Position numbers and translations under genes: made by a program. The notes under the pieces were generated by a model that saw nothing but the letters and a program-made list of their open reading frames with translations, was not told the DNA's origin and ran no database searches. DNA of 64,000 nucleotides, taken from the NCBI RefSeq assembly GCF_038024105.1, contig NZ_CP150661.1, positions 186,001 to 250,000 on the forward strand. Direction: 5' to 3'. Below are positions 1-64,000 of this stretch, in pieces; the stretch's first letter is position 1; each line of letters begins with the position of its first letter. This DNA comes from Polaribacter butkevichii (GTDB lineage Bacteria > Bacteroidota > Bacteroidia > Flavobacteriales > Flavobacteriaceae).

Positions 1-218
1 TAGGCTCTGTAACAAGACCAGATAAAGAATTAAAAGCATTTGATAAAATTGAATTAAATCCAGGAGAAAGTAAAGAAGTAACGTTTAAAGTAACTCCAGA
101 AATGTTAGCATTTACAGGTATTAAAATGGAAAAAACTTTAGAGTCTGGAGATTATACATTAATGGTAGGTACATCTTCTAAAGAGTATTTAGAAACAACA
201 TTTAAATTAAAAAAATAA
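1..218 (+). CDS. C-terminal end of a GH3 beta-glycosidase (partial)
   Basis: An open frame (reading from base 3) enters from the left edge and stops at 216-218. The roughly 71 residues visible include [28 protein letters not shown] and [14 protein letters not shown], the typical fibronectin-III-like domain that closes GH3 beta-glucosidases and beta-xylosidases. The catalytic domains lie outside the window, so activity cannot be assigned. The next gene starts 2 bp after the stop, so the two are almost certainly co-transcribed. A xylosidase or glucosidase role in removing side-chain sugars would fit the locus, but that is inference. Confidence 0.75.
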
Positions 219-220
219 AG

Positions 221-1354
221 ATGAATAAATCACTTTTAACATTATTTGCAGTTTTTACACTTATAAGCTGCTCGGTAGCACAAAAAACTGTTTCTTCAGA
301 AGTTTTAAATAATGCAGAAATTAAAGCTTCTATGATAAAAGCTTTAGAATGGCAAGAAGCACATCCTATAATGGCAATTGCACCTTCTGATTGGACAAAT
401 GGGGCATATTATGTTGGTGTTGCCAGAGCACACAAAACAACCAAGGATATGATGTATATGGCCGCTTTAAAAAATCAAGGATATAATAATGATTGGAAAC
501 CTTATAAAAGAATCTATCATGCAGATGATATTGCTATTTCATACAGTTATTTGTATGTTGAAATGGCAGAGAAAAGAAGAAACTTTGTAGATCTAAATCC
601 AACTAAAAAATTCTTAGATGAGCATTTATATCAATCAAATAAATGGAAAGAAGGAAAGTCTAAAGATATTAAGGGTGAAACCATTTTATGGTGGTGGTGT
701 GATGCGTTATTTATGGCACCTCCGGTAATTAATTTATATGCAAAACAAACTAAAGATTTAAAATATTTAGATGCAATGCATAAATATTATATGGAAACTT
801 ACAATCGTTTATATAATAAAGAAGAGAATTTGTTTGCAAGAGATATGCGTTATGTTTGGTCTGGTTCTAAAAAGGATTTAAAAGAACCTAATGGAGAAAA
901 AATATTTTGGTCTAGAGGAAATGGATGGGTGCTTGGAGGTTTAGCATTGTTATTAGATGATATGCCAAAAGATTATAAACATAGAGCTTTTTATGAGAAT
1001 CTTTATATGGAAATGGCTGCTAAAATTTTAGCTATTCAGCCAGAAGATGGATTATGGAGAACGAGTTTATTGTGTCCAGAAACTTATAATCATGGTGAAG
1101 TAAGCGGAAGTGGTTTTTACACATTTGCTTTAGCTTGGGGTATTAACAATGGTCTTTTAAAAGAATCTAAATACTTACCAGCAGTTAAAAAAGCATGGAC
1201 TGCTTTAATGGCATGTCAAAAAGAAGATGGTAAAATTGGTTGGGTGCAAAATATAGGTGCATCACCAGAGCCAGCAAGTACAGAAAGCTGGCAAAACTTT
1301 GGTACAGGAGCCTATTTATTAGCAGGTAGCGAGGTTTTAAAATTAAAAAATTAA
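221..1354 (+). CDS. GH105 unsaturated glucuronyl/galacturonyl hydrolase, lipoprotein
   Basis: The 377-residue protein matches the (alpha/alpha)6-barrel GH88/GH105 family, which hydrates the unsaturated uronic acid left by polysaccharide lyases and releases it from the non-reducing end. Visible family signatures are HADD (about 100-103), [12 protein letters not shown] with the likely catalytic Asp161, and [12 protein letters not shown]. The start is followed by a signal sequence ending in the lipobox-like LISC, so it is probably a periplasmic or outer-membrane lipoprotein. It starts 2 bp after the GH3 gene and precedes rhamnose mutarotase. In an ulvan PUL it would remove the 4,5-unsaturated glucuronyl residue from rhamnose; a pectin RG-I role is the alternative. 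Length is normal for the family. Confidence 0.88.
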
Positions 1355-1368
1355 AATTTAAAAAAAAA

Positions 1369-1426
1369 GATGCCTTATTTGTTCTCTTTATATATTCTTT
1401 AAAAACAAACAAGCAAATAAGGTGTC
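1369..1426. other. Inverted repeat between GH105 and rhaM
   Basis: GATGCCTTATTTG at 1369-1381 is complemented by CAAATAAGGTGTC at 1414-1426, giving an arm of about 10-13 bp around a 32-bp AT-rich loop. No clean T-run follows, so it is a poor intrinsic terminator. It may be an mRNA structure or an operator. It lies in the 129-bp gap before rhaM. Confidence 0.4.
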
Positions 1427-1483
1427 TAAGTCTTTTAATAAAACGATTAAGTTTTTGTTTTTAAAACAAATAAAAAAAATAAA

Positions 1484-1801
1484 ATGAAAGAAAGGTTAGC
1501 TTTTAAAATGAAATTAAAAGAAGGTCAGAAAGAGGAGTATTATAAAAGGCATAATGCTATATGGCCAGAATTAAAACTTTTATTAAAACAAACCGGTATA
1601 AGTGAATATTCTATTTTTTTTGATGAAGAAAGCAACTCGCTTTTTGCATTTCAGAAAGTAGAATCAGGAGCAAGTTCTCAAGATTTATCAGAAAACCCTA
1701 TTGTTAAAAAATGGTGGGATTATATGGCAGATATCATGGAGGTAAGATCAGATAATTCTCCAATATCAAAAGTATTAGAAGAGGTTTTTTATTTAGAATA
1801 A
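1484..1801 (+). CDS. rhaM: L-rhamnose mutarotase
   Basis: The 105-residue protein aligns along its whole length with E. coli RhaM (104 residues). Shared blocks are YKRHNAIWPEL (catalytic His23), WWDYMADIM and DNSPISKVLEEVFYLE. RhaM interconverts the alpha and beta anomers of L-rhamnose in the cytoplasm, speeding entry of rhamnose released by rhamnosidases into catabolism. No rhamnose isomerase, kinase or dehydrogenase is seen in the window, so the rest of that pathway must lie elsewhere. The presence of rhaM is one of the clearest signs that rhamnose is a product of this locus. Confidence 0.93.
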   Translation: MKERLAFKMKLKEGQKEEYYKRHNAIWPELKLLLKQTGISEYSIFFDEESNSLFAFQKVESGASSQDLSENPIVKKWWDYMADIMEVRSDNSPISKVLEEVFYLE

Positions 1802-1866
1802 TTTTTAAACAAGTTAACTGCTTGTAAAGTAGTTGTTTGTATGGTAGTTGTTTTTTTAATACCTTT

Positions 1867-1912
1867 ACAGTACAGAACAGGATGGGTTAGAGCAAATGTA
1901 TTTATAAATTTA
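1867..1912 (+). promoter_or_regulatory. Direct-repeat operator plus -7 box upstream of the GntR gene
   Basis: The 20-bp element at 1867-1886 (ACAGTACAGA ACAGGATGGG) is followed after 18 bp by TAAATTTA at 1905-1912. It is one of nine copies in the window with identical geometry. A second, weaker copy (AACAGAACAGAATGGG, 1920-1935) overlaps the ATG of the regulator itself, which hints at autoregulation. Confidence 0.75.
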
Positions 1913-1930
1913 CAAACGTAACAGAACAGA

Positions 1931-2932
1931 ATGGGCAGTAATAAAATTTCTTTAATAATAAAACATCAAGGAGATATTCCTAAATATCAACAATTAGTAA
2001 ATGCAATTAATGATGCTATAGCCAAAAATCTTTTAAAGAAAGGAGAAGTTTTGCTTTCTGTTAATGCTGCCTGTAAATTATATAATTTATCTAGAGATAC
2101 CGTATTTAAAGCATATACAATTTTAAAAGATAATGGTGTTGTAGACTCAGTACCAAATAAAGGATATTATGTTGCAAATGATACTAAAAAGGTATTGCTT
2201 TTATTAGATACATTTAAAGCTTATAAAGAAGTTTTATATCATTCGTTTGTAAATAACCTACCCAACAATGTAATTACCGATGTACAATTTCATCATTATA
2301 ATATAGATAATTTTAAAACTATTTTAAATAGTTCTAAAGGTAAATATTATAAATACGTTGTAATGACTTTTGATCATGGTGATGTACCTGCTGTACTGTC
2401 AGATATAGAAGATGAAAAATTGTTACTAATAGATTGGAATGTACATTCTAACAGTAACAATAACTATGTGTTTCAAGACTTTGGAAAAGCTTTTTTTGAT
2501 GCCTTAAAAAGTGCAGAAAATGTATTTAGAAAATATAAAGAAATTGTTTTTTTATATCCAACCTATACCTATCACTCCATAGAAACCATTACTTATTTTA
2601 AAAAATATTGCGAATTATTTCAGTTCAATTATATAGTGGTAACAGAACCTAGTTTGTTTAAAGTAGAAGAAGGGGTGGCTTATATAAGCACAAGTGATAG
2701 AATGTTGGGTATTTTTCTAGAACAATGTAGAGCTAAAGATTTAGAACCAGGAGTAAATGTTGGTTTTCTATCTTACAATGAAACGCCTATGAAAAAATTT
2801 ATTTATAAAGGAATTTCAGTAATTTCAACCGACTTTAAAGAATTAGGTACCAAAGCAGCGGAATTTGTTATGCAAGAAAAACCAATGCAATATTATGTTC
2901 CAACTAAATTAACATTAAGAGAATCATTATAA
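1931..2932 (+). CDS. GntR-family regulator with a sugar-binding-type C-terminal domain
   Basis: The 333-residue protein has an N-terminal winged helix-turn-helix of the GntR type (about 12-85): KYQQLVNAINDAI, then LSVNAACKLYNLSRDTVFKAYTIL and the wing NGVVDSVPNKGYYV. The C-terminal part (about 88-333) resembles the periplasmic-binding/LacI effector fold (VLLLLDTF, IVFLYPT, GVNVGFLSYNETPM, GISVISTDFKELG) rather than the usual FCD or UTRA domain. Xylulokinase begins 3 bp after its stop, so it is probably a pentose-responsive regulator in one operon with xylB. Its promoter carries the direct-repeat element found before eight other transcription units, making it one candidate for the protein that binds that element. 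The effector and sign of regulation are unknown. Confidence 0.85.
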   Translation: MGSNKISLIIKHQGDIPKYQQLVNAINDAIAKNLLKKGEVLLSVNAACKLYNLSRDTVFKAYTILKDNGVVDSVPNKGYYVANDTKKVLLLLDTFKAYKEVLYHSFVNNLPNNVITDVQFHHYNIDNFKTILNSSKGKYYKYVVMTFDHGDVPAVLSDIEDEKLLLIDWNVHSNSNNNYVFQDFGKAFFDALKSAENVFRKYKEIVFLYPTYTYHSIETITYFKKYCELFQFNYIVVTEPSLFKVEEGVAYISTSDRMLGIFLEQCRAKDLEPGVNVGFLSYNETPMKKFIYKGISVISTDFKELGTKAAEFVMQEKPMQYYVPTKLTLRESL

Positions 2933-2935
2933 ATT

Positions 2936-4420
2936 ATGTATTACTTAGGATTAGATATAGGAAGTTCTTCTATAAAAGCAGCATTAGTAGAAATAGCAAC
3001 AGGAAAAAGTTTAGGAGTTGTACAAGAACCCAAAGAAGAAATGGGGATGTTTGCTCAGAAAAATGGTTGGGCAGAACAAAAACCAAACGATTGGTGGTTG
3101 CATATTTGCAACGCAATTACCAAGCTAAAAAAAGAATATAATATAAGCAGAACCCAAATAAAAGGGATTGGTATTGCATACCAAATGCACGGTTTGGTTA
3201 TCGTAGATAAACAAGGAAATCCACTACGAAAAAGTATTATTTGGTGCGATAGTAGAGCCGTAGAAATTGGTCATAAAGCTTTTGCAGAAATTGGCGAAGA
3301 AAAATGTGCTTCGCATTTGTTAAACTCACCCGCAAATTTTACCGCATCAAAATTAAAATGGGTACAAGAAAATGAACCAGACATCTACAGTCAGATTTTC
3401 AAATTTATGTTGCCAGGAGATTATGTGGCGTATAAATTCTCAAATAAAATAAATACCACAATTTCTGGTTTATCAGAAGGTATCTTTTGGGATTTTAAAG
3501 AAAACACTGTTGCCGATTTTTTATTAGAATACTATGGAATCGATAAAAATTTGGTACCAGATATTGTAGACACTTTTGGCGTTCAATCTTTGGTAGATGA
3601 AAAAGGAGAAGCAGAAAGCGGAATTGCAGCCGGAACACCCATTTTCTACAGAGCAGGAGATCAACCCAATAACGCACTATCATTAAACGTTTTTAACCCT
3701 GGCGAAGTAGCTGCCACAGGCGGTACATCTGGAGTTGTGTATGCTGTAACCGATAATTTATCGGGTAAAGAAAGTACCCGAGTTAACAATTTTGCACACG
3801 TAAATTATGCTACAGAAAATAAAAGAATTGGTAAATTATTAAACATCAACGGAGCCGGAATTCAGTACCGATGGTTGTTAAATAACTTAGCCGTAGATTC
3901 TTATGAAGAGATGAATAACTTGGCATCAGAAATTCCTGTAGGATCAGATGGTGTTTGCTTAATTCCTTTTGGTAACGGAGCAGAACGCATGCTAAATAAC
4001 AAAGAAATTGGAACACGAATTGTAAACATGAACCTAAATAACCATCACAAAGGGCACATGTGTAGAGCCGCATTAGAGGGCATTGCATTCTCATTTGTAT
4101 ACGGAATGGAAATCATGAAATCAGACGGCATAAAGCCAAGTGTTATTAGAGCAGGAAACGACAATTTATTCCGTTCAGAAATATTTGCAAATACCGTAGC
4201 AACCTTAATAGAGCAAGAAATAGAAATCTACAATACCACGGGTGCCATTGGTGCCGCACGAGCAGCAAATTTACACAAAGGAGATTTTGAAGCTTTTGGA
4301 AAAGCAATTATGGACAACGATCATGTAATGACTTTTATGCCTTTTAAAGATCAAAAACCGTATTTAGAAGCCTATAACAACTGGAAAAAAGAACTAGAAC
4401 TCGTTTTAAAAAATCAATAA
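2936..4420 (+). CDS. xylB: Xylulokinase
   Basis: This 494-residue FGGY-family kinase phosphorylates D-xylulose to xylulose-5-phosphate. The N-terminal ATPase fold begins GLDIGSSSIKAALVE. The sugar-binding region includes YQMHGLV and WCDSRA. YRAGDQPNNALS carries the likely catalytic base Asp242, and GGTSGVVYAV is a nucleotide-binding motif. Length is normal for XylB. It follows the GntR gene by 3 bp and precedes xylose isomerase, which supports the xylulose specificity over other FGGY sugars. Confidence 0.93.
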   Translation: MYYLGLDIGSSSIKAALVEIATGKSLGVVQEPKEEMGMFAQKNGWAEQKPNDWWLHICNAITKLKKEYNISRTQIKGIGIAYQMHGLVIVDKQGNPLRKSIIWCDSRAVEIGHKAFAEIGEEKCASHLLNSPANFTASKLKWVQENEPDIYSQIFKFMLPGDYVAYKFSNKINTTISGLSEGIFWDFKENTVADFLLEYYGIDKNLVPDIVDTFGVQSLVDEKGEAESGIAAGTPIFYRAGDQPNNALSLNVFNPGEVAATGGTSGVVYAVTDNLSGKESTRVNNFAHVNYATENKRIGKLLNINGAGIQYRWLLNNLAVDSYEEMNNLASEIPVGSDGVCLIPFGNGAERMLNNKEIGTRIVNMNLNNHHKGHMCRAALEGIAFSFVYGMEIMKSDGIKPSVIRAGNDNLFRSEIFANTVATLIEQEIEIYNTTGAIGAARAANLHKGDFEAFGKAIMDNDHVMTFMPFKDQKPYLEAYNNWKKELELVLKNQ

Positions 4421-4432
4421 AAAAAAGAATGT

Positions 4433-4530
4433 TTAGGGCGTTCCCTAAAAAGGTCGGGCTTTACGCACTCGCTTTTTTTACTTAAAAAAGTAAAAAAGAG
4501 CTCAAACAGATGCTTCAATCCCTAACGCAA
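4433..4530. repeat. Flavobacterial interspersed repeat-like element
   Basis: The xylB-xylA gap carries TTAGGGCGTTCCCTAA, then GGTCGGGCTTTACGC, an internal hairpin (GCTTTTTTTACTT / AAGTAAAAAAGAGC, about 4470-4502), and finally CAATCCCTAACGC. The end (CCCTAACGC) is roughly the reverse complement of the start. From memory this GGGCGTTCCC...GGTCGGGCT...CCCTAACGC layout recurs in many Flavobacteriaceae genomes as a short repeat. It is much richer in GC than the surroundings. No second copy occurs in this window, so the repeat assignment rests on recognition only. Confidence 0.5.
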
Positions 4531-4581
4531 CATCGCATAGTAAAATAATCAAACAAATAAACAATTAAATAATATTTAAAA

Positions 4582-5898
4582 ATGGCAAATAAAGAATATT
4601 TTAAAGGAATCGAAAAAATTCAATTCGAAGGAAAAGAGTCAGACAATCCAATGGCTTTTAAATACTACAACCCAGATCAGGTAGTAGCAGGAAAAACAAT
4701 GCGTGAGCATTTTAAATTTGCTATTGCATATTGGCATACATTCTGCGGACAAGGAGGAGATCCTTTTGGACCAGGAACACAAAATTTTGCTTGGGATCAA
4801 TCATCAGACCCTATTCAAGCAGCAAAAGACAAAGCAGATGCTGCTTTTGAATTTATTAACAAAATGGGATTCGATTATTTCTGTTTTCATGATTACGATT
4901 TAGTACAAGAAGGCGCAACCTTTGCAGAATCAGAAGCAAGATTAAACACCATTACAGATTACATCAAAGGAAAACAAGCAGAAAGTGGTGTAAAATTATT
5001 ATGGGGAACAGCCAACTGTTTTTCTAATCCACGTTATATGAATGGAGCTTCTACAAACCCAGATTTTAATGTAGTTGCCAGAGCAGGAGGTCAAGTAAAA
5101 TTGGCTTTAGACGCTACCATTAAATTAGGTGGAGAGAATTATGTTTTTTGGGGAGGTAGAGAAGGTTACATGTCTTTATTAAACACAGACATGGGACGCG
5201 AATTAGACCACATGGGACAGTTTTTAACCATGGCAAGAGATTATGCAAGAGCACAAGGTTTTAAAGGAACTTTCTTTATAGAACCAAAACCAATGGAGCC
5301 AATGAAACATCAATACGATTTTGATTCAGCTACAGCTATTGGATTCTTAAAAGAATACGGTTTAGACAAAGATTTTAAAATGAACATTGAGGTAAACCAC
5401 GCAACCTTGGCACAACACACAATGCAACACGAATTAGCAGTTGCAGCCAAAGCAGGCATGTTAGGAAGTATCGATGCAAACAGAGGAGATTACCAAAATG
5501 GTTGGGATACAGACCAGTTTCCAAACAACATACAAGAAACAACAGAAGCCATGTTAGTTTTCTTAGAAGCAGGAGGATTACAAGGAGGTGGAGTTAATTT
5601 TGATGCAAAAATCAGAAGAAACTCAACAGATATGGAAGATGTTTTTCACGCACATATTGGAGGAGCAGATACCTTTGCAAGAGCATTATTGACTGCAGAT
5701 AAAATTATGACATCTTCTGCTTACAATTCTTTAAGAACACAAAGATATAGTTCTTTTGATGCAGGAAAAGGAAAAGACTTTGAAGCAGGTAAATTACAAC
5801 TTTCAGACTTGTATAAAATAGCTCAAGAAAATGGAGAATTAAGTTTGCAAAGTGGTAAACAAGAATTGTTTGAAAACATCATCAATCAATATATTTAA
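4582..5898 (+). CDS. xylA: Xylose isomerase
   Basis: The 438-residue protein is a full-length group II xylose isomerase converting D-xylose to D-xylulose. [11 protein letters not shown] carries the catalytic His103 and Asp106. [15 protein letters not shown] and [17 protein letters not shown] contain the metal-binding and catalytic Glu/Lys residues, and [16 protein letters not shown] and GSIDANRGD complete the two-metal site. It lies between xylB and the sugar transporter. A hairpin with a T-run follows the stop, only 37 bp before the transporter start. Confidence 0.97.
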
Positions 5899-5904
5899 TA
5901 ATAT

Positions 5905-5942
5905 AAGGCCTTTTAGAAGTAATATTCTAAAAGGTCTTTTTT
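5905..5942 (+). terminator. Hairpin with T-run between xylA and the transporter
   Basis: GGCCTTTTAGAA pairs with TTCTAAAAGGTC around a short loop and is followed by TTTTTT. Only 36 bp separate it from the next ATG, leaving little room for a separate promoter, so it may be a partial terminator or an mRNA 3'-end stabiliser inside the operon. Confidence 0.75.
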
Positions 5943-5978
5943 ATAACATTTCAATAGCAATTAACTAAATACATATTT

Positions 5979-7403
5979 ATGGCAAAATCAACAAATTCAG
6001 GATATCTTTTAAAACTTACTTTAGTAGCAACTTTAGGAGGTTTATTATTTGGGTATGACACAGGTGTAATTTCAGGAACCGTAGGTTCTTTAGATAGTTT
6101 TTTTGTCATCCCCAAAGGATTGTCAGAAACAGCAGCAAGTGCTTTTAAAGGCTTTTTAGTATCCAGTGCTTTAATTGGGTGTATTATTGGAGGAATCTTT
6201 GGAGGGGTAGTAAGTAAAAAATTAGGTAGAAAAAAAGGATTAATTTTAGCTGCAATTTTATTTTTAATATCAGCTTTAGGTTCTGCAATGCCAGAAATGT
6301 TTATTGGTACTTTAGGTGAGTTAGATCATACATACTCAACCATATTTATTGTGTATAGAATTATTGGAGGTATTGGAGTTGGTTTAGCATCTATGTTATC
6401 ACCTCTTTATATTGCAGAAATTGCACCAGCAAAAAGTAGAGGTAAGTTGGTTTCTTTTAATCAGTTGGCTATCGTTGGTGGTTTTATGGTAGTTTATTTT
6501 GTAAACTATTTTATATCTAGAAGCGGTGGTTCAGACGATTGGTTAAATGAAATTGGCTGGAGATGGATGTTTGCATCAGAAGTTATTCCTGCAGGATTAT
6601 TTTTGGGACTTTTATTTTTTGTTCCAGATACACCAAGATCTTTAGTATTAAGAAACAAACCAACAGAGGCTTTAGATGTTTTAATAAAAGTAAATGGTAA
6701 AGAAGAGGGAGATAGAGTTTTTGCAGAAATACAAGACTCTATGAATGATAAAACATCAGGAAACTTGTTGTCTTTTGGATGGTTGGTAATTATTATAGGT
6801 GTGGTATTATCTATTTTTCAGCAATTTGTTGGTATTAATGTTGTTTTGTACTACGCTCCAGAAATATTTAAAACCATTTCATCTGGTACAGATAGTGCCT
6901 TGTTAATGACTATTATTGTAGGTGTTGTAAACTTCTTATTTACCATTATTGCTGTAAAAACAGTAGATAAATATGGTAGAAAGCCATTAATGATTATTGG
7001 AGCTTTAGGTATGGCTGTAGCCATGTTATCTTTAGGTTTTGTCTTTTATGTTGGATCTACAGGGTATTTAGCACTGTTTTGTATGATGTTGTACGTTGCA
7101 AGTTTTGCAATGAGTTGGGGACCTGTAACTTGGGTGTTATTAGCAGAAATTTTTCCTAATAAAATTAGAGGAAAAGCATTAGCAATAGCAGTTGCAGCGC
7201 AATGGATTTCTAACTACTTAGTTTCTTTAACGTTTCCGATGATGAATGATAATTCTTATCTAACATCGCTTTTTAATCACGGATTTGCATATTGGGTTTA
7301 TGGTATTATGAGCATTTTAGCAATGTTATTTATCTTAAAATTCATACCTGAAACTAAAGGTAAAACTTTAGAAGAAATGGAAGGTCTTTGGAAAAAAAAA
7401 TAA
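5979..7403 (+). CDS. xylE: MFS sugar:H+ symporter, probable D-xylose transporter
   Basis: The 474-residue protein belongs to the major facilitator sugar porter family with about 12 predicted membrane segments. Visible signatures are FGYDTGVISGT in helix 1, GRKKGL after helix 2, RIIGGIGVGLASMLSPLYIAEIAP, PDTPRSLV after helix 6, QQFVGINVVLYYAP in helix 7, DKYGRKP and the C-terminal PETKGKTLEEME. It would import free pentose across the inner membrane. XylE-type specificity is inferred from the position between xylA and transketolase; glucose, galactose or arabinose symporters look similar. Confidence 0.87.
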   Translation: MAKSTNSGYLLKLTLVATLGGLLFGYDTGVISGTVGSLDSFFVIPKGLSETAASAFKGFLVSSALIGCIIGGIFGGVVSKKLGRKKGLILAAILFLISALGSAMPEMFIGTLGELDHTYSTIFIVYRIIGGIGVGLASMLSPLYIAEIAPAKSRGKLVSFNQLAIVGGFMVVYFVNYFISRSGGSDDWLNEIGWRWMFASEVIPAGLFLGLLFFVPDTPRSLVLRNKPTEALDVLIKVNGKEEGDRVFAEIQDSMNDKTSGNLLSFGWLVIIIGVVLSIFQQFVGINVVLYYAPEIFKTISSGTDSALLMTIIVGVVNFLFTIIAVKTVDKYGRKPLMIIGALGMAVAMLSLGFVFYVGSTGYLALFCMMLYVASFAMSWGPVTWVLLAEIFPNKIRGKALAIAVAAQWISNYLVSLTFPMMNDNSYLTSLFNHGFAYWVYGIMSILAMLFILKFIPETKGKTLEEMEGLWKKK

Positions 7404-7430
7404 TAAAAAAATCAATTTAGAATAATTATT

Positions 7431-7470
7431 AAACCCAATTGATTTCAATATTTTCAATTGGGTTTATTTA
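7431..7470 (+). terminator. Hairpin between transporter and transketolase
   Basis: AAACCCAATTGA (7431-7442) pairs with TCAATTGGGTTT (7454-7465), followed by a short T-rich tail. The transketolase ATG is only about 14 bp further on, so transcription must pass through it. It probably tunes expression within the operon. Confidence 0.65.
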
Positions 7471-7483
7471 CAAATAAGTAATA

Positions 7484-9520
7484 ATGAACAAGAAAATAGA
7501 CCAACAAGCGGCTGATAATATTAGAGCTTTAGCAGTTGCAATGGTAGAAAAAGCAAACTCTGGGCATCCTGGAGGACCTATGGGAGGTGCAGATTTTATG
7601 CACATCTTATATTCAGAATTTTTTAATTTCGATCCTTCAGATATGACTTGGGCATTTAGAGATCGTTTTTTTATGGATGCAGGGCATTTATCAACTTTAA
7701 TGTATGCGCAATACTACCTTTTAGGGAATTACAAGAAAGAAGATGTTGCAAACTTTAGACAATGGGGTTCAATTACTCCTGGGCATCCAGAAGTTGATGT
7801 TGCAAGAGGTATCGAAAATACATCAGGGCCTTTAGGACAAGGGCATACCATGGGAGTTGGTGCAGCAATTGCTGCAAAATTTTTACAAGCTCGTTTTGGT
7901 AACTGGATGGATCATAAAATTTATGGTTTTATTTCTGATGGAGGGGTTCAAGAAGAAATCTCACAAGGAGCAGGAAGAATTGCAGGTCATTTAGGATTGA
8001 ACAATTTTATTATGTTCTACGATTCTAATGACATTCAATTATCTACGCCAACGGATGAAGTTACTACCGAAGATACAGCCATGAAGTACCAAGCTTGGGG
8101 CTGGAAAGTAGTTACTATTGATGGTCACAACCATGATGAAATTAGAAAAGCACTAAAAGATGCGAATGCCGAAACGGAAAAGCCAACCTTAATTATTGGT
8201 AAAACCATTATGGGTAAAGGTTGTGTAACATCCGAAGGAAAAACTTTTGAAGGTGAATGTGAGTTACACGGACAACCTATTGGAGCGTCAGGAGCAGATT
8301 ATACTAAAACCTTATTAAATTTAGGAGCAAATCCTGAAGCGCCTTTTGATATTTATGATGATGTAAGTGAATTTTATCAGAATTTATTAGAGCGAAAAAT
8401 AGCACAAGCAAGAGATAAAAAAGTAGATATTTCTATTTGGAGAGAAGCGAATCCTGAATTAGCAACAAAATTAGATTTCTTTTTATCAGGAGAATTACCA
8501 ACCTTAGATTTTGAAGGTATAGCACATAAAGAAGGTTTGGCTACAAGAGCAGCTTCCTCTGGAGTATTAGCATATTTGGCTGAAAATGTAGAAAATATGA
8601 TTGTTTCTTCTGCAGATTTATCAAATTCTGATAAAACAGATGGGTTCTTAAAGAAAACACATGCGCTTAAAAAAGGAGATTTTAGCGGATCCTTCTTACA
8701 AGCAGGTGTTGCAGAATTAACCATGTCTTGTATAGCAAACGGAATTGCGTTACACGGAGGAATCATTCCTGTGGTGGCAACATTTTTTGTGTTTTCAGAT
8801 TATATGAAACCAGCGATTCGTTTAAGCGGAATTCAAGAATTGGGTGTAAAATATGTGTGGACACATGATGCTTTTAGAGTTGGAGAAGATGGGCCAACAC
8901 ATCAACCAGTAGAACAAGAAGCACAAATTCGTTTGTTAGAAAAATTGAAAAACCACAGTGGAAATCCAAGTTTCTTGGCTTTACGTCCTGCAGATTCTGC
9001 AGAAACCAGTGTGGCTTGGAAAATGGCTTTAGAAAATAAAAATACACCAACAGGATTAATTTTATCAAGACAAGGCATTAAAGATTTACCAGCTACTAAA
9101 TCCTCAAGATATCAAGAAGCATTAGCCGCTGAAAAAGGTGGTTACTTGGTAAAAGAAGTAGAAAATCCTGATGTAGTTTTAATAGCAAACGGATCTGAAG
9201 TAGCAACATTAGTAGCTGCAGCAGCAATTTTAGAAGCAGAAAACGGATTGAAAGTAAATATTGCTTCGGTAATTTCTGAAGGAGTTTTTAGGTTACAATC
9301 TAAAGAATATCAGCAAAGTGTAATTCCTAAAAACAAACCATTATTTGGTTTAACAGCAGGTTTACCAGTAAATTTAGAAGGTTTAGTTGGTGATGCAGGA
9401 AAAGTGTTTGGTTTAGATCATTTTGGGTATTCTGCACCTGCAAACATCTTAGATGATAAATTTGGTTTTACAGGAGAAAAAGTAAGCAAAGAAGTATTAG
9501 CATATTTAAAAACAGTATAA
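7484..9520 (+). CDS. tkt: Transketolase
   Basis: The 678-residue protein is a full-length thiamine-diphosphate transketolase of the non-oxidative pentose phosphate pathway. The N-terminal domain shows [35 protein letters not shown] and [22 protein letters not shown] with [13 protein letters not shown]. The pyrimidine-binding domain contains [14 protein letters not shown], and the region around [15 protein letters not shown] is conserved. It converts xylulose-5-phosphate made by XylAB into glycolytic intermediates. Transaldolase follows 10 bp downstream. A housekeeping copy probably exists elsewhere, so this one looks dedicated to the PUL. Confidence 0.96.
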
Positions 9521-9530
9521 AATTAGAAGT

Positions 9531-10184
9531 ATGAAATTTTTTATAGATACAGCAAATTTAAATGATATTGCAGAAGCAGAAGCTTTAGGAGTTTTAGATG
9601 GAGTAACCACCAATCCATCTTTGATGGCAAAAGAGGGGATTACGGGAGCAGAAAATATTTTAAATCATTATAAAAAGATTTGTGATATTGTAGCAGGAGA
9701 TGTTTCTGCAGAAGTAATTGCCACAGATTATGATGGAATGATTGAACAAGGAACAGAATTGGCAGCCTTACATCCACAAATTGTGGTAAAATTACCAATG
9801 ATTGCAGACGGAGTAAAAGCATGTAAATACTTTTCTGATAAAGGAATTAAAACCAATGTAACTTTAGTTTTTTCTGCAGGACAAGCGTTGTTAGCGGCAA
9901 AAGCAGGTGCCACTTATGTTTCTCCGTTTTTAGGAAGATTAGATGATATTTCTACGGATGGATTGCATTTGATTAAAGAAATTAGACAAATTTATGATAA
10001 CTACGGATTTAAAACTCAAATTTTAGCAGCATCTGTACGTAATACCATGCATGTTATTAATTGTGCAAAATTAGGTTCTGATGTAATGACAGGACCATTG
10101 TCTTCAATTACAGGTTTATTAAAGCATCCATTAACAGATAGTGGTTTGGCAAAGTTTTTAGAAGATTATAAAAAGGGGAATTAA
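9531..10184 (+). CDS. tal: Transaldolase, short TalC/fructose-6-phosphate aldolase type
   Basis: The 217-residue protein is the short transaldolase type. [31 protein letters not shown] is the N-terminal signature, the Schiff-base lysine is Lys87 in IVVKLPM, and [32 protein letters not shown] and [12 protein letters not shown] follow. With transketolase it completes the non-oxidative pentose phosphate branch. Fructose-6-phosphate aldolase activity is a possible alternative, but linkage to transketolase favours transaldolase. A terminator follows, ending the pentose operon. Confidence 0.93.
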
Positions 10185-10211
10185 TGCTGTGAGTATTGTT
10201 ATGAAGAAGGA

Positions 10212-10247
10212 AAAAAGGTAAATTCTATGTAGAGTTTACCTTTTTTT
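10212..10247 (+). terminator. Intrinsic terminator after transaldolase
   Basis: GGTAAATTCT (10217-10226) pairs with AGAGTTTACC (10231-10240) and is followed by seven T residues. It closes the pentose-metabolism operon. Confidence 0.85.
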
Positions 10248-10642
10248 ATTTAAAAAATAAGTTCCACTTTTATCAAAATAAAAAACAAGGATAAAATGTG
10301 GAGATTTGCTTATAATTAAAAATTAAATTTCACAAATATTATATTTAGGAAAAAATTAAGTTTAAATTTAAGAACTAATTTAGATAAAATAACGAGGTGT
10401 AAGTTTTCTCTAATTCTTATAAAATAAAAATAAAAAGAAATACCGATATTTTTATTAGAAAAAAAGTTATAAAATTTATTAACCTTAATTATAAGTTCAA
10501 TATTTTTTCGAGTTTACGGTTCTTTTTCAAAACCCATTTTTAAAGAAACTTATCTCTTTATAACTATTATGGTAAAAATTATATGTTTTTTTTAAATAAT
10601 TAGAAATATTATCCTCATTAATAGAGGTCTTTTTTAAAAAAA
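10248..10642. other. AT-rich intergenic stretch before susC
   Basis: No ORF, RNA gene or repeat was recognised here. A short weak hairpin (CCTC ... GAGG followed by TTTTTT, about 10611-10636) lies just before the susC promoter element. The region may hold a long upstream regulatory sequence, but nothing specific can be supported. Confidence 0.5.
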
Positions 10643-10688
10643 ACAGTACAGTGCAGGATGCAGTTTGTTCATCAAAATTATTTATTTG
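10643..10688 (+). promoter_or_regulatory. Direct-repeat operator plus -7 box upstream of susC
   Basis: The element ACAGTACAGT GCAGGATGCA at 10643-10662 is followed after 18 bp by TTTATTTG at 10681-10688, one mismatch from TAnnTTTG. The susC start is 65 bp past the -7 box. No separate TTTG -33 element is needed because the operator occupies that position. Confidence 0.72.
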
Positions 10689-10752
10689 TATAGATAAATA
10701 TAGATGTGTATTGTCATCTAATTTAAAAACTAAATATTAACATTTAAACATA

Positions 10753-13700
10753 ATGCTTTCAAACATGAAGAAAAAAATAAAAACACGTTCAATGAAGTTA
10801 AGCAAATCTTGCTTCTTTTTTACGTTTCTGTTTTTAATGGTGTGTAACCTTTCGGTAAAAGCGCAACAAAGGACTGTTACAGGTACTGTTATAGCAAATA
10901 ACGGAGATCCTGTTCCTGGTGTAAGTGTAATGCAAAAAGGAACAAAAAACGGAACTGCAACTGATTTTGATGGAAATTATTCAATAAAGCTATTAGGTAG
11001 TGGTTCTAAAGTATTAGTCTTTGCTTCTTTAGGTTTTAAAGATAAAGAAGTTGCTATTGGAAATAGAACAAAAATTAATATTACTATAGAAGAAAGTAGT
11101 GAGCAACTAGATGAAATAGTTGTAATTGGTTATGGTACGGCAAATAAAAGAGATGTTTTGGGTTCTATGGCTTCTGTAAAAACAGAAGTTTTAAATGAAT
11201 CTGTTCCTGTCGATGCCTTAGGTGGTTTACAAGGTCGAGTTTCTGGTGTGCAAATTTTAACAAATGGAGCGCCTGGTAGTTCTTCAGAGATTGTAATTAG
11301 GGGTATTTCTACTTTAAATTCTGGTACAGGGCCTTTATATGTTGTAGATGGACAACAAGTAGATGATATAGATAATATTAACCCAAATGATATTGAGTCT
11401 TTAGAAGTTTTAAAAGATGGAGCTTCTGCTGCAATTTATGGTTCTAGATCTGCAAATGGTGTTGTTTTGGTTACAACGAAAAAAGGTAAAGTAGGTTTGC
11501 CAACAGTAAAAGTAAGTGTTGTAAATTCTCTAAGTTATTTAAAGAATAAAGTACCAGTTTCAAATACTGTGCAAAGAAATAAATTTATAGAGTTAAGACA
11601 AACGGGTAATACAAACGCTTCTGGTGGAACAGTAGATTCTTTGGGTATACGTACTCAGTTTGTTGTTGATTTACAAGAGTTAATTAAACAAGTTGGTCAA
11701 AAAACACAGGCAAATGTTGCTTTTAGTGGTGGTAGTGAAAATGCAAAATACTACTGGAATACTGGTTTCTTAGATGAAGAAGGAATTATTATTGGTAGTA
11801 ATTTTAGAAGAATTAATACTAATTTAAATCTTAGTTTTGATATTACCAAAAAATTATCTGCTGGTACTCGTTTAACTGCAACTTATCAAAACCAAGATGG
11901 TATACCTGAAGGAACCGTTTTTAGAGAATTATCTTATCGTCAAACAGATGTTTTAGTGTATGATTATGATGGTTCTTTTATTAGAGAGCGTTTTGCAAGA
12001 AATAACCCTATTGCTAGAGCTGTTTTAGGTAGACAAGATAATAGACAATATAGAGCATCTTCTTTTAACTGGTTTAATTATCAATTTACACCAGAATTTT
12101 CATTTAAAACTACTATAGGTGTTAATTTTAGACTTCAAAAATTAAATGAATTTAGACCATCTCAAACAGTAGATGCTGTAAGTGGGAAAATTAATGGTAG
12201 AGAAAGACAGCGTTTATCTTATGATATACAAAGTGAAAATTTCTTTAATTATTCTAAAAAGTTTAAAGGAGGACATAAATTTACAGGTTTAGTTGGTTTT
12301 TCTGTACAAAAATGGCATCAAGAGAATTCTGATTTAAGAGCAATTGAGTTTAATAATGATTATCTTGAGACGTTTAATAATGTAAAAGAATTTAACCTTA
12401 CTAATACAGGTACAACAGCTTTTGAACACTCATTAGTTTCTTTATATTCAAGATTAACGTATGATTATAAGAGAAAATATTTAATTGGAGCTACTTTACG
12501 TAGAGATGCTTCTTCTAGGTTTGGAGAAAATAAAAGATGGGGAGATTTTCCTTCTGTTTCTGCCGGTTGGAGAATTTCAAATGAAAAATTCATAAAAGAT
12601 TTAGATTTAGAATTTTTACAAGAATTTAAATTAAGAGCAAGTTATGCTATTACAGGTAATGAAAGAATAGGTAATTACTTAACACAAGCTTTATATGGGC
12701 CAGGTAACTTTTATGATGGTGTAAGTGGTTTTGCTCCATTTCAATTAGGAAATGCAGATTTAGGATGGGAAGAAACTGCACAACAAAATTATGGAGTTGA
12801 TTTAAATTTATTTGGTAGAAGATTAAAAATTTCTGTAGATCATTATATTAAAACTACTACAGATTTATTATACGCAAGACCTATACCTGAAGAAACTGGA
12901 TTTTCTAGTATAACAGCAAATATTGGTTCTATTGAAAATAAAGGGTTTGATGTAGAAATAAGTGGGACACCATTAAAAACAGCAGATTTTGAATGGTATT
13001 CTGGTTTTAATGTTTCTTATAATAAAAATAAAATATTAAAATTAGCAGACCCAGATGGACACATTATTAACGGTTCTGCTTTTAGTTATAAGTTAGAAGT
13101 TGGTCAACCAATTGGTAGTATGTATGGTTTTAAAAACTTAGGGGTTTATCAGTATGATGAATCTAATGCATATACTGAGTCTGGAACTAGACTTACTGCA
13201 AATTTTGATGAAAATGATAATTTTGTAAATTATTTATTAAATGGGCAAGAGTATAATGGTACTGTTAAGCAACAAACATTTAATAATGTAGTTTTAAAAG
13301 GTGGAGATGTAATTTGGCAAGATCAAAACGGAGATTTAAACATAGATCAAGAAAACGATAGAACAATTATTGGTAATGGTCTAGCTGAATTTGTAGGTGG
13401 ATGGAGTAATACTTTTAGCTATAAGAATTTATCATTATCTGTATTATTAAATTATTCTTTTGGACAACAAATATATAGAGGGTATGACCATACTAGAAAT
13501 AAAGCAAATAACAGTGTTTATACTCCAGGACCAGATAGAATTGAAGATGCATGGTTAAACCAAGGAGATATAACTAGGTACCCTAGTTTAGAAGTTGCTA
13601 GAGCACAAAATAGAACTGGTTTAGATTCAGATTATGTAAGTAATGCAGATTATATAAGACTTCAAAATGTAAGATTAAGTTATAAATTTTCTAAAGAAGT

Positions 13701-13890
13701 TTTAGATAAAGTAGATATTTTTAAGTCGCTTTCTATGAGTGTTGTAGCAAACAACTTATTAACTTTTACAAATTATACTGGTTATAATCCAGAATTAGGA
13801 AACGGTGGTAATAATATTTCTGCAGGTTTAGATAATTTAAGATACCCAAATAAAACTAGTATAATTTTTAGCTTAACTGCTCAGTTTTAA
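10753..13890 (+). CDS. SusC-like TonB-dependent outer-membrane oligosaccharide transporter
   Basis: The 1045-residue protein imports glycan oligomers across the outer membrane with SusD. After a signal peptide ending near VKAQ (about 38) come a carboxypeptidase-regulatory-like domain (about 40-112; TVTGTVIANNGDPVPGVSV), a TonB box region (LDEIVVIGYGTANKRD, about 119-134), a plug domain (GGLQGRVSGVQI, YVVDGQQVDDIDNINPNDIES, LEVLKDGASAAIYGSRSANG) and a beta-barrel. Possible internal starts are Met5 and Met14; the first ATG is kept. SusD starts 30 bp later. This is the only SusC in the window, so it is likely to serve both halves of the locus unless another pair lies outside. Confidence 0.96.
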   Translation: MLSNMKKKIKTRSMKLSKSCFFFTFLFLMVCNLSVKAQQRTVTGTVIANNGDPVPGVSVMQKGTKNGTATDFDGNYSIKLLGSGSKVLVFASLGFKDKEVAIGNRTKINITIEESSEQLDEIVVIGYGTANKRDVLGSMASVKTEVLNESVPVDALGGLQGRVSGVQILTNGAPGSSSEIVIRGISTLNSGTGPLYVVDGQQVDDIDNINPNDIESLEVLKDGASAAIYGSRSANGVVLVTTKKGKVGLPTVKVSVVNSLSYLKNKVPVSNTVQRNKFIELRQTGNTNASGGTVDSLGIRTQFVVDLQELIKQVGQKTQANVAFSGGSENAKYYWNTGFLDEEGIIIGSNFRRINTNLNLSFDITKKLSAGTRLTATYQNQDGIPEGTVFRELSYRQTDVLVYDYDGSFIRERFARNNPIARAVLGRQDNRQYRASSFNWFNYQFTPEFSFKTTIGVNFRLQKLNEFRPSQTVDAVSGKINGRERQRLSYDIQSENFFNYSKKFKGGHKFTGLVGFSVQKWHQENSDLRAIEFNNDYLETFNNVKEFNLTNTGTTAFEHSLVSLYSRLTYDYKRKYLIGATLRRDASSRFGENKRWGDFPSVSAGWRISNEKFIKDLDLEFLQEFKLRASYAITGNERIGNYLTQALYGPGNFYDGVSGFAPFQLGNADLGWEETAQQNYGVDLNLFGRRLKISVDHYIKTTTDLLYARPIPEETGFSSITANIGSIENKGFDVEISGTPLKTADFEWYSGFNVSYNKNKILKLADPDGHIINGSAFSYKLEVGQPIGSMYGFKNLGVYQYDESNAYTESGTRLTANFDENDNFVNYLLNGQEYNGTVKQQTFNNVVLKGGDVIWQDQNGDLNIDQENDRTIIGNGLAEFVGGWSNTFSYKNLSLSVLLNYSFGQQIYRGYDHTRNKANNSVYTPGPDRIEDAWLNQGDITRYPSLEVARAQNRTGLDSDYVSNADYIRLQNVRLSYKFSKEVLDKVDIFKSLSMSVVANNLLTFTNYTGYNPELGNGGNNISAGLDNLRYPNKTSIIFSLTAQF

Positions 13891-13920
13891 TAAAACCTTG
13901 TTAATATAAAACAAAAAAAA

Positions 13921-15429
13921 ATGAAAAAAAGTAAATATATTTTATCAACTCTATTGGTTTTCATACTTCTATTTAGTTCTTGTTCAGAGACTTTAGAATT
14001 GACACCAATTAGTGAGGTTTCCGATGAAGTTTTTTGGAAAACAAATGATGATGCTGAATTAGGTATTGTATCTATTTATGATGCAATGCAAAAAACATAT
14101 CGTGTAAAACATTTTCTTTGGGGAGATTTTAGATCTGATGATTATGTTATTTCTGATAAACCACAACCATCTTTTGAATCGTTAATTAATAATAAATTAG
14201 AAGCATCACAAGAGAATTATTTAAGATGGGATAATTTTTATACTATGATCTTTAGAGCAAATTTAGCTATAGAGAAAATTCCTGAAATTACATCTTATAA
14301 TAAGAACTTATTAGGTGAGGCCTATGCTTTACGTGCTTATGCATATTTTGATGCCTATAGAGTTTGGGGTGGTGTACCTATTTTTAAAGAAGCTACATTA
14401 ACTTTTGATGAAACTTCTTTTAGAGCAAGAGCAACGGCACAAGAAGTGTTAGATTTAGCATTATCTGATTTAGCAGAAGCAGAAAAATTAATAACGACTC
14501 CATCTACTCAAAACGCAACTAGATTTACAGAAGGAAGTCTTTTAGCTTTTAAAGCTAAAGTTTTAATGTTTCTAAAAAGATATGATGAAGCTAATGTTGT
14601 TTTACAAAAAATAATAGACTTAGGCGTTTATTCATTAACTACAGATAGAACTGCTTGGGGTAACTTATTTTTAAATGATAAAGTTCTTTTCCCAGGTCAA
14701 GGACAAGAAGGACCAGAAATCATTATGTCTCTTAAATTTGATGTTGCAGAAGATGGTAATAGAGCATCTGGTGTATGGGAATTACATTATCCTGGTGTAC
14801 CTGCTTTTTGGGTGTCTCCAGAGGTTCGTAGCAAGTGGATTTTTAGATTTCCGATAGACGAAGGTGGTTGGCAAGCTAAATATCCTGGTATAACAGCACC
14901 TTCATCAGTATTAGATGAAGAGACAGGATTACAAGTTCCTGTTTATGGTGATTATAGATTTTTAGAGACTATTACTGAGCATAATGGAAGCATTGAAGAT
15001 TTAAGAGTTTCTAAATATTCTAAAGGGAATTACAGCCCAAGAGAGGATGATACAAACATTATACTATTCCGTTATGCAGATATGTTACTTTATAAAGCAG
15101 AAGCAGAGCATCATTTAGGTAATACCGATGCAGCAATAAAATTATTAGATGAAGTTAGGGTAGCACGTGGGTTACCTAAAGTAAATTCTGGTGTTTTTGC
15201 AGATGTTGATGTAACCGATAAAGATGCTATGTTAAACTTTATTTTAGATGAAAGACAATTTGAATTGTTTGCAGAAGGAACTCGTTGGTGGGATTTAGTT
15301 AGAACAGACAAAGCTGTTGAAGTACTGGGGCCAATTAACGGACAAACAGAAGCTACAATTACTTGGCCAATTTATTTTTTACATTTACAAAATAACACTA
15401 AGCTAGAGCAAAACGAAGCTTATAAATAA
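13921..15429 (+). CDS. SusD/RagB-like glycan-binding lipoprotein
   Basis: The 502-residue surface lipoprotein caps SusC and captures oligosaccharides. It has a lipobox (LLFSSC, Cys21) and helical SusD-fold motifs: AELGIVSIYDAM, NLAIEKIPEI, GEAYALRAYAYFDAYRVWGGVPIF, and the C-terminal RYADMLLYKAEAEHHLG, LLDEVRVARGLP and LDERQFELFAEGTRWWDLVRTDK. It is in the operon with susC and the FAS1 gene. Confidence 0.96.
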   Translation: MKKSKYILSTLLVFILLFSSCSETLELTPISEVSDEVFWKTNDDAELGIVSIYDAMQKTYRVKHFLWGDFRSDDYVISDKPQPSFESLINNKLEASQENYLRWDNFYTMIFRANLAIEKIPEITSYNKNLLGEAYALRAYAYFDAYRVWGGVPIFKEATLTFDETSFRARATAQEVLDLALSDLAEAEKLITTPSTQNATRFTEGSLLAFKAKVLMFLKRYDEANVVLQKIIDLGVYSLTTDRTAWGNLFLNDKVLFPGQGQEGPEIIMSLKFDVAEDGNRASGVWELHYPGVPAFWVSPEVRSKWIFRFPIDEGGWQAKYPGITAPSSVLDEETGLQVPVYGDYRFLETITEHNGSIEDLRVSKYSKGNYSPREDDTNIILFRYADMLLYKAEAEHHLGNTDAAIKLLDEVRVARGLPKVNSGVFADVDVTDKDAMLNFILDERQFELFAEGTRWWDLVRTDKAVEVLGPINGQTEATITWPIYFLHLQNNTKLEQNEAYK

Positions 15430-15442
15430 AATTATAATAAAG

Positions 15443-16093
15443 ATGAAAAAAACAATGAAATTAAGCAAGCATACTTTTCTACTTCTATTGGTTTCTGTAC
15501 TATTTATGGGGTGTGATTTAAAAGTACAAGAAAGTTTTGTGTTTGATCCAGGAACAAGTGAGCTATTTACTTTCGGTGCAAAAACTCCGTGGGAGTGGAT
15601 ACAGACAAACCCTGGTAATGAATATAACTATCTTATAGAAGCTATAAAACATGCAGGTTTAGAAGAAGAATTTAGTAATACAACAAGTAAAAGAACTTAT
15701 TTTTTAGTAAAAGATGATGGTTGGAATGTAATTAGTAATAGTATTTTGAATAAAGAATTTGGTAGTAATTCTACGCTAATTGCTGATACAGATCCAGTAA
15801 AATTAAGAAATATTTTATTGTATTATATTGTACCTCAATACATAGATCAAGGACCAGGTCTTTTACAAACACTAGATGTTAATTATGAGGTTAAGACCTT
15901 ATCTAAAGATCCTATAAATAATTTTATGACTTTAAGAAGAGATTGGAATTATGCAATTGGTTTAAATTATTCAGAAGATTTACCAAGCACATCTATGGCA
16001 ACCCCATGTAGGTTACATAACTATATTTTTTCTAATGGTAATTCAGTTGCGCATATTTTAACAGGACACGCTAGAATAGCTCCTTTCGAATAA
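15443..16093 (+). CDS. FAS1 (fasciclin)-domain lipoprotein in the SusE position
   Basis: The 216-residue protein has a lipobox (LFMGC, Cys24) and a single fasciclin-like domain. YNYLIEAIKHAGLEEEFSN is the FAS1 first helix, RTYFLVKDDGWNVI the 'time-of-test' strand, and KLRNILLYYIVPQYI the conserved H2-like block. It sits 13 bp after SusD, where surface glycan-binding proteins (SusE/F type) are usual. A glycan-binding or surface-adhesion role is inferred. A hairpin and T-run follow the stop, only about 32 bp before the sulfatase. Confidence 0.7.
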   Translation: MKKTMKLSKHTFLLLLVSVLFMGCDLKVQESFVFDPGTSELFTFGAKTPWEWIQTNPGNEYNYLIEAIKHAGLEEEFSNTTSKRTYFLVKDDGWNVISNSILNKEFGSNSTLIADTDPVKLRNILLYYIVPQYIDQGPGLLQTLDVNYEVKTLSKDPINNFMTLRRDWNYAIGLNYSEDLPSTSMATPCRLHNYIFSNGNSVAHILTGHARIAPFE

Positions 16094-16110
16094 TAAAAAT
16101 ATACCTGCAA

Positions 16111-16149
16111 AAAAACTTCTCTAGAAACATATTTTAGAGAAGTTTTTTT
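16111..16149 (+). terminator. Hairpin with T-run after the FAS1 gene
   Basis: AAACTTCTCTA (16113-16123) pairs with TAGAGAAGTTT (16135-16145), followed by a T-run. The next start codon is about 32 bp away and no promoter element was found between, so read-through into the sulfatase is likely. Confidence 0.72.
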
Positions 16150-16180
16150 GTTTAATAAATTTCTTTATACATATATTAAA

Positions 16181-17905
16181 ATGAAAAATACTTTAAATTT
16201 TCTAATCTTTAGAATACAAAAAACAACAATTATATTATTAGCTTTTTCTGTTTTTTTTAGTTGTAAACAAAAAAAAGAAATAGTAAAAAATGAAGTAAAA
16301 CCAAACATTGTTTTTATTCTTACGGATGATCAGCGTTGGGATGCTTTAGGGTACGCTGGTAATAAATTAGCATACACACCAGAAATGGATAAACTTGCAA
16401 AAAGTGGTGTGTTTTTTAAAAATACCATTGCTACTACACCTATTTGTGCGGCAAGTAGAGCTAGTATTTTTAGTGGCTTGCAAGAGCGTACTCATAATTA
16501 CAGTTTTACAACAGGTAATATGAAGGAAGAGTATATGCAAAATGCCTATCCTAGGGTTTTAAAAAAAGCAGGATATTATACAGGTTTGTACGGTAAGTTT
16601 GGTGTAAAATATAAAAACTTAGATTCTCTTTATAATACTTATGAAAATTACGATTTACGTTATGATCGTAAAGATATTACGAGTTATTATTATAAAAAAT
16701 TAGGTAAAGATACTGTTCACTTAACTAGATATACGGGAGAAAAAGGAATAGAGTTTATTAAAAATGCACCAACAGACAAACCTTTTTGTTTACAACTTAG
16801 TTTTAGTGCACCTCATGCAAGTGATAATACCGTAGAGCAGTATTTTTGGCAAGAAGAAAATAATCATGTTTTAGAAAACATTACTGTTCCTACAGCTAAT
16901 ATTTCTGAAGATATTTATTATAACCGATTACCAGAAATAGTTAAAAGTGGTTTTAATCGTTTACGTTGGTATTGGAGAGATGATACTCCAGACAAATACC
17001 AACATAGTGTAAAAGGATATTACAGAATGATTGCTGGTATTGATAATGAAATTGGTAAAATTAGAAAAGAATTAGAAAAAAAAGGAGTTGCAGATAATAC
17101 AATTATTGTTCTTATGGGAGATAATGGTTTTTTCTTAGGAGAAAGACAAATTTCAGGTAAATGGTTAATGTATGAAAACTCTATAAAAGTACCTTTAATT
17201 ATTTTTGACCCTAGAAATAAAGAACATAAGGATGTTGATGCTATGGCATTAAATATAGACATTCCGTCTACTATTTTAGATTTTGCAGGCGTTGATGCTC
17301 CAAAAACGTGGCACGGAAAAAGTTTAAAACCTTTTGTAGATTCTAATAATGCAGATTTAAAAAGAGACACTATTTTAATAGAGCATTTATGGGATTTTAA
17401 AAATATAGCACCAAGTGAAGGAGTAAGAACAAGTGATTGGAAATATTTTAGATATGTAAATGATAAATCTATTCAAGAATTATATAATTTAAAAGACGAT
17501 CCAAGAGAAATTAATAACCTTATTAACGATACAAAATATCAAAAAGTTGTAACTAAATTACAAAATAAATTAGAAGAGTTAACAAAAAAATATAGAGATC
17601 CTTATCAATTTAATCCTGTTAATTTATCAGTAAACTTAAAAAATAATTTAGAGTTTAATTGGTCAACGTCTAACAAAATACAAAAGCAAACAGCATATCA
17701 AATATTAGTTTCTTCATCAATTGAAAATATTAATAATAATATAGGCGATGTTTGGAATAGTGAAAAAGTAGAAAGTGCTACTAATTCTAATATTAAATAT
17801 GAAGGTTTAAAACTTGATAAAACAAAAACCTATTATTGGAAAATGCGGATCTATGATGAAATAAATAGAACAGGTAGTTATACAACACCTAAAAAACTAT
17901 TTTAA
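16181..17905 (+). CDS. S1-family sulfatase with an orphan GH78-type N-terminal domain at its C-terminus
   Basis: The ATG at 16181 is chosen over an upstream TTG because it gives a compact lipoprotein signal (FFSC); the protein is 574 residues. The sulfatase domain (about 39-480) begins [19 protein letters not shown] with metal-binding Asp residues and carries TTPICAASR, where Cys89 would become formylglycine. GDNGFFLGERQISGKWLMYENSIKVPLI is also typical. Residues about 480-574 ([27 protein letters not shown]) match the Fn3-like domain that opens GH78 rhamnosidases, yet no GH78 catalytic domain follows. It is strongly similar over its length to the first half of the fusion at 29734. It probably desulfates rhamnose-containing oligomers. 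An anaerobic or aerobic maturase is not seen in the window. Confidence 0.88.
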   Translation: MKNTLNFLIFRIQKTTIILLAFSVFFSCKQKKEIVKNEVKPNIVFILTDDQRWDALGYAGNKLAYTPEMDKLAKSGVFFKNTIATTPICAASRASIFSGLQERTHNYSFTTGNMKEEYMQNAYPRVLKKAGYYTGLYGKFGVKYKNLDSLYNTYENYDLRYDRKDITSYYYKKLGKDTVHLTRYTGEKGIEFIKNAPTDKPFCLQLSFSAPHASDNTVEQYFWQEENNHVLENITVPTANISEDIYYNRLPEIVKSGFNRLRWYWRDDTPDKYQHSVKGYYRMIAGIDNEIGKIRKELEKKGVADNTIIVLMGDNGFFLGERQISGKWLMYENSIKVPLIIFDPRNKEHKDVDAMALNIDIPSTILDFAGVDAPKTWHGKSLKPFVDSNNADLKRDTILIEHLWDFKNIAPSEGVRTSDWKYFRYVNDKSIQELYNLKDDPREINNLINDTKYQKVVTKLQNKLEELTKKYRDPYQFNPVNLSVNLKNNLEFNWSTSNKIQKQTAYQILVSSSIENINNNIGDVWNSEKVESATNSNIKYEGLKLDKTKTYYWKMRIYDEINRTGSYTTPKKLF

Positions 17906-17983
17906 ATATTCTTTAGAAGCATTAGATTTTTAATTTTTTTTTATGAGTAGAAAAAGATATTTTAAATTTAAATCATTAAAAAT

Positions 17984-18019
17984 AAAAAAACACCATTTTA
18001 ATTGATGGTGTTTTTTTTC
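17984..18019 (+). terminator. Intrinsic terminator after the sulfatase
   Basis: AACACCAT (17989-17996) pairs with ATGGTGTT (18005-18012) and is followed by T residues. It separates the SusCD/sulfatase unit from the promoter of the next gene. Confidence 0.85.
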
Positions 18020-18022
18020 GTA

Positions 18023-18068
18023 TCAGGATAGAGCAGGACGGAATTAGTGAATCTTGGACGTAATTTTA
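18023..18068 (+). promoter_or_regulatory. Direct-repeat operator plus -7 box upstream of the GH39-like gene
   Basis: TCAGGATAGA GCAGGACGGA at 18023-18042, then 18 bp, then TAATTTTA at 18061-18068. The next ATG (18096) is 28 bp downstream. The element begins immediately after the preceding terminator. Confidence 0.75.
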
Positions 18069-18095
18069 TTACTTAATCATTTTTCCTCCTATTTT

Positions 18096-20630
18096 ATGAA
18101 AAAAAGTATAACTTTTATTTATTGTTTATTTGCATTTTTTACTGTAAATGCACAAGTAACCTTGTCTACAGATTTTACAAATTCTAACAAAGAAAAAAAA
18201 GCATTGTCTAATATTTGGACAGTCGCAAATCGTATTAGTCCAACAACAGGAGCAGGAGTAAGGCCCGATATAGATGTTAATCTTATTAGAATGATTGGCG
18301 GAATTAACAAAAAAGTAAATGGAGTAAACGTTCCAGATTTGTCTTTTGATACTGTAGCTTATGATGAAGCAACTGGTACTTACGTTTATAATTGGACACC
18401 TTTAATTTCTAGAATGAATAGAATTGTAAATTCCAATACAAAAATTTATCAATTAGTTTTAGATCAAGTACCATGGGCCTTTCAACACGGTTATACCTTT
18501 ATACCAGAAGGTACTTTTGATGGCGTAAATTTTAGAGAAGATGAGAAAGTTACCATTTACGGAAACTCTTTACCTCCGTTTGATAAAGTTGCCTATTTTA
18601 ATTATATAAAAGCTTTAATGCAAAAGTTAATTGATACTTATGGTATAGAAACTGTTGCATCTTGGCGTTTAAGAATTGGATCGGAAATTGAGACTCCAGA
18701 TCATTGGAAAGGAACCGAACAAGATTTTATAGAGCATTTTGCCAATACCGTTAAAGCTGTAAGAGAAGTGTTGCCTAATGCTATTATAGGTTTACACACT
18801 AGAGAACCAGATTTTGTTTTTAAAAATGGTACTATAAAAAATTATAAAGGAGAAACCATTAAATCTTTTGCTAATGGTTTAATTAATTATTGTTATGATA
18901 ATAATATTACCTATAATTTTTGGGGAATATCAGATTATATTTTAATAAATAATGCTACTAGTAGAAAAGTAACCGAAAAATACAATACTTTGTTTGAGCC
19001 TCTTAAAGAGAATCCAAAGTGGAATAAAAATGCAACTTTAGATATTATGGAGTATAGTGTAGTAACTTCTATGCAACCACCTGTGCCAGATGGTAAAGGT
19101 ACTTTAAGTTGTGTTACCTCGCATACTTCTTTAGTAAATTTAGGTTTGGCACATGTTTTTTATAAAAATGAAGAAAACGGTCTAGAGAAAATTTTTAGAT
19201 GGGGACAAAGACCCGAATCATCAGACCCTATAGCTATAGAAGTTTTAAAAAGTATGGAAGGAAAAATACGATATGAAACAGATCTATCTGGAGAACCGTT
19301 GTTATTTGTTAATGAATTTGATGCGATATTTTCTAAATCAGAATTAAAAAATGAATTTGATGTTTTAGTATATAATTATACACCTAAAACCTTAAATTAT
19401 TTTGATGCAGAGGCGGTTACAATTAGTTTTAAAGCAGATGTACCTGTAGGAACAACTTTATATTACCAAGATGCCATTTATGGAAAAGATCAAAATGCTT
19501 TTCAAAATTTTTTAGAAAATGAACCAGCTTCCGGATGGGTAAAATCTGGTTGGGACAGAAAAGCAGATCCATCAAGATCATTAAATGAAGCAGGAGCGGC
19601 AGCTTGGTCTACTTTTGTAAACCCAAACCCTTACAAATTTAATGATTGGAAAAGTATAACTACTACTGCACCTGTAGATGGTACACAGGGTTCTGTAATA
19701 ACTATTAAAACAGATTTACCTTCTTTTTCTTTTAGAAAATTTGAAATTAGAGAAAATCCAGATTTTATAGCAACAGTAAGTCTACCAAAAATTAAATGGG
19801 ATACGAATGAAGATTTTGAAGAATTTTCTACCTCACAAATGACTACTTCTATAAACAATAATTTGTTTAATATAACGGTTACTGGTAGTTTTCCTAAAAT
19901 GATAAGAAACCAAGAAATGCAAGTAGATTTCTTAAGTAAATTTAAAATATCACTTAAAAATGAAACTTCAAGTGATATCTTTTGGTTTGTTTGGTATAAA
20001 AATGGAGTGAAAAACCAAAAAAAGTTTACAGCAAGTGTTAATGATGCAACTTTTAAAACTTATACGGTAGATTTAAGCTCTAATGCAAATTGGTCTGGTA
20101 ATATAGATTCTTTTAATGTAGAAATAGCCAACAAAGCAGGTTCGGGTGATGTTACTGTAGAATCTTTAGAGTTTTTATTAAAAGCAGGTGTTGCAGAGCA
20201 CCAAATAAATGTAGAAATAGAAGGCTTAGGTTTTGTAAATCCTATTTCTGGTAAGTGTTACACAGGGCAAACGATTACGTTTTCTGCAACACCAAATGAT
20301 GGTTGGAATTTTCAAGGTTGGACCGGGAATGTTACTAGTGCAGATAGTTCTTTAGTTATTACTGCCAATTCAGACATCAATATAAAAGCTACTTTTTCTA
20401 AAACATTAAGTATTAATGATGAATTATTTAAAGAGAAATTAACGGTCTACCCAAACCCTAGTAAAACAGGTTTGTTCTTATTAAATGAAAGTTTAAATTG
20501 GCAAGTATATAATATTTCTGGTAGCAAAATAAAAGAAGGAAAAGGATCACAAATTGATCTTACAAAATTTAATAAAGGTTTGTATTTTTTAAAAACAGAT
20601 ACCAAATCTTTTAAACTATTAAAACTTTAA
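18096..20630 (+). CDS. GH39-like clan-A glycoside hydrolase with InlB-type repeat and T9SS signal
   Basis: An ATG at 18096 fits the promoter and gives a clean signal peptide ending near VNAQ, so the upstream TTG is not used; the protein is 844 residues. The catalytic part has WRLRIGSEIETPDHWKGTEQDFIEHF (about 190-215), resembling the acid/base region of GH39 xylosidases with Glu197 or Glu199 as candidates, and LDIMEYS as the likely nucleophile region. Near the C-terminus is a Listeria-Bacteroides type repeat (GWNFQGWTGNVTSADSSLVI) and a T9SS type A sorting domain (VYPNPSKTG...GLYFLKTDTKSFKLLKL). It leads a three-gene operon with GH5 and GH43 genes. The gene at 58322 is a full-length paralogue. 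A beta-xylosidase or uronidase role is possible; the family call is tentative. Confidence 0.7.
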   Translation: MKKSITFIYCLFAFFTVNAQVTLSTDFTNSNKEKKALSNIWTVANRISPTTGAGVRPDIDVNLIRMIGGINKKVNGVNVPDLSFDTVAYDEATGTYVYNWTPLISRMNRIVNSNTKIYQLVLDQVPWAFQHGYTFIPEGTFDGVNFREDEKVTIYGNSLPPFDKVAYFNYIKALMQKLIDTYGIETVASWRLRIGSEIETPDHWKGTEQDFIEHFANTVKAVREVLPNAIIGLHTREPDFVFKNGTIKNYKGETIKSFANGLINYCYDNNITYNFWGISDYILINNATSRKVTEKYNTLFEPLKENPKWNKNATLDIMEYSVVTSMQPPVPDGKGTLSCVTSHTSLVNLGLAHVFYKNEENGLEKIFRWGQRPESSDPIAIEVLKSMEGKIRYETDLSGEPLLFVNEFDAIFSKSELKNEFDVLVYNYTPKTLNYFDAEAVTISFKADVPVGTTLYYQDAIYGKDQNAFQNFLENEPASGWVKSGWDRKADPSRSLNEAGAAAWSTFVNPNPYKFNDWKSITTTAPVDGTQGSVITIKTDLPSFSFRKFEIRENPDFIATVSLPKIKWDTNEDFEEFSTSQMTTSINNNLFNITVTGSFPKMIRNQEMQVDFLSKFKISLKNETSSDIFWFVWYKNGVKNQKKFTASVNDATFKTYTVDLSSNANWSGNIDSFNVEIANKAGSGDVTVESLEFLLKAGVAEHQINVEIEGLGFVNPISGKCYTGQTITFSATPNDGWNFQGWTGNVTSADSSLVITANSDINIKATFSKTLSINDELFKEKLTVYPNPSKTGLFLLNESLNWQVYNISGSKIKEGKGSQIDLTKFNKGLYFLKTDTKSFKLLKL

Positions 20631-20654
20631 CATACTATATATAATTATCAGAAA

Positions 20655-22034
20655 ATGAAAAATATTTTATCACTATTACTTTTTTTACTTTTACTTACTA
20701 CTTCTAATGCACAAATAAAACACGGACTGCGAGATGAAAATGGAAGACACGTTATTCCTAGAGGTTTTGTTATTGTTACCAACGCTGGCGATTTTAAAAA
20801 TGAAGATTTTGTTAGAATGGTTAGAATGGGAGCAAACTACCAAGTTGTGCGCTTAGAATTAGGTAAATTAAGTAATTTTCCGGGTGCTAAATTCGAGCAA
20901 AGTTATTTAGAACAATTAGAACGTTTGGTAGAATTTGGGGAAAAGGTAGGCATTAAAACAGTTTTTAAAATGACGGTTTATGGTGTTAAAAAGTTTTCTT
21001 GGGAAGCTTTTTGGGCAAACAAAAATAATGAACATGAAATTTATATGAATGCTTGGAAAAAAGTTTGGCATCATTTTAAAAATGAAGATTATGTTGTAGG
21101 TTATGACGTGGTTAATGAACCAAGAAAATTAACAATGAATATTTCTTATAAAGATTTAACTAATGATTATTTAATACCTGTTTATCAAAAAATAATAGAC
21201 GAAAGTCAAAAAATTAATTCTAATAAAAAGATTTTAATTCAGTCTATTTTTATGAATAAAGGAGAAGGAGTTGATAACAATCAATATGCCGAAATAACGG
21301 CATCTGTAAATAGAAAAAACATTGTTTTTTCTCCGCACATTTATCAAAATAAACAAGATTTGGTACAGCCCGTAATGAGTCGTTTTGATAAAGAAGCAAT
21401 TATGTTAAAAGCACCTATTTTAATTGGCGAATGGGGTTTTCCAACATTTGCTAAAACAGATACTACTTTAGTTGGTAACTTAGGGCAGTATAAATATAGA
21501 GAGCTTTATATAAAAACTGCTGAAGTTTTTGATCAAATGGGTGTAGGTAGTATAAAAGCATGGTTTTCTGGCAATCCCAGTATGCAAAATTTTATGCCAG
21601 GTGGACCATCAACTTGGGCTATATTTTCAGATAAAAATGCCGTTGGTACATCAGAAAGAAAATATATTACAGACATTATTGCAAGACCTTACCCACAAAC
21701 AATTGCAGGAACTATTAATTCATTTCTTTTTAATTTTGCAACAAGAACTTTAAATGTTAATGTTACAACAGACAATAGCAAAGGAGCATCACAAATTTTT
21801 ATAGGTGCAAATAGACACTATCCTGATGGGTTTTCTATAATGTGCGGACCAGATGTAGTATTGGTTTATAATCCGCTTAAAAACGTAGGGTTAGAATTGG
21901 TAAAGGGACTAAACAAAACCAATATTTCTAACTTTATTTGGAATGAAAAATATCAACAATTAACCATTTTAAAATGGCCAAAAGATAACGAACAATTAAA
22001 ATTAAAAATTGTTCCAGGTATCTATAAACAATAA
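20655..22034 (+). CDS. GH5 glycoside hydrolase, endoglycoceramidase-like
   Basis: The 459-residue secreted protein has a signal peptide (cleavage near SNAQ) and a GH5 TIM barrel. The acid/base Glu155 lies in GYDVVNEPR and the nucleophile Glu259 in ILIGEWGFP. The N-terminal LRDENGRHVIPRGFVIV and the C-terminal beta-sandwich (IARPYPQTIAGTINSFLFNFATRTLNV) are typical of the endoglycoceramidase-like GH5 group. Lipids are unlikely substrates in this locus, so a glycan substrate is inferred. It lies 24 bp after the GH39-like gene and 6 bp before the GH43-like gene. Confidence 0.82.
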   Translation: MKNILSLLLFLLLLTTSNAQIKHGLRDENGRHVIPRGFVIVTNAGDFKNEDFVRMVRMGANYQVVRLELGKLSNFPGAKFEQSYLEQLERLVEFGEKVGIKTVFKMTVYGVKKFSWEAFWANKNNEHEIYMNAWKKVWHHFKNEDYVVGYDVVNEPRKLTMNISYKDLTNDYLIPVYQKIIDESQKINSNKKILIQSIFMNKGEGVDNNQYAEITASVNRKNIVFSPHIYQNKQDLVQPVMSRFDKEAIMLKAPILIGEWGFPTFAKTDTTLVGNLGQYKYRELYIKTAEVFDQMGVGSIKAWFSGNPSMQNFMPGGPSTWAIFSDKNAVGTSERKYITDIIARPYPQTIAGTINSFLFNFATRTLNVNVTTDNSKGASQIFIGANRHYPDGFSIMCGPDVVLVYNPLKNVGLELVKGLNKTNISNFIWNEKYQQLTILKWPKDNEQLKLKIVPGIYKQ

Positions 22035-22040
22035 TATTTT

Positions 22041-23348
22041 ATGATTAACAGAGAAAAATATAGTTTACTTTATGTGCTTTTTTTGTTAACTCAAATAAAT
22101 TTTTCACAAAATCCTATAACGAAAGAAGAAGGTGTTTCAGATCCTCATATTAGAGTTTTTAATGACACTATTTATTTATATTCCGGACACGATTCTAGTC
22201 CGGAAGATAAGTTATGGAATATGAAAGATTGGCGTGTATTTTCATCTACCAATTTATTAGATTTTACTTTAGAAGAGACAATATCTCCTAAAGAAAATTA
22301 TATGGATGATAATAGTTTTGATTGTTGGGCAAGTGACGCATCTACTAGAAATGGTAAATATTATTTTTACTTTTCAGATAAAAAACGAGGAATTGGTGTT
22401 ATGGTGTCAGATTCTCCAAAAGGGCCTTTTAAAGATGCTTTAAATAAACCTTTGGTTGCTCCTATGCACGATCCCACTATTTTTATAGATGACGATAAAA
22501 ATAAAACACCATATATTATTTATGGGGATAAATCTGATACTTATTATGTAGCAGCATTAAATGATGATATGATATCTACCGCAGAAATACCAAAACCAAT
22601 TACAATACATGGAGATTTATGGAAAAATGCTCCGAATTGGATGGATAAAAATTATGTGTTTAAGTATAATAATACCTATTATTTAAGTTGGGGTAGAGAT
22701 TATGCGGTTTCAAAAAACATTTATGGACCCTACCAATCTGTTGGAGCTTTGGGAAAAGGACATCATTTAGATGAATTTGCTCATGGAAGTTTCTTTTGGT
22801 GGAAAGGTCAGTTTTACCATGTTTGGTGTTATTATTTAAAGAAAGGTTTTAAGTTTAGAGAAACTATTATAACGTATTGTCATATTTCTGATGATGGAAA
22901 AATAGTTACAGACACACAATTTTTAGATGCACATTTTAAAAATGGAGTTGGCCAATACGATGCTTCTTGGAATGTTATTGAGGCAGAGTGGTTTTATGAA
23001 AAATCATCAGAAATTGAAAAAAAAGGAACTTTAGAAAAAGGATTTTTATTAACTAATATTCAAAATAAAAGCTGGGTAAGGTTTGCAAACATCAACCTTA
23101 ATAAACAATCTAAAATAGAATTTACTGTTAAGAATATTCAAGGAAAAGGTGAATTAGAAATTAGGGATGGTAGCCTTAACGGGAAACTTTTAGGGAGTGT
23201 TTTTATAAACTCATTAAATCAAAAAAAGGAAACGCAAAAAATAGTTTCTACAATAAAAAAAATAAAAGGAAAAAGAGATCTTTATTTTAAGTTTATAGGA
23301 GATCATAATTTTTATTTAGAACTAGATTCTTTTAAATTCTTAGAGTAA
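22041..23348 (+). CDS. GH43-like five-bladed propeller enzyme with C-terminal beta-sandwich
   Basis: The 435-residue protein has a signal peptide (about 1-22), a GH43-type propeller and a C-terminal CBM6-like domain (about 325-435; SKIEFTVKNIQGKGELEIRDG, LYFKFIGDHNFYLELDSFKFLE). The catalytic-base Asp34 is in VSDPHIRVF and the pKa-modulating Asp144 in MHDPTIF. At the position where the acid Glu is expected the sequence reads WKNAPNWMDKNYVFKYNNTYYLSW, with Asn197 where Glu is usual, so the acid may come from elsewhere (for example Glu245 in LDEFAHGS) or the enzyme may be inactive. Beta-xylosidase or arabinofuranosidase chemistry is the family norm. It ends the operon, with a terminator downstream. 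Confidence 0.78.
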   Translation: MINREKYSLLYVLFLLTQINFSQNPITKEEGVSDPHIRVFNDTIYLYSGHDSSPEDKLWNMKDWRVFSSTNLLDFTLEETISPKENYMDDNSFDCWASDASTRNGKYYFYFSDKKRGIGVMVSDSPKGPFKDALNKPLVAPMHDPTIFIDDDKNKTPYIIYGDKSDTYYVAALNDDMISTAEIPKPITIHGDLWKNAPNWMDKNYVFKYNNTYYLSWGRDYAVSKNIYGPYQSVGALGKGHHLDEFAHGSFFWWKGQFYHVWCYYLKKGFKFRETIITYCHISDDGKIVTDTQFLDAHFKNGVGQYDASWNVIEAEWFYEKSSEIEKKGTLEKGFLLTNIQNKSWVRFANINLNKQSKIEFTVKNIQGKGELEIRDGSLNGKLLGSVFINSLNQKKETQKIVSTIKKIKGKRDLYFKFIGDHNFYLELDSFKFLE

Positions 23349-23377
23349 AAGAGTCTTTAAAAAATATTTAATTTTTT

Positions 23378-23430
23378 AACATTCAATATAAAATTGGCAA
23401 AATTGTCTTTTTATATTGAATGTTTTTATT
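23378..23430 (+). terminator. Intrinsic terminator after the GH43-like gene
   Basis: ACATTCAATATAAA (23379-23392) pairs with TTTATATTGAATGT (23410-23423), followed by a T-rich tail. It ends the GH39-GH5-GH43 unit and isolates the downstream non-coding region. Confidence 0.8.
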
Positions 23431-23524
23431 TTTATAAATATTTTAATTATGAATAAAATTTAAAGCTTATTATTGTAAATACAGAAAGTTTAAATCTAGT
23501 TACTTACATACTTAATTTTATTAT

Positions 23525-23570
23525 ACAGGATAGAGCAGGATAAGTAATGCTTCTTGTTACGGTATGTTTG
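23525..23570 (+). promoter_or_regulatory. Orphan direct-repeat operator plus -7 box (no downstream ORF), copy 1
   Basis: ACAGGATAGA GCAGGATAAG at 23525-23544, then 18 bp, then TATGTTTG at 23563-23570, a perfect TAnnTTTG box. No start codon with a usable frame follows before the terminator at 23616. The geometry is identical to the copies that serve protein genes. Confidence 0.72.
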
Positions 23571-23573
23571 TAA

Positions 23574-23655
23574 TGTAGTTTTTTAAAAAGAATTAATTTT
23601 GAATTAGTATTTATTAAACACGTTTCTTTTAATTAAAAGAAACGTGTTTTTTTTT
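23574..23655 (+). ncRNA. Candidate small RNA 1 (regulon promoter to terminator)
   Basis: The start is estimated a few bases after the -7 box and the end is the T-run of a strong hairpin: AAACACGTTTCTTTT (23616-23630), loop AATT, AAAAGAAACGTGTTT (23635-23649), then T residues. The product would be about 80 nt with a 15-bp terminal stem. There is no ORF in it. The evidence is the precise regulon-type promoter and terminator pair; RNA expression is not shown. It could instead be what remains after loss of a gene. Confidence 0.5.
23616..23655 (+). terminator. Strong intrinsic terminator in the non-coding region, 1
   Basis: A perfect 15-bp stem with a 4-base loop is followed by a run of T residues. 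Its position 45 bp past a regulon-type -7 box is unusual. Confidence 0.9.
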
Positions 23656-23812
23656 AGTTTAAATTTCAACTAAAAAAAGCTTTACTTTTTTATAAAAATA
23701 GAAATAGTAGCAAGTAAGTTGTTGATTATAAGAAGTCTTTGAACTTGATTTATATAATAGGTTTTACTAAAATAAAAAAAGGTGTAAATAATATAATTTT
23801 TAACAATATAAA
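23656..23812. other. AT-rich spacer
   Basis: No ORF or structured element was recognised between the first candidate small RNA and the second orphan promoter. Confidence 0.4.
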
Positions 23813-23858
23813 TCAGGTGAGCACAGGACAGACATCTTTCTTTCATAAAGTAGTTTTG
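23813..23858 (+). promoter_or_regulatory. Orphan direct-repeat operator plus -7 box (no downstream ORF), copy 2
   Basis: TCAGGTGAGC ACAGGACAGA at 23813-23832, then 18 bp, then TAGTTTTG at 23851-23858, a perfect TAnnTTTG box. The first half-site is the weakest of the nine, but the invariant positions (CAG, A, CAGGA) and the spacing are kept. No ORF follows. Confidence 0.68.
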
Positions 23859-23861
23859 AAG

Positions 23862-23938
23862 CGTAAGGTTATTTAACTTTATTGAATTAATTTACAAGTT
23901 CCCTTTGTCTCCCCCAAGACAAAGGGACTTATTTTTTA
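23862..23938 (+). ncRNA. Candidate small RNA 2 (regulon promoter to terminator)
   Basis: The RNA would run from just past the -7 box to the T-run after the hairpin AAGT-CCCTTTGTCT / AGACAAAGGG-ACTT (23896-23930), giving about 75 nt. The loop is C-rich (CCCCC), an unusual accessible single-stranded stretch in such AT-rich DNA. No start codon with a usable frame is present. Expression and function are unproven. Confidence 0.5.
23896..23938 (+). terminator. Strong intrinsic terminator in the non-coding region, 2
   Basis: A 14-bp stem with one bulged T and a CCCCCA loop is followed by ATTTTTT. It ends candidate small RNA 2. Confidence 0.85.
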
Positions 23939-24028
23939 TAATGCTACCCCCTAATACTTAAGCTTAAAAGAACCTATCTTAAAAAATATGTTTTGGTTTA
24001 TCTTTAACATTTTCTTACTTATTGTTTA

Positions 24029-24084
24029 GCAGGGTATTGCAGTATAGGGCAGGATGGTGTAATTTTCTTTTTTTCTTATATTTA
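24029..24084 (+). promoter_or_regulatory. Triple direct-repeat operator plus -7 box upstream of the clan-A GH
   Basis: Three consecutive 10-bp units are visible: GCAGGGTATT (24029-24038), GCAGTATAGG and GCAGGATGGT (24039-24058). After 18 bp comes TATATTTA at 24077-24084, 69 bp before the ATG at 24153. This is the only copy with a clear third upstream unit, which supports 10 bp as the true repeat period. Confidence 0.75.
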
Positions 24085-24152
24085 TTAATTATAACATCTT
24101 CTTCTTTATTTTTAATTTCGATGAAATAAGAATAGGTAATAAAACTAAAAAT

Positions 24153-27122
24153 ATGATAAAAATTACACGCACTAAAATTCCCTTTTTTAACTTTATTAAG
24201 TACATTTTTATTTTGGGGTGTTTATTTGTATTAAATGCAGAATTTTATGCACAAGATTATCCTTTTAATTTACCAAATACAATTACAGCTAGTTTTAATA
24301 TAGAAACAACAAATAAAGAAGTTTTTAATAACAAGTTATTAGGTTATAATATTGAAGGTTTTAATACCAATTTAGAAAAAAGCTTTATTAAACTAGTAGA
24401 TCCTGTTACAATTCGTTTTCCTCATGGTGTTTGGGCTAATTTTTACGAATGGGAGACAGATGGTTATCAGCAAGATAGTTATGATAATGGTTCTCATCAA
24501 AATACATTAGACATATATGACGATAGAATAAAAGGGCACATAGCAGGTATTGCAGCTCTAAATACAGATAAAAAGAATAGTAATGGAGGCAAAGGTTATG
24601 ACATGATGTGGACTTATTCTATTAATTTTGACGATGGCCCAAGTAGTGTTGCTAGAGCAAAAAAAGACATAGCTTTAGGTTTAGAAGTAAAAGCGATAGA
24701 ATTAGGGAATGAGCATTTTTGGAAAAATCAACGTTCTAATAGAACCTCTACCGAAGCAAAATATTTGGCTGAGGCTTCTGCAGTATCTGCAGCATTAAAG
24801 TCAGAGTTTCCAGACATTCAGTTATCCATACCTTTAGGGTGGAGAAGAACACAGGCTAATTATAATAATTCTATAATTGGTGATGGTACATATTTTGATG
24901 CTGTAACTGTGCATAAGTATTTAGGAGCAGATCCAGATATACCAGGAGAAAGTAATAATGCATATAGTTCTTTATTAACCGCAAAATTAGAATTAGCTGA
25001 AGATGTAAATTGGGTAAGAAATAATTATGCACCAGGTAAGCCAATTTGGTTAACCGAATGGGGTGTTTCTGCAGGGTCAGACGTTCATGGTGGTGCTTGC
25101 TTAGGTATGGCAGATGCTTATTTATACATGTCGGAAAATCAACAGATTTTCCATAGAGCAAACTGGTTTAGTTTTAATAGAATATTAAATGCAATGGTAG
25201 TAGTAGGGGCTAATAGACAACCTGTATATCCTTTAAAAAAGAGAGGTTATTTATCTACATATAACATTATTAAAGACGTACTTAAAGATGCCGAAATGCT
25301 AAAAGGAACTGTAACAGCATCAAGTCAGTTAACAACAGAAAAAGGTTCTGTAAACGTGGTAAATGCAAGAGCCACAAGCAAAAATGGAGAAACAAGTGTT
25401 GTTGCTATAAATTTATCTGATAAACCGGTTGAGTTTGAATTGAAATTTAATAACATAGCTTATACAGGTACTTTTAAACACGAAGCGTTAGTGTTTGATA
25501 ATGTTGGAGTTGTAGCTGCAATTGATTTTTATCAAGATCCGTTAACTTTAATTAAAGAAGGATCGGGTACTATTACCTTACCTCCTTTATCGATAAGTAA
25601 AATTACTAATATTGTATTAAATTCTTCCATTAAAGTAATTGCTGGTTCTATTGAAGCGGAAGACTATAGAGAAGGTGGAGAAGGAGTTGGTTATTCAGAC
25701 ACTACTGTAGATAATACTTTAAGTGCTGGTAATGATACTGATGGTGTAGATGTTGCAACTGATAATAATATTACTTATGTAGGTGATACTCAACAAGGAG
25801 AATGGTTAAAATATGATGTAAATGTGTTAAAAAATGGAATTTACGATTTCGAATTTATATACGCAGCAGCTACGTCTGGTTCTTTAATTAGTGTAGCGCT
25901 CGATGATGTTTTACTTTTTAATAATAAATTGTTACCTAAAACAGCAAATGCTACAGATTTTAAAACAAGTGTACAAGAAAGTATACCACTAACACAAGGT
26001 TTGCATGAGTTAAAAATAAACGTTCTAAGTGGTGGTTTTAATTTAGATAAAATAAATATTTTATTAATTGCTCCGCCCGAGGCTCCAACTTTTGCAGTAT
26101 TTAAAGACGGAGATGTTTTAGAACCAGGTTCTGATTTAGAAGTTGAAGCACTAACTACATTAGAACCCTCTAAAATAAATAATATAAGCCTATATTTAGA
26201 TAACGTATTGGTCCGTTCCATCTCTACGGCTCCATTTAGATGGGGTTTTAATGAGCAAACAGATACCTTATTAGAAAATATGGTTAAAGGTACTTATGTT
26301 TTAAAATTAGTACTTACAGATAATAGAAATCAGACTTCAGAGACCTCAATAACTCTAGATATTAGAGATTTCGTTTTACAACCTTACAATGGTTTTGCTC
26401 ATAAAGTTCCTGGAGTTATACAAATGGAAGATTATGATATTGGTGGAGAAGGCTTTGCTTTTCATGATTCAACAATTGGTAATACAGGCGGAGCATATAG
26501 AACAGAAATAGGAGAGGATGTAGATATTTCTGCAGCTGGATCTGGGTTTGTTTTAGGAAGTTTGTCTGGTGATGAATTTACAAGGTATACCATAGATGTG
26601 GCTGAAGCAGGTAGTTATCAAATGTTGATAAATTATAAAACGTTTTCTTCTAGCTCTAAACCTTTTTCGGCAAAAATATTGACTCAGGATTTATCAACAT
26701 CAAAAGAAATATTTTCTTTACCTGCAGGGTCTACAACTTCTGGAATTGTAAAAATAGGAACAGGTGTTTTTGGAGATTATACATCGCCTAAATTTGACTT
26801 GCAAGCAGGAAAACAGGTGTTAGAACTTTATATTCCATCTGGTGGAGCAGGACCAAGTTATGATTTTGTTACCCTAGAAAAAGTAGGAACATTAAGTACA
26901 ACTGATGTAAATATTTTAGAAGAAAAGTTAAAAGTGTTTCCTGTACCTAGTAATGACGGTAAGTTTAATTTAAATAAATCGCATCAATGGAAAATTTATT
27001 CAATTTTAGGTACTTTAATAATAGAAGGTAACGGAAAACAGGTTGATATAAGTTCTTTTTCTAAAGGAATGTATTTATTGAAAATTGAAACAGGTGAAAA
27101 TAAAAGACTGATATATAGGTAA
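24153..27122 (+). CDS. Clan GH-A type glycoside hydrolase with two CBM6-like modules and T9SS signal
   Basis: The 989-residue secreted protein has a signal region ending near FYAQ (about 34) and a TIM-barrel-like catalytic domain (about 35-390). The candidate acid/base Glu187 is in AIELGNEHFW and the candidate nucleophile Glu302 in PIWLTEWGVS, followed by a small beta-domain. Then come a CBM6-like module (about 498-640; GSIEAEDYREGGEGVGYSDT), an Ig-like domain (about 643-735; LDNVLVRSISTAPFRW), a second CBM6-like module (about 745-905; GVIQMEDYDIGGEGFAFHDS) and a T9SS sorting domain (VFPVPSNDGKFNLNKS to the end). The gene at 56522 is a paralogue lacking the binding modules. The GH family could not be named; GH39, GH51 and GH79 relatives share the NE/TEWG layout. 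Confidence 0.72.
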   Translation: MIKITRTKIPFFNFIKYIFILGCLFVLNAEFYAQDYPFNLPNTITASFNIETTNKEVFNNKLLGYNIEGFNTNLEKSFIKLVDPVTIRFPHGVWANFYEWETDGYQQDSYDNGSHQNTLDIYDDRIKGHIAGIAALNTDKKNSNGGKGYDMMWTYSINFDDGPSSVARAKKDIALGLEVKAIELGNEHFWKNQRSNRTSTEAKYLAEASAVSAALKSEFPDIQLSIPLGWRRTQANYNNSIIGDGTYFDAVTVHKYLGADPDIPGESNNAYSSLLTAKLELAEDVNWVRNNYAPGKPIWLTEWGVSAGSDVHGGACLGMADAYLYMSENQQIFHRANWFSFNRILNAMVVVGANRQPVYPLKKRGYLSTYNIIKDVLKDAEMLKGTVTASSQLTTEKGSVNVVNARATSKNGETSVVAINLSDKPVEFELKFNNIAYTGTFKHEALVFDNVGVVAAIDFYQDPLTLIKEGSGTITLPPLSISKITNIVLNSSIKVIAGSIEAEDYREGGEGVGYSDTTVDNTLSAGNDTDGVDVATDNNITYVGDTQQGEWLKYDVNVLKNGIYDFEFIYAAATSGSLISVALDDVLLFNNKLLPKTANATDFKTSVQESIPLTQGLHELKINVLSGGFNLDKINILLIAPPEAPTFAVFKDGDVLEPGSDLEVEALTTLEPSKINNISLYLDNVLVRSISTAPFRWGFNEQTDTLLENMVKGTYVLKLVLTDNRNQTSETSITLDIRDFVLQPYNGFAHKVPGVIQMEDYDIGGEGFAFHDSTIGNTGGAYRTEIGEDVDISAAGSGFVLGSLSGDEFTRYTIDVAEAGSYQMLINYKTFSSSSKPFSAKILTQDLSTSKEIFSLPAGSTTSGIVKIGTGVFGDYTSPKFDLQAGKQVLELYIPSGGAGPSYDFVTLEKVGTLSTTDVNILEEKLKVFPVPSNDGKFNLNKSHQWKIYSILGTLIIEGNGKQVDISSFSKGMYLLKIETGENKRLIYR

Positions 27123-27247
27123 GTAATTACGATTCTTTTCTTATAGGGTAAAACTATATGGCTCATCATTAAGATGGGTCATATTTTTTACGTTAAAACT
27201 GTAAAACACATCAAAATTAACTTAAATATATGTTATTTTACCAAAAA

Positions 27248-27293
27248 ACAGCATAGCGCAGGATGGTTAGTACGTTTTAAGCCATTAATTTGT
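27248..27293 (+). promoter_or_regulatory. Direct-repeat operator plus -7 box upstream of the T9SS surface protein
   Basis: ACAGCATAGC GCAGGATGGT at 27248-27267, then 18 bp, then TAATTTGT at 27286-27293 (a shifted variant of TAnnTTTG). The ATG at 27326 is 33 bp downstream. Confidence 0.7.
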
Positions 27294-27325
27294 AGCCAAT
27301 TAACAATTAAATTAAAACAAACATT

Positions 27326-29059
27326 ATGAAAAAATTATTACTTACATCTTGCTTTTTAGCTTCTTTAAGTATTTCCGCTCAACGAGTTTTTACTAGTACA
27401 GGTTCTGGAGATTGGAGTACACCCGCTACTTGGACAATTACAGACCCAAATGCTAATGGAGGGGTAAACACCGTGCCTTCTAATATTGATGATGTTTTTG
27501 TAAGTACGAGTCATACTGTAGATGTTTCTTCTGGTAACGATGCGGTATGTAACAACCTAACAACAGGTGGTTCTAGTGGAGGGGTAGATTTAAGAGATGG
27601 TTCTACTTTAACTGTAGAAGGAGATGTATCTTTAGGCAGATTTGACAATAGTCTTAGACTTTTTCACGGTACAGGTGCGCCTCCAACTCTTATAATTAAA
27701 GGAACAATAACAGATAGAAGAATTTATTTAAGAAAAGTATTATCTAACAATAAGTGGTTTTTAATTTCTAGTCCTTTCTTAAATGCTAAAAAATCTAAAT
27801 TTCTTACAGGTTCAACAAATACAGTTACAAATAGTGTAGCTAATGGTTTTACAGGAGATGGATCTAAAACTTCTTTTGCAAGTTATGATGATGCAAATGC
27901 TTCTGGTTCTAAATATGTTTATACTTTAGAAGCAAGTAAAACATCTGGTAATTTAACAGATGCAGCAGGTTATTCTATATTATTAGATAATTCACCTAGT
28001 AACGCTTCTTATACTATGAATGGTAAATATCATCATGGTGCAACAACATCTGTTGCTATTTCAGATGCAGGTAATGGATATAATTTAGTAGGTAATCCAT
28101 ACCTGGCTTATATATATGCAAATGATGCAGCTAATGCAACTCACAATGTATTATTAGATAATAATTCAATTTTAGATGAAGCTACTATATGGCTATGGGA
28201 TGGAGATAATGCAACATGGGTAACAGTTAATAAATCAGATGCAGCAGCATATCACATAAGTCCAACACAAGGGTTTTTTGTAAAAGCTAAAACTGGCGGA
28301 GGTGCTTTTACTTTTGATAAAGACTTAGAAACTCATGCTACAAACGGAGATGTTTTCTTAAAAACTACAAATAATAGATTTGAAATTGATTTAACTATTT
28401 CTACAGATAAATTAAGTCGTAAAACAGCTATTAGATATATAGATAATACAACCACTTCTTTTGATAATGGTTATGATAGCTCTGTATTTGGAGGGTATTC
28501 AGAAGATTTTCAAGTATACACTCAATTATTAGAGAGTACAACTAAAAACTTAGCAATACAATCATTACCAACCAAAGGTTTAGAAACTATGGTAGTTCCT
28601 GTAGGAGTTAAAGCACCTGCAAATTCAGAAATCACTTTTTCGGCAAAATCTTTAAACGTACCAGCTGGTTATAATGTGTATTTAGAAGATAAAACAAATA
28701 ATATTCTTACAAGATTAGATGAAGCAAATGCAGCGTATACAACAACAGTAACTAGTGCTATAACCGAAGGACGTTTTTTTATACACACTAGTGCTTTTTC
28801 TGTTTTAAGTTTAGAATCAGAATTATTAGAGGGCGTAAGTATTTTTAAGACAGATAATTCTAATTTAAGAATAGTTGGTTTACAACAAGGAAAAGTATCA
28901 GTATCATTAGTTAATTTAATAGGTAAAACAGTAATGAATTCTTCTTTTAAAGCGTCTACTGTAAATAATATTGCATTACCAAAATTAGCTACAGGTGTTT
29001 ATATTGTTCAGTTAGAAACTGAAGCTGGTAAATTGAATAAGAAAATAATTTTAGAATAA
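27326..29059 (+). CDS. T9SS-exported surface protein of unknown function
   Basis: The 577-residue protein has a signal peptide ending near SISAQ (about 19). The N-terminal region (FTSTGSGDWSTPATWTI, DDVFVSTSHTVDVSSGNDAVCNNLT, about 20-105) resembles the beta-rich start found in many Bacteroidetes surface proteins. A long Ser/Thr/Asn-rich middle includes GNGYNLVGNPYLAYI, and the C-terminus is a T9SS sorting domain (VSIFKTDNSNLRIVG, NLIGKTVMNSS, LATGVYIVQLETEAGKLNKKIILE). No catalytic motif was recognised. It has its own regulon-type promoter and is followed 27 bp later by a 55-codon gene, so the pair probably works together. A glycan-binding or adhesion role is inferred. Confidence 0.75.
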   Translation: MKKLLLTSCFLASLSISAQRVFTSTGSGDWSTPATWTITDPNANGGVNTVPSNIDDVFVSTSHTVDVSSGNDAVCNNLTTGGSSGGVDLRDGSTLTVEGDVSLGRFDNSLRLFHGTGAPPTLIIKGTITDRRIYLRKVLSNNKWFLISSPFLNAKKSKFLTGSTNTVTNSVANGFTGDGSKTSFASYDDANASGSKYVYTLEASKTSGNLTDAAGYSILLDNSPSNASYTMNGKYHHGATTSVAISDAGNGYNLVGNPYLAYIYANDAANATHNVLLDNNSILDEATIWLWDGDNATWVTVNKSDAAAYHISPTQGFFVKAKTGGGAFTFDKDLETHATNGDVFLKTTNNRFEIDLTISTDKLSRKTAIRYIDNTTTSFDNGYDSSVFGGYSEDFQVYTQLLESTTKNLAIQSLPTKGLETMVVPVGVKAPANSEITFSAKSLNVPAGYNVYLEDKTNNILTRLDEANAAYTTTVTSAITEGRFFIHTSAFSVLSLESELLEGVSIFKTDNSNLRIVGLQQGKVSVSLVNLIGKTVMNSSFKASTVNNIALPKLATGVYIVQLETEAGKLNKKIILE

Positions 29060-29086
29060 TTAACGAGAATTTAAAAAATATAAAAG

Positions 29087-29254
29087 ATGAAACAACAAAA
29101 AACAGATATAGAAAATATTTCTCGAAAAGAAGCTATAAAAAAGATTGGTAATTACGGTAAATATGCTGCCTTAACGGCATTAGGAACTTATATGATATTA
29201 AACCCACAAAAAGCACAAGCGCAAAGTATAGAAGCGCCAGGATCTGGGTTTTAA
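29087..29254 (+). CDS. Small exported or membrane-anchored protein, 55 residues
   Basis: This ORF runs ATG 29087 to TAA 29252-29254. The polar N-terminus (MKQQKTDIENISRKEAIKKIG) is followed by a moderately hydrophobic stretch (KYAALTALGTYMILN) and a possible signal cleavage region (PQKAQAQS), ending in EAPGSGF. The SRKEAIKKIG start resembles a degenerate twin-arginine-like leader. Similar short proteins are remembered next to T9SS proteins in flavobacteria, but no function is known. It is 27 bp after the surface protein, in the same direction, and a strong terminator follows, which supports it as a real gene. Confidence 0.7.
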   Translation: MKQQKTDIENISRKEAIKKIGNYGKYAALTALGTYMILNPQKAQAQSIEAPGSGF

Positions 29255-29290
29255 TTAAAAGAAACCAATTTTTATAAAAACTAATTATTA

Positions 29291-29325
29291 AAAAGGTAGT
29301 AAATTAATTTACTACCTTTTTTTTT
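29291..29325 (+). terminator. Intrinsic terminator after the 55-residue gene
   Basis: GGTAGTAAATT pairs with AATTTACTACC with almost no loop and is followed by nine T residues. Confidence 0.88.
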
Positions 29326-29609
29326 GTTAACAAATTTCATTAAGAATAAGTAAATTGTTATGGCGTTTTAAATTAGTAATATGTGTGTTGTTACTATTAA
29401 GAATTTGTTTTATAATGGCCTTTATTTACCCAGCAATTGTACTTTTATCTGAGGTATATTAGTTAAAGTTAGTAGCATTAGCCTTTTTTAGATATTATTT
29501 ATGAAAAAGAAAACAATAACAATTATTAATTTGTAAAGAAACAATGGCTTTATAATTAGAGATATGCGTGCTTTAATAATACTTATGAGCTTAGTAAAAG
29601 TATTGTTTT
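29326..29609. other. AT-rich intergenic stretch
   Basis: No ORF, RNA gene or repeat was recognised between the terminator and the next regulon promoter. Confidence 0.45.
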
Positions 29610-29655
29610 TCAGGATAGAACAGGATACGATTTTACCATAACTAATTTACTTTTA
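29610..29655 (+). promoter_or_regulatory. Direct-repeat operator plus -7 box upstream of the sulfatase-GH78 fusion
   Basis: TCAGGATAGA ACAGGATACG at 29610-29629 shows the 10-bp repeat most plainly (CAGGATA-GAA CAGGATA). After 18 bp comes TACTTTTA at 29648-29655, 79 bp before the ATG at 29734. Confidence 0.75.
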
Positions 29656-29733
29656 AATCTTTAAAAAGTGTAATTAAATTCACTGTTATTATTAGATTAA
29701 AATAGAAATATAATATTAATAAAGTAACATTTT

Positions 29734-32700
29734 ATGATGCAAAAACAAAGGTTTTTATTAGTACTAGTATTGGCTTTAACTATGTTTAAGCCAATTTATT
29801 CTCAACAAAATAAAGATAATCCAGAAAAACCAAATATCATATTTATTTTAACGGATGATCAGCGTTTTGATGCTATTGGGTACGTAGGTAATAGCTATGT
29901 AAAAACTCCAGAAATGGACAAACTAGCAAAATCGGGTACTTATTTTAAGAATGCCATTGTAACCACACCTATTTGTGCGGCAAGTAGAGCAAGTCTTTTA
30001 ACAGGTTTGCATGAAAGAACTCATAATTTTAATTTTCAAACAGGAAATATTAGAAGTGAGTATATGGATAATTCGTATCCAACGATCTTAAAAAATGCAG
30101 GATATCATACTGGTTTTTTTGGTAAATATGGAGTTAGATATGAAGAGTTAGACAAACAATTTGATGTTTATGAATCTTATGATAGAAACCATAGATACAA
30201 AGATAAAAGAAGTTACTTTTATAAAACAATTGGTAAAGATACCGTTCACTTAACAAGATATACAGGGCAGCAAGCTTTAGATTTTATAGATGATTCTTCT
30301 AAAGAAAAACCTTTCTGTTTATCATTAAGTTTTAGTGCGCCACATGCACACGATAGTGCGCCAGACCAATACTTTTGGCAAGATGCTACAGACAATCTAT
30401 TAACAGATGTTACCATACCTAAAGCAGATCTTTCTGAGGATAAGTATTTTAATGCACAACCAGAAATTGTTAGAAAAGGCTTTAACAGATTACGTTGGAC
30501 TTGGAGATATGACACGCCAGAAAAATATCAGCATAGTTTAAAAGGATATTATAGAATGATTGCGGGTGTAGATTTAGAAATTGCAAAAATCCGTAAAAAA
30601 CTAAAAGAAAAAGGATTAGATAAAAATACTGTTATTATTGTAATGGGAGATAACGGTTACTTTTTAGGAGAACGTCAAATGGCAGGAAAATGGTTAATGT
30701 ATGACAACTCAATAAGAGTTCCATTAATGATTTTTGATCCTAGAGTAAACAAACATCAAGACATCAATGAAATGGTTTTAAATATTGATGTTACTTCTAC
30801 AATTGCAGATTTTGCAGGTGTAAAAATACCTGAAACTTGGCAAGGGAAAAGTTTAAAACCTTTAGTTTTAAAAGATGTAAATACCATTGCTAGAGATACT
30901 ATTTTAATAGAACATATTTGGGATTTTAGCGAAATACCACCAAGTGAAGGAGTGCGTACAGAAGAATGGAAATACTTTAGATATGTAAATGATAAATCTT
31001 TAGAAGAGTTATACAATCTTAAAAAAGATCCAAAAGAAATAAAAAACCTTGTTGGTAAAAGAAAATATGCTAAAGTTTTAGCCGAATTAAGAGCAAAAAC
31101 AGATGAGCTTATTAAAAGAAATAGCGATAAATATAGAGCAGCGCCAACAGATTTAACAGTAGAGTTAATAAGAAAACCAGGTACAGATGTTCAAATTTTT
31201 GATACCAAACCAGAATTTGGTTGGACGGTTCCTTTAGCGTCTAAATTTCAATCTGCATACCAAATATTAGTATCTTCTAATCTAGAAAGTATTAATAATA
31301 ATAACGGAGATGTTTGGGATAGTGGTCAAGTAAGATCAGATGCATCTTCAAATGTAGAATTTAAAGGAAACCCTTTAGAGGTTGGAAAAACATATTTTTG
31401 GAAAGTAAGAATTTGGGATGAAGATAATAGATTGGTAGATTATTCTGAGGCTCAAAAATTTACTACAGGTAAAAGTGATAGTTATATTATTTCTACAGAA
31501 AATAAATTTCAGGTTGATAAAATTAAACCTGTAAAATTTGAAAAAAGAAATAATTTCTATTTTATGGATTTTGGTAAAGCAGCTTTTGCAACCATCAATT
31601 TTACATATAATGCAACAACCCCACACACATTAACCTTTAGAGTTGGTGAAATGGTTGATGATAACGGAAATGTTAATAGAACTCCACCAAAGAAAAGTAA
31701 TATTCGTTATCAAGAAATAAAAATTGATGTAAAACCAGGTCAAACAAACTATCAAATAAAAGTACATACAGACGAAAGAAATACAAGGCCAAATAAAGCA
31801 ATTGCTTTACCAAAAGGATTTCCTCCTTTAGTGCCGTTTAGATATGCAGAAGTAGAAGGAGCACAAGCACCAATTTTTGCAGATAACTTTACACAATTGG
31901 CTTACCATACTTATTGGGATGAAAAAGCAAGTAGTTTTAAAAGTGATAATGATATCTTAAACCAAGTTTGGGATTTATCTAAATACTCTATAAAAGCAAC
32001 TACTTTTAATGGGTTGTATGTAGACGGAGATAGAGAAAGAATACCTTATGAGGCAGATGCTTATTTAAATCAATTAAGCCATTATACTACAGATAGAGAG
32101 TATGCAATGGCAAGACGTACTATAGAGTATTTTATGAAAAATCCAACATGGCCAACAGAATGGCAACAACATGTTGCATTGCTTATTTATGCAGATTATA
32201 TGTATACAGGAAATACAGAGCTTATAGAACGTTATTATGAAGAGCTAAAACATAAAACTTTGTTCGAATTATCTAATGAGGATGGATTAATAACATCAAC
32301 AAAAGTAGATAAAGAATTTATGCGTAAATTAGGTTTTGCAGATGGATATAAAAAACCATTAACAGATATTGTAGATTGGCCATCAGCTAATTTTAATGGA
32401 AGTAAAACCAAAGGAGAACGAGATGGTTTTGTATTTAAGCCATACAGTACAGTAATTAATGCTTTCTTTTATGAAAACATGAAAATTATGTCTGAATTTG
32501 CTAAAATTTTAGGAAAAACGCAAGAAGTTTTAGATTTTGAATTAAGAGCAGCAAAAGCAAAAAAGGCTGTTAACGAACAAATGTTCGATAAAAAACGAGG
32601 TATTTATGTAGATGGTATTGGTACAGATCATGCCTCTTTACACGCAAATATGATGCCTTTAGCATTTGGGTTAGTCCCAGAAGAGCATTATAAATCGGTT

Positions 32701-33264
32701 GTAGATTATGTGAAATCTAGAGGAATGGCTTGTAGTGTTTACGGATCGCAATTTTTAATGGATGGCTTGTATAATGCAGGTGAAGCAGATTATGCTTTAG
32801 AATTATTAGCAAGTAAAGCTAAAAGAAGTTGGTATAATATGATTCGTATTGGATCTACCATTACTTTAGAAGCTTGGGATAATTCTTATAAAAATAATTT
32901 AGATTGGAACCATGCATGGGGAGCAGTACCAGCAAATGCAATACCTAGAGGTTTGTGGGGTATTAAACCTAAAACACCAGGTTTTGATGTAGCTACTATT
33001 AAGCCTCAAATGAGTAAACTTAAATCTAGCTCTATAGAAGTACCAACGGTTAGAGGTACAATAAAAGCATCTTATAAATATAACGGACCAAGATTGCAAA
33101 CTTATGAAATTGAAATTCCTGGTAACATGGTTGCTGAGTTTTCATTAAACAACTTAGAAGGAAAAGATTTTATCCATAATGGACAAAAAGTACCTTCTGC
33201 TTTTAAAGTTGTAAGATTAGCTCCTGGAAAACACACAATTCAATTAAAAATAAATTCATTTTAA
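29734..33264 (+). CDS. Bifunctional sulfatase-alpha-L-rhamnosidase fusion (S1 + GH78)
   Basis: The 1176-residue secreted protein starts with a signal peptide ending near IYSQ. An S1-type sulfatase domain (about 32-475) carries [16 protein letters not shown] and TTPICAASR with Cys81 as the formylglycine precursor. An Fn3-like linker domain follows (about 490-580; [28 protein letters not shown]), then a GH78 domain (about 590-1176) with [23 protein letters not shown] as the general-acid region, [24 protein letters not shown] as the base region, and [14 protein letters not shown]. It would remove sulfate from rhamnose-3-sulfate and then cleave the desulfated rhamnose. A similar S1-GH78 architecture is described, to my recollection, for the Formosa agariphila ulvan PUL. 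No C-terminal T9SS domain is visible. Confidence 0.92.
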
Positions 33265-33284
33265 TCAAAAATAAAATAGATTTT

Positions 33285-33319
33285 AAAGCCTCAACTTTTT
33301 TTAAGTTGAGGCTTTTTTT
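33285..33319 (+). terminator. Intrinsic terminator after the sulfatase-GH78 gene
   Basis: AAAGCCTCAACTT (33285-33297) pairs with AAGTTGAGGCTTT (33303-33315) followed by a T-run. Confidence 0.9.
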
Positions 33320-33343
33320 GTCTTAATAAGAATAAACAAGCAA

Positions 33344-33389
33344 TCAGGTTATAACAGGATGGTTTAAAAAAAACTTCAAATTATATTTA
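33344..33389 (+). promoter_or_regulatory. Direct-repeat operator plus -7 box upstream of the ulvan-lyase-like gene
   Basis: TCAGGTTATA ACAGGATGGT at 33344-33363, then 18 bp, then TATATTTA at 33382-33389, 62 bp before the ATG at 33451. The element begins 24 bp after the preceding terminator. Confidence 0.75.
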
Positions 33390-33450
33390 TAAAATGTTAT
33401 TATACAACATATAAAGTATTTTAAAAACGAATTTAAATTAGTTATTTGAG

Positions 33451-35904
33451 ATGAAACACACACTACAAAATTTAATATTTGCAATTTTAACCTTGTTATC
33501 TTTTCAGGTTGCAATTGCTCAAGTAACGCTAGAGAAAGAAGTTAAAATAACCGATCTTGCCATGTATTTTAATGGTAATAGGGTAGCACTTAACACAACC
33601 ACTAACTCAACAACGGGTTATGATTATGTTTATGGACCAGCACTTACACCTCACGGAGATTGTATAAAGGTTTATGGAGATTATGTTTTTATGACCTGGT
33701 ATAGAGGAGGTAAAGATGACCGCCATGTTATGCTTACAAGATACAATACAAAAACAGGTATTCAAAAAACAATAGAATTTCCGCATCAACATACTGGGTA
33801 TAATGGTAAGTGGTGGATTGGTGAAACACACAATACAATTGCTGTAGGTATTTCTCCAAAAAACGGTACAATACACATGTTGTATGACATGCATAGAAAT
33901 GGTAACGTAACCGCTTTTGCTAATGATTATTTAAGATATTCTTACACGGTTGCTGATGCTGCAACTGTACCAGATGATGAATTTGTTTTAGATTTGTTCA
34001 TTCAATCTCCTAATAACAATTACAAACACTTAGCTTTTCCTGGTATAGATGATTTAAATACAACAAGATTATTAACTTATCCTGCATTTTTTGTAAATGA
34101 CCAAGGAGATTTATTTATGAAAATGAGATTTGGTTATGCTAATAATGGAAAATTTTTATTTGCTAAATACGATGGAACTGATTGGGAAGGTTATACAGAA
34201 TTTAACAGAATGCAAGCATCAGGTTATGGTAGTGAATATAACTGGGGCTTATATGGAGATTTTAAATACTTAAATGGTAAGTTAAGAATTGGTTTTCAAA
34301 GAAGATCAGATAATAGAAATGATAAATACCAATATCAAAATGGGTTTTATTATGCGTATTCTGATGACCCAAGCGGACTTACACAATGGAAAAATCATGA
34401 AGGAACTGGGTTTACAAGACCGTTAGCAGATGCAGATAAAATATTAGTTTCAGAACCAGGAGATTTAGTAGCAACTACTCTAAAAGATAAAGTGAATATT
34501 GTAGGTGGTTTTGATTTTACAGTAACAGATAATGAAGACGTACATTTTATTGGTAAAGTAAAAGATAATGAGAATAACGTAACCAAGTATGTGCATACTT
34601 ATAAACCTTCTGGAGCAACAGAATTTATAACAACCACAGATTTTGCAGGAGCAGAAGCACTTTATTCTTCTGGAGATAATATATATATTATTGGTTTAAA
34701 TTCTTCTGGTAGACCTTATGTAGAACAAGCACCTGGCGGAACAAATTTGTTTTCTAGAGTATATGAGGCTACATCTGGTAAACGATTTAGAAAAGGTATT
34801 GTTAATATTCATGAAGGAAAATTATATTATTATTTATTAGAAAACAATGCATCAGATAGTGATGATACACAACCTACCTATTTACAAATAATTGATTTAA
34901 ATATTAAAAATGGTCCAAAACCATTTGAAGTGTCTTTATTATCTCCGTCAGATAATCAACAATTTGAAGAAGGAGAAAACGTTCAGTTATACGCAAAAGC
35001 AACGACAGATACAGGAGCACTTACAAAAGTTGAATTTATTGTTAATGGAGAGTTGCTAGAAACAGATACAACAGATCCTTATTTGTTAGACTGGGTACCT
35101 TCGGATGTTGGTACATATATCATCAAGGCAATAGCATATAATGATAGTGATAAAAATATAGAGTCATCAGAAATTACAATTGAAGTAATAGAAGAAGATA
35201 AAACGAATTTAACAGGAGATGTGTACCGTTTAAAAAATGTAGGTTCGGGTAAGTATTTAACATCAAATGAGGCAGCGGTAATTGGTAGTGATTCTGGTGA
35301 AGGAGTAGAAAAAGAATGGACATTTGTAAAAACAGAATACCAATCTAAAGTGTATTATAATATAGATAGTGAAACAAGTAAAGGTATATTACGTGCTACT
35401 GGTGGCGGTAATACTCCGCCATATATAATTATAAATACAGGTAAAGGAGCGCCTGCTACAGATTCTGATAAAATTTGGACTGTACATTATAATGAGTCAG
35501 ATGATACTTATCGATTTGAAGCAAAAGATCAAAATAGATTTTTATATCATCAAGAAGATGGAGAGTTTTATAACCTTCTTGCAGAAGAAACGGAAGTAAG
35601 AAGTAAATGGAAGGTAGAATCTACAAGTGCTTCTTTAAGTGTTACTAACCAGGTTGTTGCCTTGTCATCTGTAAAGGTATACCCAAATCCTACAAACAAT
35701 AATTTTACACTGGCATTTAATAATTTTAATAGTGTTAATGTTAAAATTTACAATGTGTTAGGTAAGGTTGTTTATGAAAACTCTAAAATTATAGGTAATA
35801 GCATTAATGTAATTAATAACAATAAATTTAAATCAGGTATTTACCTAATTAAGGTTTTAGGGAATAACGATAAAGTACATTATCAAAAATTAGTCATTAA
35901 ATAA
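33451..35904 (+). CDS. Probable ulvan lyase (PL24/PL25-like beta-propeller) with accessory modules and T9SS signal
   Basis: The 817-residue secreted protein (signal to about AIAQ) has a propeller-type N-terminal domain (about 25-485). ALTPHGDCIKVYGDYVFMTWYRGGKDDRHVMLTR and GETHNTIAVGISPKNGTIHMLYDMH (His127, His148) resemble the PL24/PL25 ulvan lyases, which cleave rhamnose-3-sulfate-uronic acid bonds by beta-elimination. An Ig-like domain follows (about 493-580; LLSPSDNQQFEEGENVQLYA), then a beta-trefoil/ricin-like module (about 585-730; YRLKNVGSGKYLTSNEA, RFLYHQEDGEFYNL) and a T9SS sorting domain (VYPNPTNNNF to the end). The accessory trio recurs in the next gene. Family choice between PL24 and PL25 is uncertain. 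Confidence 0.8.
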   Translation: MKHTLQNLIFAILTLLSFQVAIAQVTLEKEVKITDLAMYFNGNRVALNTTTNSTTGYDYVYGPALTPHGDCIKVYGDYVFMTWYRGGKDDRHVMLTRYNTKTGIQKTIEFPHQHTGYNGKWWIGETHNTIAVGISPKNGTIHMLYDMHRNGNVTAFANDYLRYSYTVADAATVPDDEFVLDLFIQSPNNNYKHLAFPGIDDLNTTRLLTYPAFFVNDQGDLFMKMRFGYANNGKFLFAKYDGTDWEGYTEFNRMQASGYGSEYNWGLYGDFKYLNGKLRIGFQRRSDNRNDKYQYQNGFYYAYSDDPSGLTQWKNHEGTGFTRPLADADKILVSEPGDLVATTLKDKVNIVGGFDFTVTDNEDVHFIGKVKDNENNVTKYVHTYKPSGATEFITTTDFAGAEALYSSGDNIYIIGLNSSGRPYVEQAPGGTNLFSRVYEATSGKRFRKGIVNIHEGKLYYYLLENNASDSDDTQPTYLQIIDLNIKNGPKPFEVSLLSPSDNQQFEEGENVQLYAKATTDTGALTKVEFIVNGELLETDTTDPYLLDWVPSDVGTYIIKAIAYNDSDKNIESSEITIEVIEEDKTNLTGDVYRLKNVGSGKYLTSNEAAVIGSDSGEGVEKEWTFVKTEYQSKVYYNIDSETSKGILRATGGGNTPPYIIINTGKGAPATDSDKIWTVHYNESDDTYRFEAKDQNRFLYHQEDGEFYNLLAEETEVRSKWKVESTSASLSVTNQVVALSSVKVYPNPTNNNFTLAFNNFNSVNVKIYNVLGKVVYENSKIIGNSINVINNNKFKSGIYLIKVLGNNDKVHYQKLVIK

Positions 35905-36185
35905 TAGTAAAAAATAATTGTTTTACTAAATGTACATTATACATATTGATAATATCTAAATCATTAAAAATATGTTTTGTTCATTCTGTAAAATAAATTT
36001 TTAAATCTAAATACCAGCATTTAAACGGTTTATTGTAAAACCTAATTTTATTAAAGAGAAGTGTTTTGTAATAAATTTTAATTATAAAGGTTTAGAGCTG
36101 TTACAAAAAGTTTGTTTCTCTATAATAAATTCTTGTTGTGAAGTATAATGATTTAAAAGTAAATTAATTAAAATTTTAATTTGTT

Positions 36186-38648
36186 ATGAAAAAAGTAGTT
36201 CTAGTTTTTTTGTTTTTATCTTTTCAGATATCTTATTCACAGACCTCTAATTTATTAGGTTATGATGACCAAGGGAGGTTAACATATATGCCAGATAGTA
36301 AAGGAAATGTAATACCAGATTATAGTAATGTAGGTTATCATCATAGTGAAAAAGAACTTCCTGTAGTTGAGGTTAAGAAAATAATAGAGCCTGTAGCTGG
36401 AGACAATTTAGTACATATTCAAAACGCAATTAACGAATTAGGTCTGTTGCCACTAGATGCAAATGGGCATAGAGGTACTTTGTTGTTAAAAGCAGGTACC
36501 TACAGCGTAAGTTCTACAATTAAAATTAAAAAAAGTGGAATTGTAATTAGAGGAGAGGGTGATGCTACTGTAATTGTTGCAGATAAGAGATCTCAATCTA
36601 CTTTGATTGCTTTTGAAGGAAATGGAAATCCTATTATAAATCAATCATCAAAAACAAAAATTATAGATTCGTATGTACCAGTAGGTACTAGAACTATAAA
36701 TGTAGCAGAAGGACATTCTTTTAATGTTGGAGATCGTATAATGCTAGAAAGAAAACCTAATCAAGATTGGATTGTTTTATTGGGGATGCATGATTTAAAT
36801 CAAACACCAGGTAATAAAGGAGACACAAACTGGACACCTGAGTATTATACTATTCAATACAAAAGAAAAATTATAGGAGTAAGTGGAAATAAATTAACGA
36901 TTGATGTACCTGTAATGGATCTTATTGATCCTATATATTCCGAAGGTTTTTTGTATAAATATACATGGGGTGGAAGAATAGAAGAAGTGGGTATAGAAAA
37001 TATTAGATTAGAATCATTTTTTGCTTCTCAAACAGATGAAAACCATGCTTGGGATGGTGTTACTTTTAATAACGTAGAGAATGGATGGGCTAAGAAAGTA
37101 AATTCATACTATTTTACTTATGCGTGTGTCAATATTTTAAATCAAGCTTTAAAAATTACAGTAGATAACTGTACTATGCAAGAAGCAAAAGGACAAGTAA
37201 TTGGTGGTAGAATGTATTCTTTTAATACTTGGGGGCAACAGAATTTATTTAAAAATTGTTTTGCTAAAGGAGGCAGACACGATTATGTTACAGGAGCAAG
37301 AGTTGCAGGGCCTAATGTGTTTTTAAATTCTAAATCTATTGAGGCTGTTCAGCCTTCTGGTCCACACCAAAGATGGGCCTCTGGTATTTTGTTTGATAAT
37401 ATAGATATTCAAGGTCATAATTTAGAGTTAGCAAATAGAAGAAATTCAGGGTCAGGGCATGGTTGGACCTCTGTTTCTTGTATGTTATGGAACTCTAGTG
37501 CAGATAGATTAATTATAGCAGAACTTCCGTCAGACCACACAAATTGGTCAATTGGTTCAGAAGGACCGCATGCAGAAAAAGGTTGTTGTAATGCAACAGG
37601 TTTAGAATTAGGCTATGTAGAATCTAAAAATAAACATCTTAACCCTTCTAGTTTGTTTGAAAAGCAGTTAAGTGATAGGTTAAATAAAGGGGTAAATACA
37701 TTTTTAAATGTTTCCTTAACATCACCTATAGATAATTATGAAATGAGAGTAGGTGAAACAATAGCTCTTTCTGCAGAAGCTTCTATTAATTTAGGCACCA
37801 TTACTAAGGTGCATTTTATTATTGATAATCAATTTTATAAAGAAGACAACACTGCTTCTTATAGTGTAAACTGGGCGCCAACTAAACCTGGTAATTATAG
37901 TGTAAAAGCAATTGTTTTTGATGAAAATAATTATAGCGTTTCTTCGATTGGTATAAGTGTAAATGTTAAGCCGAAAGTAGATGTTATTAAAACGTATTTT
38001 ACATTTAAAAATGTAGCTACAGGAAAATATTTAGAGTCAGAAGAAACAACACTTCTAGCAAGTGATTCAGGAGCAGGAGAAGATAAAGAATGGAGGCTTG
38101 TTGAAACAGGGTCTGGTGATTTTTTTAATATAGAAAGTAAGCTTACAGGTAAGGGGGTTTTAAGATTTACGGGAGGTGCTGCAGGTACTTTAATTCATAC
38201 AAATTTCTCAGGACCTAAAGTAGATGTAGATAAAATTTGGAAAGTTGTAAATGAGGGTAATAATATATATACTTTTGAAACGCGAAATCTAGGTAGATAT
38301 TTATATCATAACTCAGACAACACTATTATTCATTCTAATAAAACAGATGATAGAAGCAAGTGGCTACTAGAACCAGTTGGAGTTCTTAGCATAGATAAAA
38401 ATAAAGATTTAGATTATTTAAAAGTATACCCAAACCCAACAAACAGTAACTTTACAATAGAACTTAATAACATAAATGCTACCAGTTTTAAGATTTATAA
38501 TGTTTTAGGTAAAGTTGTTTATAAAAATGAAACTAAAAGTAAAAGTATTCTGCTAAATAAAGAGAATCTTTTTAAACCTGGTGTTTATTTGATTAAGGTT
38601 TTAGATGATCAACAAAAAGTATATCATTCTAAACTAATTATAAAATAA
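36186..38648 (+). CDS. Right-handed beta-helix protein, putative polysaccharide lyase, T9SS-exported
   Basis: The 820-residue secreted protein has a signal peptide (to about SYSQ) and a pectate-lyase-3-like beta-helix start: VHIQNAINELG, GTLLLKAGTYSVSSTIKIKKSGIVIRGEGDATVIVA. Further rungs (VGIENIRLESF, VTFNNVENGWAKKVNSYYF, LKITVDNCTMQEAKG) extend to about 480, including the conserved-looking GSGHGWTSVSCMLWNSSADRLI and GPHAEKGCCNA. Ig-like, beta-trefoil and T9SS modules (about 505-820) closely match those of the preceding gene. The catalytic activity is unknown; a lyase or hydrolase acting on the same polymer is inferred. No regulon element precedes it and no terminator separates it clearly from the lyase gene (281 bp gap). 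Confidence 0.72.
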   Translation: MKKVVLVFLFLSFQISYSQTSNLLGYDDQGRLTYMPDSKGNVIPDYSNVGYHHSEKELPVVEVKKIIEPVAGDNLVHIQNAINELGLLPLDANGHRGTLLLKAGTYSVSSTIKIKKSGIVIRGEGDATVIVADKRSQSTLIAFEGNGNPIINQSSKTKIIDSYVPVGTRTINVAEGHSFNVGDRIMLERKPNQDWIVLLGMHDLNQTPGNKGDTNWTPEYYTIQYKRKIIGVSGNKLTIDVPVMDLIDPIYSEGFLYKYTWGGRIEEVGIENIRLESFFASQTDENHAWDGVTFNNVENGWAKKVNSYYFTYACVNILNQALKITVDNCTMQEAKGQVIGGRMYSFNTWGQQNLFKNCFAKGGRHDYVTGARVAGPNVFLNSKSIEAVQPSGPHQRWASGILFDNIDIQGHNLELANRRNSGSGHGWTSVSCMLWNSSADRLIIAELPSDHTNWSIGSEGPHAEKGCCNATGLELGYVESKNKHLNPSSLFEKQLSDRLNKGVNTFLNVSLTSPIDNYEMRVGETIALSAEASINLGTITKVHFIIDNQFYKEDNTASYSVNWAPTKPGNYSVKAIVFDENNYSVSSIGISVNVKPKVDVIKTYFTFKNVATGKYLESEETTLLASDSGAGEDKEWRLVETGSGDFFNIESKLTGKGVLRFTGGAAGTLIHTNFSGPKVDVDKIWKVVNEGNNIYTFETRNLGRYLYHNSDNTIIHSNKTDDRSKWLLEPVGVLSIDKNKDLDYLKVYPNPTNSNFTIELNNINATSFKIYNVLGKVVYKNETKSKSILLNKENLFKPGVYLIKVLDDQQKVYHSKLIIK

Positions 38649-38780
38649 GTTAATTTAAAATTATAGTATTACCGCTTGTTGTGCATTTTCACCTTTTTTA
38701 TAACTCTAAAATATCTTTTCGAGTGATTTTGAGGTACGAAAAATTATATCTAGAACAATTTATTAACTTAAAATACGTAT

Positions 38781-38830
38781 TCTCGATACAAATTTTACGC
38801 ATTGCAATCGTAAAATTTATTCGAATTGAC
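38781..38830. other. Large imperfect palindrome upstream of the Tat-type gene
   Basis: AAATTTTACG (38790-38799) and CGTAAAATTT (38809-38818) form a perfect 10-bp inverted repeat around CATTGCAAT, whose ATTGCAAT is itself palindromic. Flanking TCGATAC and ATTCGA extend the symmetry. There is no T-run, so it is not a terminator. It may be an operator for the gene at 38885 or a short mobile hairpin element. Confidence 0.45.
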
Positions 38831-38884
38831 AGAATTTTATCAAAATGCACAAAAGGTTATTACCTTATAAATTAAAATATAAAA

Positions 38885-40801
38885 ATGGAAAGACGTAGTT
38901 TTTTACAATTATCTGCATTAGCAGGTTTAGGTTTATCTCTGCCAACTGTAGGTGTTTTAAATTCATGTTCAAATCATGCAGATCATTCGCTAGAGTTTAA
39001 AAAATTAACATCTAATCTTTTAAAAGATTGGTGTGATGGTATGTTACGAGTACAAATAAACAATCCATCTAATTTAGAAGAACACGGAGCCTTAGGTTGC
39101 CCATCATGTTCACACATTCATGGGCGTTGTATGGATGCAGTGTACCCTTTTTTGTATATGGCAGATATTACTGGAGATAAAAAATATTTAGAAGGAGCAA
39201 TTTTAGTAATGGGTTGGGCAGAACATAACGTTTCTCAAGAAAATGGTAGTTGGAGTGTTATTCCTAATCCAAATTCGTGGAAAGGGATTACTGTTTTTGG
39301 AGCTATTGCTTTGGCAGAAGGATTACATTATCATGGACATGTTTTAGAAAAAGAACTTAGAAATACTTGGACCAAAAGATTAGAAAGAGCAGGACAGTAT
39401 ATTTACGATACATTTACAATTGATTTTACCAATATAAATTACGGTGGTACTGCAATTTATGGTTTAAATTTAATAGGAAATGTTGTTAAAAATGATGCCT
39501 TTATTGCTAAAAGTAAAACGTTAGCAGCAGATGTAAAACTGTATTTTACAGAAAACGAAGGTTTATTATTTGGAGAGTGTAAAAAGAGTTCTAAAAAATT
39601 AAGTGTAAAAGGTTTACACGGTGTAGATTTAGGCTATAATGTTGAAGAAACATTAAATAGTTTAGTAATGTACGCCTTAAAAGAGAAAGATGAAGAATTA
39701 TTACAATTAGTTACAAAATCATTAAACAGTCATTTAGAATTTATGTTACCAGATGGCGCTTGGGATAATAGTTGGGGTACGCGTCAATACAAATGGAGTT
39801 ATTGGGGGAGTAGAACTTGCGATGGTAGTCAGCCAGCATTTGGTATGATGGCGCATATAAACCCGGCATTTGGTACTGCTGCTGTAAAAAATACAGAATT
39901 ATTGCAACGTTGTACGGCAGATGGTTTAATCCATGGAGGCCCACACTTTATATCTCATGGAGTACCTCCTTGTGTGCATCATACTTTTACGCATGCAAAA
40001 CCATTAACAGCGTTATTAGATCATTGGCAGCATTTACCAGAAATTAATAAAAATACAGCTTTACCTAGAAAAAATACAGATGGAGTTACTCACTTTAAAG
40101 ATTTAGATGTTTCACTTTTTGCACGTGGAGATTGGCGAGGTACAGTAAGTGCTTATGATGCAGAATACCATTATAAGTATGATTTTCGTCAGGCAACAGG
40201 AGGTGCTTTAGGGGTTTTATATCACAATAAAGTTGGTTTATTATGTGCTGCAAGTATGGCCGTTTATCAATTGGTAGAAAAAAACAATCAACAAGTTCAA
40301 CCTGGTAAAGATATCGCTTTAACACCTAGAATAGAAACTTATAAAGGTAATCAATGGTATACAAATCTTTTCGATTTAACAGCTAATGTAAGTACATCTG
40401 ATAGCAATGGCGAAATAGAATTACTAACAGATGTAAAACTTAAAAATGAAGCAAGAGAAGTGGTAGCAGAAACTGCTTCTAACTTTAAAATAGCTTATAA
40501 ATGTACGGTAGATGAAATGAATATTTGTGTAAAAACAAAACAGCCTATTATAGAAAATACGGCTTTTGTTTTGCCAATAGCATCACCAACAGGAGAAGTG
40601 GTTAGTTGGGTAAATGATAATGAAATTACAATTCAGAAACCAGAAGGATTGGTAAGAATAAAAGCAAATACTGCTATAAAAATGAAAGAAATTGTAGGGT
40701 CCAGAACTTTTAATATGGTTCCTGGTGTAGAAGCAATTCCTTTAGAGTTTTTTTTAGATAAAAGTAATAAAGAATTGTCTATAGCAATTACAGTAAGTTA
40801 A
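38885..40801 (+). CDS. Tat-exported (alpha/alpha)-toroid-like protein, putative uronide lyase or dehydratase
   Basis: The 638-residue protein begins MERRSFLQLSALAGLGLSLP, a twin-arginine signal, with a lipobox-like VLNSC (Cys28). The first half is helix-rich with His/Trp/Tyr-rich motifs (GCPSCSHIHGRCMDAVYPFLYMAD, SWKGITVFGAIALAEGLHYHG, WDNSWGTRQYKWSYWGSRTCDG, HGVPPCVHHTFTHAKPL), and the last 200 residues look beta-rich. This two-part layout recalls heparinase-II/III-type lyases. A Formosa ulvan oligosaccharide dehydratase is another remembered possibility. The dense conserved Cys and His residues suggest a metal site, but no family could be named. It faces uxaC, with a bidirectional terminator between them. 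Confidence 0.65.
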   Translation: MERRSFLQLSALAGLGLSLPTVGVLNSCSNHADHSLEFKKLTSNLLKDWCDGMLRVQINNPSNLEEHGALGCPSCSHIHGRCMDAVYPFLYMADITGDKKYLEGAILVMGWAEHNVSQENGSWSVIPNPNSWKGITVFGAIALAEGLHYHGHVLEKELRNTWTKRLERAGQYIYDTFTIDFTNINYGGTAIYGLNLIGNVVKNDAFIAKSKTLAADVKLYFTENEGLLFGECKKSSKKLSVKGLHGVDLGYNVEETLNSLVMYALKEKDEELLQLVTKSLNSHLEFMLPDGAWDNSWGTRQYKWSYWGSRTCDGSQPAFGMMAHINPAFGTAAVKNTELLQRCTADGLIHGGPHFISHGVPPCVHHTFTHAKPLTALLDHWQHLPEINKNTALPRKNTDGVTHFKDLDVSLFARGDWRGTVSAYDAEYHYKYDFRQATGGALGVLYHNKVGLLCAASMAVYQLVEKNNQQVQPGKDIALTPRIETYKGNQWYTNLFDLTANVSTSDSNGEIELLTDVKLKNEAREVVAETASNFKIAYKCTVDEMNICVKTKQPIIENTAFVLPIASPTGEVVSWVNDNEITIQKPEGLVRIKANTAIKMKEIVGSRTFNMVPGVEAIPLEFFLDKSNKELSIAITVS

Positions 40802-40822
40802 ATAGAATTTAGCTAGTTTTAA

Positions 40823-40864
40823 AAAAAAACTTAAAACATTAATTTTAATGTTTTAAGTTTTTTT
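40823..40864. terminator. Bidirectional terminator between convergent genes
   Basis: AAAAAAACTTAAAACATT (40823-40840) and AATGTTTTAAGTTTTTTT (40847-40864) form an 18-bp stem with A-run on one side and T-run on the other, working for both the plus-strand gene and uxaC. Confidence 0.85.
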
Positions 40865-40891
40865 AATTTTTAATAAAAAGTAAAGTGATGT

Positions 40892-42301
40892 CTATTTATT
40901 TTTAAAATTGAAATAATTTTTAGCATTGTAATAGCAAATATCACTTACAATTTTACCTAAGAATTTTTCATCATTTGGTAATTCTCCTTTTTCAACATCA
41001 GTACCAATAATATTACATAAAATTCTTCTAAAATATTCATGTCTTGGAAAAGATAAAAAGCTTCTAGAGTCGGTTAACATTCCAACAAAACAACTTAATA
41101 GACCTTGATTAGAAAGTGTTTCAATTTGTTTTTCCATTCCGTCTTTTTGGTCTAAAAACCACCAAGCTGCACCAAACTGTACTTTACCTTTAATAGTACC
41201 ATCGTTAAAATTACCAACCATAGTTGCAAATACTTCATTATCTGCAGGGTTTAAATTGTAAACAATAGTTTTTGTTAATTGATTAGTGCTGTCTAAGGTG
41301 TTTAAAAAACCACTTAAGGCTTTAGCTTGAGAGAAATCTCCAATAGAATCAAACCCCGTATCAGGTCCAAGTTCACTTAATAATCGTTTATTATTATTTC
41401 TAATTGCACCCAAATGCAATTGTTGTGTCCAACCTTTTTTATGATACATTTTACCTAAAGAAATCATTGTTTTTGCTTTAAAGAAAGCAACCTCTTCATT
41501 CGTTAAGTTTTCGTTAGCTTTTACTTTATTAAAAAGTGTAGCAATATCATATATTTCTGTATCAAAATAAGACAATTGTTCTAAACCGTGGTCAGACAAT
41601 TTACAGCCATTTTCATTAAAAAAAGAAATTCTATTTTCTAAAGCATTTAAAAGATCTTGATAACTATTTATAGATAAACTACTTGCTTTTTCTAGTGCTG
41701 TAAGATATTGGTTGTAAGCTTTTACATCTTCTACGGCAAAAGATTTGTCGGGTCTAAAAGTTGGAAAAGCATTAACTTTAGAAGCATCTTTTTGAATAGC
41801 AATATGATGTTTTAAATCATCAATAGGATCATCAGTTGTACATAAACTTTCTACATTTAGCATTTTTAATAAACCATTAGCAGAGTGTGTTTTGTTTTGT
41901 AATAGTTTAGCTGTTTTATTGTAAATTTCTTCTGCATTTTCTGATGATAAAATTTCATCAATTCCAAAATAAGCTTTCAATTCTAAATGAGTCCAATGAA
42001 ACAAAGGATTTCTAACTGTAAAAGGAACCACTTCTGCCCATTTTAAAAACTTTTCTTTATCAGTTGCATTCCCTGTTATATATTTCTCATTAATACCAAA
42101 AGCACGCATTGCTCTCCATTTATAATGATCGCCATATAACCAAACTTGTGTTATGTTTTCAAATTGAGTGTCTTCTGCTATTTGTTGAGGTGATAAATGA
42201 TTATGATAATCTATAATCGGTAGTTTTTTGGCAAAATCATGATATAACTTTTTTGCAAAATCATTTTGAAGTAAAAAGTCATCCTTTAGAAATGTTTTCA
42301 T
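40892..42301 (-). CDS. uxaC: Glucuronate/uronate isomerase
   Basis: The 469-residue protein is a full-length UxaC, converting D-glucuronate to fructuronate (or galacturonate to tagaturonate) in the cytoplasm. Signatures are PIIDYHNHLSPQQIAED, PLFHWTHLELKAYFGI, CTTDDPIDDLKHH, FRPDKSF, GWTQQLHLGAIRNNN and MLTDSRSFLSFPRHEYFRRILCNIIG. It shows that uronic acid is another product of the locus. No uxuA/B genes are in the window. The araC-type gene lies 154 bp upstream on the same strand, so the two may be co-transcribed; a TATCTTTG box (minus strand, 42348-42355) could also give uxaC its own promoter. Confidence 0.95.
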   Translation of the reverse strand: MKTFLKDDFLLQNDFAKKLYHDFAKKLPIIDYHNHLSPQQIAEDTQFENITQVWLYGDHYKWRAMRAFGINEKYITGNATDKEKFLKWAEVVPFTVRNPLFHWTHLELKAYFGIDEILSSENAEEIYNKTAKLLQNKTHSANGLLKMLNVESLCTTDDPIDDLKHHIAIQKDASKVNAFPTFRPDKSFAVEDVKAYNQYLTALEKASSLSINSYQDLLNALENRISFFNENGCKLSDHGLEQLSYFDTEIYDIATLFNKVKANENLTNEEVAFFKAKTMISLGKMYHKKGWTQQLHLGAIRNNNKRLLSELGPDTGFDSIGDFSQAKALSGFLNTLDSTNQLTKTIVYNLNPADNEVFATMVGNFNDGTIKGKVQFGAAWWFLDQKDGMEKQIETLSNQGLLSCFVGMLTDSRSFLSFPRHEYFRRILCNIIGTDVEKGELPNDEKFLGKIVSDICYYNAKNYFNFKNK

Positions 42302-42455
42302 TTTTTTAGTATAAGTGTAATTCGTAATTGAAGTGAAATTTTAAAAACAAAGATACAAATTAGTGCTATTTATCATCTAATAACTACCTTGTTTTAAGTT
42401 GATAAAAATAAATAAATAAGCGTTATTTAGGTATCTTTTTTTTAGTTATAAAAAG

Positions 42456-43331
42456 TTAGTTTTTACTGTTTCTATATTGTTTTGGTGTAATGCCTATTTT
42501 TTGCTTAAACAACCGGTTAAAGTAATAATCAGATTCAAAACCTAGCTCAAAAGCAATTTCTCTTTGTGTTTTGTTTGTTCTAATTAATAAATCTTTAGAT
42601 TTTTCTATTTTTAGAAGTAAAAAGTATTGCAAAGGCGATATTCCTGTTTGTTTTTTAAAATCAATTCTAAATTTAGAATAACTAACCCCAAGGTCTAACG
42701 CTATTTTCTTTAAATCGATAGATTCATTTATTTTCTTATACATTAAATGTTTGGTGTAAGAAACCATCGAACCTAAATAATTGTCATCACTATTATGTTG
42801 TTGTATATTATATGCTTCTGCCATCAATTGCATGCATATGCCCGATGCTGAACGTTGGTAGCCAAAAGGTTCGTTGTTAAAAAGTTTAAAAAGACTATCA
42901 AAATAATTAAGAATACTTACTTGGTTGCATTTAGGTATTATTGGGTTTTGAGGATTAAAAAAGCCGTTAGAAAGCAATTGTTTGGCAATAGTACCAGAAA
43001 AACCCACCCAATTTTCTGTCCATCCAATTGCTTTAGTTGGTTTATATCGATGCCAAACACCAGGAAAAAGTAGAAAACCATCTCCTGCAGATACTTTCTT
43101 TTTCCCCGTTTCTTTACTTTCAAAAATTCCTTCACCTTCTGTTATTAATACAAAATGAAATTCATCTAAAACCCTCCCTTTTTCCCAAGTAAACATATAT
43201 CTCCCAGGATGTCCTTTAGATGGGTATTCTTCATTCTTATTTATTTTTGTACTTCCTAAATTATTAATGAAAAAGCCCCATTTTTTGTCTTGTTCAAAAA
43301 TGATCAGGTATTTTTTGTTTCTTTCTTTCAA
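42456..43331 (-). CDS. AraC-family transcriptional regulator, RhaS/RhaR-like
   Basis: The 291-residue protein has an N-terminal cupin sensor (about 50-145; FHFVLITEGEGIFESKETGKKKVSAGDGFLLFPGVWHRYKP) and a C-terminal double helix-turn-helix (about 185-290; IDLKKIALDLGVSYSKFRIDFKKQTGISPLQYFLLLKI and TQREIAFELGFESDYYFNRLFKQKIGITPKQYR). Regulators of this build sense sugars and usually activate catabolic operons. It is divergent from the large GH78-containing operon and upstream of uxaC, so it probably controls one or both. Rhamnose or glucuronate as the effector is inferred from the neighbours. Confidence 0.9.
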   Translation of the reverse strand: MKERNKKYLIIFEQDKKWGFFINNLGSTKINKNEEYPSKGHPGRYMFTWEKGRVLDEFHFVLITEGEGIFESKETGKKKVSAGDGFLLFPGVWHRYKPTKAIGWTENWVGFSGTIAKQLLSNGFFNPQNPIIPKCNQVSILNYFDSLFKLFNNEPFGYQRSASGICMQLMAEAYNIQQHNSDDNYLGSMVSYTKHLMYKKINESIDLKKIALDLGVSYSKFRIDFKKQTGISPLQYFLLLKIEKSKDLLIRTNKTQREIAFELGFESDYYFNRLFKQKIGITPKQYRNSKN

Positions 43332-43351
43332 AGTGGTGTCATTTTGTGCAA

Positions 43352-43380
43352 TAAATATATCAAATTGTTAATTGATACAA
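43352..43380 (-). promoter_or_regulatory. Promoter of the AraC-type gene with internal inverted repeat
   Basis: On the minus strand a TTG (43378-43380) is followed after 18 bp by TATATTTA (43352-43359), a typical Bacteroidetes -33/-7 pair 21 bp before the gene. The inverted repeat TATCAA-N8-TTGATA (43358-43377) fills the spacer almost exactly and could be an autoregulatory operator. Confidence 0.5.
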
Positions 43381-43544
43381 TCATTATTGTTCTTTAATTT
43401 TACAAGAATTAGATAATTTTATTTTGTGTGTATATCTATTTAGTAACTAGTTGGGGTAAAAATAAAGAATAAAGAATGCCTGATACTACAGAATAGTTAA
43501 GTAAAAAAATCAAATTAAATTTATAAAAAAAATCAAATCAAAAA

Positions 43545-46500
43545 ATGCTTTTTATTAATATAAAACATATTTCAAATTACCGTTTTACAATAAAGTATTA
43601 TAAGTTGCTTGTAGTAGGGGTGTTAACTTTATTTTTTACTAGTTATAACTCTTTTGCAACAGTAAATACAACAGATCTTAAATGCGAATATCGCACAGAT
43701 CCTTTAGGTATAGATAATGTAAAACCAAGATTAAGTTGGAAAAATATAGACAAAAATAAAACTCGTGGTCAAAAGCAATCTGCTTATCAAATTTTAGTAG
43801 CTAGTAGTTTAAATAATTTAAATTCTAATAAAGGAGATTATTGGGATTCAGGAAAAATAGAAAGTGACGTTTCTGTAAATACCATTTACCAAGGGCAGCA
43901 ACTTCAATCAGGACAACAATGTTTCTGGAAAGTACGTGTTTGGGATGCATCAGGTAAAGTATCTGCATGGAGTGATAATGCTAAATTTACAATAGGTTTA
44001 CTAAATGCGAAAGATTGGAAAGGCGAGTGGATACAGAAAGAAGACCAATCTAAGTTAGACCATAATTGGTATCGTAAAAACTTTATATTAGAAGATGCGC
44101 CTACATCTGCAATGGTGTATGTGGCTTCTTTGGGGTATCACGAATTGTATGTAAATGGTAAAAAAATTACGGATAATATTCTTAACCCAGCTTCTTCATA
44201 TCTTAAAAAAAGAGTGCCTTATATTGCTTATGATATTTCAGATCAGTTATTAAAGGGAGATAACGTAATTGCTGTTTGGCATGCTGCTGGTTGGACACGT
44301 TGGACACGTATTCATGAGCATAAAAATGTTCCGTATGCGTTTAAATTACAGGCAAATATTAAAACAAAAAGCAAGTCTATCGATTTACTCTCAGACACAA
44401 CCTGGAAATGTGCTAAGAGTTATAGTGAGTATATTGGTCAGTGGGAAATTCAAGATTTTGGAGGAGAATTAATTGATGCTCGTAGAATAGTGAAAGGCTG
44501 GAATGAAGCTAGTTTTGATGATGCTTTGTGGGGGAACGCTGTTATTAGTAAAGGAAAAATGCCTCATACAATAAGCGCTCAAATGGTAGAGCCTCAGGTT
44601 AAATATAAAGAACACAAACCTATCAAAATTTCAAAAAATGATGATGGTACTTATCGTGTTGATATGGGTACTAATTATTCAGGTCTTTTTGAAATAAACC
44701 TTAAAAATGGTGCTGTTGGAGATACCGTTACTATAGAAATAAGTGATATAAAAGAGGTAAGATGTAATAAAAGCCAACGTAGTAAATACGTATTTGATAA
44801 AAGTGGATCTGGAACTTTTACAAATCGTTTTAATTACGCAGGCGGACGTTGGTTTACCTTATCGGGTTTAAATTATAAACCTAATATTAATGACATAAAA
44901 GGATATACAATAACAAGTAACCGAAAGAGAATAAGTGCGTTTGAAAGTTCTAATAAATTGATAAATGAAATTTATGAAATGAATATTAGAACCTTGTTAG
45001 CCAATACACTAGATGGTATTATGATGGATTGCCCGCATAGAGAAAGACGTGGTTGGGGAGAGGTTACTGTTGCAGCTATGTATGGCGATGCTTTGCCTAA
45101 TTTTGAAAGTGGCGCTTATATGGATCAATATATGCAGTATATGAGAGACGCACAATTTTCTGATGGTAGAACGCGTGGTATTGTAAATGAAGCCGACAGA
45201 CCATTTTTAATGTGGCAAGCTAATAATCCGCTTACTATTTGGGAAACCTACAGAACCTTTGGAGATATTAAAATATTGAAGGATAACTATAAATCTATGG
45301 AAAAATGGATGACATGGTTATTAAATCATTCAGATTTTCAGAATGGTGGTTCCTTAATTACAGGGGAAGAAGGGAAACGTGCATTTCCTGGTTTAGGAGA
45401 TTGGGCAACTCCTCATGGTAACGATTTTAGAAGTATGAATTCTCCAGATGCCGTTCATTTTAATAATAGCTTATATGCCTATATGTTAGCTATTGCAAAG
45501 CAAGTTGCGGAAGAGTTAGGAGAAAAGGAAGATGTTGCCAAATATGCAGATCGCTTAAAAGTACAACGCAAAGCTACACACGCCAATACGTATGATTCTA
45601 ATACAGGAAATTATAGAACGGGGCGTCAGGTAGATCAAATTTTTGCATTGTTTTCTGGAGTTACTCCAGCATCAGAAAAACAAAAAGTGTATGATAATTT
45701 AGTAGATAAGATGCTTTATGGTTTTCCTTATTACGATGTTGGTAGTTCTGGGCAGTCGCTATACACAAGATATTTTATTGAAGAAGGGGAACGTATGGAT
45801 CTTATTTATGAGTTGTTAATCGATAAAAGGCATCCAAGTTATGGCTATTTCATAGCGCAAGGAGAAACTACGTGGCCAGAATTATGGTCTAGTACAGGGG
45901 CTAGTAGAATACATACGTGTTATACAGGTATTGGTGGTTATTTTATAAAAGGATTTGGAGGAATTCGTATAGATCCAGAGAATTATGGGTTTCAAAAATT
46001 TTTAATTAAACCTGCGCTTGTTGGTAAGTTAACTTATGCTAATACGATGCATGAATCTATGTACGGTAAAATTATAAGCAATTGGACTAAAACAGAAGGT
46101 AAAGCAACTTTACATATCGAAATTCCAGTAAATACGAGTTCTAAAGTATATATACCAGCCACAAGTGCTGATGAAGTTTTGGAAGGAAATATATTAGCAT
46201 CAAAAGCAGAAGGAATAAAATATGTAGGAGTTGAAAAAAATGATGCTGTTGGGCAATATATCATTTATGAGGTTCAATCGGGTGTTTATAATTTTACTTC
46301 TAATAAATTGCCTCAAGTAAATTATGCAAAACCACAATACAAGGGGAGTAATTTATCTTTAATAGCCAGAGCTAGTGCTTCTTCTATGTACTTTACAGAT
46401 GCTCAAAACCCAGGTTTTGAATCATTTAGAGCGAATGATAATGATGATAAAAGTTGGTGGAGCGCAAAAAATAAAAATGAGGAATGGTTAGAAATGGAAT

Positions 46501-46742
46501 GGATGGAACCTCAAAAAATAAGCAAAGTTGTTATAAATGAGTTAGAAAATAATATAACAAGTTTTAAAATTGAATATTGGGATGGCACCAATTGGATAGA
46601 TGTAGTTAAAGGTAGTATGTGCGGAAGCAATAAAGAAGTAGTATTTGATGCTGTTACAACTACAAAATGCAGATTATTTATTACTACGGCAACAAAACCT
46701 GCATCAATAGCCGAATTTCAGGTACACGGTTTAAATAAATAA
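43545..46742 (+). CDS. GH78 alpha-L-rhamnosidase, paralogue 1, soluble
   Basis: The 1065-residue protein has a Sec signal peptide without a lipobox (to about SFAT). An Fn3-like N-terminal domain follows (about 45-150; CEYRTDPLGIDNVKPRLSW, CFWKVRVWDASGK), then the GH78 beta-sandwich domain (about 155-440), the catalytic barrel with LDGIMMDCPHRERRGWGE (general acid Glu, near 500), ETTWPELW as the base region, the C-terminal beta-domain, and a discoidin/F5-8C-like module (about 930-1065). It hydrolyses terminal alpha-L-rhamnose. It begins the long operon downstream of the araC promoter region. It lacks the 20-40-residue insertion before AQMVEPQVK seen in the two other paralogues. Confidence 0.93.
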   Translation: MLFINIKHISNYRFTIKYYKLLVVGVLTLFFTSYNSFATVNTTDLKCEYRTDPLGIDNVKPRLSWKNIDKNKTRGQKQSAYQILVASSLNNLNSNKGDYWDSGKIESDVSVNTIYQGQQLQSGQQCFWKVRVWDASGKVSAWSDNAKFTIGLLNAKDWKGEWIQKEDQSKLDHNWYRKNFILEDAPTSAMVYVASLGYHELYVNGKKITDNILNPASSYLKKRVPYIAYDISDQLLKGDNVIAVWHAAGWTRWTRIHEHKNVPYAFKLQANIKTKSKSIDLLSDTTWKCAKSYSEYIGQWEIQDFGGELIDARRIVKGWNEASFDDALWGNAVISKGKMPHTISAQMVEPQVKYKEHKPIKISKNDDGTYRVDMGTNYSGLFEINLKNGAVGDTVTIEISDIKEVRCNKSQRSKYVFDKSGSGTFTNRFNYAGGRWFTLSGLNYKPNINDIKGYTITSNRKRISAFESSNKLINEIYEMNIRTLLANTLDGIMMDCPHRERRGWGEVTVAAMYGDALPNFESGAYMDQYMQYMRDAQFSDGRTRGIVNEADRPFLMWQANNPLTIWETYRTFGDIKILKDNYKSMEKWMTWLLNHSDFQNGGSLITGEEGKRAFPGLGDWATPHGNDFRSMNSPDAVHFNNSLYAYMLAIAKQVAEELGEKEDVAKYADRLKVQRKATHANTYDSNTGNYRTGRQVDQIFALFSGVTPASEKQKVYDNLVDKMLYGFPYYDVGSSGQSLYTRYFIEEGERMDLIYELLIDKRHPSYGYFIAQGETTWPELWSSTGASRIHTCYTGIGGYFIKGFGGIRIDPENYGFQKFLIKPALVGKLTYANTMHESMYGKIISNWTKTEGKATLHIEIPVNTSSKVYIPATSADEVLEGNILASKAEGIKYVGVEKNDAVGQYIIYEVQSGVYNFTSNKLPQVNYAKPQYKGSNLSLIARASASSMYFTDAQNPGFESFRANDNDDKSWWSAKNKNEEWLEMEWMEPQKISKVVINELENNITSFKIEYWDGTNWIDVVKGSMCGSNKEVVFDAVTTTKCRLFITTATKPASIAEFQVHGLNK

Positions 46743-46792
46743 TGAGTTGCTTAAATTGAATAAAAATATAAGATTATTTAAAAATATTACAA

Positions 46793-49700
46793 ATGAAAAA
46801 TAAATTATTAAGTCCATTTAATTCCGTTTTTAAAGTTGTTATTGTTACCGTTTTTATGTTAACAATAATCAGTTGTAATTCAAAAACTAAAAGCGAGGTT
46901 ACGCCAATAGATCTTAAATGCGAATACCGTGTAGATCCGTTAGGAATAGATAATGTACAACCAAGATTAAGTTGGAAAATTATAGATAAAAATAAAACCC
47001 GTGGTCAAAAGCAAACAGGGTTTCAAATAATAGTAGCCAATAGTATAGAAAACCTAAACGCAAATAAAGGTGATGTATGGGATTCTGGTCAGGTTTCAGA
47101 TGCGCAATCTGTTAATAATATATACAAAGGTAAAGCATTAACTTCCGGACAAATTTGTTATTGGAAAGTTCGTGTTTGGGATGCATCTGGTAGCGTTTCT
47201 AATTGGAGTGAGCCAGCCAAATTTGCAATGGGATTGTTAAACGAAAAAGATTGGACAGGCGATTGGATTTACAAAAACGACCAAACAAAAAAAGATCATA
47301 ACTGGTACAGAAAAAACGTAACACTTACTGATGTTCCAGAATCTGGACTTATACACGTGGCTTCTTTTGGATACCACGAAGTTTATGTTAATGGCGAAAA
47401 AGTAAGTAATGCTGTTATGAATCCGGTGTATTCGGTGATGAAAAAACGTTTACCGTATTTAACTTATGATATAAAAAATCACCTTAAAAAAGGAGATAAC
47501 GTTATTGGTATTTGGCACGCTGCAGGTTGGGCTAGATGGGGAAGAATGGTTGAGTATCACGATGCGCCGTTTGTATTTAAAGCGCAAGCTAATATTTCTG
47601 TTGCAGGTAATAATTTGGTTTTAGCAACAGATACAACCTGGAAATGTAAAAAAAGTTACAGCGCGTATTACGGGCCTTGGGATATTTTAAATTTTGGAGG
47701 AGAAGTCATTGATGAGCGTTTACGTGAAGATGATTGGAACAAAGCAGATTATGACGATAGCAATTGGGCAAATGCCGTTGTTTTCAATCAGTCTGATGCA
47801 AAAGAAATTGGTAAAGCCGATATTTATTTGGGCTTAAAAGGAGCTAAAGTTGTAGAAAGCACCGATAATAATCCGCCAACAAGTAAAATAACCGCGACTC
47901 TAAGTGCGCAAATGGTAGAACCTCAAGTTAAGTTTAAAGAGGTAAAACCAATTGGTGTTCAAAAAAATAGCGATGGTACTTACGTGGTAGATATGGGAGA
48001 AAACTACACAGGTTTCTTCGAGATGAATTTATTTAACGGTTCAGAAGGCGATACAGTTACCTTCGAAATTAGCGACCAATTAGGGCAAACTTCTTCTTGG
48101 CAACAAAGAAGTATGTATATTTTTGATAAATCTGGTAAAGGTCATTTTACCAATCGTTTTAATTTAGCAGGTGGTCGTTGGGTTACTATTCAGGGGATAA
48201 ATTACAAACCAGAATTAAAAGATATTAAGGGGTACGTAATTACAAATGATCGTAAACAGATTAGCAAATTTGAAAGCTCTAGCGAACTTTTAAATAAAAT
48301 TTACAAAATTAATTTAGACACTTATATCGCAAATACTATTGATGGTATTTTGGTAGATTGTCCGCATCGTGAAAGACGTGGTTGGGGAGAAGTTACCGTA
48401 GCAGCTATGTACGGTGATGCTTTACCTAATTTTGAAAGCGGTGCTTATATGGAGCAATACGCACAGTTTATGCAAGATGCCCAAGCAGATAATGGTAAAA
48501 TGAGAGCCGTAATTAATGGTGATGATTTTAACTTTTTAATGTGGATGGCAAACAGCCCAATTACCATTTGGGAAACGTATAGAATGTTGGGCGATAAAAA
48601 ATTACTTAACAACCATTATCCAGCATTAAAAAAATGGATGAATTGGCTATACGAACATTCAAATTACAACACAGGCGGAGCGTTAAAAATAGGGAAGCAA
48701 GGTTCTATGGCTTTTCCTGGTTTAGGAGATTGGTGTACACCAAGAGGTAATTTCTGGACTTCAAGTAATTCGCCAGAATCAGCTCATTTTAACAATTGTG
48801 TGTACGCTTTTATGTTAGATGCAGCAAAAAATATTGCCGAAGCATTAGATAAAGATGAAGATGAAAAAGTTTTTGCAAGCCGTTTAGAGGTGCAACGTAA
48901 GGCTACTCATAAAGAACTTTACAATCCTGAAACAGGCAAATATGGCGAAGGTCATCAAGTAAATCAGGCTTTTGCATTAATTGCAGGTATTACGCCAGAA
49001 TCAGAAAAACAAAAGGTATATGATAATTTGGTAGACCAAGTATTGTATAAATTTCCATATTATGATACAGGTAGTTCTGGTCAGGCACTTTACACGCGTT
49101 ATTTTACCGAGTACGGCGAACGTATGGATTTAATTTACGAACTACTTCAAGATAAACGTCACCCAAGTTATGGGTACTTTATTGAGCAAGGAAAAACGGT
49201 ATGGCCAGAGCGATGGTCTGCGGTAGGTGGCAGTCAAATACACACGTGTTACACAGGTATTGGTGGTTATTTTATCAAAGGTTTTGGAGGTATAAGACCC
49301 GATTCTGAAACATTTGGAATGAAACGTTTTATTGTAAAACCTGCTCCGGTAGGCGATTTAACGTACGCTAACACAGCTTACACATCAATGTATGGCGATA
49401 TTGCTGTAAATTGGAAAAAAACGGATAATTCAGCAGTTTTTCAAGTTGAAGTTCCTGTAAATACATCAGCTAAAATATACATTCCGGCTACTTCAAGTCA
49501 AGATGTTTTAGAAGGTAATGTTATTGCAGAAGATGTTGATGGAATTAATTATATAGGCACAGAAAAAAGTGATGCCGTTGGAAATTATGTTATTTATGAA
49601 GTTAGTTCTGGTGTGTACAATTTTAACGTGACGCAACTTCCAAAAACAACCTATCCAGAGCCCTTAAATCAACAAGAAAATTTAGCTTTAATAGCACGAA

Positions 49701-50065
49701 TGAATGCGTCTTCAATGACTATTAAATCTGATAAATTACCAGTTTTTGAAGCTTTTAGAGCGAATGATGAAAATACTGAAACGCATTGGAAAGCAAGTGG
49801 TTTAGAAAAGGAATGGTTAGAGATAGAATGGGTGAAGCCTGTAACTTTCAATACTATTGTACTTAAAGAAATAGACAAGCATATCACCAATTATAAAATT
49901 CAATATTTAAAAGAAAACCAATGGGTAGATCTTGCTAACGGAACTTCTATTGGAGATCTTAAAACATTCAATTTTGAAACGGTTACATCTAAAAAATGTA
50001 GATTATTTATCACTAGCGCTAAAAATAAACCTAGCGTTTCAGAATTTGAAGTGTATCAAAAATAA
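46793..50065 (+). CDS. GH78 alpha-L-rhamnosidase, paralogue 2, lipoprotein
   Basis: The 1090-residue protein has the same domain order as paralogue 1 but begins with a lipobox (TIISC), so it is membrane-anchored. Key blocks are CEYRVDPLGIDNVQPRLSW, VDCPHRERRGWGEVTVAAMYGDALPNFESGAY, GKTVWPERWSAVGGSQIHTCYTGIGGYFIKGFGGIRPD and the discoidin-like C-terminus (NLALIARMNASSM ... FEVYQK). It carries an extra segment with ADIYLGLKGAKVVESTDN before the AQMVEPQVK block. The gene follows paralogue 1 by 50 bp and arose by tandem duplication. Confidence 0.93.
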   Translation: MKNKLLSPFNSVFKVVIVTVFMLTIISCNSKTKSEVTPIDLKCEYRVDPLGIDNVQPRLSWKIIDKNKTRGQKQTGFQIIVANSIENLNANKGDVWDSGQVSDAQSVNNIYKGKALTSGQICYWKVRVWDASGSVSNWSEPAKFAMGLLNEKDWTGDWIYKNDQTKKDHNWYRKNVTLTDVPESGLIHVASFGYHEVYVNGEKVSNAVMNPVYSVMKKRLPYLTYDIKNHLKKGDNVIGIWHAAGWARWGRMVEYHDAPFVFKAQANISVAGNNLVLATDTTWKCKKSYSAYYGPWDILNFGGEVIDERLREDDWNKADYDDSNWANAVVFNQSDAKEIGKADIYLGLKGAKVVESTDNNPPTSKITATLSAQMVEPQVKFKEVKPIGVQKNSDGTYVVDMGENYTGFFEMNLFNGSEGDTVTFEISDQLGQTSSWQQRSMYIFDKSGKGHFTNRFNLAGGRWVTIQGINYKPELKDIKGYVITNDRKQISKFESSSELLNKIYKINLDTYIANTIDGILVDCPHRERRGWGEVTVAAMYGDALPNFESGAYMEQYAQFMQDAQADNGKMRAVINGDDFNFLMWMANSPITIWETYRMLGDKKLLNNHYPALKKWMNWLYEHSNYNTGGALKIGKQGSMAFPGLGDWCTPRGNFWTSSNSPESAHFNNCVYAFMLDAAKNIAEALDKDEDEKVFASRLEVQRKATHKELYNPETGKYGEGHQVNQAFALIAGITPESEKQKVYDNLVDQVLYKFPYYDTGSSGQALYTRYFTEYGERMDLIYELLQDKRHPSYGYFIEQGKTVWPERWSAVGGSQIHTCYTGIGGYFIKGFGGIRPDSETFGMKRFIVKPAPVGDLTYANTAYTSMYGDIAVNWKKTDNSAVFQVEVPVNTSAKIYIPATSSQDVLEGNVIAEDVDGINYIGTEKSDAVGNYVIYEVSSGVYNFNVTQLPKTTYPEPLNQQENLALIARMNASSMTIKSDKLPVFEAFRANDENTETHWKASGLEKEWLEIEWVKPVTFNTIVLKEIDKHITNYKIQYLKENQWVDLANGTSIGDLKTFNFETVTSKKCRLFITSAKNKPSVSEFEVYQK

Positions 50066-50126
50066 ATGGAGTTTGTTCATCAGGTTTACTTTTTTATGAA
50101 TGCTAAAAGACTATAAATATAGAAAT

Positions 50127-52466
50127 ATGAAAATACCATCGAAAAGTTACAATATCATTATTTTAGGGTTTTTACTATTCTTTAGTTCTTTAGTTTTTGC
50201 ACTAGATGTAAAAGATTTAAAGTGCAATTCTAAAATAAATCCAACAGGTATTGTTAATGCAATGCCTCAATTTAGTTGGACATTTGTTGGAGATGAAAAA
50301 AGCTCAAAACAAGGTGGCTATCGTATTTGTATGGCAACTTCTATAGAAAAACTTAAATACCCAGATGTTTGGGATACTGGACCAACAAGCACATCAGAAA
50401 CAGGGCCTTTTAAATATTCAGGAGCGCCTTTAAAATCAGGACAACGTATTTACTGGAAAGTAATTGTTTGGGGCAACAATCGTGGAGCAAAGCATAGCGA
50501 ACCTGCGTGGTTTGAGATGGGAGATATTGTAAACCCAGAAACTCCTTTTCAGCCTTATGTGTTTCCAAAAACAAAAGGTGTTGTTCAAATAAAGTTAAAC
50601 GGAAATGATAAAGGACGAACTTTTGAAGGTATTGGAGGTGTAAGTGCAGGAGCTTCAACCGATTTGTTGTACGACTATGAAGACCCAATAAAAAGTCAAA
50701 TTTTAGATGTATTATTTAAACCTAAATTTGGTGCTGGTTTTCAGCATTTAAAAGTAGAAATGGGAGGTGGAGAAAACTCAACTTGCGGATCAGAACCATC
50801 GCATGCCATTACACGAGAAGAGTTAAAAAACCCAGTATCAAGAGGGTATGAATTTTGGTTGATGAAAGAAGCCAAAAATAGAAACCCAAATGTTATTTTA
50901 GAATACCTGCCTTGGAGTTTTCCTGCATATTTAAAACCAAATATTTTTACTGAGGAATCTGCCGAGTATTTTGTTTCATTTTTAGATGTAGCTAAAAATC
51001 AATGGGACATGAACATTGATTGGGTTGCTGCTGCAGAAAATGAAAATGGCACTAATCGCGATTGGCTTGTAAATCAAGTACGCCCTTTATTAGATGCTAG
51101 AGGTTACAAAAATGTAAAAATTCAAGGACCGGATGACAATAGTGGCGATTGGAAAATATTTAACGAATTTGAAAAAGATAAAGTCTTTGACAATGTGGTA
51201 GAAGCGGTCGGTTACCATTATGTAACTGGTAGAGAATTTAACGAAAATATGGTGGATGGTAGAGGTCGTCCAACAACCGAAAAAGCTAAAAATAGTGGCA
51301 AACCGTTATGGGCTAGTGAAGATTGGAGCTGGACAGGTAAAGATTGGGGTGGTGCAGGAGCATTAAATTTAGCACGTATGTATAACAAATTTTACATACG
51401 AGACCGAATTACCAAAACACTAATTTGGGCACCTATAGGGTCTATTTATAAATCAGTAACTTGGGATAAAGCAGGTGCTATGAAAGCGAATAGTCCTTGG
51501 AGTGGGTATTATGAAGTATGGCCAACTATATGGGCTACAGCACATACTACGCAATTTACAGAGCCTGAAAATTGGCACTATTTAAATAGTGCTTGTGGTC
51601 TTTTTGATGGAGGAACTTATAAAGGTAGTAGTGTTGCCTTAAAGGAAAAAAATGGGCCAAATTGGAGTATGATTATTTGTACAGAAAATCAAGAAGATAT
51701 AGAAGTAATAATAGAAGAAGGTCTTTCGTTAGGTATTGTTAGTGTTTGGAAATCAGATGAAAATGAGCAGTTTATAAAGCAAGAATCTGTAGTGCCAAAA
51801 AACGGTGTGCTTAGGCTTTCATTAGATCCAAAATCTATTTATTCATTAACCACTACCACAGGGCAACAAAAAGGAACTTATGAAATTCCAGAAGAAGCAG
51901 CATTTCCTTTTCCTTATAAAGAAAATTATGAAGGTAGAAAAGCAGGAGATCTTCCTAAATACCATTCAGACCAAACAGGAAGTTTTGAAATCGCTTTAAA
52001 AGAAGATGGATCTCAATGTTTAAAACAAATTATACCCGAACAGGGATACGATTGGATGCGTGTGTATAGACGTTCTAATATAAAACCAAATACATTGGTG
52101 GGCGATGTAAACTGGGAAAATTACACCTGTAAGGTTGATGTGTTTATAGAAGGTGGCAATGTAGAATTAGGAGGACGTGTTAAAGGAAGTTACCTAAAGG
52201 GATACCGTTTTCAAGTAACAAAAAATGGGAATTGGAAATTGATGTTTGATAAGGAGGTACTTAAAAAAGGTGTTATTTCTGATTTTGATGGAGCGCAATG
52301 GCATTCCCTTAAAATAACATTTCAAAATAAAGAAATAGAAGCTTTTGTAGATGAAGTTTCGGTGGTAAACGTATCACATCAAAAGACCAAGGGCTATGTT
52401 ATGCTTGTGAGTTCTTACGATGAAAACCTATTTGATAATTTAGAAATTACCACAAATAATAAATAA
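50127..52466 (+). CDS. GH59-family galactosidase-like enzyme fused to a GH78-type N-terminal domain
   Basis: The ATG at 50127 gives a clean signal peptide (to about VFAL), better than the ATG at 50100; the protein is 779 residues. Residues about 28-135 are an Fn3-like domain like that of the flanking GH78 enzymes (LKCNSKINPTGIVNAMPQFSW, IYWKVIVWG). The rest aligns well with galactocerebrosidase (GH59): FEGIGGVSAGASTDLLYDYEDPIKSQILDVLFKPKFGAG, RGYEFWLMKEAKNRNPN, LPWSFPAYL, SGYYEVWPTIWATAHTTQFTEP. The acid/base Glu306 (AAENEN) and nucleophile Glu398 (LWASEDWS) are kept, and the C-terminal lectin-like domain is present. A galactoside or similar pyranoside as substrate is inferred; lipid is unlikely. 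It lies inside the rhamnosidase operon. Confidence 0.85.
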   Translation: MKIPSKSYNIIILGFLLFFSSLVFALDVKDLKCNSKINPTGIVNAMPQFSWTFVGDEKSSKQGGYRICMATSIEKLKYPDVWDTGPTSTSETGPFKYSGAPLKSGQRIYWKVIVWGNNRGAKHSEPAWFEMGDIVNPETPFQPYVFPKTKGVVQIKLNGNDKGRTFEGIGGVSAGASTDLLYDYEDPIKSQILDVLFKPKFGAGFQHLKVEMGGGENSTCGSEPSHAITREELKNPVSRGYEFWLMKEAKNRNPNVILEYLPWSFPAYLKPNIFTEESAEYFVSFLDVAKNQWDMNIDWVAAAENENGTNRDWLVNQVRPLLDARGYKNVKIQGPDDNSGDWKIFNEFEKDKVFDNVVEAVGYHYVTGREFNENMVDGRGRPTTEKAKNSGKPLWASEDWSWTGKDWGGAGALNLARMYNKFYIRDRITKTLIWAPIGSIYKSVTWDKAGAMKANSPWSGYYEVWPTIWATAHTTQFTEPENWHYLNSACGLFDGGTYKGSSVALKEKNGPNWSMIICTENQEDIEVIIEEGLSLGIVSVWKSDENEQFIKQESVVPKNGVLRLSLDPKSIYSLTTTTGQQKGTYEIPEEAAFPFPYKENYEGRKAGDLPKYHSDQTGSFEIALKEDGSQCLKQIIPEQGYDWMRVYRRSNIKPNTLVGDVNWENYTCKVDVFIEGGNVELGGRVKGSYLKGYRFQVTKNGNWKLMFDKEVLKKGVISDFDGAQWHSLKITFQNKEIEAFVDEVSVVNVSHQKTKGYVMLVSSYDENLFDNLEITTNNK

Positions 52467-52497
52467 TAATTCTAACGATATTTAAATAATAACAAGA

Positions 52498-55400
52498 ATG
52501 AGAAATAGATTGTTAATTTCTATAAGTTTAATATGTACGCTGTTTATTTTGAGTTGTAAATCTGATAATTCAGAAATACTTGAAGTGAATGATTTGCGTT
52601 GCGAATACCGCATAAATCCTTTAGGTATAGATAATACTGCGCCAAGATTAAGTTGGAAGTTAGTTGATCAATATCAAAAAAGAGGACAAAAACAAACAGC
52701 ATTTCAAATACTTGTTGCGAGTAGTTTAGATAATTTGAACAATAATATTGGCGATTTATGGGATTCTGGTAAAACGGAAACCAATGCGTCTGTAAATAAT
52801 GTTTACGCGGGTAAAAAATTAGCATCTAACCAAGCCTGTTTTTGGAAAGTAAAAGTTTGGGATGCTGCAAACAAGGAATCTAATTGGAGTGATTCTGGTA
52901 AATTTTCAATGGGACTTTTAAAATCAGAAGATTGGAAAGGGGATTGGATTTACAAAGCAGATCAAAAAAAGACCGATCATAACTGGTATAGAAAAACGTT
53001 TACACTTTCAGAAAATGCTACTTCGGCTTTTGTACACGTAGGATCTTTTGGTTATCATGAATTGTATGTAAATGGAGAAAAAATAACAGAAAATGTAATG
53101 AATCCTGTGGCATCTTATATGAAAAAAAGGATTCCTTATTTAACGTATGATATTGCTGATAAATTAAAAAAAGGAAACAATGTTATTGCGGTATGGCACG
53201 CTGCTGGTTGGGCACGTTGGACACGTATTCGAGAATATAGAATGGTTCCGTTTGTATTTAAAGCACAAGCCGAAATTGTTGCAGGAGGAGAAAATATTAC
53301 TTTAAAAACAGATGAAACTTGGAAAACTAAAAAAAGTAATTCTGAATATTATGGAGATTGGGATATTCTGCGTTTTGGAGGTGAAACGATTGATGATAGC
53401 AAAAGAGAAGACGATTGGAATACTGCACAATATAATGACAGCAATTGGATGAATGCAAGTGTGTACGATTATGAAGTTTTAAATGCTAAAATACCTGAAG
53501 GTAACAATATAAGTTTTGCCTTAAACAGTAATAAAAACAGAGAAGTTCGTGCGTTGTATAGCCCAATAAAAGCTGAGTTAAGCGCTCAAATGGTAGAGCC
53601 TCAAGTAAAATTTAAGACCATAAAAGCTATTGGGGTTGCTAAAAATGATGATGGAACCTATCGTATTGATTTAGGAGAAAACTATACAGGTTTTTTTGAA
53701 ATGGATTTGTATAATGGAAAGGAAGGTGATTCTATTTTGTTTGAAATTAGTGATCAGACCGAAAGAATTATGAATTGGAGTCAAAAAAGTAAATATATTT
53801 TTGGGAAATCAGGAAAAGGAAAGTTTTCCAACCGGTTTAATGTTGCAGGAGGACGTTGGGTTACCGTTTATGGGTTAAAATATGAACCTAAAATAGCAGA
53901 TGCAAGAGGTTATGTTGTGACTAACAATCGTAAGCAAATCAGCAAATTTGAATCTTCAAGTGCGCAATTAAATCAAATTTATCAAGTTAATTTAAATACC
54001 TATTTAGCCAATACTATGGATGGTATTTTGGTCGATTGTCCACACCGTGAACGACGTGGTTGGGGAGAAGTTACTGTAGCTGCAATGTATGGTGATGCGT
54101 TGCCCAATTTTGAAAGTGGCGCGTATATGGATCAATATTTACAATATACTAGAGATGCACAATTTCCAGATGGTCAAACTAGAGCCGTATTAAATGAAGA
54201 AGATCGTCCGTTTTTAATGTGGAAAGCAAATAACCCACTAACAGTTTGGGAAACTTACAGAATGTTAGGCGATAAAAAAGTACTAGAAGATAATTACGTA
54301 TCGATGCAAAAATGGATGACTTGGTTGTATGAGCATTCTAATTACAAAACTGGTGGTGCTTTAATAATTGGTGAACAAGGAAAAAGAGAAATGCCAGGTT
54401 TGGGAGATTGGTGTACGCCACGTGGTAATTTCTGGACAAGTAGTAATTCTCCAGACGCAGCACATTTTAACAATTGTTTATATGCTTTTATGTTAGAAAA
54501 TGCGATGCATATTTCAGAGGCACTGAATAAAACTGAAGATGCGCTAGCTTATAAAAATAGATTGAAAGTGCAGCAAGAAGCTACCCATAAACTGTCTTAC
54601 AATCCAGAAACGGGTAAATATTTAAAGGGGTATCAAGTAGATCAAGCTTTTGCACTTTTATCGGGAGTAACACCAGCATCAGAAAAAGAAAAAGCAGAGG
54701 CGCAATTGGTTAATAATGTGTTGTATGATTTTCCATATTACGATACAGGTAGTTCTGGGCAAGCCCTTTATACACGCTATTTTACAGAGTCTGGTGAGCG
54801 TATGGATTTAATTTATGAGTTGTTAAGAGACAAACACCATCCTAGTTATGGCTATTTTATAGAACAAGGTAAAACGGTATGGCCAGAGCGTTGGTCTGCG
54901 GTAGGAAATAGTCAAATTCACACTTGTTACACAGGTATTGGTGGGTATTTTATTAAAGGTTTTGGTGGAATTAGACCAAATCCGGAAAGTTTAGGAATGC
55001 AAAATATGATTATAAAACCAGCTCCTGTTGGCGATTTAACCTATGCCAATACAACATATGAATCGATGTATGGTAATGTGGTTGTTAATTGGACAAAGAA
55101 AGCAAACACAGCTACGTTTCATATTGAAGTTCCTGTAAATACAACAGCAAAAGTGTTTTTGCCAGCAATAAGTAAAGAGGTTATAAAAGAAAGCGGTGTT
55201 TTAGCTGAGAATACTGAAAACATAACCTATGTAGGAACAGAAAAAAATAAAGCTGTTGGTAATTATGTGATTTATAATGTTACCTCAGGAGTTTACAATT
55301 TTAAAGTAGATGAATTGCCTGTAACTCAATTTCCAGAACCGTTACAAAACACAGAGAATTTGGCAAAATTAGGTAGAATGAATGCATCCTCTATGTTTAT

Positions 55401-55746
55401 TCAAACAGAAAAATTACCCGTTTTTGAAGCTTTTAGAGTGAATGATGAAGATGAAGAAACGCGTTGGTTGGCTACAGAAACCAAAAATCAATACCTAGAA
55501 CTAGAGTGGGTAAAGCCACAAACATTTAATAAAATTATTATTGATGAATATGAGAATAATATTACCTCATATAAATTACAATACTGGGAAAATGGCAAAT
55601 GGAAAGATCTTGTAAGTGATACCACTTGTGGTGCAAATAAAACGCATAAATTTGATGCTATTACTGCTACAAAATGTAGAATTTATATTATTGATGCTAA
55701 AAAAGCGCCGTCGATTTCAGAAATAAAAATATATCAATCTAATTAA
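52498..55746 (+). CDS. GH78 alpha-L-rhamnosidase, paralogue 3, lipoprotein
   Basis: The 1082-residue lipoprotein (lipobox FILSC) has the domain order of paralogue 2: CEYRINPLGIDNTAPRLSW, DCPHRERRGWGEVTVAAMYGDALPNFESGAY, GKTVWPERWSAVGNSQIHTCYTGIGGYFIKGFGGIRPN and a discoidin-like C-terminus. It has its own insertion (KIPEGNNISFALNSNKNRE) before the AQMVEPQVK block. The GH59 chimera separates it from paralogue 2, so that gene may have been inserted after, or assembled from, the duplications. The next gene starts 5 bp downstream. Confidence 0.93.
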   Translation: MRNRLLISISLICTLFILSCKSDNSEILEVNDLRCEYRINPLGIDNTAPRLSWKLVDQYQKRGQKQTAFQILVASSLDNLNNNIGDLWDSGKTETNASVNNVYAGKKLASNQACFWKVKVWDAANKESNWSDSGKFSMGLLKSEDWKGDWIYKADQKKTDHNWYRKTFTLSENATSAFVHVGSFGYHELYVNGEKITENVMNPVASYMKKRIPYLTYDIADKLKKGNNVIAVWHAAGWARWTRIREYRMVPFVFKAQAEIVAGGENITLKTDETWKTKKSNSEYYGDWDILRFGGETIDDSKREDDWNTAQYNDSNWMNASVYDYEVLNAKIPEGNNISFALNSNKNREVRALYSPIKAELSAQMVEPQVKFKTIKAIGVAKNDDGTYRIDLGENYTGFFEMDLYNGKEGDSILFEISDQTERIMNWSQKSKYIFGKSGKGKFSNRFNVAGGRWVTVYGLKYEPKIADARGYVVTNNRKQISKFESSSAQLNQIYQVNLNTYLANTMDGILVDCPHRERRGWGEVTVAAMYGDALPNFESGAYMDQYLQYTRDAQFPDGQTRAVLNEEDRPFLMWKANNPLTVWETYRMLGDKKVLEDNYVSMQKWMTWLYEHSNYKTGGALIIGEQGKREMPGLGDWCTPRGNFWTSSNSPDAAHFNNCLYAFMLENAMHISEALNKTEDALAYKNRLKVQQEATHKLSYNPETGKYLKGYQVDQAFALLSGVTPASEKEKAEAQLVNNVLYDFPYYDTGSSGQALYTRYFTESGERMDLIYELLRDKHHPSYGYFIEQGKTVWPERWSAVGNSQIHTCYTGIGGYFIKGFGGIRPNPESLGMQNMIIKPAPVGDLTYANTTYESMYGNVVVNWTKKANTATFHIEVPVNTTAKVFLPAISKEVIKESGVLAENTENITYVGTEKNKAVGNYVIYNVTSGVYNFKVDELPVTQFPEPLQNTENLAKLGRMNASSMFIQTEKLPVFEAFRVNDEDEETRWLATETKNQYLELEWVKPQTFNKIIIDEYENNITSYKLQYWENGKWKDLVSDTTCGANKTHKFDAITATKCRIYIIDAKKAPSISEIKIYQSN

Positions 55747-55751
55747 AGAAA

Positions 55752-56486
55752 ATGGTGGTCTTAAGATTTAGGTATTTTATCACTTTATGTTGTGTAGCCC
55801 TTTTTTGTGGTTGCACAGCGTCTCGTTCTTTAATTGCTAAAGATGTAGATGCATATAATTATTTGTCTAAAGTAAAACAAGAACTTTTAAAAAAGTGGCC
55901 AGATAATAAAACCATAAACATTGTATTTCACGGTCATAGTGTGCCGTCGGGGTATTTTAAAACACCAAATGTAAATACACTAGCTGCGTATCCGCATTTG
56001 GTTTTAGAAAAGTTAAAAGAAAAATATCCGTATGCGGTAATAAATACAATTGTAACAGGTATTGGTGGAGAAAACTCTGTAAAGGGTGTTGCTAGGTTTA
56101 AAAATACTGTTTTAAACCACAAACCAGATGTGCTTTTTATAGACTACGCTTTAAATGATAGACGTGTTGGTTTAGAAAAAGCTAAAAAAGCGTGGGAGTA
56201 CATGATAGTAAAGGCATTAAAAAATGATATACTTGTTATATTATTAACACCTTCTCCAGACACGAGAGTTGATTATAATAACCCTGAAAACGAATTAAAA
56301 CAGCTTACAAATCAAATTAGGTTACTAGCCAAAAAATATAATGTCGGTTTAGTAGATAGTTATAAAGCGTTCGAATTTCTTTATAGCGATTCAGAAGAAC
56401 TAAAAAAATACATGGCACAAATAAATCATCCTAATAAAAAAGGACATGAGTTAATTGCTAATGAGATTATTAAATATTTTGAATAA
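55752..56486 (+). CDS. SGNH/GDSL-family esterase lipoprotein
   Basis: The 244-residue lipoprotein (lipobox LFCGC, Cys21) has an SGNH fold: NIVFHGHSVPSGYF with nucleophile Ser63, ITGIGGEN-like block (VTGIGGENSVKG), IDYALNDRR and NHPNKKGHELIANEI at the C-terminus. The residue three before the catalytic His is Gln rather than the usual Asp, which is unusual. It probably removes an acetyl or other ester group from the glycan. It begins 5 bp after GH78 paralogue 3, so it is translationally close to it. Confidence 0.83.
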   Translation: MVVLRFRYFITLCCVALFCGCTASRSLIAKDVDAYNYLSKVKQELLKKWPDNKTINIVFHGHSVPSGYFKTPNVNTLAAYPHLVLEKLKEKYPYAVINTIVTGIGGENSVKGVARFKNTVLNHKPDVLFIDYALNDRRVGLEKAKKAWEYMIVKALKNDILVILLTPSPDTRVDYNNPENELKQLTNQIRLLAKKYNVGLVDSYKAFEFLYSDSEELKKYMAQINHPNKKGHELIANEIIKYFE

Positions 56487-56521
56487 AACAATACGAATAC
56501 AACTAAATTAAACTAAAAAAT

Positions 56522-58285
56522 ATGAATAAAAAACTACTAAACTATTTCTTTTTAATTGTTACCACCATAACCGTAAACGCACAAGATTATCCTTTTAATT
56601 TACCAGATAACCTAGAGGCTACAGTTAATATAAATAGTGCCTCTACAGAAACGTATAATAATTTATTGTTAGGAACAAATATTCATCATTTTACGAGCAC
56701 TACGGAAAAGAATTTTATAAAACTTTTTGATCCTATTACAGTACGGTTTCCACATGGTTTATGGTCTAATTGGTACGATTGGAGACGTGATGTAAGTCGT
56801 CTTTATGGAGAGGAGAAATTTGATTATAAGCAAGGAACTAATGGTAGTATTAAAAATGTAGAAGTTGGTTTACTTTCAACCATAAAAATATTTGATAGTG
56901 CGAACATAAAAGTAGGAATAGATGGCTTAACCGGTTTAAATACAGACAAAAAAACAGAAACGGGTAAAGGCTATGATATGATGTGGACTTTTAATATGAG
57001 TGCAGATGGTACAGATTTTAATAACGGAAGCCCTGAAAGTATATTAAGATATAATGATTTAATTAGTCGTGGATTTGAAGTAAAAGCGATTGAGATGGGT
57101 AACGAATGTTTTTACCCTGGACAAAGAAGTTCTATTATTCCTAATGCTGAAGATTATATTGCTAGAGCAAAATCGATGTCTGCAGCTTTAAAAGCACAAG
57201 ATCCAGAAATAAGAGTTTCAATACCTTTACTAAGAAAAAGCAGTTGGGCTAACCCAAATTGGAACAAAGATTTAACAGCAGATTTATCTTATTTTGATGC
57301 AGTTTCGGTTCATACGTATGTTGGGTCAGATCCAGATAATGCAGCCGATAGTGATGAAGCCTATGGTACATCACTTATTGCTCGTAAACTTTTAGCAAGT
57401 TCAATAAATGATTATGCAAAAAAAGTAGCACCCAATAAACCTATTTGGTTAACAGAGTGGGGTGTAAAATCTGGTGGGCCAAATGCTGTATCTGCACTTG
57501 GTGCCATAGATTGTTTTTTATATATGAGTGAAAATCAAGATGTTTTTGAGCGTGCAAATTGGTTTAGTGTTAATGGCAAATTAAACACCATGTTAGTTTG
57601 GGAAAAATATACAGCGTCTAATGGAAAAATAAAAGATAGAATAAAATATCCTTTAGAGAAATCATTATTTGGGTCTGCTTATGAAATTACGCGCTCAGTA
57701 TTAGAAAATAGTATATTAATAGATAGTGATGTGCAAGTAGCAAATCTTGTAGATGGCGTAAAAGCGGTAAGCGTAAGAGTTGTTAATAAAGATGATAAGA
57801 CTATTGTTTTTGTTTTAAATCTTACAAATAAAGAAGTTCCTTTTACCGTAAATATAGATGGTGTTATATATGATAAAACATACAAACACAAAGCATTATC
57901 TTTTTCTAGTATGGACGAAGAAAGAGCTTTAGGCTTTGATGTAGATCCTTTAACATTAATTAATGAAGGGGATGAAAAAATTATGTTGCCTAAGTTTTCT
58001 ATAAATACTATTGAGTTATCTAACACAATATTATCTAATAATAGCTATACAAAAAAGCCTATTATAGTGGTAAGCCCTAATCCAAATAAGGGTGAGTTTA
58101 AAATAAAAACTACAAATGCAGAGCAATCTCAATATAGAATCTATTCAATTACAGGGGGAGAAATTCAAAAAGGGCAATTTGTATCTGAAGAAACGATTCG
58201 ATTAAAGAGTGACAAAAAGGGGATATATATTCTTAAAATAAAGAATAATAACAACATATCAATACATAAAATTATTGTTAATTAA
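56522..58285 (+). CDS. Clan GH-A type glycoside hydrolase, shorter paralogue of the 24-kb gene
   Basis: The 587-residue secreted protein starts with a signal peptide and QDYPFNLP, the same mature N-terminus as the gene at 24153. Candidate acid/base Glu195 (AIEMGNECF) and nucleophile Glu312 (PIWLTEWGVK) are conserved, as are RFPHGLWSNWYDW and YDMMWTFN. It lacks the two CBM6-like and Ig-like modules and ends with a short T9SS sorting domain (VSPNPNKGEFKIKT to the end). The family is not identified. Its presence in the other regulatory half of the locus suggests a division of labour between two related substrates or localisations. Confidence 0.75.
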   Translation: MNKKLLNYFFLIVTTITVNAQDYPFNLPDNLEATVNINSASTETYNNLLLGTNIHHFTSTTEKNFIKLFDPITVRFPHGLWSNWYDWRRDVSRLYGEEKFDYKQGTNGSIKNVEVGLLSTIKIFDSANIKVGIDGLTGLNTDKKTETGKGYDMMWTFNMSADGTDFNNGSPESILRYNDLISRGFEVKAIEMGNECFYPGQRSSIIPNAEDYIARAKSMSAALKAQDPEIRVSIPLLRKSSWANPNWNKDLTADLSYFDAVSVHTYVGSDPDNAADSDEAYGTSLIARKLLASSINDYAKKVAPNKPIWLTEWGVKSGGPNAVSALGAIDCFLYMSENQDVFERANWFSVNGKLNTMLVWEKYTASNGKIKDRIKYPLEKSLFGSAYEITRSVLENSILIDSDVQVANLVDGVKAVSVRVVNKDDKTIVFVLNLTNKEVPFTVNIDGVIYDKTYKHKALSFSSMDEERALGFDVDPLTLINEGDEKIMLPKFSINTIELSNTILSNNSYTKKPIIVVSPNPNKGEFKIKTTNAEQSQYRIYSITGGEIQKGQFVSEETIRLKSDKKGIYILKIKNNNNISIHKIIVN

Positions 58286-58321
58286 ATTAATCTAGATATA
58301 TCTTCTGTTTAAATAAAATCA

Positions 58322-60898
58322 ATGTATAATTTTAAAATGAATAAAATGAATCAATTAATAAAAATTATCACTTCTGTGTTATTTTGCCTAAGCTTTTTCT
58401 TTATAGAAGCCCAAGTAACGCTGTCTACAGATTTTACAGATAATAGTTATAAAAATGAACCTTTGCACAATATTTGGGATGTTGCCAATCGTATAAGTCC
58501 TACAAACGGATCTAACATAAGACCTGGTCTTAAAATGAATATTGTTAGAATGGTTGGTGGTATTAGAAAAGTTGTTAATGGGGTTTCTCAAAAAGATTTA
58601 GATTTCGATCCATGTCTTTACGATTCAATAAATAACACTTACGTTTATAGATGGGAACCACTTATTGAAAGACTTAATAAAGTGGTAAACTCTCAAACAG
58701 AGATTCTTCAAATAGCATTAGATCAACCGCCATGGGCTTTTCAGCATGGTTATACATTTATTCCAGAAGGAACTAGAGATAATATAAATTTCCGTGAAAA
58801 CGAAAAGATGTCTATTTATGGGAACTCATTACCTCCTGCTAATAAACAAGCTTATCATGATTTTATAAAGGCTTTAATGACTAAATTAGTGGAAACCTAT
58901 GGAGAAGATCAGGTTTTAAAATGGCGTTTTAGAGTAGGGTCTGAGATTGAAACACCAGATCATTGGTTTGGTACAAAACAAGATTTTATAGAGCATTTTG
59001 AAAATACCGAAAAAGCTATTAGATCCATATTACCTAATGCTATTATTGGGCTTCATACAAGAGCTCCAGGTTTTTTATTTAAAAACGGAACCGAATTAAA
59101 TTATAAAGGAGAACCTTTTGCATCATTTTCTGACGATCTTATCGAGTATTCTTTTGATAATAATTTAAAATATGATTTTTGGGGAATATCAGATTATGTA
59201 ATTATTGGCAATAGTTCTTTAAGAAACATGAAGGACAAATACGATCATCTTTTTGCAGGATTAGTAGATCACCCAAAATGGAATACAAATACCAAAATAG
59301 ATTTGATGGAATATGCTACTACAACGACTATGAATGGAGCTGATGGTAAGGGGTTTATAAATAATGCAACCTCGCATGCAGAAATTGTAGAATTAGCTTT
59401 TTCTAATATTTTTTATAAAAATAAAGACAAAGGTTTAGAGTTTGTTTATAGATGGGGAAATGGATCGGGTACTCAAGATCCACCAGCTATAGCAACATTA
59501 AATACAATGAATGGTTTAACACATTATACTACTGAACAGTCAGGTTTGCCAAATACATCAACCAATGAATTAGATGCCATTTTTACTAAAAATGAAGAGA
59601 CTGACGAGTATGATGCTTTGATTTATAATTATAACTCAAATACATTAGCTTATATGGACAATGAGGCTGTAAACCTTTCTTTTACTACCGACTTACCAGT
59701 AGGAACAACTTATTATTACCGAAGCTTATCGTACGGAGAAGACAATAATAAACTTCAAAACTTTTTAAAAGAAAATCCTAATACGGTTAAATCTGGTTTT
59801 AATAATAGAGGTGATGCAAGTCGTATATTAACAGAGGCAGGTTTAACAGCTTATAATTCATATGTAAATCCAAATCCGCATGAGTATAGTGAATGGACAG
59901 CTGTAGTAACTACATCTCGTACAGATGGTGGAAGTGGTTCTGTTATAGCTTTAAACACAGAACTACCGTCTTTTGCTTTTCAGAAATTTGAATTTAGATC
60001 GGATGCATTTTTTGTAAAACCTATAGCGCCAACGTCTGTAGTATGGACAACCACTGAAGATTTTTCACCTTGGGCTGCTGTAACTAGTGGGGTTGTAGTA
60101 AATGCAGATAATGATAAACTTAGCTTAAGTTTTTCTGATGGATTTGCTTTTCCAATGTCGGCTATTACAGGATTAAATATTAATTCAGAGCTTTTTGGAA
60201 CATTAAGAATGGTTGTTAGAAATAGTACAGAAAAAAGTAATGTACAAATGGCCGCCAATGTGCCAGGTAGTGGGTTTTCGGCAAGTAGAAAAAAGATAAC
60301 TATTCCTAATGATAATGAATGGAGAACAATTGATGTAGATCTTACTAATTGGGCTCTTTGGACAGGTACTATAACCGAATTTAAAATATACAATAGTGTA
60401 AAAACGGGAACCTTAGAAATAGATTCTATGGCGTTTATTCCTTTAGAAACGGCTTCTACATACAATATTACACTTACACAAGAAGGTAATGGATTGTTAA
60501 ATTATACCAGTGGAACTGCTTTTTCCGGACAGGAGTTTAGTTTAAGTGCCATTGCTAACGAAGGTTGGGAATTTCAAAGCTGGACAGGAGATATAATAAG
60601 TACAGATAATCCGTTTAATTTAACAGTAAATTCAGATTTAAATATAAAAGCAGTTTTTATTAAAAAAACTTTATCTGTAAAAGAAAATTCGCTTAATAAT
60701 ATAGCGGTATATCCTAATCCTAGTAATGATGGTATTTTTACTATAAATACACCTCTAGATCAAAGTTGGGAAGTTTATAGTATTACAGGCAATAAAATTT
60801 TAATAGGTAATGGCGATAAAGTTGATATATCTTCATTTTCAAAAGGGATGTATATATTAAAAATAGGAAGTACGTTTAAAAAGCTACTTTATAATTAA
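58322..60898 (+). CDS. GH39-like clan-A glycoside hydrolase, paralogue of the 18-kb gene
   Basis: The 858-residue secreted protein matches the gene at 18096 along its whole length: STDFTD, WDVANRISPT, QPPWAFQHGYTFIPEGT, WRFRVGSEIETPDHWFGTKQDFIEHF, IDLMEYA, the InlB-type repeat (GWEFQSWTGDIISTDNPFNLTV) and a T9SS sorting domain (VYPNPSNDGIF to the end). The Met at 58337 is an alternative start. The clear divergence in the middle region suggests that the pair differs in specificity. Substrate is unknown; GH39 members are often beta-xylosidases. Confidence 0.7.
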   Translation: MYNFKMNKMNQLIKIITSVLFCLSFFFIEAQVTLSTDFTDNSYKNEPLHNIWDVANRISPTNGSNIRPGLKMNIVRMVGGIRKVVNGVSQKDLDFDPCLYDSINNTYVYRWEPLIERLNKVVNSQTEILQIALDQPPWAFQHGYTFIPEGTRDNINFRENEKMSIYGNSLPPANKQAYHDFIKALMTKLVETYGEDQVLKWRFRVGSEIETPDHWFGTKQDFIEHFENTEKAIRSILPNAIIGLHTRAPGFLFKNGTELNYKGEPFASFSDDLIEYSFDNNLKYDFWGISDYVIIGNSSLRNMKDKYDHLFAGLVDHPKWNTNTKIDLMEYATTTTMNGADGKGFINNATSHAEIVELAFSNIFYKNKDKGLEFVYRWGNGSGTQDPPAIATLNTMNGLTHYTTEQSGLPNTSTNELDAIFTKNEETDEYDALIYNYNSNTLAYMDNEAVNLSFTTDLPVGTTYYYRSLSYGEDNNKLQNFLKENPNTVKSGFNNRGDASRILTEAGLTAYNSYVNPNPHEYSEWTAVVTTSRTDGGSGSVIALNTELPSFAFQKFEFRSDAFFVKPIAPTSVVWTTTEDFSPWAAVTSGVVVNADNDKLSLSFSDGFAFPMSAITGLNINSELFGTLRMVVRNSTEKSNVQMAANVPGSGFSASRKKITIPNDNEWRTIDVDLTNWALWTGTITEFKIYNSVKTGTLEIDSMAFIPLETASTYNITLTQEGNGLLNYTSGTAFSGQEFSLSAIANEGWEFQSWTGDIISTDNPFNLTVNSDLNIKAVFIKKTLSVKENSLNNIAVYPNPSNDGIFTINTPLDQSWEVYSITGNKILIGNGDKVDISSFSKGMYILKIGSTFKKLLYN

Positions 60899-60942
60899 TT
60901 TTAAGAATTAAATTGTTTAAAATTATCATAATAAATATAGAA

Positions 60943-63843
60943 ATGCATAAATTAAAGAGATTATCTACTTACGCTAACTACAAAAATGTAGTTACAAGCA
61001 CTTTTATTGTTTTGGCAATGTGTGCGCTACAGGGGTGTAGTAGTAGCCAGAATTCAAGCAATAAAAACGTTGATATTAAAAAAACAAGTCCAGATCTTTA
61101 CAGTAGTTTTCAAAATCCACCAGCCCAAGCACGTCCGTTTGTACGTTGGTGGTGGAACGGAGATAAAATTAAAGCGAAAGAATTAGATAGAGAATTAGAG
61201 TCGCTTCATAGTGTTGGTTTTGGTGGTGTAGAAATTAACCCTATTGGTATGCCAGCAGCTCCTGATAATGGCGATAAGTCTTTAGTTTGGATGAGTGACG
61301 AATGGATAGATATGGTAGTACATGCTAGTAAAAAAGCCAAAGATTTAGGCATGATTACCGATATGATTGCCGGTACAGGTTGGCCATTTGGTGGAGAGTT
61401 TCTTAAAGATGACGAAACTTGCCAACGTATGGTTTCCGATAATGTGGTGTATAAAGGTGGCGAAACTATTTCTGTAGACGAGCCTTTTCTTATCAATTTA
61501 TATAAAGAAAAATATAAAAACTACCGTGCTCAAAAACACATTAGCGAGCGTACAACTTACAAACTATCGCATGTAACGTTAGTACCAGAAAATTGCGAGA
61601 ATGCCAATGAGGTGATAGATCTTAAAAAGCATATAGATAGCAACGGAAAATTATCTTACAAGATAGAAAAAGAAGGGAATTATTTTTTAAGCTATGGCTT
61701 AGTACAACAAAATTTTAGAGATGTAACATTAGGTGCGCCAGGTGGTGCAGGACCTGTAATGGATCATTATAAAAAAGAAATGACCTTAGCGTATTTAAAT
61801 AGATTAAAGAAAATATCTGAGCGATCTGGATATCCTTTAAGCGATTTAATAAGAGCTTTATTTTGCGATAGTATAGAAGTTTCTGGAGCAAACTGGACCG
61901 ATGGTTTTGCTGATATTTTTTATAAAGCGTATGGTTATAAGTTAGATAATTGGATGCCTTTTGTATTTTATTTAGCCTATGATGATTATTCAAAAGATAA
62001 ATATTCTAAAAATTTCACACCAGAGTTTAAAGATCAATTAAAGCGTGTACGTTATGATTATAATAAACTATTGGTAGAAACATTCTTAAAAAACTTTACC
62101 CAAACTTATAAAGATTTTTGTGAAGAAAATAATGTACTATGTCGTTACCAAGCTTACGGAACACCATTTTTAATGGGGCTGTTAGATGGTAATATGATAC
62201 CAGATATTCCAGAAAGTAATAACTGGATTTATACCGTTGAAATGAAAGATTCTATCTGGAAATGGAAAGAAAGTCATGGGTATATGCTTTGGAACATGCA
62301 CGCATCAGCAGGGGCACACTTAACAGGAAAGAAAATTACAAGTAGTGAAGCATTTACCAATTTACATGGGGTTTTTAAAGCAACCCTTGAAGAGATAAAG
62401 CAACATGATGATATGAATTTTATTACAGGAATTAATCATACTGTAGTGCATGGTTATAATTATTCGCCACCCGAAGTTGAGTTTCCAGGATGGGTGCGTT
62501 TCGGTACTTATTTTAGTGAACGAAATACATGGTGGGAGCATTTAAGTCATTGGACAGATTATAATGCACGTTTATCTCATGTATTTCAAAATTCGCAAGC
62601 AGAAAAATCGGTGGCTATTCTTGGTCCAACTGCAGATGTCTGGGGAGATTACGGATTAAACCGTGGCAAACTACAAAACAACTTAGGGTATTTGTATAAA
62701 TTATGGGAGCCTATTAGTCAGTTAGGATATTCGTGTGAATACATCAATCAAAGAGTTTTAGAAGGGGCTGTAATTAATGAAGGGACAATTTCTTTTGGTG
62801 ATATGACTTATGATTTACTTGTTTTAGCAAGCTTAAAATCGATTAGTCCTGAGGCTACAATCATTATAAAAAACTATGTAGAATCTGGAGGAAAAGTAGT
62901 AGTTGTAGATCAAATGCCTACAAAATCATTACATTTTAAAGATTTTGAAAAAAATGATAACATTGTAAAAAGTACTTTAGATAAGTTGTTGGCAGAAAAT
63001 CCTAAATCTTTTATTCAGGTAAAAGAACCAAAGACTTTAGATGACTTATTGCCATGGACAGAACAGATCTTAAAAGAATCTAAAATTGCTGCAGATGTTG
63101 TCATTAGCAATCCAACTAAAAAGGTGTATCAATTACATCAGTTTACTGCAGATAAAGATATTTACTTCTTTACGAATATACACAGATTCGAAACCACCAA
63201 TTTTGATGCTAAATTTCCTGTTGAAGGGAAATACCCTTGGGTTTGGAATCCTGAAACAGGAGAAAGAACACCGTATTATTATGCTTCTAAAACAAATGAG
63301 TTAAGCATCAGTTTAAATCCTTTAGAATCTTTATTATTAATTTTTGAAGACGAAAAACCATCTGTAAAAGCTGTTCCTGTAAGCACTAAAATAAAAGATT
63401 CTAAAGTATTAGATGTTAATTGGACCGTAACAGGAAATCAAATAGATAAGCAAACTTTTACGTGGCAAATGAAAGAACTTATCGATTTTAGCAAATCTAA
63501 TGATAGCACACAAAGTGGTTTTGGTGGAAAAATAATTTATAAAACAACGGTAAGTAACACAGCAGGTTTTACACACCTAGATTTAGGTGATGTAAACGAA
63601 GGAGTTACAGAGTTGTACATAAATGGACAAAAAGTAGGGAAACGTTGGTACGGAAAAGCGCTTTATAATATAGAAGATTATCTTAAAAAAGGCAATAATG
63701 AAATAGAAATTCATTATACCACAGTATTGGCAAACTACGCAAAATCGCTTAAAAATAATAAAATGACCATTGGTTGGACTAAACGATACAAAGATTTAGT
63801 ACCAACAGGTATCGAAGGGCCTGTAAAGCTTTTAACATATTAA
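60943..63843 (+). CDS. GH106 alpha-L-rhamnosidase lipoprotein
   Basis: The ATG at 60943 gives a lipoprotein signal (LQGC, Cys32) and a 966-residue protein; the upstream TTG start is not used. The GH106 signature is PPAQARPFVRWWWNGDKIKAKELDRELESLHSVGFGGVEINP, followed by GTGWPFGGEFL, LIRALFCDSIEVSGANWTDGF, YGTPFLMGLLDGNMIPDIPE and a long C-terminal region with a beta-sandwich (DLGDVNEGVTELYINGQKVGKRWYG). It hydrolyses alpha-L-rhamnosides by inversion and adds a second rhamnosidase family to the locus. It is 44 bp after the GH39-like gene, in the same operon. Confidence 0.9.
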   Translation: MHKLKRLSTYANYKNVVTSTFIVLAMCALQGCSSSQNSSNKNVDIKKTSPDLYSSFQNPPAQARPFVRWWWNGDKIKAKELDRELESLHSVGFGGVEINPIGMPAAPDNGDKSLVWMSDEWIDMVVHASKKAKDLGMITDMIAGTGWPFGGEFLKDDETCQRMVSDNVVYKGGETISVDEPFLINLYKEKYKNYRAQKHISERTTYKLSHVTLVPENCENANEVIDLKKHIDSNGKLSYKIEKEGNYFLSYGLVQQNFRDVTLGAPGGAGPVMDHYKKEMTLAYLNRLKKISERSGYPLSDLIRALFCDSIEVSGANWTDGFADIFYKAYGYKLDNWMPFVFYLAYDDYSKDKYSKNFTPEFKDQLKRVRYDYNKLLVETFLKNFTQTYKDFCEENNVLCRYQAYGTPFLMGLLDGNMIPDIPESNNWIYTVEMKDSIWKWKESHGYMLWNMHASAGAHLTGKKITSSEAFTNLHGVFKATLEEIKQHDDMNFITGINHTVVHGYNYSPPEVEFPGWVRFGTYFSERNTWWEHLSHWTDYNARLSHVFQNSQAEKSVAILGPTADVWGDYGLNRGKLQNNLGYLYKLWEPISQLGYSCEYINQRVLEGAVINEGTISFGDMTYDLLVLASLKSISPEATIIIKNYVESGGKVVVVDQMPTKSLHFKDFEKNDNIVKSTLDKLLAENPKSFIQVKEPKTLDDLLPWTEQILKESKIAADVVISNPTKKVYQLHQFTADKDIYFFTNIHRFETTNFDAKFPVEGKYPWVWNPETGERTPYYYASKTNELSISLNPLESLLLIFEDEKPSVKAVPVSTKIKDSKVLDVNWTVTGNQIDKQTFTWQMKELIDFSKSNDSTQSGFGGKIIYKTTVSNTAGFTHLDLGDVNEGVTELYINGQKVGKRWYGKALYNIEDYLKKGNNEIEIHYTTVLANYAKSLKNNKMTIGWTKRYKDLVPTGIEGPVKLLTY

Positions 63844-63874
63844 AATTGATAAGAACAATTGTAAATTAAAAACA

Positions 63875-64000
63875 ATGAATATAAATAAGATATTAGGTTT
63901 TTTAACCTTAGCCATAGCATTATCAAGTTGTGATAGTGTTAAAAAAAATAAGAATTCTAAATTAACAATCGAGTCTAAAAAAAAGCCTAATATCGTTTAT
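63875..64000 (+). CDS. Lipoprotein sulfatase, N-terminal fragment (partial)
   Basis: The frame starting at ATG 63875 runs off the window. It encodes a lipoprotein signal (ALSSC, Cys19) followed by KKKPNIVY, which is the usual start of an S1 sulfatase domain (PNIVFILTDD). This call rests on about eight residues after the signal, so it is tentative. It is 32 bp after the GH106 gene and continues the operon. Confidence 0.6.
   Translation, partial: MNINKILGFLTLAIALSSCDSVKKNKNSKLTIESKKKPNIVY

Follow-up and report, generated by a model that had tools for sequence, protein, structure and literature searches.

A tandem 10-bp repeat at a fixed distance from the -7 box as the probable operator of a rhamnose-linked GntR regulator in Polaribacter butkevichii

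The 64-kb stretch of the Polaribacter butkevichii genome analysed here (hereafter the window) carries nine copies of a 20-bp element made of two 10-bp tandem repeats. Judged from sequence patterns, this element is probably the operator of a rhamnose-linked GntR regulator with a LacI-like sensor, whose gene occupies positions 342069-343115 of the host genome, 92 kb past the window, and which likely acts as a class II-type activator. No published account of the element or of the regulator was recognised in the titles and abstract beginnings of the open-licence literature.

Re-reading the window sequence recovered all nine 20-mers where the initial annotation had placed them, with CAG at positions 2-4, A at position 8 and CAGGA at positions 12-16 invariant in 9/9 as it had claimed; the decamer is itself composed of two related pentamers, and the strict core CAGKAYAGNRCAGGAY fits six of the nine sites. 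All are on the plus strand. The element at 1867-1886 (-7 box TAAATTTA at 1905-1912) lies ahead of a GntR/xylose operon that starts at 1931, that at 10643-10662 (box TTTATTTG at 10681-10688) ahead of a SusC/SusD-type pair, and that at 18023-18042 (box TAATTTTA at 18061-18068) ahead of a GH39-like gene, whose mechanical TTG start at 18054 precedes the box, so that the true start is probably further downstream. The element at 23525-23544 (box TATGTTTG at 23563-23570) is the first of three in a gap devoid of plus-strand ORFs of 25 codons, and is followed by one at 23813-23832 (box TAGTTTTG at 23851-23858) and by an array of three tandem decamers at 24029-24058 ahead of a 989-aa protein with a CBM6/35 match; the last two decamers of this array (24039-24058) are the element originally noted, with the third upstream at 24029 and the box TATATTTA at 24077-24084. 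The remaining elements precede a 577-aa protein with a secretion tail (27248-27267, imperfect box TAATTTGT at 27286-27293), a sulfatase/alpha-L-rhamnosidase fusion (29610-29629, box TACTTTTA at 29648-29655) and a gene with an ulvan lyase beta-trefoil domain (33344-33363, box TATATTTA at 33382-33389). At gathering scores, Rfam has no hit anywhere in the window.

A TAnnTTTR-like octamer had been claimed to begin exactly 38 bp after the start of all nine elements. The octamer at this place is complete in seven and agrees at 5/6 positions downstream of 10643; at 27248 the octamer agrees at 4/6, and a 5/6 box begins one base earlier. Among further intergenic registers in a 240-kb region, 14/19 have a TAnnTTTR-like box (at least 5/6) at exactly +38. 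We then considered 129 exact sites from 46 other genomes of the family, out of 130 distinct ones in the loci L011-L179, derived from 80 places among the matches listed and from loci given by other searches; this set leaves out 10 loci of genomes G160, G103 and G018, locus-end sites, duplicates and one upstream register. Among the matches listed, 109/129 sites have the box at the same distance, 7 and 5 have it one base off on either side, and the spacer between element and box is unconserved. The element thus shows the fixed promoter distance and the overlap with the -33/-35 region that mark a class II activator site, which bears out the earlier view that a tandem-bound regulator is fixed over -33 and is closer to an activator than to a movable repressor. 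The box is absent from the fixed place in 20/129 of these sites among the matches listed, 13 of the 20 for no apparent cause. Of the 109 box-bearing sites, 7 overlie reading frames that exceed 150 codons, and at one (G184, L128) the box is accidental, the array running on downstream. Arrays that extend to between 3 and 6 tandem decamers occur, and extra upstream decamers, found at 3/129 sites among the matches listed, were rejected as a general feature. In the nine window sites a 10-bp shift leaves 6.1/10 positions identical on average and the best dyad fraction is 0.54; the corresponding values for the 129 sites among the matches listed are 6.9/10 and 0.56, with core positions fixed beforehand by the search pattern.

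A whole-genome scan showed a concentration of sites in excess of chance, extending beyond the window. Across the 4.08 Mb of the genome, the exact core CAGKAYAGNRCAGGAY is matched 12 times, always between 172 and 344 kb (its reversed pattern has 0), and the element combined with a box at the fixed spacing is matched perfectly 13 times, with 12 of these matches in 151-354 kb. When up to 2 mismatches were allowed in this combination there were 78 hits against 34 for the reversed control, hence such loose hits are largely noise. In the host genome the element unites genes for the use of rhamnose and lactate, for uptake, and for sulfatases, rhamnosidases and ulvan lyases. Its commonest target is the gene for the rhamnose enzyme RhaEW.

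The candidate regulator belongs to a tandem GntR pair on the minus strand (G000:C1 342069-343115 and 340931-341980), divergent from the rhamnose catabolic operon. The 342069 protein combines an N-terminal GntR winged helix (PF00392, 1.4e-10, 41.1 bits against a cut-off of 27; E 5.2e-7 to the AraR DNA-binding domain 4egy) with a C-terminal LacI/GalR-type effector domain. With a homologue cut-off chosen after a gap in the E-values was seen, the exact element occurs in 47/54 genomes of the family that encode a close homologue of this protein and in 3/195 that do not, and in 50/235 genera sampled across the family. At least four of the 7 homologue genomes that lack the exact element have a one-mismatch site near the gene, and a site with at most one mismatch lies within 1.5 kb at 25/29 tested homologue loci, sampled from the 54 genomes with the host's own copy left out. 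Genome G160 was considered as a counter-example, since it shows 13 one-mismatch hits and lacks a GntR homologue at E <= 1e-40; exact matches are absent there and the hits lie dispersed on three contigs, so these were taken as chance, and G103 and G018 likewise. Beyond the family, 15 genomes at the order or class level have a homologue (E <= 1e-70), and 4/15 of these carry an exact match; so do 4/32 without one. More distant genomes have an exact match in 20/260 cases against 5 for the reversed control, indicating that stray matches are commoner than this control suggests.

The GntR protein encoded in the window itself (P0001, 1931-2932, plus strand), which heads a xylose operon followed by kinase, xylose isomerase and XylE genes, had been put forward as a binder to test. 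The family was right and the copy wrong, as the exact element is found in 0/13 genomes that have a P0001 homologue without a 342069 homologue, and P0001 was accordingly rejected as the general binder. A second, different operator (AACGT-AACAG-AACAG-AATGG, 1915-1934, plus strand) overlaps the ATG of its gene, directly after the -7 box, so that the promoter at 1867 bears both; its AACAG core is conserved among P0001 homologues. This type of GntR was found in 32 genomes, with 20 loci including the host's read for the operator and 19 for adjacency. Altogether three further GntR paralogues or groups have tandem-repeat variants of their own, either adjacent to the regulator genes or within a regulon close by; the third group was read in 20 hand-picked loci, with some ranks skipped, and in the host's own copy.

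We infer binding, activation and effector of the 342069 protein from these relationships. Two winged helices would sit side by side on the two tandem repeats (NCAGKAYAGN RCAGGAYRS), about 33-52 bp upstream of the transcription start if the box is taken as reference; the near repeat would then occupy the place of the -33 element. The bound protein would most likely contact RNA polymerase carrying the primary sigma factor (TAnnTTTG -7 box) and activate in class II fashion, the probable effector being rhamnose, or one of its derivatives, set free from ulvan. The predicted targets of the protein are the genes for rhamnose catabolism and lactate utilisation, those of the ulvan locus for enzymes and for uptake across the outer membrane, the regulator's own gene and, in the host genome, the xylose operon as well.

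The chief alternative, possible but clearly less probable, is that the same protein is a repressor that covers -33 and keeps RNA polymerase out until it is freed by rhamnose or a derivative. AraR is labelled a repressor in its PDB entry, AusR, a GntR protein of Zobellia, represses alginate genes (second-hand, from part of PMC8286568), and the operator of the paralogue P0001 directly follows the -7 box, a repressor's place. That these best-known relatives are repressors, and that the element is non-palindromic, unlike typical GntR operators, both count against our preferred explanation. Moreover, a TTG starting 20-24 nt upstream of the box is found in 7/51 generic boxes and 4/116 element promoters, and the generic set (n=51) shows no clear -33 TTG peak; as a -33 motif is not generally detectable, lack of a TTTG there is no proof of a need for an activator, and this argument was abandoned. 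However, a blocker needs no base-exact spacing, which 109/129 sites, among the matches listed, keep before varied genes. It is improbable that the binder is another regulator, always inherited together with the rhamnose and GntR genes: co-occurrence and neighbourhood would not by themselves separate tightly linked genes, but the further GntR paralogues with their own variants speak against such a binder. A DeoR-type protein was rejected for this role, for although the element has the 10-11 bp direct repeats of DeoR-type RhaR operators, no DeoR gene lies in the rhamnose locus and the genome's 2 PF08220 matches, at 3.43 and 3.78 Mb, are both more than 3 Mb distant.

Binding by an AraC-type or hybrid two-component regulator, as initially suggested, is very improbable. 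Direct repeats are usual for these regulators (in the part of PMC3878776 used) and genes of both kinds are nearby (AraC at window 42456-43331, hybrid two-component at G000:C1 157720-161790), but their published motifs have a spacing of about 21 bp (parts of PMC3878776 and PMC3870299) against the 10-bp period here. The window AraC has a counterpart in 13/249 genomes and is missing from 38/50 genomes with the exact element, a distribution on which it was rejected, and no element scoring at least 9.5 precedes the SusC/SusD pair beside the hybrid gene. Least credible of all is direct recognition of the repeat, as an element of the -35 type, by an alternative sigma factor: the exact spacing would suit it, whereas the -7 box is of the primary sigma type (TAnnTTTG, part of PMC7366714). 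Arrays of 3 to 6 decamers are not a sigma feature, and the element variants track the GntR paralogues.

Control of Bacteroidota polysaccharide loci has mostly been attributed to hybrid two-component systems, to SusR-like regulators or to sigma/anti-sigma pairs (in part PMC3878776). We would give even chances to a broader proposal, namely that a clade of regulators with GntR and LacI-sensor domains, presumably of Bacteroidota, binds 10-bp repeats head-to-tail with paralogue-specific decamers, and that one branch became a class II-type activator replacing the -33 element and driving a 200-kb ulvan super-locus through cytoplasmic sensing of rhamnose or a derivative, with no part for the customary membrane sensors. 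Given a monosaccharide sensor in the cytoplasm whose operator code is readable, regulons could be predicted from DNA, and the element would serve as a substrate hint for orphan genes that bear it and as a test case for a GntR winged helix on tandem repeats at an activator's place.

Among known systems, tandem OmpR/PhoB boxes have 10-11-bp half-sites that replace the -35 box for an activator, but these proteins are of an unrelated family and phosphorylation-driven. AraR operators are palindromic; AraR is a repressor, whereas the candidate here is probably activating, from a tandem decamer that is fixed in position over -33. The AraR subfamily (Bacillus subtilis AraR) shares with it the GntR winged helix, the LacI/GalR-type sensor (part of PMC4494728) and a sugar regulon. 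The operator assigned to the 342069 protein is not palindromic, and a palindrome is typical of GntR operators without defining them, exceptions being given in the same part of PMC4494728. GntR winged helices sit on direct repeats in NanR, FarR and NagQ and in the MocR group GabR, TauR and PdxR (PMC4494728), all of which differ in their sensor domains and repeat units. Rhamnose regulons with DeoR-type RhaR likewise have 10-11 bp direct repeats and rhaEW in rhamnose loci (PMC3870299, in part), but RhaR is of the DeoR family while our candidate is a GntR protein; that paper's main text does not contain the word GntR (0 occurrences). Finally, Bacteroides hybrid two-component regulators also use direct repeats at polysaccharide loci, but with a spacing of about 21 bp and an AraC-type helix (both from part of PMC3878776).

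The window, which spans positions 186,001-250,000 of the 4.08-Mb chromosome, codes for an ulvan-type locus with GH88, rhamnose mutarotase, xylose catabolism, SusC/SusD, sulfatases, rhamnosidases, ulvan lyase beta-trefoil domains, glucuronate isomerase and GH106. The nine 20-bp tandem-decamer elements reported by the initial annotation are present at their positions (1867, 10643, 18023, 23525, 23813, 24039, 27248, 29610 and 33344), all with the invariant CAG at 2-4, A at 8 and CAGGA at 12-16. The TAnnTTTR-like -7 octamer (the box, scored over six fixed positions), which had been assigned to all nine 38 bp after the element start, is perfect in seven and imperfect at 10643 and 27248. Scanning 240 kb around the window with a matrix built from these sites revealed the same element upstream of many flanking genes. 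Apart from the nine, 19 intergenic registers scored at least 14, and 14 of them have a box of at least 5/6 exactly at +38, the background rate of the box being 0.046 per intergenic position. Of the five that lack it, three (210029 within the window, 271260 and 343270) are registers lying upstream in longer arrays, and the remaining two are 271270 (4/6) and 308384 (3/6); none of the three intragenic matches at this score in the 240-kb scan has a box. Over the whole chromosome the exact core matches 12 times, always within 172-344 kb, whereas its reversed pattern never matches. Element and box at the fixed spacing give 13 perfect matches genome-wide, 12 of them within 151-354 kb and the thirteenth, at 3,095,321, in the apparent regulon of a paralogous GntR; with two mismatches allowed the signal is lost in noise (78 versus 34 for the reversed control). 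The 804-bp gap at 23349-24152 of the window holds three element promoters and, on the + strand, no reading frame of at least 25 codons; it could give rise to a long leader or a small RNA.

Among the matches listed, 129 distinct exact sites were gathered from 46 other genomes of the Flavobacteriaceae-level set (the family). In 109 of these the box starts +37 from the CAG, equivalent to +38 from the start of the 20-mer; the offsets one base to either side account for 7 and 5, and any other offset from 16 to 74 for at most 9. Since this one offset prevails while the spacer columns carry little information, selection is, to judge from the sequences, keeping the distance ahead of many different genes. 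Three of the 20 sites lacking a box in register lie within long reading frames, three have a perfect box one base off, one has a box 10 bp away in an array-like arrangement, and 13 have no evident reason. One genome (G184) displays six tandem decamers (counted by eye), with the final pair being the one in register.

Across 249 family genomes, pattern counts are high mainly where there is a close homologue of a GntR protein with a LacI-type sensor, encoded outside the window at 342069-343115 (minus strand) of the chromosome (the 342069 protein): the exact element occurs in 47 of 54 genomes with the homologue versus 3 of 195 without. One exception (G064) has the next-best homologue (41%), with a site 69 bp from that gene and a poor box, and the others (G086 and G247) have one site each, within a reading frame; the reversed pattern has matches in 6 of the 249. 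When 345 genomes were drawn anew from the phylum, some of them shared with the first set, the element occurred in 12/14 family members with the homologue versus 0/24 without, and, in one genus, in 9/9 versus 0/13. Outside the family the split is weaker (exact match in 4/15 order- or class-level genomes with the homologue and 4/32 without), and more distant genomes have an exact match in 20 of 260, the reversed control giving 5. Three genomes of the window's genus (G131, G333 and G547) have neither a close GntR homologue (E <= 1e-70) nor an exact element. In 25 of 29 homologue loci a site with no more than one mismatch lies within 1.5 kb of the gene, and all 30 such sites have a box of at least 5/6; the same adjacency test, applied to the window's own GntR (P0001, 1931-2932, + strand), recovered one locus in 19, and with the reversed pattern none. 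The AraC gene of the window (42456) has counterparts in 13 of the 249 genomes, 12 of which contain the element. The GntR gene is duplicated in tandem (340931-343115 of the chromosome), and side-by-side GntR pairs are also found in G163, G132, G070, G044 and G153, all site-rich genomes.

The strongest argument comes from the paralogues: because the operators change along with the protein, comparison of the sequences points to GntR proteins as the binders of the element. The window's GntR heads a xylose operon, with XylA and XylE above NCBIfam cut-offs and a kinase whose best match, XylB, is below its cut-off. Its homologues share ACCAG-AACAG-AACAG-AAYGG right after the -7 box in 20/20 loci, with a box of at least 5/6 exactly 11 bp ahead in 15/20 loci as registered. 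Set in that frame, the rhamnose-type operator is NCAG-KAYAG-NRCAG-GAYRS, the pentamer plan being common to both. In a third group of paralogues, 16/21 loci show a tandem decamer of the CTAGTAGG type at most 150 bp upstream, compared to 8/181 upstream regions of the source genome. Around the paralogue at 3,067,931 (54% identity), a box stands at the fixed place for 5 of 13 CAGGAY words (3.064-3.100 Mb, a stretch picked because the genome-wide element-plus-box search pointed there) versus 5 of 120 such words in a 320-kb control; a second regulon, with this paralogue and variant elements, is probable at 3064000-3096000. At 1867-1934 of the window a single promoter holds both a rhamnose-type element (1867, before the -7 box) and a xylose-type operator (1915-1934, after it), and combined control of the xylose operon by both is possible. 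A single in-frame stop codon is found in one homologue of the window's GntR (L184, G145).

A reading frame lies close downstream at 123 of the 129 sites, with best matches to RhaEW (22), a TonB-dependent receptor (12) and a sulfatase-rhamnosidase (9), and 38 without a match to this region's proteins. In the source genome the site at 343,442 precedes the genes for RhaEW, which exceeds the cut-off of NCBIfam PRK08324.1-5, for a rhamnose isomerase-like protein that falls short of its cut-off, and for an FGGY kinase; the GntR pair has the site at 343,260. The site at 354,020 lies upstream of a CCG cysteine-rich-domain gene and a LutB-type lactate utilisation gene, for which lactate made from rhamnose would fit. 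No intergenic element scoring at least 9.5 precedes the later ulvan genes (36186, 38885 and 43545) in 35905-64000 of the window, and another regulator may serve these.

The predicted structure of the 342069 protein joins a winged helix to the LacI-type sensor, and the element covers the -33 region. The bound protein would contact polymerase and activate, with the presumed effector deduced from the target genes. The same protein might instead act as a repressor, but we regard this as rather unlikely, since a movable roadblock needs no base-exact spacing; for this reason an activator touching polymerase is the probable mode of action.

A search of titles and abstract openings in the open-licence literature recognised no description of the element. 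In the parts of the source consulted, rhamnose regulators are of the LacI, DeoR and AraC types (PMC3870299), and the word GntR has no occurrence in the main text of that paper. The 342069 protein shares its domain plan with the AraR subfamily. Its putative operator is a tandem repeat and not the GntR palindrome, although some members of the GntR family are known to use direct repeats (PMC4494728).
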